Positions 1 to 34,765 of a DNA stretch of 34,765 bases are shown here, piece by piece. Below the pieces are notes generated by a model. The model ran no database searches and was not told where the DNA came from. It saw only the letters and a program-made list of their open reading frames with translations. Positions within the stretch are counted from its first letter, which is position 1. Every line of letters begins with the position of its first letter. A program made the translations under genes and the position numbers. The stretch spans positions 1 through 34,765 of the forward strand of contig JACPQZ010000029.1 of the NCBI GenBank assembly GCA_016190205.1. The letters run 5' to 3'. The stretch is from Candidatus Omnitrophota bacterium. Lineage in GTDB: Bacteria; Omnitrophota; JACPQZ01.

Positions 1-221
1 TCCATAATGGTTCGCGCCTTCTGATACGTATGCGCCGTCCGCTCTCCTTTAAGCCACGCGCTTGACGCGCCCCGGAACACCACCACGACCGACGTCACAA
101 TGACCATCATGACCGTCAGCGCCACGAGAAGCTCAACGAGAGTAAACCCGATCGTACTGCGTACAGCGTACTGCGTACTGCGTGAAAACTTAAAATGGCT
201 TTTCTCTTTCGCTGTACGCAC
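1..221 (-). CDS. Type II secretion/type IV pilus minor pseudopilin, GspJ-like, 3' end outside window
   Basis: The reading frame contains GFTLVELLVALTVMMVIVTS, the prepilin peptidase site (cut after Gly, Glu at +5) followed by the hydrophobic pilin helix, so the product should be processed and assembled in a pseudopilus at the inner membrane. The sequence runs off the window at position 1, so only about 73 residues are visible. The only normal start codon upstream in frame is GTG at 221-219, which gives a leader of about 25 residues, several times the usual 6-10. That leader is partly encoded by the heptamer array at 154-181 (residues STQYAVRST). Its position after a gspI-like gene suggests the GspJ slot; the exact subunit is inferred. 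The start codon is uncertain because the repeat seems to have replaced the native leader. Confidence 0.75.
   Translation of the reverse strand, partial: MRTAKEKSHFKFSRSTQYAVRSTIGFTLVELLVALTVMMVIVTSVVVVFRGASSAWLKGERTAHTYQKARTIM
154..181. repeat. Heptanucleotide tandem array, 4 units of GTACWGC
   Basis: Four consecutive 7-bp units (GTACTGC, GTACAGC, GTACTGC, GTACTGC) lie immediately upstream of the prepilin cleavage site of the minus-strand pseudopilin. Three units make 21 bp or seven codons, so the array stays open and reads as a heptapeptide-like pattern in that gene. Confidence 0.9.
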
Positions 222-345
222 GACGCTGTACGCTGTACGAATCTCGCTCGCCCCGACGTTGCGCCGTACGCACGACGCTGTACGCTGTACGAATCCTGCT
301 CGCCCCGACGGTGCGCCGTACGCACGACGCTGTACGCTGAACGAA
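211..345. repeat. 52-bp tandem repeat built from GCTGTAC heptamers
   Basis: The block CACGACGCTGTACGCTGTAC begins at 219, 271 and (diverging after 15 bases) 323, a period of exactly 52 bp, about 2.5 copies. Within each copy the unit GCTGTAC recurs; it is the reverse complement of GTACAGC, so this is the same heptamer family in the other orientation. It fills the spacer between the two pseudopilin genes. No other gene is visible in the spacer. Confidence 0.88.
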
Positions 346-353
346 CCCAGTTA

Positions 354-836
354 TTACCGGTTAAGGTACGTCGCAAACTCTTTTTTGTAGGTCTCTCCAC
401 GGTCCTCCCAGCTCACGACGACGGCCACGCGCCGGAGTTCATTTGGGAAACCCAGCCCCACCCCGGGCTCATCCACGATGCTGGGTCCCAGAATTTCCCA
501 CGAGACGTGTCCCGTTTCTCCCTTAAGCTCAAGTGCGCCAGGGCGGGGTTCGCGCCCCTCAAGTTCGTACTGGGCGAGCTCATCCGCCCACTCCTCGACG
601 GCCGCAAGCCCCACACGTTCGACTTCCTCAAGCCGCTCGCGCGCCGCCAAAGTGGCCTCGTTGGCCAGGCGACCCTTCCGGCTCGCCCGCAAGCCCGCCG
701 GAAAAAGCTGTAACACGCTCACGAGCCCTACGGTCAAGAGCACCAAGGCAATCGTTATTTCAAGGAGCGAAAAACCCTTTTCGTACTGCGTACTGCGTAC
801 AGCGTACTGCGTAATGCGTAATGCGTAATGCGTCAT
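354..836 (-). CDS. Type II secretion/type IV pilus minor pseudopilin, GspI/PilV-like
   Basis: About 160 residues with the prepilin signature KGFSLLEITIALVLLTVGLVS: cleavage after Gly, Glu at +5, then a 20-residue hydrophobic helix, typical of GspI/PilV-type minor pseudopilins that sit at the pseudopilus tip in the inner membrane. The chosen start is ATG 836-834, which overlaps the stop of the upstream four-helix-bundle gene as ATGA, suggesting translational coupling; no good Shine-Dalgarno is visible. Residues 2-18 (THYALRITQYAVRSTQY) are encoded by a heptamer array, so the leader is about 20 residues instead of the usual few. A longer frame from 896 is open but has no support. Two consecutive TAA codons follow the gene. 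Confidence 0.85.
   Translation of the reverse strand: MTHYALRITQYAVRSTQYEKGFSLLEITIALVLLTVGLVSVLQLFPAGLRASRKGRLANEATLAARERLEEVERVGLAAVEEWADELAQYELEGREPRPGALELKGETGHVSWEILGPSIVDEPGVGLGFPNELRRVAVVVSWEDRGETYKKEFATYLNR
783..831. repeat. Heptanucleotide tandem array, 7 units of GTAMWGC
   Basis: Seven contiguous 7-bp units: GTACTGC twice, GTACAGC, GTACTGC, then GTAATGC three times. It lies wholly inside the 5' coding end of the gspI-like gene, between its ATG and the prepilin cleavage site. Confidence 0.92.
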
Positions 837-1189
837 AGTTTCTTTAGCAAGTTTGCAGCCATTCGGCTCACATGATCGATAAGTTCGGAAACGCATTCTT
901 GGTCTTCTTTCTTAAGATACGATAAGTCATTCGCAATAATTAACTGCGTCTCAAGCTCGGCCAGAGAACCCATGGTCATATTAAGAAACTGCTTGAACTC
1001 CTTCGAATGCCGCCTTCTAAATCCCTCGGCCACATTAGACGGAATGGATACGGCGCTACGCCTCATCTGAGAGACCAATCCGTAGAGTTCATGAGCCGGA
1101 AATTTTTCGGTCAACTTGTAAACCTCTCTTACAAGCTCAATCCCCTTTTTCCACAACTCCAAGTCCTTAAAACTTTTAATGCGACCCAT
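833..1189 (-). CDS. Four-helix bundle protein, S23/IVP family
   Basis: Around 118 residues starting MGRIKSFKDLELWKKG, with the family's characteristic pattern: FKDLELW near the N-terminus, then QMRRSAVSIPSNVAEGF and a final helix pair. This family was first seen encoded in 23S rRNA intervening sequences and is related to the Avd proteins of diversity-generating retroelements; its cellular function is not established. The start chosen is ATG 1189-1187, with GGAG six bases upstream; a GTG four codons earlier is possible. It is a guest inside a secretion operon, between gspF-like and gspI-like genes, and has GTACWGC-type repeat arrays on both sides, which suggests it arrived as a cassette. No reverse transcriptase or variable repeat is visible. 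Confidence 0.9.
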   Translation of the reverse strand: MGRIKSFKDLELWKKGIELVREVYKLTEKFPAHELYGLVSQMRRSAVSIPSNVAEGFRRRHSKEFKQFLNMTMGSLAELETQLIIANDLSYLKKEDQECVSELIDHVSRMAANLLKKL

Positions 1190-1204
1190 TTCACGCTCCA
1201 CAGC

Positions 1205-1303
1205 TCACGCTGTACGCACGACGCTGTACGCTGTACGCTGTACGAATCCCGCTCGCCCCCACGTTACGCTGTACGCACGACGCTGTACGCTGTACGAATC
1301 ACG
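1205..1303. repeat. GCTGTAC heptamer-derived repeat, two 59-bp copies
   Basis: The same CACGACGCTGTACGCTGTAC block seen at 219-345 begins at 1217 and again at 1276. It occupies nearly all of the spacer between the four-helix-bundle gene and the stop codon of the gspF-like gene. Nothing else is recognisable in this spacer. Confidence 0.88.
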
Positions 1304-1304
1304 C

Positions 1305-2423
1305 TTAACCCATGAGTTTCGCAAGTGTAAACAACGGCAAAAACATGGCGACCACAATAAATCCCACAATCAAGCCCATCACGACGATCATGATGGGCTC
1401 GAGGAGCGCGGTAAGACCTGAAACGGTCTGGTCAATCTCCTCCTCATAGGTATCCGCAATGCGGATGAGCATCTGATCGAGCTCGCCTGACTCTTCTCCC
1501 ACACCAATCATCTTGGCGACGAGCTGGGGGAAAAACCCGCTCGCCTCAAGGGGCTTCGTGATGCCTTCGCCCTCGCGCACGCTGTCGTGCACCCTCGTGA
1601 TCGCCTGGGCCAGCACCCGGTTTTCACCCGTCTCGCGCACGATGGTCAAGGCGCCCAGAACCGGCACGCCGCTATTTAAAAGCGTGCCGAAGGTGCGCGC
1701 AAACTGCGCCACGGCGATCTGCCGGATCAAGGGTCCAAAGAGAGGGATCTTGAGTTTAAACCGGTCTACGGGGAGCCGGAATCTTTCCGCGCGCACAAAG
1801 GCCCGCAGCCCGAATATGATTCCGGCGACCAATAGAATGGCCAGATACCAAAAGTTCCGCAGAAAATCGCTCGTCGCGATAAGAAGCCGCGTCGCGATGG
1901 GCAGCTCCCCGCCGAGCTCCTCAAACATGCTCGTAAAAGTTGGGATTACGAAAACCATTAGGAGTATCAGAATAAGCCCGGCTATGGTGAGCACAAAAAT
2001 CGGGTACATGAGGGCGCTCTTGATCTTACCCCGCAGGCGCTCCTGCTTCTCCAAAAACTCGGCCAGGCGCTTCAAAACACCTTCGAGCACCCCTCCGAGC
2101 TCCCCGGCGCGAACCATGTTCGTAAAAAGGCGTGGGAAGACCTTTCCGTGCTTGGCAAGGCTTTCGGAAAAACTCTCGCCCCCCGTGATGTCCACCGTTA
2201 CTTTCTCAAGGGCCTCCTTGAGGGTCCCGGGTTCCATCTGTGTCTCCAGGGTACGGATGCTTTTGACCAGGGGAAGCCCCGCCCCCATCAAGGTCGCAAG
2301 CTCCCGCGTGAATACCACGAGCTGCTTGGCCGTCACCCCGCGCCGCGCAAAGAGGCGCTTCGCGCTCAACTCGCGCTTGAGTGCGTCTACGCTTACCTGG
2401 GCATGCGTCTTATTGTCTGCCAT
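1305..2423 (-). CDS. gspF: Type II secretion/type IV pilus inner-membrane platform protein, GspF/PilC family
   Basis: The 372-residue product has the full GspF architecture: two homologous cytoplasmic helical domains (about 30-135 and 230-340), each with the family pattern FTRELATLMGAGLPL or FARTFGTLLNSGVPV, and three membrane helices near 140-162, 190-210 and 343-367. It is the polytopic platform that links the secretion or pilus ATPase to pseudopilin assembly. Length is slightly short of the usual ~400 but nothing essential looks missing. It heads the operon that continues into the pseudopilins. The start is ATG 2423-2421; no strong Shine-Dalgarno is seen. A good sigma-70 promoter lies 35-63 bp upstream. 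Whether it serves a secretion system or a pilus cannot be told here. Confidence 0.92.
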   Translation of the reverse strand: MADNKTHAQVSVDALKRELSAKRLFARRGVTAKQLVVFTRELATLMGAGLPLVKSIRTLETQMEPGTLKEALEKVTVDITGGESFSESLAKHGKVFPRLFTNMVRAGELGGVLEGVLKRLAEFLEKQERLRGKIKSALMYPIFVLTIAGLILILLMVFVIPTFTSMFEELGGELPIATRLLIATSDFLRNFWYLAILLVAGIIFGLRAFVRAERFRLPVDRFKLKIPLFGPLIRQIAVAQFARTFGTLLNSGVPVLGALTIVRETGENRVLAQAITRVHDSVREGEGITKPLEASGFFPQLVAKMIGVGEESGELDQMLIRIADTYEEEIDQTVSGLTALLEPIMIVVMGLIVGFIVVAMFLPLFTLAKLMG

Positions 2424-2457
2424 ATTGCGTCTAACCCAAATTCTTGCCTACAGTTAG

Positions 2458-2486
2458 AGTATACTGGAAATAAAAACCCGCGTCAA
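2458..2486 (-). promoter_or_regulatory. Sigma-70-like promoter of the gspF operon, overlapping a terminator
   Basis: On the minus strand, TTGACG (2486-2481), a 17-bp spacer and TATACT (2463-2458) make a good promoter 35 bp upstream of the gspF ATG. The -35 box sits in the loop and 3' arm of the terminator hairpin at 2477-2499, so transcription termination of the upstream toxin-antitoxin unit and initiation here share sequence. Confidence 0.7.
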
Positions 2487-2499
2487 CGAACGACGCGGG
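2468..2499 (-). terminator. Intrinsic terminator of the toxin-antitoxin unit; copy 1 of a 32-bp direct repeat
   Basis: On the minus strand the arms CCCGCGTC and GACGCGGG form a perfect 8-bp stem with a 7-base loop, followed by TTTTTATTT. It lies 55 bp after the toxin stop. The 32-bp block matches 3202-3233 at 31 of 32 positions. Confidence 0.85.
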
Positions 2500-2554
2500 T
2501 GTAAGATGTGGGTTTTTATAAGGTTATGCTATCGCTTCTCCAGAACTCAGGATG

Positions 2555-2869
2555 CTAAACAAGCCCCAGCCGGAGCAGTTTCTTAGCTAGAGCGTAAACA
2601 TCTTGCCGATCACCCTCTCTGCGGATCCCCAGGGACACCACGAGGACCAACGTTTTAGATTTCTCAACGCGATAGATGATCCGGTATCTCTGGCCGGCTG
2701 CCCGAAGACTTCGATACCCCCTAAGTTCCCCGACGAGGGGCTTACCCTGTAGCCCTGGGTCATGTGCAAGACCGTCTATCCGGTCACGAATGGCCCCTTG
2801 CACGCGCCGGTCCGTTATCTCGGAGAGCACCTTAAGGGCAATAGGCTCAATGACGATGCGATGAGTCAC
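2555..2869 (-). CDS. RelE/ParE-family toxin
   Basis: A 104-residue basic protein with the RelE/ParE-fold pattern: IEPIALKVLSEI at the start, GKPLVGELRGYRSLRAAGQRYRIIY in the middle, and a VVSLGIRREGDRQDVY C-terminal strand with basic residues. RelE members cleave mRNA on the ribosome while ParE members inhibit gyrase; the sequence does not decide which. The GTG start (2869-2867) overlaps the antitoxin stop as GTGA, the normal antitoxin-first arrangement. It ends before an intrinsic terminator. Length is typical of the family. Confidence 0.9.
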   Translation of the reverse strand: MTHRIVIEPIALKVLSEITDRRVQGAIRDRIDGLAHDPGLQGKPLVGELRGYRSLRAAGQRYRIIYRVEKSKTLVLVVSLGIRREGDRQDVYALAKKLLRLGLV

Positions 2870-3135
2870 AGGTTAAGAGTGCTCTTTGCCTGCTCCCATG
2901 GAATACCCTTCCCAGCCCTCGCCTCCTTTATGCCCCGGCGAAGGGCTTCCATCATCTTCTTGTCTCCGAGGATCTCCAGAGTCTCCAGAATAGCCTCATA
3001 GACTTCCCAGCGCAGAATCGCCAAGACCGGCTTGCCCCTGCGCGTCACCGTAACGGCCTCATGGCTCTTGACAAGCCGCTTGGGCAGAGAGGTAAGCTCG
3101 TGACGTGCTTCCGTAATCGGAATATCTTTAGACAT
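2866..3135 (-). CDS. Phd/YefM-family antitoxin
   Basis: An 89-residue protein with an N-terminal Phd/YefM DNA-binding half (ITEARHELTSLPKRL, VTVTRRGKPVLAILRWEVYEAI) and a C-terminal helix expected to wrap the toxin. It would neutralise the RelE/ParE protein and repress its own promoter. ATG 3135-3133 is preceded by AAGGAGA at a good distance. It lies first in a two-gene unit, overlapping the toxin by four bases. Repression probably acts on the promoter just upstream, where TGTAC half-sites occur around the -10 box. Confidence 0.92.
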   Translation of the reverse strand: MSKDIPITEARHELTSLPKRLVKSHEAVTVTRRGKPVLAILRWEVYEAILETLEILGDKKMMEALRRGIKEARAGKGIPWEQAKSTLNL

Positions 3136-3160
3136 GCGGTCTCCTTATTCTGTACCTTTA

Positions 3161-3189
3161 ATTGTACATGTAAATGTGCGGATGATCAA
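3161..3189 (-). promoter_or_regulatory. Promoter and likely autoregulatory site of the toxin-antitoxin unit
   Basis: Minus strand TTGATC (3189-3184), 17-bp spacer, TACAAT (3166-3161), 26 bp before the antitoxin start. The -10 region overlaps TACATGTACA, and another GTACA lies just downstream, which are plausible antitoxin half-sites; the operator role is inferred. Confidence 0.7.
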
Positions 3190-3201
3190 GGGCCGGGCAC
3201 A

Positions 3202-3233
3202 AAATAAAAACCCGCGTCAACGAACGGCGCGGG
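3202..3233 (-). terminator. Intrinsic terminator of the giant fibre gene; copy 2 of the 32-bp direct repeat
   Basis: Minus strand hairpin CCCGCGCC / GACGCGGG (one G-U pair) with a 7-base loop, then TTTTTATTTTG. It lies 63 bp past the stop of the large fibre gene and just upstream of the toxin-antitoxin promoter. Confidence 0.82.
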
Positions 3234-3295
3234 CGATAGGTACCTTTGTAACCAAGCGCATATTCAGAAGTTACGACAGAGGGCGCTGTCCCCCA

Positions 3296-6200
3296 CTAGC
3301 GCAGAAGGACTCGCACGGTTCCTTGTTTGCCTTCCTCCAGGCCTTCCCACGCGGTGCCGATTACCTGGCTTGCGCTAACCGGTTCACTGCCCGCGGATTG
3401 AGCGACGCCCGGCAGGGGGCTCGCGACCAGAAAATCTCCACTTTGTATGGGCCCGACCGCCTTGACGGGGACCGTACCCAATAAAGCGATAGGGTAACTG
3501 CCCTCCCGGTCGCCGCTCAAAATCCACCCGGGCTGGGTGGAGACGACGCCCGCAATAGGACCTTCCCGCGCACGATTAGATCGCTTCACGAACTCCGGCT
3601 CATCGCCCATCACAACCACGTCGCCCGGTTCGAGCTTCTCTTTCGACCAGTAGTTCTCGGCCACGTCGCCCGCCGTGACGTTTCCGGAAGGGGCGAATAT
3701 CGTGCCGTCTACCTCTAAGTTGCCTTCGATGTACAGATCGTCATCCGAGTTTATAACGGCCTGATCCGGGATGGTGTTATCTGCAATAATGTTGTAGGCA
3801 AATCCATACGTACCGCCCACGTTAAATGAACCTGTCCCATCCGTACCAACGAAGAGATTACCGTCAAAAAACACGCTTTCGTCCACCTCGAGATCGCCGT
3901 CAATGAAGAGGTCGTCGTCCGCACTTATCGGAGTGGTATAAGTTGCCCCTCCGACGCCACTAAAATTATTATATGCCGTCTGCCCGAAGCCGCCCACTGC
4001 CAAGGTGCTCGTTATCTGGACAGATCCATTGATCGTAAGATCATTGGCGGCGAGGCTCAAGAGGTTGGTGTCCGAGCTTATGCCGATCTCGCTTCCGTCC
4101 ACCGCGAGGTCTCCATCCATCTCAAGGGTTTCCAGCATGTAATTGGGACCATCCACCACATAGAGCCCCCACGTGTCGTCCGAATCGATGTAGACCCCGT
4201 AGCTCGTGCCGGTGACGTTGGAGACACTGGCGTACACGGCGTAGTTCGTGTCGGCGGAATCGGCCTGGGCATAAACACCGTAATTGGTTGTGGTGGAATA
4301 CACATTTCCAGTCGCGATGCCATACACCCCGTAATTGTTGTACGTGGGGGTCGTTGGGCCACTTCCTGCAGAAGCCGCCGCACCATAAACACCGTACAGG
4401 TTGAAGGTATCGGTGTCTACCGCAACTCCGGAATAATCCGCATCCACGCGAAGACCGTACGTATTATGCGTGTGGCCGTTTGTTTGGGTCGTCCTGTTAT
4501 CGTCTAAATCGATATACTGACCATAATTTGTCAGGGAGGTTACGTTATGCGTTCCACCCAAGTCAAAGTCCAAAAAGATGAGCCGCCGGTCGGTTTCTTC
4601 GGCCGTGGTGGGCGCGTCGATGACCTGGATACTGTAATCGTCGTTGTTCACGGCAGTGGTACCCACCGCGAGCTCTCCAGTAACACCGACGCTTTCAAAA
4701 TAAGAGCTTTCATTCACCTCTAGAGTTCCATCGATAAAAAGGTCGTCGGGCCCATTGACCTCGCCAGTATAGGTTGCTCCTCCTGCATCATAGAAGGTGC
4801 TATAAGGAAACTGCGTGGCGCTCCCCACAGTCAATGCGCTGGTTATGGCGACAGACCCATTGACCGTTAGGTCATTGGCGGCCATGCTTAGTAGATTCGT
4901 GTCAGAGGAAATGCCGATCTCGCTTCCGTCCACCATGAGGTCGCCTTCCACGGTCACCAGATTGGCCGTGAGGCCGATGAGGTCGGTGTCGGAAGACATC
5001 CCGATCTGACTGCCGTTGACGTAGAGATCGCCCGAAAGGGTCATGTATCCGGTACCTACCAGAGTCGTCGCAGAGAGGGAGCCATTGACCGTAAGAAGAT
5101 TGGCGGCCATAGACAAAAGATTGGTGTCGCTGGTTAAGCCGATCTCACTGCCGTCCACGATAAGGTCTCCATCCATTTCAAGAGTTTCCAGCATGTAGTT
5201 GGGCCCGTCCACCACATAGAGCCCCCACGTGTCGTCCGAATCGATGTAGACCCCGTAGCTTGTGCCGGTGACGTTGGCGACGCGGGCATACACCGCATAA
5301 TTAGTATCACCGGAATTTGCTTGAGCCCAAATACCGTAATTTAACGTACTATCGTTTTCGTTACCGGTAGCCGCCACATAAGCGCCGTAATTATTACGAG
5401 TAGGCGCTCCAACATCGCTCCCACCTGTGGTGCTCGCGACTCCGTAGATGGCATATTGGTTATTCGTATCATCTCCAGGGGTCCTACCGGTGTGATCTAC
5501 ATCTACCCTAAGTCCATATAAATTTTGCGGGCCCGTTACTCCAGAGACATGATCTCTGGTATCATCCACATCAATATATTGTCCATAATTGCTGGTTGTG
5601 AGACCAGTAGTTGATCCAGCTATGTCAAAGTTCGCAAAGATGAGCCGCCGGTCGGTCTCATCGTTCGTGGAAGGCGCGTCGGCTATCGTCAAGCTGTAGT
5701 CTGCGTTGTTCACGAGCGTTGTTCCCACCGCGAGCTCTCCAGTCACACCCAAAACAGAGGTCACCCTTTGTGTTCCTAACACGTCAAGGAGATTAGCGGC
5801 CAGGCTCAAAAGATCTGCGTCGGTGGCCAGGCCGATCTGGCTTCCCTGGACGGCCAGGTCCCCTTCCACGATAAGGGAGCCGTTCACCTCCAGGCGGTTG
5901 GCTAAGAGGTCTATAATATCCGCGTCCGAGGCCATGCCAATTTGACTGCCCTCTACCTGAAGGTCACCGCCCAGCGTGAGGCCAAATGACGTCCATGTGC
6001 CGTCCACGTCCAGGTCGTCATCCGTGAGGGTGATCTTGTCCCCTGCCGTGAGATTGGTATCACCAGATATGTCAATGGTGGAAAGCGACGTCCCTGTGTG
6101 GGTGTGCCCGGGGTCAGCCCCGGTAGTCACGTTCGCCCCCGTGACGGTGGTCGCGGCCATGGTACCGTTGACCGTAAGGACGTCGGCTGCCAGGCTCATG

Positions 6201-9200
6201 AGATCGGTGTCGGAAGACATCCCGATCTGACTGCCGTTGACTTCGATATCTTCGGCAAAGAGGGCGTTTAAGGTCGTGTTATTTCCGAGCCGCATGGCCT
6301 CCGACATGCCGCCGTTTAATATGGCGCTAAACCTTAAGGACGCAATTTCGGTCGTGTCCGTTGCAGAATCCCATACAGCTTCAATCTGCACGGCTTCAGT
6401 CGCGTTGCCTGCTCCAATTCCGTCAAAATCCTCCAGGTAAAAAGATTGCCTCGCGCCCATTCCAGCCGCCCCGCCCGTAGTCCCTTCATCGTCCACCTGG
6501 AGCCTCATGATTTGGGCGACCGCATTTGACGGCCCTGTGTCCAAAATATGGACGCTGTCTGTGAGCGTGCCGTTGATGTCGAGCTGGTTGGCGGCCAGGG
6601 ATAATAGATCTGCATCGCTTGCGAGCCCGATCTGGCTCCCCTGGACGGCCAAGTCCCCTTCCACGATAAGCGAGCCATTCACCTCCAAGCGGTTGTCTAA
6701 GAGGTCTATAATATCCGCGTCGGAGGCCAGGCCAATTTGACTGCCCTCTACCTGAAGGTCGCCGCCCAGCGTGAGCCCAAACGTTGTCCATGTTCCGTCC
6801 ACGTCCAGGTCGTCATCCGTGAGCGTGATCTTGTCCCCGGCCGTGAGGTTGGTGTCATCAGAGATGTCAATGGTGGAAAGCGACGTCCCTGTGTGCGTGT
6901 GCCCGGGGTCTGCCCCGCTTGTGACATTGGCCCCTGTCACCGTGGTCGCGGCCATCGTGCCATTGACTGTAAGAAGATTGGCGGCAAGAGACATAAGATT
7001 GGTATCGGACGTGAGACCGATTTCGCTGCCATCCACCGCGAGGTCTCCATCCATCTCCAGAGTTTCCAGCATGTAGTTGGGCCCGTCCACCACATAAAGC
7101 CCCCACGTGTCGTCCGAATCGATGTAAACCCCGTAGCTTGTGCCGGTGACGTTGGCTACACGGGCGTACACGGCATAATTTTGAGTACCGGAATTTGCTT
7201 GAGCCCAAAGACCGTAATTGCTCGTATTTTCATTCACGTTACCGGTTGCTATCACATAAGCGCCGTAGTTATTACGGCTAGGGTTGTTTCCTGGATCTTC
7301 TGGTCCCGTCGTGCTCACGGCCCCGTAAAGAGCATATTGGTTATTCGTGTCGTCGCCAGGCGTGGATCCGGTGTGATCTACATCTACCCTTAGTCCATAT
7401 AAATCTTGCGGACCGGTTGGCCCTCCAGACGAGTGCGTTCTCGTATCATCCACATCAATATACTGACCATAATTGCTGGTTAAGCCGCCCGTCGTTGTGC
7501 CGCTCAAATCGAAATTTGTAAAGACCAGGCGCCGGTCGGTCTCATCGTTTGTGGAAGGCGCGTCGGCAATCGTCACGCTGTAGTCGGCGTTGTTCACGAG
7601 CGTTGTTCCCACCGCAAGCTCTCCAGTCACACCCAAAACAGATGTCACCCTTTGTGTACCTAACACATCAAGGAGGTTAGCGGCCAGGCTCAAAAGGTCT
7701 GCGTCCGAGGCCAGGCCAATTTGACTGCCCTCTACTTGAAGGTCACCGCCCAGCGTGAGGCCAAATGACGTCCATGTGCCGTCCACGTCCAGGTCGTCAT
7801 CTGTCAGCGTGATCTTGTCCCCTGCCGTGAGATTGGTATCACCAGATATGTCAATGGTGGAAAGCGACGTCCCTGTGTGGGTGTGGCCGGGGTCTGCCCC
7901 GGTAGTCACATTCGCCCCCGTGACGGTCGTCGCGGCCACGGTGCCGTTGACCGTAAGGACGTCGGCTGCCAGGCTCATGAGATCGGTGTCGCTGGTTAAG
8001 CCTATTTGGGAACCGTTGACTTCCACATCTCCGGCGACGGTTAAGATATTGGCCGCTAAAGTCAAGAGGTCTGTATCGCTGGTTAAACCCACTTGGCTTC
8101 CATCAACTTCCACATCCCCTGTCACATTTAAGGTATCATCTATTTTAACGTCTCCAGAGGCATTTCCTGCCAGAAGGGTAAAGTCATTAAAGGACCCCGT
8201 CACTTGGAGAGAGCCATAATTTTCGGCTGACGCTCCTGTGGGATAGCCATAGATGCGCATCTCTTGATTCTCTCCAGAGGTGGAATCTTCATACCACCAG
8301 TTTGCGAGATTGCCTCCAGGAAGCGTTGAAATGACAGCGGATTGTCCGGCATCAAGTGACGCGAATGTAACAGCAGTTACGGTATCATTCGTAAAATAGA
8401 TACCCGGGTCTTCCCCTGCCGTATTTCTCACAACAATCCCTGCGGCGGAACCCGAAAAAATACTATCTATCTCAACAAATGAACCAGATGCAAGAGTGCC
8501 TATAGGCGGCGCGGTCTCGTAAAAGTTAATGTCAGGGTTTGCTCCCATGATAACTATCCCAGAGCTGGGGCCCATCTGAAAAGTCTTAGAACCTCCTGTG
8601 GATAAGTAAAATGCCCCATCGTTTGTGGATAGGTTTTTCACCACAACGGACAAATCTTCCGTGCGGAATTGATCTCCTTCAATGCTCCCGTCCACATCCA
8701 AAAGAACGCTGGAAAGAGTCATTAAATCGGCTTTTGTAGCAAGCCCGATCTGGCTCCCCTGGACCGCGAGGTCTCCTTCTACGATCAAAGAGCCATTGAT
8801 TTCCAGGCGGTCTGCCAAGAGGTCCATGAGATCGGTGTCGCTCGTCATGCCGATCTGACTCCCGTCCACGAAGAGGTCCCCGCTTGTGATGACGTTTTGA
8901 GCGAAGGTGACGCTTTCACCGGCGTCGATCGTGATGGCCGCCGCGTCGGAGGTGTCGGTGATGCCGGAGCTTGTGAGTGTATCGGAATCGCTGAATTTAC
9001 CCAGGCGGTTCGTGGTGCCAGAGCCGTCTATCTCGCCCGATACAGAGGCGGTCGTGTGGGTGTGGCCGGGGTCTTCCCCGGAAGTGACGTTGGCCCCCGT
9101 GACGGTCGTTGCGGCCAGGGTGCCATCCACGGTTAAGACGGTGGAGGCCAGGGCCAAGAGATTGGTGTCCGAGGCAAGCCCCACGTTACTCCCCTCCACG

Positions 9201-11200
9201 AAGAGGTCTCCGGCTAAGGTTAAGTTTCCGGCCCTCGTTAAGGTGAGCTGGGTCGTGGCCCCCACGTCGGCATTGGTGTTGTCGACACTAAATTTCAGTG
9301 AGTCTGTATCAGAGTTATCTATCCCTATGGCCCAGACGCTTCCCACCACATCCAAGTACAGGGAAGCGTCGCCCGTGGCATCCTGCCGGATTCTTAACGC
9401 TCCCCGGACGTCCGTGTTGCTTTCGAAAAGGTCCAAGTTAGTAGCGGGAGTTGAGGTTCCGATCCCAACGGGGGCATCTGAAAGAAAAGAGCCATTGATG
9501 TCTACCAGGTTGGCGGTGAGGCTTATAAGATCCGCGTCCGAGGCAAGCCCGATCTGGCTCCCCTGGACGGCCAGGTCCCCTTCCACGATTAGAGAGCCAT
9601 TGATCTCGAGGCGGTCGGCTAAGAGGTCTATGAGATCCAAATCAGACGTGATTCCAATCTGGGAGCCATTGACCACAAGATCTCCGCTCGCGATGACATT
9701 CTGGGCAAAGGAGACACTTTCCCCGGCGTCAATCGTGATGGCCACCGCGTCGGAGGTGTCGGTGATGCCGGAGCTTGTGAGCGTATCGGAATCGCTGAAT
9801 TTACCCAGGCGGTTCGTGGTGCCGGAGCCGTCGATGTCACCGGAAACGGAGCCCGACGTGTGGGTGTGCCCGGGGTCGCTACCGCTCGTGACGTTGTCCC
9901 CAAAAACCGTTCCGCTCACCTCGAGGCTTCCCTCGATATAAACGTCGTCATCCGAACCGATCACGCTTTGGGACGCCGTCCCCGAATCGCTGAAGGCGTT
10001 GTAAGCCACACCCGAGACCCCGCCGGCCATGACATTGCTGCTGACCAGGAACGAGCCTACCACCTCAAGCTGCGAGTCCGGAGTCGCATCCCCAATGCCT
10101 ACCATCAAGTCAAAATGGGCCGTTCCGTCGACATCAAAGATCGTATCGGAATCCAAAGTAAGGGTGCCGGTCTCGAACGTGTCGCTCGTAGTCGCACGCA
10201 GAAAATCCCCCGTGCCGAACCCGTCGAGGGTGGTGGCACGGATTCCGATCTGGGTGGCGTCGGTAAGATCAATTGTCCCGTTTACGTCCACCTGGGCCCC
10301 CGCGGCAACAGTCAGGGTTGTACCGGGACTGCCGTACGTATCGGTCACATCCGCGCGGAGAAACTGCGTGGAGTCGAGGTCATCCAGGGTGTCCGCATCT
10401 ACTGCTATCAAGGTGCCGCTAAACGTGCCGAATATCGTTCCGTCCACCTCGAGATCGCCGCGGATGAAAAGATCATCTGCCGACGCCACTTCACTCTGGC
10501 CGGCGGAGGTTGCGGCCGAGGAAATAGCGCTATAAGCCCTTTGTCCGATGCCGCCCACCGCGATCGCGCTCGCGCTCGTAAAGCTCCCGCTCACAGAAAG
10601 AATTGCTCCGGAGCTTATAGTCAATGTCCCGGACGTGAAGCTGTCGCTTGTGTCGGAGCGCAATAGTGATGCCCCTTCAATAGCATCCACCGTATCGGCA
10701 TTGAAGGCATAGCCCACGGGGGTAAGCTGTTGGCGGGGGGAAAGGGTCGTTCCGTCCACGGTGATCTCGAGATAATAAGTCTGATCCCAGTCTAGGGCAG
10801 AGAGGACGGTGCCCGCAGTGACCGTTCCAGATCCGTCACCGATGACGCGATTAAAAATTCCGCTCGTGACCGAAATATTTTTGCTTTCTGAATAGAGGGC
10901 GGAGCCCCCCGACGAGGCGGTGTAAAAGGCGAAAGTGATGCTTTTCGTTGCCGTTACGGGGTTTCCGCTTGAATCGAGGAGCTTTCCTTGGTAGGTCAGG
11001 GTGTCCGGAACGCCGGCGGATTCTGCGCGCTCAAGCGGCGTGACGACCAGGCAAACAACGGTAAAAACAAAGAAGACGAGCATGACCCGTGCCGCCAGGC
11101 AAGGTCCTTGGCTCGTCCTAAAATATCGAACGCCTCTTACGAGGCTCGTCCCACGGTCTCTCTCACCCACTAGGCACCTAGCTCCTGTGCCCTGACTCAC
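3296..11200 (-). CDS. Giant repetitive secreted surface-fibre protein with C-terminal chaperone-like domain
   Basis: Up to 2634 residues. Near residue 40 a signal-like segment starts (MLVFFVFTVVCLVV, Ala-x-Ala cleavage near 62), then a head region with TLTYQGKLLDSSGNPV and PRQQLTPVGYAFNADTVD, common at the start of S74-linked fibre proteins. The body has 18 copies of a ~30-residue beta unit with core V-x-GSQIGL-x-SD-x-DLLSLAAN, PGHTHT linkers, and three ~215-residue cassettes with YGVYIDSDDTWGLYVVDG. The last ~115 residues (VAENYWSKEKLEPGDVVVMG ... IAGVVSTQP) resemble the C-terminal Peptidase_G2-like intramolecular chaperone. It is probably a trimeric exported beta-fibre; that is inference. 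The start is unclear: GTG 11200 gives a 39-residue extension before the signal; ATG 11083 or a CTG at 11098 with AAGGA upstream are alternatives. An intrinsic terminator follows. Confidence 0.85.
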   Translation of the reverse strand: MSQGTGARCLVGERDRGTSLVRGVRYFRTSQGPCLAARVMLVFFVFTVVCLVVTPLERAESAGVPDTLTYQGKLLDSSGNPVTATKSITFAFYTASSGGSALYSESKNISVTSGIFNRVIGDGSGTVTAGTVLSALDWDQTYYLEITVDGTTLSPRQQLTPVGYAFNADTVDAIEGASLLRSDTSDSFTSGTLTISSGAILSVSGSFTSASAIAVGGIGQRAYSAISSAATSAGQSEVASADDLFIRGDLEVDGTIFGTFSGTLIAVDADTLDDLDSTQFLRADVTDTYGSPGTTLTVAAGAQVDVNGTIDLTDATQIGIRATTLDGFGTGDFLRATTSDTFETGTLTLDSDTIFDVDGTAHFDLMVGIGDATPDSQLEVVGSFLVSSNVMAGGVSGVAYNAFSDSGTASQSVIGSDDDVYIEGSLEVSGTVFGDNVTSGSDPGHTHTSGSVSGDIDGSGTTNRLGKFSDSDTLTSSGITDTSDAVAITIDAGESVSFAQNVIASGDLVVNGSQIGITSDLDLIDLLADRLEINGSLIVEGDLAVQGSQIGLASDADLISLTANLVDINGSFLSDAPVGIGTSTPATNLDLFESNTDVRGALRIRQDATGDASLYLDVVGSVWAIGIDNSDTDSLKFSVDNTNADVGATTQLTLTRAGNLTLAGDLFVEGSNVGLASDTNLLALASTVLTVDGTLAATTVTGANVTSGEDPGHTHTTASVSGEIDGSGTTNRLGKFSDSDTLTSSGITDTSDAAAITIDAGESVTFAQNVITSGDLFVDGSQIGMTSDTDLMDLLADRLEINGSLIVEGDLAVQGSQIGLATKADLMTLSSVLLDVDGSIEGDQFRTEDLSVVVKNLSTNDGAFYLSTGGSKTFQMGPSSGIVIMGANPDINFYETAPPIGTLASGSFVEIDSIFSGSAAGIVVRNTAGEDPGIYFTNDTVTAVTFASLDAGQSAVISTLPGGNLANWWYEDSTSGENQEMRIYGYPTGASAENYGSLQVTGSFNDFTLLAGNASGDVKIDDTLNVTGDVEVDGSQVGLTSDTDLLTLAANILTVAGDVEVNGSQIGLTSDTDLMSLAADVLTVNGTVAATTVTGANVTTGADPGHTHTGTSLSTIDISGDTNLTAGDKITLTDDDLDVDGTWTSFGLTLGGDLQVEGSQIGLASDADLLSLAANLLDVLGTQRVTSVLGVTGELAVGTTLVNNADYSVTIADAPSTNDETDRRLVFTNFDLSGTTTGGLTSNYGQYIDVDDTRTHSSGGPTGPQDLYGLRVDVDHTGSTPGDDTNNQYALYGAVSTTGPEDPGNNPSRNNYGAYVIATGNVNENTSNYGLWAQANSGTQNYAVYARVANVTGTSYGVYIDSDDTWGLYVVDGPNYMLETLEMDGDLAVDGSEIGLTSDTNLMSLAANLLTVNGTMAATTVTGANVTSGADPGHTHTGTSLSTIDISDDTNLTAGDKITLTDDDLDVDGTWTTFGLTLGGDLQVEGSQIGLASDADIIDLLDNRLEVNGSLIVEGDLAVQGSQIGLASDADLLSLAANQLDINGTLTDSVHILDTGPSNAVAQIMRLQVDDEGTTGGAAGMGARQSFYLEDFDGIGAGNATEAVQIEAVWDSATDTTEIASLRFSAILNGGMSEAMRLGNNTTLNALFAEDIEVNGSQIGMSSDTDLMSLAADVLTVNGTMAATTVTGANVTTGADPGHTHTGTSLSTIDISGDTNLTAGDKITLTDDDLDVDGTWTSFGLTLGGDLQVEGSQIGMASDADIIDLLANRLEVNGSLIVEGDLAVQGSQIGLATDADLLSLAANLLDVLGTQRVTSVLGVTGELAVGTTLVNNADYSLTIADAPSTNDETDRRLIFANFDIAGSTTGLTTSNYGQYIDVDDTRDHVSGVTGPQNLYGLRVDVDHTGRTPGDDTNNQYAIYGVASTTGGSDVGAPTRNNYGAYVAATGNENDSTLNYGIWAQANSGDTNYAVYARVANVTGTSYGVYIDSDDTWGLYVVDGPNYMLETLEMDGDLIVDGSEIGLTSDTNLLSMAANLLTVNGSLSATTLVGTGYMTLSGDLYVNGSQIGMSSDTDLIGLTANLVTVEGDLMVDGSEIGISSDTNLLSMAANDLTVNGSVAITSALTVGSATQFPYSTFYDAGGATYTGEVNGPDDLFIDGTLEVNESSYFESVGVTGELAVGTTAVNNDDYSIQVIDAPTTAEETDRRLIFLDFDLGGTHNVTSLTNYGQYIDLDDNRTTQTNGHTHNTYGLRVDADYSGVAVDTDTFNLYGVYGAAASAGSGPTTPTYNNYGVYGIATGNVYSTTTNYGVYAQADSADTNYAVYASVSNVTGTSYGVYIDSDDTWGLYVVDGPNYMLETLEMDGDLAVDGSEIGISSDTNLLSLAANDLTINGSVQITSTLAVGGFGQTAYNNFSGVGGATYTTPISADDDLFIDGDLEVDESVFFDGNLFVGTDGTGSFNVGGTYGFAYNIIADNTIPDQAVINSDDDLYIEGNLEVDGTIFAPSGNVTAGDVAENYWSKEKLEPGDVVVMGDEPEFVKRSNRAREGPIAGVVSTQPGWILSGDREGSYPIALLGTVPVKAVGPIQSGDFLVASPLPGVAQSAGSEPVSASQVIGTAWEGLEEGKQGTVRVLLR
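4040..4700. repeat. Fibre-gene cassette C (diverged copy)
   Basis: One of three ~650-bp coding cassettes in the giant fibre gene, running from VTGELAVGTT to LETLEMDGDLAVDGSEIG. The 3' part (4095-4215) is nearly identical to the other two copies while the centre is diverged. Confidence 0.8.
5110..5800. repeat. Fibre-gene cassette B
   Basis: Second copy of the ~650-bp cassette, closely matching cassette A (6990-7690) at nucleotide level over long stretches, including the segment encoding YGQYIDVDDTR and the DSDDTWGLYVVDG block. Confidence 0.85.
6990..7690. repeat. Fibre-gene cassette A
   Basis: Copy of the ~650-bp cassette closest to the N-terminus. It is flanked on both sides by near-identical modules encoding PGHTHTGTSLSTIDIS (around 6790-6930 and 7770-7910), with a third at 6000-6140 next to cassette B. 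Confidence 0.85.
11081..11200 (-). promoter_or_regulatory. Possible structured 5' leader of the giant fibre mRNA
   Basis: If translation starts near 11083-11098, about 120 nt here are untranslated. They contain a GCCTC-GTAA-GAGGC hairpin with a GNRA loop, CTAG-GTGC-CTAG, outer arms GACCGTG ... CACGGGTC and two copies of GGACGAGCC. I recognise no known riboswitch class. The same bases can also be read as the N-terminal extension of the fibre protein. Confidence 0.3.
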
Positions 11201-11206
11201 CTATAA

Positions 11207-11227
11207 AAAGTGCCACTCCCGCACTTT
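11207..11227. other. Perfect 7-bp hairpin upstream of the giant fibre gene
   Basis: AAAGTGC and GCACTTT flank a 7-base loop; on the minus strand the 3' arm runs into TTTTTAT. It could be an attenuator or an operator; its place relative to the transcription start is uncertain. Confidence 0.5.
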
Positions 11228-11229
11228 AC

Positions 11230-11259
11230 AATATATAAAAACTATAAACTTTAGTTCAA
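11230..11259 (-). promoter_or_regulatory. Candidate promoter of the giant fibre gene
   Basis: Minus strand TTGAAC (11259-11254), 18-bp spacer, TATATT (11235-11230) in a very AT-rich spacer. It would start transcription inside the 11207-11227 hairpin, so the exact assignment is tentative. Confidence 0.5.
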
Positions 11260-11276
11260 TAGCTTATTTAAGCTAT
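11259..11276. other. 8-bp inverted repeat ATAGCTTA-TT-TAAGCTAT
   Basis: A perfect 8-bp stem around two T residues, between the coiled-coil gene stop (11294) and the giant gene promoter, abutting its -35 box. It may be an operator or a weak terminator; the function is not known. Confidence 0.5.
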
Positions 11277-11293
11277 AAGAATTATACACCTAT

Positions 11294-12040
11294 TCACAGC
11301 TCTTGCACAACTGTGAAGCCTTCTCTAACCTTTTTCTTACGAGCTAGTTGTAGAATCGAGAGGGCGGAAACTTTATCCCTTACCTCCGCGGCTTCGGCTC
11401 TTCCAATGACCCCCTTGCGGTCATCCAGGATGGAAAACTGCATACCCTCAAATATGCCTTCCCTTTTTCCGGCATTGATCACGACAAAACGGTGCTTGTT
11501 GTTCACCGTAATAATGCGCGCGGACTTAGGTTCTGCTGCTGCGGAGGCGCTCGCGCCGACGGCGGCCGGAACCGCGCCCGGTTGTTCAGACGGGGCGCCG
11601 GCATGCACGACGATAGGGGGCAAGTGCACGGCCTCGCCCGCCTCGGCCTTTTCTAGACTCCGGGCCATGGCCTCCCGCGCCTTCGCGAGCTCCCGCTCGA
11701 CATCCTCAAGCTTCTGCGTCAAAAGCTCGTTTTTACGGGAGAGGGCCTCGAGCTGAAGCCCCAGGACATCGCGGTCCTGAACGACGGAGCTGAATTCCTG
11801 ATAAAGAGTTGTGTATTCGGCCGCCTTTTGATTTAAGTCGCTGGACAGCTTCTCTCTGTCCAATTCGAGGGCCTGCTTTGCTTCGGTGAGCTGACCTAAG
11901 TCCCGGGTCAGCGCTTGGTTCTGGGAGGTGAGCTCGTTCCGCTCGATGAGAAAAAGATAGCCACCCCCTGTGGTGGCTAGAAAGATAATGAAGAGAACTC
12001 CAAGAAGTGCAAAACGCGCATTCGGGCCCATGCCCGGCAT
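11294..12040 (-). CDS. Membrane-anchored coiled-coil protein of unknown function
   Basis: A 248-residue protein: one N-terminal membrane helix (about 10-31, LLGVLFIIFLATTGGGYLFL), a long coiled coil rich in Glu, Gln, Lys and Leu (about 33-132), an Ala/Pro linker (about 138-172) and a compact C-terminal beta domain with VVINAGKREGIFEGMQFSI and GVIGRAEAAEV. The C-terminal pattern looks like small beta-barrel domains in bacterial envelope proteins, but I cannot name the family. It should be anchored in the inner membrane with the coiled coil in the periplasm. It begins 4 bp after the stop of the S74 fibre gene, so the two are probably co-transcribed and it may help assemble or tether that fibre. 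ATG 12031 is an alternative start. Confidence 0.75.
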   Translation of the reverse strand: MPGMGPNARFALLGVLFIIFLATTGGGYLFLIERNELTSQNQALTRDLGQLTEAKQALELDREKLSSDLNQKAAEYTTLYQEFSSVVQDRDVLGLQLEALSRKNELLTQKLEDVERELAKAREAMARSLEKAEAGEAVHLPPIVVHAGAPSEQPGAVPAAVGASASAAAEPKSARIITVNNKHRFVVINAGKREGIFEGMQFSILDDRKGVIGRAEAAEVRDKVSALSILQLARKKKVREGFTVVQEL

Positions 12041-12044
12041 TATA

Positions 12045-14252
12045 TCATCTTGACTTTAAGGCCTCAATCTCCGTCTTTAAGGTCTCGATCTCGGCCTGCT
12101 GCTCCTTTATGGCCTGAAGGAGCACGGCGCTGAACTTCGAATAGTCCACCCCTTTAAGCCCGGAAACTTCCATCCGGGACACAAGCTCCGGAAACTGGGC
12201 CTCCACCTCCTGCGCGATGAGTCCAATATCTTTCTGGTTAGTCTCGCCATCCGAAGCTCCAGACGCCTCCCTCCAGTTATAGGAGACCGGCTGTATGGAA
12301 GCAATGCGCGGGAGCACGCCCCCGAGGGGCGTGATGTTCTCTTTGAGACTTAAGTCCGATTGGTGCACCAGGTTTCGACTCACGAACACACTCCCATCAA
12401 AGTTCACGTTCCCCACAACATGAAGCCGGTAAATCGGGGAAATCGTGCCAATACCCACGTTTCCGCTCCGATTGATGATCATACGGGGATAGTTCCCCGC
12501 ACCCTGCTGGCCGATATTGGTCCCCACATAAAACGCCAAGTCCCGTGCGTCAATGCCGTCATGTCCGGCTGCCCCCACCAGCCATTTGATATTCTTGTCA
12601 TATGCAGGATAAGAAAAGCCGTATCCGCCCCAGTTTCGGTTATTCGAGCGAAGATTGACAAAAGCCCCCGCATCCGCGCCCAGTGCTTTTACATCCAAAT
12701 AGGCAAACTTCCCCGGCTTGTTCTCCATCACGGTTAATTTCACATTGGGATCCGCATCAATGAGCGAACCTCCTACCGCCAAGTTCCCCTCATCGAAATA
12801 GGCAGCAAAGGCTCGGCCGCCCGGCTTCAACGACTGCGCGGAAAAATAGCCGCCGACGGCCGTCGCCCCTGCGAAGGCCGGATTTCCGAAACCGAGATCC
12901 CCCCCCTCCTTTCCATTTGGGAGGGGATCCATCACGCGCGCTGTAAAGAGACCTCCAACAGCCGCTCCTCTTTCCGAAAGATTGTAGCCCTCCCCCTTAA
13001 CGCCATGAGAAACGCCGCTGTTCCCGGCTTTGCGGAGGGCCGCGTAACCAATGGCGCCGTTAGCCGGCTGATCCTGGCTGGTGTAAGAAACGGCTCGACC
13101 AAACGTGCCATGCGCCCCTGCATTCCCTTGCGCCTGGACCTCGGCAAAGACGCCATAGGCTACGGACTGGTTCCCCTTAGTCACAGATCTCGCCTCAAGG
13201 CCCACCGCGTCTTTGGAATCGCCGACGGTCTCTGCGCGTCCAAGCACACCCACGGGCAGCCCCGTGGAAGCCGCGGTCTCAAAGCTCGCAAAACCATGCA
13301 CGCCTACCACCCGGCCGAAAGGCTGCGGCTGACCGAGGCGCGTGGCCAGAACCTGTCCGTTCCGGACGACGGAGGAAACGCCGTGGATTTCGGTGCCCCG
13401 CACGATAGTAGCCTCGCCCTTTCCAAAGTCACCATAATCAATATACTGAAAATTATAATTGGGGTTATCCAGCTCCACCCGGACTCCCGCAAGATCCTTG
13501 ACCTTGCTGTCATATTTCGGAGCCAGGCCGTCCATATCAATAAGAAGGCCGCGCATCACGGGGGGTTGCGCCCCTTTAGCAAAATCATCCACCACGGCAA
13601 GCCTGGATTTGCTGGCTGGCGGATTGATAAGACCCGTCAAGGCATCAGCGCCTCCTAGGGTGACATTCCCTTCCCCCGTGATAGTCAGGACATCATAAAC
13701 TTTCTTCTTCGGTTCATCATTTACACGTATGCGCAGATTGTCCTCATAGGGGTTATCTCCGAAGACGATGACCGAATCCTTCCGGTCTATGCCGCGGTCC
13801 CACAAGCCGGTAAATATATTATCCGAATCCCAGGACGTGAAAGAGCCAACATAGCTTTTCCCATCCAAAACCTCGCCAGTGGGGGGCCTGGTATTGGGGG
13901 CTCCCTGAATATGCAGTAAATTCCACGGCTCGTCTGTCCCGATTCCGATTCGCGCCTGATCTAAAAAAATATCGCCTGCACGTATGTGTAACAGCGCGCG
14001 GGTGCTAAGCTGACTTACATCCTGAAGACCTATTCCCACCTTGCCCGCCGCGGGCTCGGTCGCAAGAAGTGCCCTGTGCAGCACAGTCAAGTTATTGGCA
14101 TGGAGATCGTCATAATCCCCTGCCGGGGCAGGGTAATAGGTGGTAAGGCGGATCTCCTCCGCAGGGGAGAGAGAAATAAAAGAATAACCTAGGGCGGTCC
14201 CCAGGCAGCCTAGAAGAATGCGAGTGAAAATTGATAATTTTTGCCTAAACAT
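12045..14252 (-). CDS. Secreted fibre protein with C-terminal peptidase S74 intramolecular chaperone
   Basis: 735 residues from ATG 14252, chosen because GGAGGAATTACTT precedes it; a longer frame lacks a ribosome site. An N-terminal signal-like segment (FTRILLGCLGTALGYSFISL) is followed by EEIRLTTYYPAP, a motif shared with the next fibre gene. The middle is beta-rich with phage-fibre-like elements (VGIGLQDVSQL, GNVGIGTISPIYRLHVVGN). Residues about 625-735 form a peptidase S74 domain: SDLSLKENI with the catalytic Ser632 and Lys637 pattern, IGLIAQEVEAQFPELV, then a terminal trimeric coiled coil (KEQQAEIETLKTEIEALK). In this family the domain helps trimerise the fibre and is then cut off autocatalytically. 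It is probably co-transcribed with the downstream coiled-coil membrane protein. Confidence 0.88.
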   Translation of the reverse strand: MFRQKLSIFTRILLGCLGTALGYSFISLSPAEEIRLTTYYPAPAGDYDDLHANNLTVLHRALLATEPAAGKVGIGLQDVSQLSTRALLHIRAGDIFLDQARIGIGTDEPWNLLHIQGAPNTRPPTGEVLDGKSYVGSFTSWDSDNIFTGLWDRGIDRKDSVIVFGDNPYEDNLRIRVNDEPKKKVYDVLTITGEGNVTLGGADALTGLINPPASKSRLAVVDDFAKGAQPPVMRGLLIDMDGLAPKYDSKVKDLAGVRVELDNPNYNFQYIDYGDFGKGEATIVRGTEIHGVSSVVRNGQVLATRLGQPQPFGRVVGVHGFASFETAASTGLPVGVLGRAETVGDSKDAVGLEARSVTKGNQSVAYGVFAEVQAQGNAGAHGTFGRAVSYTSQDQPANGAIGYAALRKAGNSGVSHGVKGEGYNLSERGAAVGGLFTARVMDPLPNGKEGGDLGFGNPAFAGATAVGGYFSAQSLKPGGRAFAAYFDEGNLAVGGSLIDADPNVKLTVMENKPGKFAYLDVKALGADAGAFVNLRSNNRNWGGYGFSYPAYDKNIKWLVGAAGHDGIDARDLAFYVGTNIGQQGAGNYPRMIINRSGNVGIGTISPIYRLHVVGNVNFDGSVFVSRNLVHQSDLSLKENITPLGGVLPRIASIQPVSYNWREASGASDGETNQKDIGLIAQEVEAQFPELVSRMEVSGLKGVDYSKFSAVLLQAIKEQQAEIETLKTEIEALKSR

Positions 14253-14385
14253 AAGTAATTCCTCCTGCTTCTTCCTACTTCTACTTAACACTGGGGGGAG
14301 GAATTTGTTCCAAAGAGAAAAATTTATATTCTGCAATTAAATGATAACATGCGGAAGGGACCAAGGAAAGGATGCATTTTTAGTA

Positions 14386-14410
14386 TAACTTATTACGTAA
14401 CAATAAGTTA
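14386..14410. terminator. AT-rich hairpin between the two fibre genes
   Basis: TAACTTATT and AATAAGTTA form a perfect 9-bp stem with a 7-base loop, 17 bp after the stop of the 14427-16397 gene. It lacks a GC-rich stem or clean T run, so it is a weak terminator at best. On the minus strand it also spans TTAACT-18-TATACT, a possible promoter for the S74 gene. Confidence 0.4.
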
Positions 14411-14418
14411 AGAAGTAC

Positions 14419-14437
14419 TCGATATATTATTTTATCG
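14419..14437. other. Hairpin over the stop codon of the G2-like fibre gene
   Basis: Arms CTCGATA (14419-14425 region) and TATCGAG flank an AT-rich loop and overlap the TAA stop at 14429-14427. It may protect the mRNA 3' end or assist termination. Confidence 0.35.
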
Positions 14438-16397
14438 AGAGAATTACTTTACCATCAGCCAGTAGATACCCCACCCGCTGGCCGTCGGGGGTCTTGACGA
14501 TGCGGCCTTCAGTAACGGCTTCGGTGTCCTTGATATCAACCATGCCAACAAGGGCTACGAGCACATGGGGTTCTTCCGCAGTTTCGCCTGCTGTGTTACC
14601 GATAAAGGCCGGATGTGTAGATGTGACTCCGACGAGGGGATCTCCCATCTGCCACTTGCGCGCCCGGCCGGTCTCTAAGTTGATCCCCACGAGGTAGCCG
14701 GGCTCGATTATTTCTTCTGCAATGATGTACTCGGCATAATCGGCGCCGTTACCGGTGGTGATATTCATCGAAGGCACCGCGATATTATCGAGCTCCAATC
14801 GCATGTTCCTAACTGCGTTATTACTCCCGCGAATGCTCCCCAGGTAACCGCCCGTCGCGCTCCGGAATTCTATAAAGGAGTTTTTGTCTGTTATGCTATT
14901 TTTGGAACGATTTATTTGGATGAGCATGCCATCAGAATGATTGCTGTTATTTGTGTCGGTATTATTTGTGACGGTTGCCGCGAAGGAGTCGCCTCCGCCT
15001 GCCCCTGTTCCAATAACCTCCAGCCCTACAGTTCTTCCACTAATCACAGCCCCCTTACCATTCGAGTCCACTTGGAGTCCGAGCACGTTGCTGCCACCGG
15101 CCCCTACGCCGCTCGCACTCACATTGAGCCCGCGCACGTTGCCGCTGATTTCAGCTCCTCTGGTCGCGGATTGGACGCGCAGTCCGAGCACCGTCCCGCC
15201 GATATCGGCCCCCACTCCACCCGACCTCACACCCAATCCAAGCATTGTGCCGGTACCCTGAATGGTGACCACACCTCTAAATCCGGGATCACTATTCCAA
15301 TTTATACCAGAATCGTTCGTCGCGAAGATGGCGCTTTTATAAGAACTGCGCGCGTTGATAGCCACCGCATTATCCGTATAGGCGTGCACGGCGTAGTCAT
15401 CCCAGTCTACGCCGCTACTGTTAAAATCGGCCACCACGCCTCCAACGCCAGTGGCCTTCCAGCCATTGATCGAGGGGCCCGAACCGTAATTCACACCGAA
15501 AATTGCCCCCGAGCCCGACCTGCTAATTCCTTGGATGGCATGAGCGCTCGCGCCGCCGTCACCGAACACAGCCGCCTGCCCCTGTGGGCCGACGATACCG
15601 TATACTCCGTATTGTTTTTTGCTGTACCCAACAACACCCGGATGACTATCCATGCCCAGGCCGTATACTCCGACGCTGTTGGAAATGCCCATGATGGCAA
15701 TTTGATCGGCCGGCCAGGGCACCTCTACAGAGGACCCGTTAACCTTCATCACGCCGCTTTCGACCCCATAGGCCCCCGAATTCAATGCATACGCCAGGAG
15801 CCCCATCTTTCCATCTGTGAGACCCCAGTTATCGACCTGCCCGAGTGTCATGGCCGGGCGGTAGGTCCGTTGACACTGGATGGTCATGGTATACAGTCCG
15901 TTCCAGCCGGCGGGAAAGGGGTTCTCACACGTCCCCAGTTTTGTCGTTCCGTCATTAGAGGCAACGGTGACAGCGAATGATCCGCCCCCCACTCGTGTAG
16001 GCGATTGCAAATCGGTCTGCAAATTTTCGACCCTTACAATCGGCGCAAGCAAGTTATTGCTTTGGTCCCTGCGAGGTGAGTTGACGACAAACCTTCCGGC
16101 AGGCGCCAATGTCCCGATGCCCACATTTCCTTCTTCCACATAAACGTCACCCGAAGAGATGTGCAGTCGGGCGTCGATCTGATCTTCTCTCGCAAGCCCG
16201 ATACCCACTCTTCCATCCAACGTGCCGAGCCGGGTGTCGTTCCTTACCGTCAATCTGTTGGCAGTGAGGTCGTCGTACTCTCCCAGGGGCGCGGGGTAAT
16301 AGGTGGTGAGCCGGATCTCCTCCGCCTGTGCGGCGAAGGCTGACGGAAACATCAGGATAAGAGCGGTCCCGATCCTAAGAAAAAAGCCCCTATTCAT
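14427..16397 (-). CDS. Secreted fibre protein with C-terminal Peptidase_G2-like domain
   Basis: 656 residues. A clear signal peptide (MNRGFFLRIGTALILMFPSAFAAQA) is followed by EEIRLTTYYPAP, then GRVGIGLAREDQ and NVGIGTLAPAGRF fibre elements. The centre is rich in Gly/Val beta repeats (VLGLRVQS, ISGNVRGLNV, VISGRTVGLEV) suggesting a beta helix. The last ~110 residues (ADYAEYIIAEEIIEPGYLVG, then VGVTSTHPAFIGN) match the Peptidase_G2 intramolecular chaperone pattern known from phage appendage proteins, which promotes trimer folding and self-cleavage. ATG 16397 follows GAGGAGG by six bases. It is the first gene of the fibre block, paralogous at its start to the S74 protein. Function as an exported surface fibre is inferred. 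Confidence 0.82.
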   Translation of the reverse strand: MNRGFFLRIGTALILMFPSAFAAQAEEIRLTTYYPAPLGEYDDLTANRLTVRNDTRLGTLDGRVGIGLAREDQIDARLHISSGDVYVEEGNVGIGTLAPAGRFVVNSPRRDQSNNLLAPIVRVENLQTDLQSPTRVGGGSFAVTVASNDGTTKLGTCENPFPAGWNGLYTMTIQCQRTYRPAMTLGQVDNWGLTDGKMGLLAYALNSGAYGVESGVMKVNGSSVEVPWPADQIAIMGISNSVGVYGLGMDSHPGVVGYSKKQYGVYGIVGPQGQAAVFGDGGASAHAIQGISRSGSGAIFGVNYGSGPSINGWKATGVGGVVADFNSSGVDWDDYAVHAYTDNAVAINARSSYKSAIFATNDSGINWNSDPGFRGVVTIQGTGTMLGLGVRSGGVGADIGGTVLGLRVQSATRGAEISGNVRGLNVSASGVGAGGSNVLGLQVDSNGKGAVISGRTVGLEVIGTGAGGGDSFAATVTNNTDTNNSNHSDGMLIQINRSKNSITDKNSFIEFRSATGGYLGSIRGSNNAVRNMRLELDNIAVPSMNITTGNGADYAEYIIAEEIIEPGYLVGINLETGRARKWQMGDPLVGVTSTHPAFIGNTAGETAEEPHVLVALVGMVDIKDTEAVTEGRIVKTPDGQRVGYLLADGKVILSIK

Positions 16398-16440
16398 GAC
16401 TTCCTCCTCAATAGGGGCGGTACTGCTATTCTGGGGCGGT

Positions 16441-16485
16441 TACTTAGGCAAAATGGAAAGAATGTATTTCACGCTAACCTAAGTA
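16441..16485. promoter_or_regulatory. Inverted repeat TACTTAGG ... CCTAAGTA in the fibre-gene leader
   Basis: Perfect 8-bp arms at 16441-16448 and 16478-16485, 29 bp apart, in the 5' leader of the G2-like fibre gene. It could be an operator or a leader stem. Confidence 0.4.
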
Positions 16486-16558
16486 TTACTATGTCCTTAT
16501 AAATATAGCATATGATTTTTAAAATGGGGGGCTCGGCGGAAAAAAAGTTTGTATTACA

Positions 16559-16588
16559 GTAATAGTAACTACTGTCTATCTTTGTCAA
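16559..16588 (-). promoter_or_regulatory. Candidate promoter of the G2-like fibre gene
   Basis: Minus strand TTGACA (16588-16583), 18-bp spacer, TATTAC (16564-16559). It leaves a leader of about 155 nt that carries the inverted repeat at 16441-16485. Confidence 0.5.
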
Positions 16589-16612
16589 AAATTAGTTAAA
16601 AACGCCTAAACG

Positions 16613-16632
16613 CAGACACTCTGTCGTGTCTG
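16613..16632. repeat. Solitary REP palindrome CAGACAC-TCTGTC-GTGTCTG
   Basis: A 7-bp stem with a 6-base centre, five bases past the phosphohexomutase stop. Stem and spacing are the same as in the four palindromes around the RAYT gene 5 kb away, so it is probably a dispersed copy. It may also stabilise the mRNA 3' end. Confidence 0.75.
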
Positions 16633-16637
16633 ACAAG

Positions 16638-17972
16638 TCACAGAAGGATTGACTTGAATCGGGCAATGAGCTGGCGAGCTTTCCTCAGTGTGCGGGCTTC
16701 AGAAATGAGCCGGACCACCGGCTCGGTATTGGAAGGGCGGATGTGTACCCAGGCTTCTTTAAAGTAAATCTTGAGGCCGTCCGTCAGATCGAGAGCGTGA
16801 AGCCTGAACTGCGCCTTAAGCCTTTGAAGCACATCCTCAAATCCAGATCTTAAGAGGGGGATCTTTTCCTTGACCATTTTGCGCTCTGGGATGCGCTTAA
16901 GGAGAGCCTCTATTCCATTTCCTGTACGGCTGGCCATGGCATCGAGCACAAGAGCCATGGCGACCAGGCTGTCGCGGCCGGAATTGATCCGGGGGTAAAT
17001 GACCCCGCCATTTCCCTCACCGCCAATAAGGGCGCCCTTGCGGCGCATGAGCTCCACGACATTCGCCTCTCCGATCCGGGAGCGGTAAAGCTGCACGTGA
17101 TGACGTTTCGCAATGGTATCGCATGCGGATGAGGTGGACACGTTTACGACGACGGGCCCCTTTTTCCCGGAAAGGACATGGTCCAATGCAAGGGCAAGAG
17201 TATTCTCCTCGCCGATTGCGCGCCCTCTCTCCGAGACGATGGCGAGGCGATCTGCGTCCGGGTCCTGGGCGAAACCCACGTCGGCCTTTGCCCGCTTAAC
17301 CAGCTTAACGAGCTCCTTAAGATTTTTCACGGTGGGTTCCGGATCGGGCCGGAAGTTCCCGTCCGCATGGCCCCGGATGGCCCGCATGTCGCAGCCCAGG
17401 GCGCGGAGGAGCTTTGGGGTTGCCACAGCGCCGGCTCCATTTCCCATGTCGGCCGCCACGCGGAAACGGCGCGCCCGGATGCCCTTGAGGTTAACATGCT
17501 TCACGATTGCGCGGATGTGAGCGTCAACAGCGCCTCCCCACTTTCGCACATCTTTGCGACGGACGACGGACGACGGACGACGGACGACGGACGAGAAAAG
17601 TTTATAGAGCTGATTGGCTTCGCGGCTCGTCAAGAAAATACCCTTGCGTGAAATAAATTTTAGACCGTTCCAGGGGTTGGGATTATGGCTTGCCGTAATC
17701 ACGATGGCGCCGGCGGCCTTTCGGCTTCGGACGGCGAAGAGGGCGGTGGGGGTGGGCACAATGCCTATATCCTCGACGCGGCACCCTCCGAGAAAAAGTC
17801 CTTCGAACACCTGCCGCTTAAGGGCCCGCCCGCTCGGGCGCGTGTCCCGGCCGACCAGCACCGTGCCGCCCCTTATGAGCTTCGCAAAGGCAAATGAAAA
17901 GCGCTTCACCACGTCCGCGGTGAGTGATTCCGGATACTCGCCCCGCACGCCTGAAACGCTAATTTTTAACAT
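16638..17972 (-). CDS. Phosphohexomutase (phosphoglucomutase/phosphomannomutase/GlmM family)
   Basis: 444 residues with all alpha-D-phosphohexomutase signatures: the phosphoserine loop TASHNP (Ser95), the metal loop DPDADR (Asp237, 239, 241), the sugar loop GEGNGG (318-323) and the phosphate loop RPSNTEP (412-418). It interconverts sugar 1- and 6-phosphates in the cytosol; which sugar is not decided by sequence. It starts two bases after the GH94 phosphorylase stop, so the pair probably channels the phosphorylase product to a 6-phosphate. Residues 127-140 (SSVVRRPSSVVRRK) are encoded by a GGACGAN heptamer array and look like an in-frame insertion between domain 1 and domain 2; the active-site loops are intact, so it may still work. 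Confidence 0.93.
   Translation of the reverse strand: MLKISVSGVRGEYPESLTADVVKRFSFAFAKLIRGGTVLVGRDTRPSGRALKRQVFEGLFLGGCRVEDIGIVPTPTALFAVRSRKAAGAIVITASHNPNPWNGLKFISRKGIFLTSREANQLYKLFSSVVRRPSSVVRRKDVRKWGGAVDAHIRAIVKHVNLKGIRARRFRVAADMGNGAGAVATPKLLRALGCDMRAIRGHADGNFRPDPEPTVKNLKELVKLVKRAKADVGFAQDPDADRLAIVSERGRAIGEENTLALALDHVLSGKKGPVVVNVSTSSACDTIAKRHHVQLYRSRIGEANVVELMRRKGALIGGEGNGGVIYPRINSGRDSLVAMALVLDAMASRTGNGIEALLKRIPERKMVKEKIPLLRSGFEDVLQRLKAQFRLHALDLTDGLKIYFKEAWVHIRPSNTEPVVRLISEARTLRKARQLIARFKSILL
17561..17595. repeat. Heptanucleotide tandem array, 5 units of GGACGAN
   Basis: Four exact GGACGAC units and one GGACGAG, inside the phosphohexomutase coding sequence, in frame for the minus-strand gene. 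Confidence 0.95.
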
Positions 17973-17974
17973 AG

Positions 17975-20407
17975 TTACTTTTTTATAGCGGTTTTTCTCG
18001 GCTTGGCGGCCCGATTCTGGTTTCTGGTTACTGGTTTCTGGTTGCTTCCCATGAGCACTTCCACCTGATGCACCTTGCCGTCCGAATGGGGCCGAACGAC
18101 GTTTCCTTCGATCTTCTTTCCGTCCACGGTCACTTCCCTGACGCCCGACGTGACGCCCTCGGGGTTGCGCAGGGTGATTTCATACACCGCCCCCCGGAAC
18201 GGGCGGCGTATCCACGCGCGGCGCCACCGCTTGGGAAGACAGGGATCGATCTTGAGGCCCTCGTAGTCGCGCCGCGCGCCCAAAATCCACTCCGTCGCCG
18301 CGGTGAACATCCAGGGGGCCGTCCCGGTGTTCCAGGTAAACGCCCCCTCGCCGAATTTGTACTCCGAGCCCGGCCCGATCACGTACTCCGCCCAGACGTA
18401 GGGCTCCACGCGGTAGCGCTCCGCATCGGACTTGGCCGGGTTCATGGGGGTGAGCTTTTTGAAAGTTTCGTAGGCGCTGTCGCCGCGTTTCAAAACACAG
18501 TCCGCCACGATCTTAAAGGCGCAGGCGTGCGAAAAGACGGCCGCATTTTCCTTGGTGCCTTCCGCAAAAGACGTGACGCGGCCTATCCCAGGATTAAATT
18601 TTGAATAGGAGGGCAGGAACAAGGCCGGCCCGTACGGGGTCTCCAGATAATGGTCAATGACGTCGAGGATTTTTGGAAGCCGGTCCGGGGGAACCACCTT
18701 GCTCAAGATGGCCCACGTCTGGCTATTCAAAGGAACTTTGCCTTCCTTATTGTCAGCCGAGCCGATCTTATAACCGTCGTCATTAAAAGCCGCAAGGTAC
18801 CACTTGCCATCCCAGCCTTGCGTGTTGACGATTGTCTTAAGCTCTTCGTATTTTTCCTGCATTTCCTTGGCCGTTTTGGGATCGCCAACGAACTCCGCCA
18901 GGCGTTTTACCTTCCGGCAGGCGCGCGCGAGGGCCATTCCCAACCACACGCTCTCCCCCTCTCCCTTCAGGCCCACGTGGTCATAGGCGTCGTTCCAGTC
19001 GGCGAGCCCTATCAAGGGGAGCCCGTGGCTTCCGCGCTGGCTGTAAATATAGCGCACGGCGCGCAGGACGTGCTCATAAACCGTGGCGGAGCCCCCGTCG
19101 TGGAAGGCCACCTCCTTTTTCAAAAAGTTGAGATCCCCCGTCTCCTTGATATAGGAGGCCACGGTGTATGGAAGCCACACGGCCACATCGGCCTTCTTGG
19201 TCACGCCCTTGGCGGCCGTGTTTTCCCAGGTTCCTTCAATATCTGAAAAACCGCTCACGGCGTGGCCGGAGTTGTACTGATAATAGAGGATTTTTTCAAG
19301 CTTCTTGCGGGCGATATCAAGCTCGAGGGACAGAAGGCCCTCGGAATCTTGGGCCGTGTCGCGGTAACCCAGGCCCCCCTCCACCCCGTGATAGTGCGAA
19401 GTCCCCCGCCAGTGGGTGATGGCGCAAAGCTGATATTTGCCCCAGATATTGACCATGCGGTCGAATTCGGGGTCGGGGGTGTTCACGCTCACCCGCTCAA
19501 TCACTTCATCCCAATATTCCTTAATATGGGCGAGCTCTTTCTTGGCCTGGGGAACGCTCTTGTATTTCTTGAGGAGCTGTGGCACATCATTGCGTTTGTC
19601 GGTAAAGCCCAAGACGACTACGAATTCCTTCGATGCGCCGGGGGCAAGCTCCACCCCGGTCTCGAGCACACCCACCATGTCCTCGCCGCGCGTCTCGGAA
19701 TTGCCGAGTTTACCATCCAAAATACGCTGCGGATTCTGGATATCATTGTACCGCCCAAGAAAGGACTCTTTCTGCGTGTCATGACCGGTGACCTTGGCGC
19801 TCGTGCCGAAGAAGGACCAGCCCTGCTTGTGAAAATGCTTAAACGGGTGCTTAAACGAGATGATCGCCTCCTGTTTGTTATCGTACCGGGCCTCGTTGTA
19901 GAGACAGATGATGTTCCGGTAACACGTCTCGACTTCCACATCACCCGAAATAAATTCTACGAAGGGATAAACCTTGAGCTCTTTACGCACCTTAGACCTA
20001 TTGGTGAGGGACACGAGCCACAGCTCCACCGGGTCCTCAACGGTCACGAGATAGGTGATCTCGGCGGCGACTCCGTCATTTTGGCTTGTGATGGTCGTAT
20101 AGCTTAAGCCCTGGCGGCACTGCCATGAGGTAAGCGGTTTTCGAAATGGCTGCCAGTTGGGAGTCCAAACCTTACCCGTCTTTTCATCCCTGATAAAAAT
20201 ATACCGGCCGGGACGGTCGGTATGAATGTGATCATAACGGAGGATGCGATAGTATTTGGGATCGAGATAATAGCTGTAGCCGCCGCCGGAATGAGACACG
20301 AGGGCGTGATAGCGGTCATTAAACAGGTAGTTAAACCAAGGGCGGGGGGTATCGGGCCTGGTGATGATGTATTCTTTTCCATCCGAACTGAAATAACCGT
20401 AACTCAT
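17975..20407 (-). CDS. Glycoside hydrolase family 94 disaccharide phosphorylase
   Basis: 810 residues with GH94 architecture: N-terminal beta-sandwich (about 1-270, starting SYGYFSSDGKEYIITRPDTP), a helical linker, an (alpha/alpha)6 barrel and a C-terminal beta sheet. The proton donor is expected to be Asp470 in GLADWND; GYRDTAQD and the final EYVIGPG and TGTAPWM blocks are also typical. It phosphorolyses a beta-linked disaccharide into an alpha-sugar 1-phosphate plus a free sugar. Cellobiose or N,N'-diacetylchitobiose are the usual substrates; the sequence alone does not choose. No signal peptide, so cytosolic. ATG 20407 follows GGAGGATTA. The C-terminus (QKPVTRNQNRAAKP) is encoded through a TGGTYNC heptamer array. 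It lies between a ROK regulator gene and a phosphohexomutase, which fits regulated catabolism. Confidence 0.9.
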   Translation of the reverse strand: MSYGYFSSDGKEYIITRPDTPRPWFNYLFNDRYHALVSHSGGGYSYYLDPKYYRILRYDHIHTDRPGRYIFIRDEKTGKVWTPNWQPFRKPLTSWQCRQGLSYTTITSQNDGVAAEITYLVTVEDPVELWLVSLTNRSKVRKELKVYPFVEFISGDVEVETCYRNIICLYNEARYDNKQEAIISFKHPFKHFHKQGWSFFGTSAKVTGHDTQKESFLGRYNDIQNPQRILDGKLGNSETRGEDMVGVLETGVELAPGASKEFVVVLGFTDKRNDVPQLLKKYKSVPQAKKELAHIKEYWDEVIERVSVNTPDPEFDRMVNIWGKYQLCAITHWRGTSHYHGVEGGLGYRDTAQDSEGLLSLELDIARKKLEKILYYQYNSGHAVSGFSDIEGTWENTAAKGVTKKADVAVWLPYTVASYIKETGDLNFLKKEVAFHDGGSATVYEHVLRAVRYIYSQRGSHGLPLIGLADWNDAYDHVGLKGEGESVWLGMALARACRKVKRLAEFVGDPKTAKEMQEKYEELKTIVNTQGWDGKWYLAAFNDDGYKIGSADNKEGKVPLNSQTWAILSKVVPPDRLPKILDVIDHYLETPYGPALFLPSYSKFNPGIGRVTSFAEGTKENAAVFSHACAFKIVADCVLKRGDSAYETFKKLTPMNPAKSDAERYRVEPYVWAEYVIGPGSEYKFGEGAFTWNTGTAPWMFTAATEWILGARRDYEGLKIDPCLPKRWRRAWIRRPFRGAVYEITLRNPEGVTSGVREVTVDGKKIEGNVVRPHSDGKVHQVEVLMGSNQKPVTRNQNRAAKPRKTAIKK
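18017..18044. repeat. Heptanucleotide tandem array, 4 units of CTGGTTN
   Basis: CTGGTTT, CTGGTTA, CTGGTTT, CTGGTTG in a row, inside the 3' end of the GH94 gene. Written as TGGTTNC it matches the TGGTCGC array at 23572 as a TGGTYNC family. Confidence 0.92.
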
Positions 20408-20421
20408 TAATCCTCCGTTAG

Positions 20422-20434
20422 ATACATTTGATAT
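20422..20434 (-). promoter_or_regulatory. Candidate ROK operator upstream of the GH94 gene
   Basis: ATACATTTGATAT lies just upstream of the GH94 ribosome site. A near match, ATACATTTTAATAT, occupies the same relative place upstream of the ROK gene (21753-21766). A shared regulator site is inferred. Confidence 0.4.
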
Positions 20435-20472
20435 GACACAGCCATACGTATACTAGATAGACAGAGTCCCCC

Positions 20473-20501
20473 ATTATACTCTTGGAATTTCTACCCTGCA
20501 A
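20473..20501 (-). promoter_or_regulatory. Sigma-70-like promoter of the GH94-mutase operon
   Basis: Minus strand TTGCAG (20501-20496), 17-bp spacer, consensus TATAAT (20478-20473), giving a leader of about 60 nt before the GH94 ATG. The ROK gene on the same strand ends 34 bp upstream of the -35 box. Confidence 0.72.
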
Positions 20502-20534
20502 TAATGATTTGGAGTGCGCTACGGTGGGTCTTAC

Positions 20535-21731
20535 TTAAGATTGGGCAAAAACTCCTCGAATAACGAGGGAGGCGGACCCCAACGACACGGAATCGTCTCC
20601 CAAACGCGCGGGCACAATCTTTGCGGCGTTGGCCATCTCATCGAACGCATAATCCCTGATCGCTTTTTTAAGGGAATCGATGAGGAGAGAACCCGCCTGC
20701 TCAATGCCGCCCCCGATCATGACCACGCCGGGGTTCAAGAGATTAACGATAAAGGCCACCTTCATCCCCAAATTACTCCCCGCCCGTTTGATCACTTCCA
20801 TGGCCAGCGGATCATTATCGCGCGCGGCCCTAAAGATGTCTTCCATCTCGACCACCCCATCCGTAACAGCGATCTTTGTCTGCGTGCCCCTTTTAACCGC
20901 ATCCAGCACCTGCTGTCCCATCCCCAAATCCAACACCCAGGGCATGAGGGCGCAGGCGGGTCCCTGGTCGCAGAGCGGCTTCTCCTCGCTCCATTTGATC
21001 GAAGGTTCTCCCGCGCTGCCGCTCGAGCCGTGATAGATCTCGCCGTCGATGATGATTCCACAACCCACGCCCGAATACATATAGATCATCGATTTAATAT
21101 CTGCGACGTGGCCTAAGGAAAGACACCACTCTCCATAAGAGGCCGCGGTCGCGTCGTTTTCAATGAACGCGGGGACGTCAAATTTCTGCTCGATCAAGGT
21201 CGCGAGAGGCACGTAGATGCTCGTCGTGCCCTCCGTGCAATGTATGGTCCCGGCCTCTTTGTCGATGACGCCGCTCGCCCCCACGCACACGCCGCGCACC
21301 TTGGTGTGCTCCTTGCCTGACTTTTTAATAACCTCGGCAATGAGATCGAGGAGGGCGTTTACCACCCCCTCGGCATCTTCCCTGGGTCTCGGCGCAGAAG
21401 CCTTGCTGATAATCCGGGCGCTTAAGTCGGCCAAGACTACGCTGATCCTTTCCAAGGAAAGATCCACTCCCACAACGTAGCCAAAGGAGGGATTGAGTTC
21501 CACAATCTCCGGCCTGCGCCCCCCACTCGAGGCATCCAGACCCTTTTCCAGCACCAGACCCTGCTTGATAAAGCTATTGATATAGTTCGATACAGTGACG
21601 ATGTTGAACTTGGTCGTCTTGGATATGTCGGTCCTCGAAAGCGGACCCTCTTTCCTAACCGTTTCCAGGATAGCCAGGTTCTTGCGCTCATGATCGGACA
21701 GGATAGATTCAGATATGCTCAAGTTTTTCAT
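20535..21731 (-). CDS. ROK-family (NagC/XylR-type) transcriptional regulator with atypical sugar/zinc loop
   Basis: 398 residues: a winged helix-turn-helix (about 20-65, RTDISKTTKFNIVTVSNYI), the ROK regulator linker GGRRP (70-74), and a ROK sugar-kinase-like domain (GYVVGVDLS, ENDATAA at 191-197, GVGCGIIIDG). It should repress a sugar gene until its ligand binds. The normal GE-x-GH and C-x-CG-x-x-GC zinc block is replaced by GEPSIKWSEEKPLCDQGPAC (241-260), so the conserved His and two of the Cys are missing; ligand sensing may differ. ATG 21731 follows GGAGGAAATT. Directly upstream of the GH94 operon on the same strand, so those genes and itself are likely targets. Confidence 0.88.
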   Translation of the reverse strand: MKNLSISESILSDHERKNLAILETVRKEGPLSRTDISKTTKFNIVTVSNYINSFIKQGLVLEKGLDASSGGRRPEIVELNPSFGYVVGVDLSLERISVVLADLSARIISKASAPRPREDAEGVVNALLDLIAEVIKKSGKEHTKVRGVCVGASGVIDKEAGTIHCTEGTTSIYVPLATLIEQKFDVPAFIENDATAASYGEWCLSLGHVADIKSMIYMYSGVGCGIIIDGEIYHGSSGSAGEPSIKWSEEKPLCDQGPACALMPWVLDLGMGQQVLDAVKRGTQTKIAVTDGVVEMEDIFRAARDNDPLAMEVIKRAGSNLGMKVAFIVNLLNPGVVMIGGGIEQAGSLLIDSLKKAIRDYAFDEMANAAKIVPARLGDDSVSLGSASLVIRGVFAQS

Positions 21732-21752
21732 AAATTTCCTCCGACCGAATTA

Positions 21753-21766
21753 ATACATTTTAATAT
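21753..21766 (-). promoter_or_regulatory. Candidate ROK autoregulatory site
   Basis: ATACATTTTAATAT between the promoter and the ROK start; it matches 20422-20434 upstream of GH94 apart from a one-base length change in the centre. Confidence 0.4.
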
Positions 21767-21795
21767 CTTTTATCATGCATGTTACAGCCGGTCAA
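21767..21795 (-). promoter_or_regulatory. Candidate promoter of the ROK regulator gene
   Basis: Minus strand TTGACC (21795-21790), 17-bp spacer, TAAAAG (21772-21767), followed by a short AT-rich leader. Confidence 0.55.
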
Positions 21796-21820
21796 GAGTT
21801 TTTTCTGCAACTCCTTTTTA

Positions 21821-21840
21821 CAGACACACATGTGTGTCTG
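21821..21840. repeat. REP palindrome CAGACAC-ACATGT-GTGTCTG upstream of the RAYT gene
   Basis: A perfect 20-bp palindrome, extended two more bases on each side. It is the same 7-bp stem with 6-base centre as the other REP sites here. Confidence 0.9.
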
Positions 21841-21895
21841 TAGAAAAATCGTAAACTTGATGCAATCAAAGGGACCAGAACGGATTCTACTATAG

Positions 21896-21915
21896 CAGAC
21901 ACACATGTGTGTCTA
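21896..21915. repeat. REP palindrome, second 5' copy next to the RAYT ribosome site
   Basis: Same sequence as 21821-21840 except the last base (G to A), 75 bp further on and ending 5 bases before the GAGGAGG ribosome site of the transposase gene. Confidence 0.88.
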
Positions 21916-21933
21916 TCTGAGAGGAGGTATGTT

Positions 21934-22581
21934 ATGGCAACACCACGCATAGTTCTACCAGACTACCCTCATCACGTAATTCAGCGAGGGAATAGAAATC
22001 AAAGGGTGTTTTTCACAGATCAGGACCGAAAGGCATATCTACGATTCCTTGAAGAGGCGGTTGCCAAATACCGCCTTGAATGTTGGGCTTATTGCCTTAT
22101 GGACAACCATGTCCATTTGGTGCTTGTTCCAAGGACACAAGACTCTTTGGCAAGGTGCATTGGAGAGGTGCATTATAGATATTCCCTGATGGTCAACACT
22201 AGAAATGGCTGGGCCGGCCATCTCTGGCAAGGTCGCTTTTTGAGCTATCCTATGGAAGAAAGGCACCTCTATGCAGCGGTGCGTTACGTGGAGTTGAACC
22301 CCGTGCGAGCTGGCTTGGCTGCGCTAGCTGAAGATTACCAATGGTCCAGCGCAAGGGCTCACGTCCATCAAGTGCACGACAGGCTGCTAACCGAGAGTTT
22401 CCTAAATCAAGAGTTAAGAAACTGGAGGAACTATCTTTACGATCAGGAAGATGTTTCAATGACTGAACAAATTGAAGATCACATGAAGAACGGCTCACCG
22501 ATGGGAAGCGGCGAGTTTGTCAGTGCCGCTTCCAGACACACTGGGGTGTCTGGCAGACACCCCAGTGTGTCTGCCAGCTAG
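21934..22581 (+). CDS. REP-associated tyrosine transposase (RAYT, Y1/TnpA_REP family)
   Basis: 215 residues. The single-strand-transposase HUH motif is His59-Val-His61 in LMDNHVHLVLVP and the catalytic Tyr is expected at Tyr118 in AAVRYVELNPVRAG; QRGNRNQRVFF and DYQWSSARAH are also family hallmarks. RAYTs are domesticated IS200-like enzymes that recognise and mobilise REP hairpins. ATG 21934 is set by GAGGAGG six bases upstream. Two REP palindromes precede it, and a REP doublet forms the 3' end of the coding sequence (residues RHTGVSGRHPSVSA). All catalytic residues are present, so it looks intact. It is on the plus strand, unlike its neighbours, and its last four bases overlap the convergent gene at 22578. 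Confidence 0.93.
   Translation: MATPRIVLPDYPHHVIQRGNRNQRVFFTDQDRKAYLRFLEEAVAKYRLECWAYCLMDNHVHLVLVPRTQDSLARCIGEVHYRYSLMVNTRNGWAGHLWQGRFLSYPMEERHLYAAVRYVELNPVRAGLAALAEDYQWSSARAHVHQVHDRLLTESFLNQELRNWRNYLYDQEDVSMTEQIEDHMKNGSPMGSGEFVSAASRHTGVSGRHPSVSAS
22532..22575. repeat. REPIN: two inverted REP hairpins at the 3' end of the RAYT gene
   Basis: CCAGACAC-ACTGGG-GTGTCTGG followed directly by GGCAGACAC-CCCAGT-GTGTCTGCC. The 6-base centres are reverse complements, so the pair is a larger inverted repeat, the hallmark of a REPIN. It is read as coding sequence by the transposase gene. Confidence 0.9.
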
Positions 22582-23564
22582 AGATTACGGAGCTTTTGAT
22601 ATGCGCGGCCGAGGGTTTCCCAGACGAGCTGGGGATTGTCGCTCGCGAGGTGCGACATGTAACCTGTGCCCAGATAGCTCCAGGCAGCCAAGTTGCGGAT
22701 TCCCTCCTTGTAGGCAGCCTCGCAGGCCCGTGCAAGGTCACTTTCCGTGCCCTGTTTGATACGAAAGGCGAGGATCCAGATTTGAGCTTCCTTATTGTAT
22801 AAGCGGGCAAGGTCAGCTATTTTTCTGGAATACTCCCGGACAATCTCCTGCGCCTTGATGCCGCCCAGGTGCCAGTAGGGGTCAGTGCCTATGATGTCAA
22901 GGCTCTTGATGCGGGCCACGGTGTCCCAGTCGGCCAGGCAGTCCGGAACGATATAGGGCGGCAAGAGGCACACGGCGTTTCGTTTGCCCCGAGCCTTTAC
23001 CCGGTCGCAGAGCTCGGTTAAGAAAGTGACGATGGAGTGATCTCTAAATTTACGCACCTCGGGCGTCAGCTCGAGCGGCAGGTCCCTCCCGCTCGCCGCC
23101 TTAAATGCGATCTCGCAGTGAATGCAATGACAGGCCCAGTCATCGTCCCCCTTTTCAAAAATGTGGAAATGGGGTTCGTCCCAAAAAAGGACGTCTGCCC
23201 CCAGCTCAATCGCGGTATCAGTCCAGTGAGTCATAAAACGGCGGAAATCAGGATTGTTGATGCAGGCGATTGCGAGGCTCTGGCCCTTGGCGCTCACCTG
23301 GCGGTGGTCCAGATGGGTCGCGATAAGTCTCGAAAAGGTTTCCCCTCCAAAAACCTGACCCACCCCCCAGGGATCCACCCAGACCTCAAGGCCTGCCTCG
23401 TGCGAGATCGCTACGATCTCCTTCATCGTGCCGGCATAAAAGGCGAGATCCGTTTCGCTGAAGGTGTGCACCACATAGGTGCAGTGATTGCGCATCATCA
23501 CTTCGGCATCGCGCCGGAAATGTTCAGGGTTGCGGTTGCCGAAGTAGCTGATGCCGGTCTTCAT
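22578..23564 (-). CDS. TIM-barrel glycosidase-like protein, function unknown
   Basis: 328 residues without signal peptide. The start KTGISYFGNRNPEHFRRD and HTFSETDL, VWVDPWGVGQVFGGE, then ELGADVLFWDEPHF and ACHCIHCEIAF resemble a group of TIM-barrel proteins related to glycoside hydrolases that carry a C-x-C-x-x-C...F motif after an acidic strand end; Glu in FWDEPHF is a candidate catalytic acid. I do not recognise a characterised member, so no substrate is proposed. The ATG overlaps the last base of the upstream gene's stop (TAATG), implying coupling, and it ends the seven-gene minus-strand run, overlapping the RAYT gene tail-to-tail. Confidence 0.65.
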   Translation of the reverse strand: MKTGISYFGNRNPEHFRRDAEVMMRNHCTYVVHTFSETDLAFYAGTMKEIVAISHEAGLEVWVDPWGVGQVFGGETFSRLIATHLDHRQVSAKGQSLAIACINNPDFRRFMTHWTDTAIELGADVLFWDEPHFHIFEKGDDDWACHCIHCEIAFKAASGRDLPLELTPEVRKFRDHSIVTFLTELCDRVKARGKRNAVCLLPPYIVPDCLADWDTVARIKSLDIIGTDPYWHLGGIKAQEIVREYSRKIADLARLYNKEAQIWILAFRIKQGTESDLARACEAAYKEGIRNLAAWSYLGTGYMSHLASDNPQLVWETLGRAYQKLRNL

Positions 23565-24493
23565 TATTTGTTGGTCGCTGGTCGCTGGTCGCTGGTCGCT
23601 GGCGATGAGTGATCCTTTTCCTGGGGAGGAGTTGCAGGCAGAGCCCCCGGCCGGGGAGCGGAAGGCTCCTGAATCACTTCCCGAAATATCCCCTCGCCGT
23701 CGTTTTTGAGCGTCCGCTTAACCCCGCTGACGGTAAGCACAAGATCGGGGACACCATCCTGATTAAAATCTTCCACCCGTATCGCGCTCGCAAAAAAGAT
23801 GAAGGGCACCCCGTCTTTATCAAAAAGGCGTTTGATGGCCTCGTCCGCAAGATTTCCGCCCGCGTCACGCACCATAACCTCCACCAGCGCCTCCCCTCCG
23901 GTCTGAATGCTCGGATCCACCCGGATCAAGTCCTCATCTCCATCCCCATCGATATCCACCGGGACCGGTTCAATGGAAATGGGCCTGGCGTCAACCGGAG
24001 GAAAATCTTCAAAAGGAGGCGGCGGCATAAACTCCTCCGGCAAAAACTCCTCGGGAGGCGTTCCCTCCCAGGGGGGTTCTGGAAGCGGCGGCGGCTCTGT
24101 TTGAGAGGCTGGTGCGACGGGCCGGGGCTTCACGGCCGCGGCTTTCGCGGGTTTCTTGGAATCGGCGGGCGCGGGTCTCGCACCCCCGCCGTCGAAGCCT
24201 ACGGGACTTAAAATGGTAACGCTCCCGCCCGACGGAGCCGGGGTACGCGGCAAAGTTGTGATGGTCTGCGTTTCGGGTCCGGGTACAGGCGGGGTCACTA
24301 TAACTGGAGCGGGCGATGCTTCTTCCCCGGATTCCTGTCCCGCATCTATCTCGATATCACTGTCCGTATCAGACGGCAAGGCCTGCTGGGCGGCGGGCTC
24401 CGCGCGGATCTCCGCGCGAACGTCCACGCGCGAATCTGCACCAAAAGCGCTCGTGCTTAATAAAAAGAGGCAGATGAATGCGCGGATGAGCAC
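23564..24493 (-). CDS. Secreted proline-rich protein with calcium-loop-like repeats
   Basis: About 309 residues from GTG 24493, chosen because AGGAGG lies six bases upstream; a TTG at 24508 overlapping the previous stop is the alternative. A signal peptide (LIRAFICLFLLSTSAFGA) precedes a low-complexity Pro/Ala/Glu region (to about 190) and a C-terminal part with DIDGDGDEDLIRVD and DFNQDGVPDLVLTV, which are FG-GAP/dockerin-like Asp-rich loops likely to bind calcium. It is probably exported and may bind a partner or envelope. The last residues (SSPATSDQRPATNK) are encoded by the TGGTCGC heptamer array, a repeat-derived tail. No specific function can be assigned. Confidence 0.7.
   Translation of the reverse strand: MLIRAFICLFLLSTSAFGADSRVDVRAEIRAEPAAQQALPSDTDSDIEIDAGQESGEEASPAPVIVTPPVPGPETQTITTLPRTPAPSGGSVTILSPVGFDGGGARPAPADSKKPAKAAAVKPRPVAPASQTEPPPLPEPPWEGTPPEEFLPEEFMPPPPFEDFPPVDARPISIEPVPVDIDGDGDEDLIRVDPSIQTGGEALVEVMVRDAGGNLADEAIKRLFDKDGVPFIFFASAIRVEDFNQDGVPDLVLTVSGVKRTLKNDGEGIFREVIQEPSAPRPGALPATPPQEKDHSSPATSDQRPATNK
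23572..23599. repeat. Heptanucleotide tandem array, 4 units of TGGTCGC
   Basis: Four exact 7-bp units covering the 3' end of the FG-GAP-like gene, ending just before its stop codon. Confidence 0.95.
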
Positions 24494-24504
24494 CGGCCGC
24501 CTCC

Positions 24505-25323
24505 TCAAGGCGCCTCAGAAGGATGTACCGTTAAATCCATCTCTTCCTTGAGTATGACTACGGGGTTCCCGAAGACGAGTTCGACCTTGGCGTGATACTT
24601 TCCGGGCGGGAGAGGTTTATCCAAACGGATGGTAAAGGGCGCCGACTCCTGATACATGAGGGGGTGTCCCCGCTCGTTTACGGGAACGACCACCGCGCCT
24701 TCCGCGCCCACTTCCCCAGCAGGGGTGATGACGAGCTCACCCTTTGGACGGATATGGACATTGCCCTCATTTTGAATGGCAACGCGAAAAACTTGCGAAT
24801 CAGGTTGAAATGAAAACTCCGTGACTTTAGCGCGGATGTCCTCTGTTCCACGGATAATGCAATACACGGCATTTCCGATCCGGGCAACTACCGACACAGC
24901 GCCTTCCCCTTCTTCCAAGGCCCGTTGTTCAAAAAAGACGTGACCCTTAAGCTCCGCCTGGACGCCTTCTTTGGGCACCGCCACCTTGTAGGCAAGTTTC
25001 CCGCTCTCACCGGGCCTTAAGGCAATCTCCACCTGCTTCAAGGTAAGCCACGCCTTGAGCGCGCCGGCGTCCCGACCTTCGCCCACCAGCGCGCGCTCCC
25101 ACTCCGATTCATCTTCGAAACTCGCCTGAATCACGACCGCCGCATCGGCCGTATTGGTCACCTCAAACTCGCCCTCGTACTCGCCGCCGGGGGGGATGTA
25201 CATTTCCACCACGGCCGGCGCGACCTTCATGGCAAGTGCAGGCTGTGCGCAGGACAGGAAAATAAGCCCAAGTGCGGCGCACAACCCGATAAACCGTGTG
25301 AAATGACTTGTAAGTTTTCTCAT
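24505..25323 (-). CDS. Secreted Ig-fold protein resembling a PapD-type pilus chaperone
   Basis: 272 residues with a signal peptide ending near ALA (about residue 31; LSC in the same segment could be a lipobox). The mature part starts KVAPAVVEMYIPPGGEYEGEF-VTN, then RPGESGKLAYKVAVP, the two-strand pattern of bacterial Ig-like/PapD-like domains, followed by a second beta domain (GNVHIRPKGELVITPAG, LPPGKYHAKVELVFGN). PapD proteins cap fimbrial subunits in the periplasm, which would suit the four secreted paralogues encoded upstream, but no usher gene is present, so this is inference; a general envelope adhesin domain is also possible. It overlaps the next gene's longer start by four bases. Weak ribosome site. 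Confidence 0.65.
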   Translation of the reverse strand: MRKLTSHFTRFIGLCAALGLIFLSCAQPALAMKVAPAVVEMYIPPGGEYEGEFEVTNTADAAVVIQASFEDESEWERALVGEGRDAGALKAWLTLKQVEIALRPGESGKLAYKVAVPKEGVQAELKGHVFFEQRALEEGEGAVSVVARIGNAVYCIIRGTEDIRAKVTEFSFQPDSQVFRVAIQNEGNVHIRPKGELVITPAGEVGAEGAVVVPVNERGHPLMYQESAPFTIRLDKPLPPGKYHAKVELVFGNPVVILKEEMDLTVHPSEAP

Positions 25324-25373
25324 AGCCCTTATTCTATACTATCTTTGCTGCACGGCCAAATCCGATCCACCGC

Positions 25374-27587
25374 CTAATTCGTGAGAAGCTCAAACACGAC
25401 TTCCGACCTGTAATACTGATCTTGCACTCCAAAAAGGTCTACGGCAAAGAACACGGGAAACCCAAACGGATCGAGCGTGGCATCACCGCGCTCCGTCCCG
25501 TCATGCCAAGTGAGACGGCGCCACGTGAAGCGATCAGCCGTGTGCTCGTCGTTTTCGGGAAGATTGAGCCAATTAGGCTGCCGCTCGTTTGGAGGAAGGT
25601 TTGTATCTCCTTCCCATGCCAAAGCGATGTTCGGATCGGGAGGGATTCCACTTCTCGTGTCCGTACTGTCCGGCCCGTAATTTTGACACCACACCTTGAC
25701 CGGAAGCATGCTGGCATTATCGGCTCCCACCAGCCCGGGGAGGGGTGGAGTCCCGAAAAAGGTATCGTTATCTGTAAACACGCGGATGGTAAAGGGGATA
25801 TTCGCGGAATATCTGACCAAGAGAGACTCGGGCGTTCTCACGCGGCGCCTGTCCGGAGCGCCGGAGACGGTCCCGAAGCTCACGTTTTGCATGGCGTCTA
25901 CACCGGAGAGCAACCCCACCCCCGCCGTTTCCCCAAAAATCCCCAACGATTCGGATTGATCCAACCCGCTCCCATGAGCCTCATAAGCAAGCGGCCCCGA
26001 GGTTGCATAGGTCAACTGCCCCTTGCTAAAAGTCATACTCGTCACCTGACCTGCGATGGGCTCCGTGCCGGTTATCTTGAGCTCCCCCTCTTTAAAAAGC
26101 ACATTTTTGGGGAGGACATCCCCCCCTTCAAGCGAAGTTACGGAGGCCGGGGAAAATTGAACGGCCGCCCCGGGTTCCAGGCTTAAGGTTTCCGCGTAGG
26201 TATAGGATGGACTTGACCAGGAGCGGTACTCCAGGGTAACGGTGTTGGCGCGCTCCGCATGGGCGTTTACGAGACTTACAAGGGTGCTTGTCCCGCTCTT
26301 GACGCCCTTTAGTTCTGAATAGGTATCCAGAAAATACGGAAGATACAACACAAAACTTCCTTCCGGATCAGGCGGCGTGGGAGCGGCCAGGGGGGCTTGA
26401 GACGCGCTGGTGATAAAACTCCCGCTCGCAGTCACCGTCATGTACCCCTCTTGGGGCAGGAGTTCGGACGGCAAAATCCGGCTAAGATCGTATACGGCGC
26501 TCTTCCCTGCCTTAAGAGCGACCCCTTCCGGCGAATCCGTAATCTGCCCCAGAAAATTCACCCTGTGCACGGCGAGCTCATTTGCAGTCTCCGCAAGATT
26601 CACGAGATAAAGGCGGGGGCCGGCCGCGCCCGCAAAAGGAAGGTAAAGTTTATATTCGCCCTCGTCGTTCAAGGGCGGCTCACTTTGCAAGGGCAACTCC
26701 GAAATTTTCACGAGCCGGTCCTCAACATATTCAAAACCCACCGCCTTACCCGCAACAGCATGCACACTCCTTATGCCGATTGCGCCTTCTCCGAAAGTTA
26801 CATTAGGGGGGATGCGCCCCTTTTCAAGTGAAGAAGCCGATGCAGGGGAAAATAAGACTGCTTCCCCGGGTTCCAGGCTTAAGGTTTCCGTGTAGGTATC
26901 GGATGGACTTGACCAGGAGCTGTACTCCAGGGTAACGGTATTGGTACGCTCCGCGTCGGCGTTTACAAGACTTATGAGGGTGAGCGGCCCTTGCCGCACA
27001 CCGCCTGACTCGGCGTAGGTGTCCACAAAATGCGGAAGATGGAGTGAAAAATACCCTTCGGAATCCGGAGGGGAGAGGGCTGTGAAAGGAGCTTGAGCGG
27101 CTGAAAGGGTCTCGCCATTTTGAAACAATGTAGTAACAACGTACCCCACAATCCCGCGCGTCGCTTCTATGCGGAGGCGGCCTTCCGAAAAGGGAATATT
27201 TTCTGGAATTTTGGTACCCTTTTCGAGATCAGTCGCCAAGGAAGGCGAAAAGAGGATGCTCTCCTGGGGATTGAGGAAAATCGTCTGGACGTGACGGACA
27301 GCGGGATCGGCCCAACTTGTGGCGATAACGGTCACCGTATTTGCGAAACGGGCATCTGTATTCGTTAGACCCACAAGTGCGATGAGCCCGCTTTTTTGGG
27401 CAAGGGCCTCGGCACCGTCCGGATCGGCCCCCGGATCCTCCCGGAAATACGAGTCATAGATGACCTCGTACGGAGGAACCGTTAGATCAATCTGGACTGC
27501 GTCTTCCTGTTCAGCCCCCGCCCCGGAGGAACAGAGGGTCACAAGAGCAAAAACCCAGCACCGCCAGGCGCACGCTTTCGCGGTCAT
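25374..27587 (-). CDS. Large secreted repeat protein sharing a C-terminal domain with three small neighbours
   Basis: 737 residues with a signal peptide (WVFALVTLCSSGAGA). It carries four ~130-residue beta repeats of the type LVSLVNA...NTVTLEY-SWSSP...LSLEPG-AV-FSPAS (about 68, 202, 324 and 430 onward); repeats two and four are nearly identical in DNA (26868-26924 and 26168-26224), so duplication is recent. The C-terminal ~190 residues (VSFGTVSG, LPVKVWCQNYG, FFAVDLFGVQDQYYRSEVVFELLTN) match the three smaller proteins encoded upstream. ATG 27587 follows GGGAGG. I take it as an exported adhesin or fibre tip joined to the small subunits; family not recognised, function inferred. Confidence 0.7.
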   Translation of the reverse strand: MTAKACAWRCWVFALVTLCSSGAGAEQEDAVQIDLTVPPYEVIYDSYFREDPGADPDGAEALAQKSGLIALVGLTNTDARFANTVTVIATSWADPAVRHVQTIFLNPQESILFSPSLATDLEKGTKIPENIPFSEGRLRIEATRGIVGYVVTTLFQNGETLSAAQAPFTALSPPDSEGYFSLHLPHFVDTYAESGGVRQGPLTLISLVNADAERTNTVTLEYSSWSSPSDTYTETLSLEPGEAVLFSPASASSLEKGRIPPNVTFGEGAIGIRSVHAVAGKAVGFEYVEDRLVKISELPLQSEPPLNDEGEYKLYLPFAGAAGPRLYLVNLAETANELAVHRVNFLGQITDSPEGVALKAGKSAVYDLSRILPSELLPQEGYMTVTASGSFITSASQAPLAAPTPPDPEGSFVLYLPYFLDTYSELKGVKSGTSTLVSLVNAHAERANTVTLEYRSWSSPSYTYAETLSLEPGAAVQFSPASVTSLEGGDVLPKNVLFKEGELKITGTEPIAGQVTSMTFSKGQLTYATSGPLAYEAHGSGLDQSESLGIFGETAGVGLLSGVDAMQNVSFGTVSGAPDRRRVRTPESLLVRYSANIPFTIRVFTDNDTFFGTPPLPGLVGADNASMLPVKVWCQNYGPDSTDTRSGIPPDPNIALAWEGDTNLPPNERQPNWLNLPENDEHTADRFTWRRLTWHDGTERGDATLDPFGFPVFFAVDLFGVQDQYYRSEVVFELLTN

Positions 27588-27611
27588 GGGACCTCCCGCG
27601 TCTGATGCCCT

Positions 27612-28436
27612 TTACTTCGTTACGAGCTCAAAATACAGCCGGCCGTCATCGTCTGCTTCGGACGTCGTTCCTTTAGTATCAGTCATGTATTTCCTATCAT
27701 CCACGCCCAGGAGATCTACAGCAAAGTAAACTCTAAACCTATCACCCGGTTCGGAAACATAGGTCCTCCCGGTAATAGGATCTAACGTGGTGCTCAAAAG
27801 CGCGTAATAAGGCGGCGAGCCAGAAACATCCAATGCTCTGCTTTCTCGCTCACCCACAAACTTCCAAACACCGTTCGTTTGATCGTTCCAAAGAACGTTT
27901 TCTTTCGGGTCCGGTACTCTGGCATTCGATGAGACAGTTCCTATAATGTCAGGATAGCCGTCTCCATTTCCATCCTGGGGAGTCAGCATACCAGAACTGT
28001 TAGGGTTAGGACCAATGACCGGTGTCCAAACCCTCAGATCGAGACGAGGAGGAACGAACGTTAAAGGCTCTCCATTTTTTCGCACGCCAGGTATACCCGT
28101 TTTACTTCCACTCACGTCTATTCCATCGCTCGTAAAGCACCTTAAATCAAACGCATCGGCGACGAAATAATCGATCTTGAGCTCTCCGAATGGTATTCGC
28201 TTAAGCGAACTTCTCCCAGGCGGAAGTGTAACAGCCGGTAGCGCACTTATAGGCTGGTTCGAGCTATTCCTCACATCGAGCGAAAGACCTGCATCTCCAA
28301 GGGTTTGCACCGTGATATCCAAAGTGATCGAGTCTTTTATCGAGGCTGCCTGCGCGGGCGGCGCCACCCAGAACACCGTAAGCGCCGAACTTACCAGCGC
28401 AGCCACTAACTTTTTCATCCCATTTCTCTTTTTCAT
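27612..28436 (-). CDS. Secreted protein, member of local paralogue family
   Basis: 274 residues; signal peptide MKKLVAALVSSALTVFWVAPPAQA (after seven residues), mature start SIKDSITLDITVQ. It shares with its neighbours a mid-motif FGELKIDYFVADAFDLRCFTSDG and a C-terminus VYFAVDLLGVDD...LYFELVTK. A loop has NPNSSGMLTPQDGNGDGYPD, an Asp-rich calcium-like loop. ATG 28436 follows AAGGAGA. Role unknown; likely a surface or periplasmic subunit. Confidence 0.7.
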   Translation of the reverse strand: MKKRNGMKKLVAALVSSALTVFWVAPPAQAASIKDSITLDITVQTLGDAGLSLDVRNSSNQPISALPAVTLPPGRSSLKRIPFGELKIDYFVADAFDLRCFTSDGIDVSGSKTGIPGVRKNGEPLTFVPPRLDLRVWTPVIGPNPNSSGMLTPQDGNGDGYPDIIGTVSSNARVPDPKENVLWNDQTNGVWKFVGERESRALDVSGSPPYYALLSTTLDPITGRTYVSEPGDRFRVYFAVDLLGVDDRKYMTDTKGTTSEADDDGRLYFELVTK

Positions 28437-28483
28437 TGTATTCTCCTTTTGTCCTGGGGCGATTGTTTAAAGTGTACCGTCAT

Positions 28484-29266
28484 TTACTTGTTACGAATCT
28501 CAAATATAAGTTCTCCCCGATAGGTCTGCGCCGGAGTGCCCAGCGCGTCAAAGGCAAAATAGACCTGAAAATTGTTGGGGGCGATTTGCATCTCATTGGG
28601 GTCCAAAACACTCGGGTCCGAACTCGAAAGGACCGTTAAAAACGGGTCTCCGTCCACATCGGTGCTGTCCTTTTCCGCAATGAGCTTCCACACCCCGCCC
28701 AGGCGCTCTCCCCCTCCGCGCCCGTCCGGAAGGCCGTCCGGGTCATCGCCCGGTTCCAGGGGCCCCTCCGGCCCATCCGGGTCCACGCTCCCCCACAGGG
28801 AATCTATCTGGGGGTCTGGCACCGTCGCCTGCGCTGTTACGGGGCCCAGGGGATCTATCATAGGCGACTCACTCGGATGGATGGGTATTCCAAACGGAGC
28901 GGCCCAGGTTTTTAAGAGCAGCCGCCGGCCTGAATCGCCCACGCCCTGAATCCCGAGCGTTTGAGAGGTGCCTCCGTCGTCGGTAAAAGCAATTAGATCA
29001 AAAGCCCCGGCCGCAAAGTAGTTCACCCGCACTTCTCCAAAACCGAAGCGGTGCCGCGCGCTTGAGGGGGTCACGTTTACTTGAGGAAGTTCGCCGATGG
29101 GGTTAAGATCACGGTCCTTAAGCGAAATCTCCGAAACCCCCTGCTGAATGGTGACCTCTACCGCAATGGAGTCGGACATATCCGCTGCCGCGGGGCTCGC
29201 GCCGCAGCACAAAGCTATGGCCACGATCAAAACTCCCAAAACCGCTCTTCTGAAACTACCTTTCAT
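28484..29266 (-). CDS. Secreted protein, member of local paralogue family
   Basis: 260 residues from ATG 29266 (GGAG seven bases upstream); a frame opening at 29296 starts inside the inverted-repeat element and is less likely. Signal peptide ends near PAAA; mature start DMSDSIAVEVTIQ. Shared family segments: FGFGEVRVNYFAAGAFDLIAFTDDGG, LLLKTWAAPFGIP and the C-terminus VYFAFDALGTPAQ...LIFEIRNK. A Pro/Gly/Asp-rich insert (GPEGPLEPGDDPDG) sits in the middle. Function unknown. Confidence 0.7.
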   Translation of the reverse strand: MKGSFRRAVLGVLIVAIALCCGASPAAADMSDSIAVEVTIQQGVSEISLKDRDLNPIGELPQVNVTPSSARHRFGFGEVRVNYFAAGAFDLIAFTDDGGTSQTLGIQGVGDSGRRLLLKTWAAPFGIPIHPSESPMIDPLGPVTAQATVPDPQIDSLWGSVDPDGPEGPLEPGDDPDGLPDGRGGGERLGGVWKLIAEKDSTDVDGDPFLTVLSSSDPSVLDPNEMQIAPNNFQVYFAFDALGTPAQTYRGELIFEIRNK

Positions 29267-29291
29267 TCTGAAGCTCCGCTTCTGTTCTCCT

Positions 29292-29385
29292 GTCATTGCG
29301 AGCCACGCAAAGCGGGGGAAGCAATCTCATGAGATTGCTTCCCCCGCACCAGAGCGCCTTGATCTCGGTGCGGGGTCGCAATGAC
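29292..29385. mobile_element. Short inverted-repeat element (MITE-like), GTCATTGCGAG ... TCGCAATGAC
   Basis: The ends are inverted copies of GTCATTGCGA and the middle GAAGCAATCTC-AT-GAGATTGCTTC folds back on itself, so the whole 94 bp can form a long hairpin. A longer relative lies at 34527-34694. It occupies the spacer between two secreted paralogue genes. Confidence 0.85.
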
Positions 29386-29399
29386 GCGCGAGGGAACTC

Positions 29400-29984
29400 T
29401 CATTGATTAAGGATCTCGAATATGAGCGTTCCCCGGTACTCCTGCTCGGCCACATTCAGTGAATCAATGGCGATATAAACATCCACTCTGCCCGTCGGCG
29501 TGTCTATCCCGACTGGTGAATCTTCTGTCAGGTTGAGCTTCCCGGCTTCGTTCACTTCTGGGATTGTGCTCCAGACAGCCGACGTATCGCCCACCCAATT
29601 CGCGTTATCCTGGGGGTTGGGTGGAGTGGCTCCTCCCACTCCTGCGCCGAAGTTCTCGGTCCAGGCCCTAAAGGGCATCTGCGCGCCATTGGTCCCGATG
29701 AGCCCCGTCCTATTCTCGGCATTGTCGGTGTACACAAAGATATGGGATGCCTGGGTGGTAGAATAGGTCACGGCAATCGGTCCTTGAGCAAACCGGTGGA
29801 GACTAGCAGTCCTCTGCACAGTCCCAAAATTGACATCGGATGGAGTGACCGTGACAGACAACTCTCCCGATGCAATAACCACCACGACGCTTACCGTATC
29901 TATCGCGGCCCAGCCAGGGGGTGAGCCCAGCACCCAGCTGACAGCCAGCGCCACGCTTATGATTTTCCTTAAGACCCTGTTCAT
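29400..29984 (-). CDS. Secreted protein, smallest member of local paralogue family
   Basis: 194 residues; signal peptide (KIISVALAVSWVLGSPPGWA), mature start AIDTVSVVVVIA. It is nearly the minimal form of the shared domain: VNFGTVQRTASLHRF, IAVTYSTTQASHIFVYTDN, MPFRAWTENFG, and the C-terminus VYIAIDSLNVAEQEYRGTLIFEILNQ. First gene of the seven-gene minus-strand run. ATG 29984 with a G-rich, poorly matching ribosome site. I see no clear promoter in 29985-30143, though TTGACT at 30105-30110 could be a -35 box. Function unknown; a beta-sandwich subunit is likely from the strand pattern. Confidence 0.7.
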   Translation of the reverse strand: MNRVLRKIISVALAVSWVLGSPPGWAAIDTVSVVVVIASGELSVTVTPSDVNFGTVQRTASLHRFAQGPIAVTYSTTQASHIFVYTDNAENRTGLIGTNGAQMPFRAWTENFGAGVGGATPPNPQDNANWVGDTSAVWSTIPEVNEAGKLNLTEDSPVGIDTPTGRVDVYIAIDSLNVAEQEYRGTLIFEILNQ

Positions 29985-30143
29985 ATTCCCGCCCCCCTAT
30001 TCTTTTTTAAACTTGCTTCAGTAATTTTTTAAAAGAGTTTAATTAATTTCTAAAAAAAACACGTAACCTCCCACCGTTTGAAAATATCCTAGAGGATTGC
30101 GCGTTAGATTAAGTCAACCTAGGGCGATTACGTTAACAGCGCG

Positions 30144-30605
30144 TTACGCCGCACCTCTTTGAAGAGCATCTTCCATGCTCTTGAGTAGAATTTCCAAAGA
30201 GCTCTGAATTTCCCCGCGTCTATCTACGGGGATCGAATTCATCACTTGAGCAAAGTGCGCCCGTTGAGACTGGATGATATCCTCTACCAATTCTCTTCCC
30301 CTTGCCGTGGGACGGACGAACACTAACCGGCGATCCGTAGCGTCCCGGACACGTTCCACCAAACCCCGTTGGGCCAGGTTGTCAATGTTCCGGGTCATGG
30401 TGCTTGTGGAAAGCCCCATGCGCTGCGAAAGCTGATTCATCGTCAGCTTCTCCTGGGCGGCAAAAGAAAGAAGTGTCTGCGCCTGCGAGTTTGTCACTTT
30501 CAGGCTGGAGCGCTTATCCCGACCTAGTCTGTAGTAAGTGCGCACAAGGTCTGTAATGGTATCGCCTACATTGCGCACTATTTCATCAAGCTGCCTTGGC
30601 TCCAT
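30144..30605 (-). CDS. MarR-family transcriptional regulator
   Basis: 153 residues with the MarR layout: dimerisation helices at both ends and a winged helix-turn-helix at about 40-103 (LTMNQLSQRMGLSTSTMTRNIDNL, wing DATDRRLVFVRPT with the conserved DRR). MarR proteins are dimeric, ligand-responsive repressors of adjacent genes. ATG 30605 follows a GGGGGA stretch. It is divergent from the ABC transporter gene, with its own promoter in the shared spacer, so that transporter is a possible target along with itself. Confidence 0.92.
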   Translation of the reverse strand: MEPRQLDEIVRNVGDTITDLVRTYYRLGRDKRSSLKVTNSQAQTLLSFAAQEKLTMNQLSQRMGLSTSTMTRNIDNLAQRGLVERVRDATDRRLVFVRPTARGRELVEDIIQSQRAHFAQVMNSIPVDRRGEIQSSLEILLKSMEDALQRGAA

Positions 30606-30690
30606 AAGACGTCCCCCTTTTGCGGATTAACTGCCGTAGCTTCTTTGCTAGAACGGAGTTAAAGAAACATAACCATCCTAGCGTGCAATT

Positions 30691-30719
30691 AATGTAACAT
30701 GCATTGTGCCAGGTGTCAA
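30691..30719 (-). promoter_or_regulatory. Promoter of the MarR gene
   Basis: Minus strand consensus TTGACA (30719-30714), 17-bp spacer, TACATT (30696-30691), about 85 bp before the ATG. ATGTAACA at 30692-30699 and its inverse TGTTACAT at about 30752-30760 could be MarR half-sites. Confidence 0.7.
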
Positions 30720-30806
30720 TATATTTTTTATTCTATATACTGTATGACATCTTGTTACATTTGTACACAATGCCAGCTTGTGCTTTTCATAACCTGCCGT
30801 GCTTCA

Positions 30807-30835
30807 TTGACAAGGCGCCGCGCCGTTGTTATACT
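30807..30835 (+). promoter_or_regulatory. Promoter of the ABC transporter operon
   Basis: TTGACA (30807-30812), 17-bp spacer, TATACT (30830-30835), 41 bp before the ATG at 30877. The spacer holds GGCGC-C-GCGCC and a second GGCGCC lies just after the -10 box, possible operator sequences. Confidence 0.78.
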
Positions 30836-30876
30836 GTGGCGCCATTCAGAATGAAAATCCCCACAGACAGAGAAAT

Positions 30877-33147
30877 ATGGCGTTACACAATCGTTTGATT
30901 AGGCCTTTCCGGGTTTTTGCCTGCCTATTTTTCCTATCCTTAATTTTTGCCACCGATATATCCGCTGACGATAAAGCCGCGGGAGAAGGGCCCGTCGTCC
31001 TCAACTTTTGGGAGCTCTCTGTACAGGAAGAGCTCATGCGGGTCCTGATCGGAAAATTCGAAGAGGAAAACCCCGGTATTGAGGTGCGCCTCCAGCTCCT
31101 TTCCTGGGACTCGGGGTTCGACAAGATCATCACGTCCATCGCAGCCGGAAACGCCCCCGATGTCTGCGAGCTGGGCACCACGTGGGTGCCGAAGTTTTCC
31201 CACTCGGGCGTCTTGCGCGATATCACAGACGAAGTGCGGGATATACGCGGCGAATACTTCCTGTGGGAGCCCACCCTTTATCAGGGAAGGGTGTACGGCG
31301 CGCCCTGGCTTGCGGGAACGCGCGTCATGATCTATAACCGCGATCTTTTTTCGCAGGCCGGCCTGGACCGCGACGATCCGCCCAAAACCTGGAACGAGCT
31401 CCTCGAGGCCGTGCACCGCATCGATGAACTAGGGCCCGAGACCTACGGCTTCGGCATATTCGCGGGCGAGGGAGATTCCGTCTGGCAGGAATTCCTTCCT
31501 TTCGCGTGGGGAAACGGCGGCGAGGTGCTCAACAAAAACCATACGGCCTCGCGCCTCGCTGAGCGAGAAACCATCGAGGCGCTGGAATACTACCGGCGTC
31601 TTAAGGAATTCTCCCTGGTCGACCGCCAGGCGCAGGTGAACCAGCTCTTTGCCGACGGCAAGATAGGTATTCAGATTTCGGGCCCGTGGAACTTTACCAT
31701 GATCCCGCGCCAGAACCCGGACCTAAACTTTGGAGTCGCCCTCCTGCCGAGGCCCGATAAGCCGGGCGGCGTGGGGGCCGCCTTTGCCGGGGGAGAGATC
31801 TTGACCATCCTTTCGAACTCGAAGCACCCGGCCGAGGCCTTCAAGCTCATTCAATTTCTCATCCGCGGCGATAACGCCATCGAGATTACCAAGCTTCAGC
31901 AGAATATCGTCCCCACGCACAAGAACATCATCCAGCACCCCTACTTTCAAACCCATCCCAACCAAAGGACTTTCTTTAAACAGCTCGAGACCGCCGTGGC
32001 TCCCCCCAGCCACCCGGACTGGGTAGAAATTCAGGAGCACGTCACGCGGGCCGTTGAAGAGGTGATCTTCCGGGACCGGAAGCCCCAAGAAGCCCTGGAC
32101 GATGCCTCGGCAAAGGTAAACGCCATACTGGAGCGCGAGGAAGACAAAGTCACCATGAGCGACGCCTTGATCACAGCGAGCATCCTCCTTCCCATCTTCC
32201 TCTTCATCGCCTTTAAGCTTCTCACGCTGCGAAAAGGAAAGACCCGCGAACAGCGCTTCATCTTTAAAAGGGACTACGCCTCGTTCCTCTTTATTTTACC
32301 CTGGCTTTTGGTCTTCCTTTTGTTCGGGCTTTATCCCCTGCTTTTTTCGGTCATCATCAGTTTTACGAAATACAATCTTCTTACCGCGCACCTCTCCTTT
32401 ACAGGCCTGGGCAATTTTGTGAGCGTCCTCATAGACCCCGAATTCCATAACGCGCTCTGGCACACCTTCTTCTTCGCACTCGGGACCATCCCGTTTACCA
32501 TATTTTTCGCCCTGGCGAGCGCGGTGCTCATCAACCGCCAGGTCCCCTTTAAACAGCTTTATCAGGCGGGCCTGTTTCTACCCGTCTCGACATCGGTCAT
32601 CGTGATCGCCACCATATTCTCGTACCTTTATTCTCCGGAGGGACTCATCACGCAGGCGGGAAATGCCCTGCTGGACCGCTTCAGCCTCCCCCACCCCGAC
32701 TCAAGCTGGCTCAATGACGTCCATTGGGCGCTTCCCAGTATCATGGCCATGAACGTCTGGTCCAGCTTCGGGTATTACATGGTCCTGTTCCTCGCGGGCC
32801 TTCAGACCATTCCGCACGAATTCTACGAGGCCGCCGACATCGACGGGGCGGGGGAATGGCAGAAGTTCTGGCACATCACCCTTCCACAGCTTAAGCCCAT
32901 CATGCTTTTTGTCATGGTCATCAATACGATTCACTCCTTCCAGGTCTTTCCCGAGATATTCGCCATGACCAAGGGGGGACCCTTGGGCAGCACCACGACG
33001 GTGGTCTACCACCTCTACGAAATCGGCTTTCACCGGTTTGAGATGGGCCAGGCCTCTGCCGTGGCCTACATCTTGTTCATGATCATCATGATCTTCTCGC
33101 TTCTGCAGATGCGCGTATTTCGATTCGGGGAGACGCAGGCGGAATGA
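30877..33147 (+). CDS. Sugar ABC transporter: family 1 solute-binding protein fused to MalF-type permease
   Basis: 756 residues. After a signal-like membrane segment (FRVFACLFFLSLIFA) comes a complete MalE/UgpB-type binding domain to about residue 425 (LNFWELSVQEELMRVLIGKF, ITSIAAGNAPDVCELGTTW, AFAGGEILTILSNSK). A linker membrane helix (about 430-450) leads into a six-helix MalF-type permease (FILPWLLVFLLFGLYPLLFS, ISFTKYNLL) with the ATPase-contacting EAA loop at about 651-676 (EAADIDGAGEWQKFWHITLP). It would capture a sugar in the periplasm and pass it through the membrane. These parts are normally separate genes. ATG 30877 is used because the promoter's start point lies after an earlier in-frame ATG (30826). 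The MalG-type partner overlaps by four bases; no ATPase gene is in the window. Confidence 0.92.
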   Translation: MALHNRLIRPFRVFACLFFLSLIFATDISADDKAAGEGPVVLNFWELSVQEELMRVLIGKFEEENPGIEVRLQLLSWDSGFDKIITSIAAGNAPDVCELGTTWVPKFSHSGVLRDITDEVRDIRGEYFLWEPTLYQGRVYGAPWLAGTRVMIYNRDLFSQAGLDRDDPPKTWNELLEAVHRIDELGPETYGFGIFAGEGDSVWQEFLPFAWGNGGEVLNKNHTASRLAERETIEALEYYRRLKEFSLVDRQAQVNQLFADGKIGIQISGPWNFTMIPRQNPDLNFGVALLPRPDKPGGVGAAFAGGEILTILSNSKHPAEAFKLIQFLIRGDNAIEITKLQQNIVPTHKNIIQHPYFQTHPNQRTFFKQLETAVAPPSHPDWVEIQEHVTRAVEEVIFRDRKPQEALDDASAKVNAILEREEDKVTMSDALITASILLPIFLFIAFKLLTLRKGKTREQRFIFKRDYASFLFILPWLLVFLLFGLYPLLFSVIISFTKYNLLTAHLSFTGLGNFVSVLIDPEFHNALWHTFFFALGTIPFTIFFALASAVLINRQVPFKQLYQAGLFLPVSTSVIVIATIFSYLYSPEGLITQAGNALLDRFSLPHPDSSWLNDVHWALPSIMAMNVWSSFGYYMVLFLAGLQTIPHEFYEAADIDGAGEWQKFWHITLPQLKPIMLFVMVINTIHSFQVFPEIFAMTKGGPLGSTTTVVYHLYEIGFHRFEMGQASAVAYILFMIIMIFSLLQMRVFRFGETQAE

Positions 33148-34511
33148 TTACGGAAGAACGACGAAGGACGAGGGACGCGGGACGAAGGACGAGCGACGAG
33201 GGACGGCCCATGAGACGGGAGCGGATACTTATCTGGATCAGTGTCGCGATTCTCACGGCCATCGTCGTCCTCACCCTCATGCCCCTCATCCTGATGTTCT
33301 ATACCTCTTTCAAGCCCGCAGGCACTTTATTTCAGCCCGTGAGCGACATCCTGGTGGCGGATTTTAACGAGGGCGAGACGAACTCCATCGGGGGGGTCAT
33401 CGCGACCCGCGCGGATCCTTCGTCCGGCATAACCTTAGGAGATGCGGAAAACCGCGACCCCGAGAAACCCGGCCGCAGTCATACCATTGAGTATCGGCAC
33501 AGCCCGGGGTCCACCACGCTCTGGTGGACGCACCTGGGACAAGATTTGAGGAAATTCAGCGAGCTGGAGTTCTATGCCCGCGGGGAGGCGGGCGGCGAGA
33601 ACTTCTTAATAGAATTTTCCGATATTAACGATAGAACCATCTCATTGCCGCTCAAAGAGATACTGCCACAAGGCCTGACGCCCGAATGGCGCAGGATGAG
33701 GATTCCCGTCACGCGCTTCGACCTCTCCGGGCTCTTGCCCGGAATCTCCGAAAAACGCGCGGAGGAGCTTAGGTTTCGATTCACGGAACCCGGCTCCGGA
33801 CGCATTTACTTAGACGACATCCGCCTCCCCTTCAAACGTTTCACCATTTCAAATTACACCGACGTTGTGATCAGCGGCCCCTTCGGCCGCTACTTTTTTA
33901 ACAGCACCCTGATCGCGCTCATCGTAACGCTTGGAAACCTCATTTTCCCCGCCATGGTGGCCTATGCCTTTGCCCGTAAGGAATTTCCCGGGAAGCGCCT
34001 CATGTTTATCCTCATCGTGGGGAGCATCATGATTCCGCCGCAAGTCCTCATGGTGCCCGTCTTCATCCTTATGAAGAACATCGGCTGGCTCAACACCTAC
34101 TGGGCCCTGACGGTGCCGGCCCTCATCGCCCCCTTTAACATCTTCCTCATGCGCCAGTATATCTCCAAGCTTCCCCTCGCCATGGAAGACGCGGCGCGCG
34201 TCGACGGCGCGAACGACTTCCAGATCTTTTTCCGGATCATCCTCCCCCTTTCCAAACCGGCCTTGGCCGTGGTCGGCATCAACACCTTCATGGGAAGCTG
34301 GAATACTTTTCTTTACCCCTTCATCCTCACCAACACCACCGAGATGCGCACCCTCCCGGTAGGTCTTGCCCTCTACAAAAGCCTCCACGGCGTGGACTGG
34401 GTCCACCTCATGGCCGGCTCCGCCATCAGCGCCCTCCCCGTCATCGTCGTCTTCCTGTGCTTCCAACGGTACATCATTGCGGGACTTACGGCGGGAAGTG
34501 TGAAAGAGTAG
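33144..34511 (+). CDS. Sugar ABC transporter MalG-type permease with inserted periplasmic beta domain
   Basis: 455 residues versus ~280 for a normal MalG. After the first membrane helix (about 28-52) there is an inserted ~165-residue domain (about 68-235) with VADFNEGETNSIGGV, LEFYARGEAGGENFLIEFSD and GRIYLDDIRLP, resembling a CBM11/CIA30-like galactose-binding beta sandwich that would face the periplasm. The permease then resumes (YTDVVISGPFGRYFFNS) with the EAA loop EDAARVDGANDFQIFFRIILP. It pairs with the upstream binding-protein/MalF fusion (ATGA overlap). The N-terminus (RRRTRDAGRRTSDEGRP) is encoded by a GGACGAN heptamer array; ATG 33210, with GAGGGA supplied by the repeat, is an alternative start. 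The ATPase must come from elsewhere. Confidence 0.88.
   Translation: MITEERRRTRDAGRRTSDEGRPMRRERILIWISVAILTAIVVLTLMPLILMFYTSFKPAGTLFQPVSDILVADFNEGETNSIGGVIATRADPSSGITLGDAENRDPEKPGRSHTIEYRHSPGSTTLWWTHLGQDLRKFSELEFYARGEAGGENFLIEFSDINDRTISLPLKEILPQGLTPEWRRMRIPVTRFDLSGLLPGISEKRAEELRFRFTEPGSGRIYLDDIRLPFKRFTISNYTDVVISGPFGRYFFNSTLIALIVTLGNLIFPAMVAYAFARKEFPGKRLMFILIVGSIMIPPQVLMVPVFILMKNIGWLNTYWALTVPALIAPFNIFLMRQYISKLPLAMEDAARVDGANDFQIFFRIILPLSKPALAVVGINTFMGSWNTFLYPFILTNTTEMRTLPVGLALYKSLHGVDWVHLMAGSAISALPVIVVFLCFQRYIIAGLTAGSVKE
33154..33204. repeat. Heptanucleotide tandem array, about 7 degenerate units of RGGACGN
   Basis: AACGACG, AAGGACG, AGGGACG, CGGGACG, AAGGACG, AGCGACG, AGGGACG in register, in the 5' coding end of the MalG-type gene. 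Same family as the GGACGAN array in the phosphohexomutase gene. Confidence 0.88.
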
Positions 34512-34526
34512 CCCGCCACCTCCCTC

Positions 34527-34694
34527 GTCATTGCGAGCCCCGCAGAGCGGGGCGAAGCAATCTCAAAGGAGAGAAATTGAAACAAAAGCAAGGCTACGTT
34601 TACTTCATGATGAACAAGGGAAATTATGATGAGCTCTGAGATTGCTTCGCCCCGCAGCGAGAGCGAAGCGCTCTGGTGCGGGGCTCGCAATGAC
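34527..34694. mobile_element. Inverted-repeat element with GIY-YIG remnant
   Basis: 168 bp bounded by GTCATTGCGAGCCCCGCA and its inverted copy, with a second inverted pair GCGGGGCGAAGCAATCTC inside; the right arm also has a small AGAGCG-CTTCG-CTCT-type hairpin. The core holds a short reading frame with a ribosome site. A core-less relative lies at 29292-29385. I see no target-site duplication. The ends resemble a widespread environmental repeat often found around small GIY-YIG genes (from family knowledge). Confidence 0.85.
34577..34639 (+). pseudogene. Truncated GIY-YIG endonuclease N-terminus
   Basis: A 20-residue frame from TTG 34577 with AAGGAGAG just upstream reads KQKQGYVYFMMNKGNYDEL then stops. 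KQGYVYFMMNK matches the opening strand of small GIY-YIG proteins (usually YVYILTN...LYIG), but the catalytic LYIG half and the rest are missing, apparently deleted between the element's arms. Confidence 0.55.
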
Positions 34695-34765
34695 AAGTCA
34701 ATTTGCTTCATTGACTTTGACGCAACGATCACGAAACAAGACACCCTGGTCGTTCTGCTCGATCA
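34626..34765 (+). CDS. HAD-superfamily phosphatase, N-terminal fragment cut by window end
   Basis: The frame reads CFIDFDATITKQDTLVVLLD up to the last base. DFDAT is HAD motif I (D-x-D-x-T) with the nucleophilic first Asp, as in SerB/MtnX-like phosphatases that hydrolyse small phosphate esters in the cytosol. The only ATG in frame is at 34626 (or 34629), which lies inside the inverted-repeat element, so the first ~25 residues would come from the repeat. Either the element landed at the gene's 5' end and supplied a new start, or it cut off the start. The specific substrate cannot be told from this fragment. Confidence 0.6.
   Translation, partial: MMSSEIASPRSESEALWCGARNDKSICFIDFDATITKQDTLVVLLD

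Follow-up and report, generated by a model that had tools for sequence, protein, structure and literature searches.

Inverted heptamer arrays as probable ends of small elements carrying a 23S rRNA-intervening sequence protein gene in an Omnitrophota genome

Why does a genome of the Omnitrophota carry tandem arrays of exactly seven base pairs, several of them translated, and where do these arrays come from? The question was raised by a stretch of 34,765 nt, the whole of which is called the window here, and for which a preliminary description had listed heptamer arrays at eight places, in three unit families, embedded in coding sequences. All eight were recovered with Tandem Repeats Finder and a simple autocorrelation scan, with offsets of a few bases (153-183, 210-345, 782-833, 1207-1303, 17557-17594, 18015-18043, 23572-23602 and 33156-33205), and the unit length of exactly 7 bp was borne out, the window holding 7 arrays of period 7 against none of periods 4, 5, 6 and 8-12. 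The span 210-345 consists of 2.6 copies of a 52-bp unit that itself contains GCTGTAC. An origin of the arrays in assembly error, which the same description had considered, is ruled out, since the arrays are 30-60 bp long and isolate genomes (Sphaerospermopsis, Thiohalocapsa, Geobacter) show the same arrangement. In our view the heptamer arrays are likely to form the ends of small insertion elements, a family that carries the gene of the 23S rRNA-intervening sequence protein (hereafter IVP), and arrays without the gene are likely to be derivatives or relics of such elements. Until now the IVP protein has been described chiefly from insertions within the genes for ribosomal RNA.

The arrangement can be read near the beginning of the window, where the following features lie on one strand.

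1305-2423, minus strand: GspF/PilC gene upstream of the IVP element and co-directional with it
1205-1303, minus strand: 5' arm of the IVP element, reading CGTACAGCGTACAGC... in the sense of the gene and starting 1-2 bases past the gspF stop codon
833-1201, minus strand: IVP gene, 122 aa, 23S rRNA-intervening sequence protein, four helix bundle (PF05635, E 4.9e-39; TIGR02436, 4.4e-36)
782-833, minus strand: 3' arm of the IVP element, in inverted orientation to the 5' arm at 1205-1303, which it matches at 1207-1244 with a score of 26
354-836, minus strand: type IV pilin-like (PilV-like) gene with an N_methyl motif (Pfam, 5.6e-05), its leader encoded by the 3' arm
210-345, minus strand: 5' arm, expanded to 2.6 copies of the 52-bp unit, of an element that belongs to the same family but lacks IVP
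153-183, minus strand: 3' arm of the IVP-less element, matching 262-291 in inverted orientation with a score of 22

Along the minus strand, the gspF stop codon is followed by the 5' arm, the IVP gene, the 3' arm and the pilin gene, the two arms being inverted copies of each other (GTACTGC... and GCTGTAC...). The ATG of the pilin gene overlaps the stop codon of the IVP gene (junction read at 833-836), and the 3' arm at 782-833 is translated as the pilin leader, MTHYALRITQYAVRSTQYEKG followed by FSLLEI (FSLLEITIAL). A second pilin-like gene likewise has a leader into which the arm at 153-183 reads (..QYAVRSTIGFTLVELLVA.., then GFTLVELLVA). The inverted arms around the IVP gene, and the IVP-less copy formed by 153-183 and 210-345, had been overlooked in the preliminary description. 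The RNA of the window element is predicted to fold into a long stem (-187 kcal/mol, z -4.0). As a separate observation, the predicted leaders of two successive pilin-like genes are apparently supplied by element ends (RSTQYEKG before FSLLEI, RSTIG before FTLVEL).

The remaining four arrays of the window, all within predicted proteins, have no inverted partner, the first of them having none within 700 bp.

17557-17594, no strand assigned: solo CGACGGA array in the linker between domains I and II of a GlmM-like phosphoglucosamine mutase (SSVVRRPSSVVRR)
18015-18043, no strand assigned: solo TTCTGGT array near the C-terminus of a GH94 protein (SNQKPVTRNQNR), with the unit found in the arms of the ACCAG family described below
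23572-23602, no strand assigned: solo TGGTCGC array at the C-terminus of an FG-GAP protein (SSPATSDQRPATNK)
33156-33205, no strand assigned: solo GGACGAN array at the N-terminus of an ABC transporter permease

In the GlmM-like protein the length of the linker varies freely among homologues, and the array adds no length to the protein compared with homologues of ~30% identity, so that its tolerance at this place needs no special explanation. The comparison with orthologues lacking the repeat, proposed earlier as a check, gave variable linkers but no clean insert boundary, because the genome stands alone in its family and the homologues are only about 30% identical. Two other features of the window may be recorded, a repetitive protein of 2634 aa with long runs of near-identical modules (3296-11200) and a gene resembling REP-associated tyrosine transposases (Y1_Tnp, 21907-22581) that is unconnected with the heptamer arrays.

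A genome-wide scan, also proposed in the preliminary description, was carried out on stretches, the window among them, amounting to 576 kb, about 35% of the 1.65 Mb of the genome, and revealed strong enrichment: 115 arrays of period 7 were found, most other periods from 2 to 30 giving 0-6 arrays each, and first-order Markov shuffles of the sample gave none of period 7. The sole other marked excess, at period 24 (20 arrays), could be due to coding repeats. The comparison drawn earlier with the short tandemly repeated repetitive (STRR) sequences of heterocystous cyanobacteria proved a good lead, and several dispersed 7-bp tandem families are present in the sample; in place of three unit families, however, about 40 classes of commonest unit were counted among the 115 arrays, with ACGCAGT/ACAGCGT (equivalent to GTACTGC of the window), ACCAGAT/AAACCAG and AATCGTG/AAGCACG as the most frequent. 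On a crude map of open reading frames, which cover 90% of the sample, 74 of the arrays fall outside the frames, 26 no further than 90 bp from the end of one and 15 in the interior, and the window is to this extent a somewhat misleading sample. The view of the arrays as embedded in coding sequences thus stands for those that are translated, some of which are indeed open in several frames and give peptides with a period of seven residues in a linker or at the ends of proteins, but not for the majority. An inverted partner was found within 600 bp for 64 of the 115 arrays, compared with 3 in random windows.

Arrays far exceed IVP genes in this genome, with 115 in about a third of it against five IVP genes in the whole. 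Arrays adjoin four of these five genes, with clear inverted arrays on both sides of those on contigs C13, C21 and C24 and weaker ones on C31, and none at the threshold used beside the gene on C16. The copy on C24 belongs to a family with arms of ~57 bp (ACCAG) composed of four heptamers, a 3-bp step and further heptamers. At least 16 inverted pairs of these arms occur in the 576-kb sample, their interiors measuring a few bases at the shortest and about 370 bp at the longest, and among 16 such pairs one holds an intact and one a truncated IVP gene. The family resembles a transposon with its miniature derivatives, the gene-less copies sharing their ends with the gene-bearing copy. Elements of one unit also occur between the arms of another (L027, 11670-11930; L041, 10920-11240), as is expected of insertions into insertions. 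The flanks of the 16 copies contain no consistent target-site duplication, and near-identical IVP-bearing copies within the genome are few, namely the full and the partial one on C24. At L028, the truncated (8964-9203) and full (10209-10690) IVP elements have ~25 bp of right flank in common, which takes in the first codons of a downstream carbamoyltransferase-like gene (ATGAGGATTTTAGGCAT), so that copying or duplication may extend past the arms.

The association with IVP holds across the phylum. IVP genes are present in 172 of 285 Omnitrophota genomes, and a period-7 array lies within 200 bp of the gene at 25 of the 30 loci read outside the genome of the window. When these loci are taken together with its own, an array is found within 160 bp at 29 of 35, against 1 of 70 windows placed 800-900 bp away, and none of 19 Y1_Tnp transposase genes of the same phylum is flanked by period-7 arrays. 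Ten Omnitrophota genomes without IVP had 0 arrays in 305 kb, and ten with IVP had 21 in 400 kb, spread over six of the genomes.

The arrangement is also found in a large part of the bacterial domain. An IVP alignment was used to scan 84,980 species genomes, one per species, and at 80 named loci from more than 20 phyla arrays were found beside 49 (on both sides of 30), compared with 10 of 160 control windows matched for distance (800-900 bp from the IVP gene); the other 31 loci have no array at the threshold used. In the E. coli control genome, IVP was searched for and not found. Further IVP copies in six named genomes have arrays in 18 of 25 cases. Clear examples are those of Sphaerospermopsis (AGGGAAT x6 and ATTCCCT x6), Thiohalocapsa, Geobacter sp. 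AOG1, a Ruminococcus MAG and planctomycetes. When each left flank was compared with the reverse complement of its own right flank, the median score was 21 in the phylum and 19 in the set of more than 20 phyla, while direct comparison, control windows or mispaired loci scored about 9; the unit therefore differs from element to element and agrees, inverted, within each. Arrays on the 5' side of IVP are G-rich (65:13) and those on the 3' side C-rich (60:14), which shows that arms and gene are oriented as one unit. Similarity of the IVP proteins correlates with similarity of their units (Mantel r 0.21, reached in 0 of 2000 permutations), most strongly above 75% identity, so that shared descent contributes to this signal. 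The elements lie in sense between co-directional genes in 90 cases versus 11, and the Y1 control leans the same way (10 versus 4).

The units share an AGTNNNN-like motif, with an information of 3.30 against at most 2.78 in the permuted null, which the near-invariant G of the unit does not beat by itself. A stop codon in all three frames of the 5' array was considered as the cause of the 7-bp period and dismissed as not general, being present in 38 of 82 arrays on the 5' side and 18 of 77 on the 3' side. Two IVP copies on Calothrix and Trichormus plasmids were also considered as evidence of transposition, and proved uninformative because they lie in shared plasmid blocks.

Presence and absence of the element at a single site can be followed in Flavobacterium, where the gmk-nadD junction is empty in six species (gap of -2 to 9 bp) and occupied at L102, L099, L266, L271 and L278 by an IVP element of 427-524 bp with TAGTNNN and NNNACTA arms that extends from the gmk stop codon to the nadD start. 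A single array without IVP is found at L281. The IVP copies may represent one gain with later losses, or several gains. In about a dozen species (L263-L265, L267-L270, L273-L275, L284 and L290), the same site holds an unrelated imperfect hairpin of ~110 bp (CGCAGAGATACACAAAG ... CTTTGCGAATCTTTGTG), which is another small inverted-repeat element competing for it.

A prediction could be made for Xanthomonas, in which 89-93% of the GGGAATC heptamers are intergenic, each genome has 70-75 inverted pairs in convergent arrangement, and the repeats of two related species differ in placement (PMC4692102). One solved IVP structure, 2GSC, is that of XCC0516 from Xanthomonas campestris, and the element model predicts GGGAATC arms around IVP. 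Among 369 gammaproteobacterial genomes, one holds GGGAATCGGGAATCGGGAAT; its single IVP gene, frameshifted and located between accB- and accC-like genes, is flanked by the inverted arrays CGGGAATCGGCAATGGGGAATCGGGAATCG and TCCCTACTCCCCATTCCCGATTCCCG. The prediction is thus borne out in one case, which is independent of the building of the model.

The intervening sequences (IVSs) of 23S rRNA genes have long been suspected of being mobile, and the element described here is in effect their free-standing counterpart. The two have in common a protein of the IVP/S23p family, a length of about 430 bp and an ORF between pairable inverted ends (as in Coxiella, Leptospira and others). The likeness extends to the tandem heptamers at the 5' end in the 23S IVS of Coxiella burnetii, which is 428 nt long and is reported to have two to three GACAGAT units before its S23p ORF, with an RNase III site at the first repeat; excision of the IVS RNA by RNase III is established for this species (PMC4990558). 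Unlike the IVSs, the present elements are intergenic, that of the window lying between gspF and a pilin gene, and they come with several unit families per genome and numerous gene-less derivatives; given this difference in location, they are not to be classed as 23S IVSs in spite of their similar content and ends. A conserved 23S rRNA oligo was found near none of the IVP loci read. Separately, conserved 23S rRNA oligos lie about 980 bp apart at ~2894-3875 of L224 (G062:C2). In E. coli their spacing is roughly 260 bp, and the L224 gene probably holds an insertion of ~700 bp near the usual homing-intron site.

The STRRs of cyanobacteria, TAACTGA of Beggiatoaceae, GGGAATC of Xanthomonas and GGGGAYT of Nostoc resemble the present arrays in their 7-bp units, intergenic position and several families, but have been described as stand-alone repeats of unknown origin, and the STRR hosts are heterocystous cyanobacteria whereas the host here belongs to the Omnitrophota. 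Cyanobacterial IVP genes are flanked by AGGGAAT/AGGGAAC arrays, and one Flavobacterium IVP (L253) by TAACTGA-like arrays. An earlier link between free-standing IVP genes and heptamer arrays was not found in the open-access literature, which is weak evidence of novelty. Miniature inverted-repeat transposable elements (MITEs) and the REP/REPIN-RAYT systems are comparable in having many short inverted-pair copies for each gene-bearing copy, and REPs also in their lack of evident target duplication; in the present family, by contrast, the arms are tandem heptamer arrays and the gene is IVP and not a transposase, while RAYT/Y1 genes are not flanked by heptamer arrays. IVP is also a distant relative of the Avd protein of diversity-generating retroelements, matching the bAvd (1.4e-06) and DivGenRetAVD (1.6e-06) models, both below curated cut-offs; in contrast to those systems, no reverse transcriptase (RVT_1) was found in the genome of the window, which is 92.8% complete.

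A complete element would consist of a 5' heptamer array, an IVP gene of ~120 codons and the same array inverted, about 430-520 bp in total, situated in the gap from one gene's stop codon to the start codon of its neighbour and usually oriented as both genes. Gene-less pairs of arms and single arms, which make up most arrays in the genome, would be internally deleted, miniature-transposon-like derivatives and relics, and some of these would enter a neighbouring reading frame and be translated as seven-residue repeats. The observations behind this reading are the anatomy, the specificity for IVP, the polarity of orientation, the match of the units, presence and absence at one site, and nesting; from them we infer that the element is mobile. 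As RNA or as single-stranded DNA, one arm may fold back onto the other, and IVP may recognise its own arms by their 7-base register and bind them. Copies of the element could then arise at new sites through a host enzyme or through IVP, perhaps by way of the folded strand. IVP relatives appear to be pentameric, two solved ones having five chains each, and we know of no nuclease motif in IVP. A single-strand fold-back route agrees better than a cut-and-paste transposase with the missing target duplications. The sense position of the element in the surrounding message would permit excision from RNA by RNase III, as in the 23S IVS, and a role at the RNA level is supported by the prevailing sense orientation and the long predicted stem of the window element. 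Two other engines of movement were set aside, a reverse transcriptase on account of the missing RVT_1 and a RAYT/Y1 transposase on account of the array-free Y1 loci; no transposase gene was found to be associated with heptamer arrays.

Other readings have to account for the same observations. The arrays might be ordinary 7-bp repeats of the host, born by slippage, into which IVP cassettes insert preferentially. Their many-fold excess over IVP genes and the existence of single arrays without IVP, as at the Flavobacterium gmk-nadD site, would agree with this, yet insertion into a direct tandem array should leave direct flanks, and the flanks observed are inverted copies of one unit. Simple slippage, moreover, does not predict that period 7 alone is enriched, nor does the idea sit well with the array-free genomes lacking IVP or with an array orientation tied to that of the gene; we regard it as unlikely. 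The alternative that the arrays are regulatory RNA or DNA sites (for translational or transcriptional control, or as G-quadruplexes) with IVP as their regulator appears somewhat less probable still. It draws on the position of arrays just before start codons or just past stop codons, on their sense orientation in operons and on earlier proposals for TAACTGA in Beggiatoaceae and GGGAATC in Xanthomonas (PMC4679880, PMC4692102). A regulatory site, however, requires neither an inverted partner nor an internal gene, and hundreds of arrays adjoin unrelated genes, occupancy of the gmk-nadD site differs among congeneric species, and the published repeats of prominent length in Xcc and Xac lie at different genes. 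The suggestion of the preliminary description, that heptamers propagate inside genes, where they are tolerated as coding repeats, with no connection to an element, now seems very improbable: several window arrays are indeed translated, but across the genome the arrays are mainly intergenic or at gene ends, with few in ORF interiors, and two array pairs of the window flank or mimic an IVP element.

To our knowledge, IVP or four-helix-bundle genes are among the commonest unexplained small genes, and the function of the 23S IVS has not been resolved. The heptamer repeats of cyanobacteria, Beggiatoaceae, Xanthomonas and others have been reported without an origin. Both would receive one testable explanation if the repeats are the ends of IVP elements, an explanation which predicts the heptamer unit to be expected beside a given IVP gene and a scarcity of such arrays where IVP is lacking. 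It would also explain the seven-residue repeat tails of many predicted proteins as element ends spilling into reading frames. More tentatively, and with greater doubt on our part, IVP genes with inverted heptamer ends might constitute an unrecognised and very widespread class of prokaryotic mobile elements built from one protein and one 7-base register, of which the 23S IVSs would occupy one niche and the STRR, TAACTGA and GGGAATC families would be the debris, with IVP driving movement without any known transposase or reverse transcriptase.

Follow-up and report, generated by a model that had tools for sequence, protein, structure and literature searches.

A cluster of genes in the genome of a Candidatus Omnitrophota bacterium, in which four paralogues stand next to a protein resembling a pilus chaperone, raises the question of whether it encodes a new surface structure. 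We addressed this question in a window of 34,765 nucleotides, the whole stretch of DNA that was analyzed. The seven ORFs of the locus (22578–29984) lie at the positions given previously and all on the minus strand, as do all features below unless stated otherwise. In the order A, B, C, D, 24505, FG314 and T328 they are separated by 103, 47, 24, 50, -4 and -1 nt. The original prediction had described a secreted locus of seven genes. Six of the proteins indeed look secreted, with KD values of 1.87–3.23 for the best N-terminal 12-mer, but T328 (22578–23564) reaches only 0.60. Since T328 lacks a hydrophobic signal segment, the locus is better described as six secreted proteins and one that is probably cytosolic. 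T328 is a protein of no recognized family, has no match among PDB sequences and has a counterpart with 50% identity near the same system at another locus (L035). Its stop overlaps the end of a transposase ORF on the opposite strand (21907–22581), which makes its membership in the system doubtful. FG314 (23564–24508) is secreted and consists of a proline-rich linker and FG-GAP repeats (Pfam FG-GAP_3, 2.2e-7); it overlaps the stop of 24505 by 4 nt, and it is weakly shared with other loci. Directly upstream of A we found a MarR-family regulator (30144–30605; Pfam MarR_2, 1.1e-16). In a consensus scan a promoter-like site facing this gene and the operon (TTGACA-17-TACATT, 30691–30719) scored 10/12, a match that alone is not functional evidence, and a divergent site on the plus strand (TTGACA-17-TATACT, 30807–30835; 11/12) precedes a sugar ABC transporter.

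The four paralogues had been proposed to share a common domain. Comparison with phmmer within the window showed that the paralogy is real and beyond chance: E-values are 1.6e-24 for B and C, 2.8e-13 for A and B, 9.6e-11 for A and D, 8e-6 for D and B and 4.9e-5 for A and C. Subunit A (194 aa, 29400–29984) is composed of a signal peptide and one subunit domain; B (270 aa, 28484–29296) and C (274 aa, 27612–28436) likewise carry a signal peptide and the domain, and in D it occupies the C-terminal ~195 residues, the phmmer matches lying at ~558–737. A relative of A in one further genome (G038) is 43% identical. The domain might have belonged to a known, unrelated family, which did not prove to be the case: searches of A–D against Pfam, NCBIfam and PHROGs gave nothing convincing, and profiles built from the subunit alignments had no match in the PDB. 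Near its N-terminus A contains a strand of alternating hydrophobicity (DTVSVVVVI, 29874–29900), which forms the first strand (E2-12) in the model of the mature protein and is a candidate donor strand. Corresponding strands in B (DSIAVEVTI, 29147–29173) and C (DSITLDITV, 28308–28334) may have the same role, and the other small subunits show the same pattern. The AF2 model of A is poor (mean pLDDT 57, pTM 0.59). Its best fold matches are the donor-strand fimbrial subunits DaaE/AfaE/DraE, BPSL1626 and CfaE, all weak (Z ≤5.8). No WxL chain is among the best 50 fold matches listed, which says little. Of the 46 proteins that carry the subunit domain, 39 (13 of 17 of the large ones, D included) have at most 4 residues after the last strand, which would suit a C-terminus serving as the handle.

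The enlarged member of the family is D (737 aa, 25374–27587), and the four repeated beta modules ascribed to it were recovered by self-comparison. A signal peptide is followed by the modules (residues ~61–545, 25953–27407) and the C-terminal subunit domain (25374–25967), which phmmer aligns to A over residues 558–736 and which stops 1 aa short of the C-terminus. Modules r2 and r4 are 55% identical (1.9e-43), r1 is 34–40% identical to both, and r3 is weakly related (1e-5 to r1). The modules have no match in PDB sequences or Pfam. We consider D a probable adhesin or tip, and probably one binding polysaccharide.

The protein encoded at 24505–25323 (272 aa) has a signal peptide and two Ig-like domains, and its description as similar to pilus chaperones agrees with profile matches as well as with its model. 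Searching the PDB with the family profile yielded a lengthwise match to EfmWxLIP1 (E 9.6e-10) and a further one to EcpB (3e-4); hhalign gave 92.4% (E 5e-7) for EcpB and no significant score for FimC, although the folds match (model Z 13.2 for WxLIP, ~12 for FimC/SfaE). Pfam PF06030 stays below its cut-off on the window protein. Judged from these profiles, 24505 is a distant homologue of WxLIP and of EcpB. Its closest relative is WxLIP of the Gram-positive WxL clusters, which had been overlooked. Residues 143–149 (24877–24897) form a putative G1 donor strand in which V143, V145, A147 and I149 alternate; the alternation of hydrophobicity extends over 55 family members, 49 of which keep R148. By hhalign the strand is in register with Ala111/113/115/Ile117 of EcpB, which line the donor groove (PMC4654587).

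The residues that would anchor the subunit C-terminus differ between two branches of the family. Arg192 (codon 24748–24750) aligns in hhalign with EcpB Arg148 (CsuC Arg174), which in non-classical chaperones helps to anchor the carboxylate (PMC4654587). Glu40 (codon 25204–25206), by spacing only the equivalent of PapD/FimC Arg8, is Arg or Lys in the barrel-type relatives described below. Residue 40 is basic in 25 of 29 chaperones from other loci and in 0 of 24 window-type chaperones, whereas for residue 192 the counts are 2 and 20, respectively; both together are never basic. In these alignments the anchor residues thus switch reciprocally between the branches. The window chaperone has the Arg148-type residue and no equivalent of PapD Arg8 or of the key EcpB/CsuC Arg89, whose position (127) is not conserved and holds mostly Ala, Gly or Ser.

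The chaperone family is present in 144 of the 384 genomes sampled from the phylum. Conservation of the gene neighborhood, on which the original prediction depended, was found: 51 of 59 subunit hits are located within 12 kb of a chaperone gene. The absence of an usher was likewise confirmed, as PF00577 matched none of 94 genomes, the window's own included, while an E. coli control was positive. What had been missed is that most relatives in the phylum do encode a large, barrel-like protein where an usher would stand. In these barrel-type loci a protein of ~740–990 aa with TPR, Pil_N, barrel and SdrD_B parts is encoded downstream of the chaperone; of the 114 barrel hits in the phylum, 99 follow a chaperone gene. 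It is probably an undescribed outer-membrane barrel; hhalign detected no relation to FimD or EcpC. Such loci resemble the window in their chaperone family and in the small secreted beta subunits adjacent to it. They differ in the barrel protein, mostly in the subunit family, and in having Arg40 instead of Arg192; we found no published name for them. The subunit family of the window constitutes a branch of its own, in which 18 of 25 genomes lack the barrel, and the barrel profile had no match in the window's own genome. No pore through which the subunits might cross the outer membrane is known from this genome, a point that weighs against their export to the surface.

A second feature not recognized before is a recurrent carbohydrate-gene neighborhood, with sugar-uptake and GH94 genes often adjoining window-type loci. 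In the window the divergent sugar ABC transporter (30826–34511, plus strand) comprises a solute-binding protein fused to a permease and a second permease (Pfam SBP_bac_1, 2.2e-48, and BPD_transp_1); a pair 58–59% identical adjoins the chaperone locus of L035. Of the 22 window-type loci 10 have carbohydrate genes next to them, compared with 1 of the 29 other loci (p 4e-4); counted by family the figures are 7 of 12 and 1 of 13 (p 0.011). This linkage concerns about half of the loci and could reflect the general gene content of the lineages.

We favor, with a probability of roughly 60%, that the locus encodes a non-classical export and display system of chaperone and subunits, of the PapD/WxLIP kind and in a barrel-less form. 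In such a system 24505 would act as a periplasmic chaperone of two Ig domains. Its G1 strand would complete the beta sandwich of every subunit arriving in the periplasm, and the cleft between the domains would take up the subunit's C-terminal strand, anchored in part by Arg192 and not by an Arg8 as in PapD. Besides this donor-strand complementation we infer polymerisation, in which the N-terminal strands of A, B and C would be the likely donors to the neighboring subunit. D would be the terminal functional member, presenting four binding modules on its C-terminal subunit domain. A, B, C and D may assemble into a short fibre or into a stacked complex on the surface, which most likely holds the cell to polysaccharide or a similar substrate and would act together with the divergent sugar transporter and a GH94 phosphorylase. 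That type II secretion machinery provides the route across the outer membrane is a guess. The earlier interpretation as a new surface structure is likely, and that of a fibre no more than possible. Four paralogues, an enlarged member with the shared domain at its end, a chaperone-like Ig protein, the lack of a classical usher, a conserved gene association and a fold matched best, if weakly, by donor-strand fimbrial subunits stand.

The WxL clusters of Lactobacillales and Bacillales suggest a different reading, in which no polymer is made and the Ig protein stays bound, anchoring D at the surface or in the periplasm. In WxL/csc clusters a strand of WxLIP (DUF916/DUF3324) is predicted to insert into WxL, and a role in carbon-source acquisition has been proposed for csc clusters (PMC10599100, PMC1534035). 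One solved WxLIP is bound to a long WxL. The gene set and its architecture agree: in both, a homologous two-Ig interacting protein is accompanied by several small single-domain proteins and by a large one carrying the domain C-terminally, all of them secreted. This gene set recurs in the relatives of the window, and a link to carbohydrate is proposed for both. However, the window contains neither a WxL domain nor a dual W-x-L motif and no LPxTG protein was seen. A–D do not match the WxL domain in Pfam, and this domain (PF13731, two W-x-L motifs) occurs in 0 of 94 genomes, with Lactococcus lactis as positive control. In addition 24505 has no C-terminal TM helix or hydrophobic segment that could serve as membrane anchor (best 19-mer KD 1.41), and the small subunits bear an extra alternating strand at the N-terminus that is suited to chaining. 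A further difference is the phylum, taken to be diderm, whose members carry T2SS genes and outer-membrane-type proteins. A scan of genome contigs gave a single locus (L019), with two WxLIP-like proteins that have C-terminal TM helices. We regard such a platform as unlikely.

Export of the subunits and D by type II secretion or type IV pilus machinery, with the Ig protein as periplasmic holding chaperone, also seems rather doubtful. Secretin, GspF or GspE genes adjoin 5 of 22 window-type loci and none of 29 others (p 0.011), and the window itself contains a GspF gene (1305–2423). Yet this gene is 22 kb away, most window-type loci have no such neighbor and T2SS/T4P systems are common in such genomes. 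The prevalence of the barrel behind the chaperone in the phylum, together with a genome completeness of 92.8%, would fit a remnant whose barrel was lost, leaving a periplasm-only system, or lies in the unassembled part. This is improbable: the 18 of 25 genomes that have this subunit family and no barrel come from many families, and in the window the genes are intact and their anchors conserved. The folds of chaperone and subunit would also fit a classical fimbria with an unrecognized usher. Against this stand the anchor, which is unlike that of PapD, and PF00577, which is absent from 94 genomes while its control matches. At the level of protein families the classical reading is largely refuted, and we consider it very improbable. 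Among known systems EcpB-type pili nevertheless come close to the locus, with a homologous periplasmic chaperone that has the same donor-strand register and the Arg148-type anchor residue, a DraE/CfaE-like subunit fold (from the weak model of A) and a large two-part member ending in the subunit domain. They differ in their PF00577 usher and in Arg89, which is not conserved here, and the window subunits have no similarity to EcpA detectable by hhalign.

Returning to the chaperone–subunit system, a broader proposal is more tentative: a third donor-strand class across the phylum, with one branch using a barrel that is possibly usher-like and shares no sequence relation with FimD or EcpC. The other branch, lacking a barrel, would capture polysaccharide, its chaperone having switched the subunit anchor from the Arg40 to the Arg192 type. 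We found no paper joining DUF916 or Omnitrophota with donor strands, and among papers naming both WxL and chaperone-usher systems no title concerns a link between them. The system is phylum-wide and apparently undescribed, and a poorly known phylum gains a likely attachment system. Direct predictions on how subunits are held and exported follow from the switched anchor and the absent usher. Pilus chaperones have been treated as a Gram-negative subject and WxL clusters as a Gram-positive one; the profile obtained here reaches both, and the family in this uncultured phylum offers a testable bridge between the two fields. If true, the third class would connect in evolution the chaperone-usher pili of Gram-negatives with the WxL clusters of Gram-positives.

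The original prediction had described a secreted locus of seven genes. All seven ORFs are located on the minus strand: the small subunits A (29400–29984), B (28484–29296) and C (27612–28436), the large subunit D (25374–27587), a chaperone with two Ig domains of the PapD/WxLIP type (24505–25323, 272 aa), FG314 (23564–24508) and T328 (22578–23564), with intergenic gaps of 103, 47, 24, 50, -4 and -1 nt. A sequence scan found a hydrophobic N-terminal segment in six of them, so that the description holds for all except T328, which lacks one. Within the window phmmer detected similarity between B and C (E 1.6e-24), A and B (E 2.8e-13), A and the end of D (E 9.6e-11), D and B (E 8e-6) as well as A and C (E 4.9e-5). 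Of the four repeats in D, two share 55% identity. An IS200-like Y1 transposase ORF on the plus strand (21907–22581) overlaps the T328 stop with its end by 4 nt.

The chaperone has no match above cut-off in Pfam or NCBIfam. When an alignment of its homologues from the same phylum was used as a profile against the PDB, it matched the WxL interacting protein (WxLIP) of Enterococcus faecium over the full length (E 9.6e-10) and, at E 3e-4, EcpB, a pilus chaperone of E. coli; hhalign against EcpB gave 92.4% (E 5e-7). The AlphaFold2 model reached pLDDT 75 and pTM 0.51. The sequence contains no C-terminal membrane helix. A separate genome record encodes a pair of WxLIP-like proteins that do have C-terminal TM helices, adjoining small secreted proteins (L019:7366–8295 and 9896–10918).

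Of 384 genomes sampled from the phylum, 144 contain a match to the chaperone profile (102 of the 249 good ones). In most of these a large protein is located directly downstream, comprising TPR, a T2SS/T3SS Pil_N domain, a part of about 490 aa and SdrD_B/carboxypeptidase-regulatory domains; examples of this secreted family of about 740–990 aa are L026:6475–9450, L032:6521–9430 and L036:10606–13401. Judged by sequence, the 490 aa part looks like a beta barrel. Its profile occurs in 111 genomes. Of 114 matches, 99 follow a chaperone gene of the same strand, in 91 cases at a distance of no more than 1.5 kb. The domain order recalls an usher, making the family a candidate for a new one; hhalign did not connect it with FimD or EcpC at the sequence level. 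Neither the classical usher (PF00577) nor the WxL domain (PF13731) was matched in 94 genomes, with positive controls for both. A large study of Omnitrophota genomes uses neither the word fimbria nor the word usher in its main text (PMC10066038).

The window's subunit family was found in 25 genomes, 24 with a listed chaperone match and one (G058) with weaker matches; 51 of 59 subunit matches are at most 12 kb from a chaperone. Since the barrel profile has no match in 18 of these 25 genomes, the window's barrel-less state is a recurrent type rather than the gap of one assembly.

An iterated subunit profile built from A–D and one relative gathers small chaperone neighbors as well as the C-terminal domain of large ones in eight loci (L020–L024, L027, L031, L035). 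These had originally been retrieved via the chaperone alone, making the association independent. The domain's last strand ends at most 4 residues from the C-terminus in 39 of 46 proteins, including 13 of 17 large ones, as expected if the chaperone, like those of pilus systems, grips the C-terminal carboxylate. Many small subunits carry an alternating-hydrophobic N-terminal strand (e.g. DTVSVVVVI, DSIAVEVTI), a candidate donor strand. A was modelled with low confidence (pLDDT 57, pTM 0.59). At Z 5.8 to 4.7, the best second-look fold matches of this model were DaaE, AfaE-3, DraE, BPSL1626 and CfaE; a viral envelope protein was also among them. Such values by themselves are insufficient as fold proof, but the kind of proteins matched fits the gene context. 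At another chaperone locus (L029:1748–3009) small secreted subunits weakly match the archaic-pilin-like families SCPU and DUF4402.

EcpB is predicted to donate Ala111, Ala113, Ala115 and Ile117 (PMC4654587). In the hhalign alignment these correspond to chaperone residues 143, 145, 147 and 149, hydrophobic in 78%, 95%, 40% and 93% of 55 family members; position 144 is hydrophobic in 13% and position 148 is Arg in 49 of the 55. By mutation, EcpB anchors its subunit through Arg89 and Tyr169, Arg148 playing a minor part (PMC4654587). Arg192 of the window's chaperone aligns with Arg148. The Arg89 equivalent is conserved neither in window-type chaperones, whose loci carry the window's subunit family, nor in the others. 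Position 40 is by spacing through the following turn the equivalent of PapD/FimC Arg8. Here 25 of the 29 other chaperones, most of them barrel-type, carry Arg/Lys, and none of the window-type does so. At position 192 a basic residue is present in 20 of 24 window-type chaperones as opposed to 2 of 29 others. No chaperone is basic at both positions. Shared descent means that these counts are not independent; even so, this pattern is what a changed subunit grip would leave behind. Four loci beside GH94 genes (L080, L083, L084, L088) have the subunit domain at the N-terminus of a large protein; their chaperones no longer have Glu40, and in two of them Arg192 is missing as well.

The operon and a sugar ABC transporter run divergently, and a consensus scan gave back-to-back promoter-like sites; GH94 and ROK genes are nearby. 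In a window-type locus of another family (L035), ROK is 52%, T328 50% and the transporter proteins 58–59% identical to those of the window. Window-like carbohydrate markers adjoin 10 of 22 other window-type loci, compared with a single one of the 29 remaining loci (p 4e-4; counted by family, 7 of 12 versus 1 of 13, p 0.011), and type II secretion genes 5 of 22 versus 0 of 29 (p 0.011), the window itself being excluded and the markers, picked from it, biased towards its relatives. A solute-binding protein and permease of the sugar ABC type are fused into one protein of 773 aa (30826–33147), conserved in L035. The GH94 family protein (cellobiose/chitobiose phosphorylase type, 17975–20407), with a phosphomannomutase-like ORF after it (16638), has relatives adjoining four other window-type loci. 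A 2634 aa protein with many SQIGLxSDTDLLSLAAN-type repeats and no Pfam match (3296–11200) adjoins a Peptidase_S74 protein (12045–14336); near both, a 656 aa protein (14427–16397) has a similar N-terminus.

The WxLIP strand is predicted to complete the WxL sandwich (PMC10599100), and both nearest relatives thus use a donor-strand mode or are predicted to. The best-supported account is that the chaperone would assist A–D by donor strand, after which D would be displayed. The system would function like non-classical pilus chaperone systems, yet without an usher, and is built like WxL clusters, yet without WxL domain or anchor. Polymerisation, ligand and export route we infer; with no barrel in the window's genome, export could proceed via a type II secretion system or through some unknown pore.
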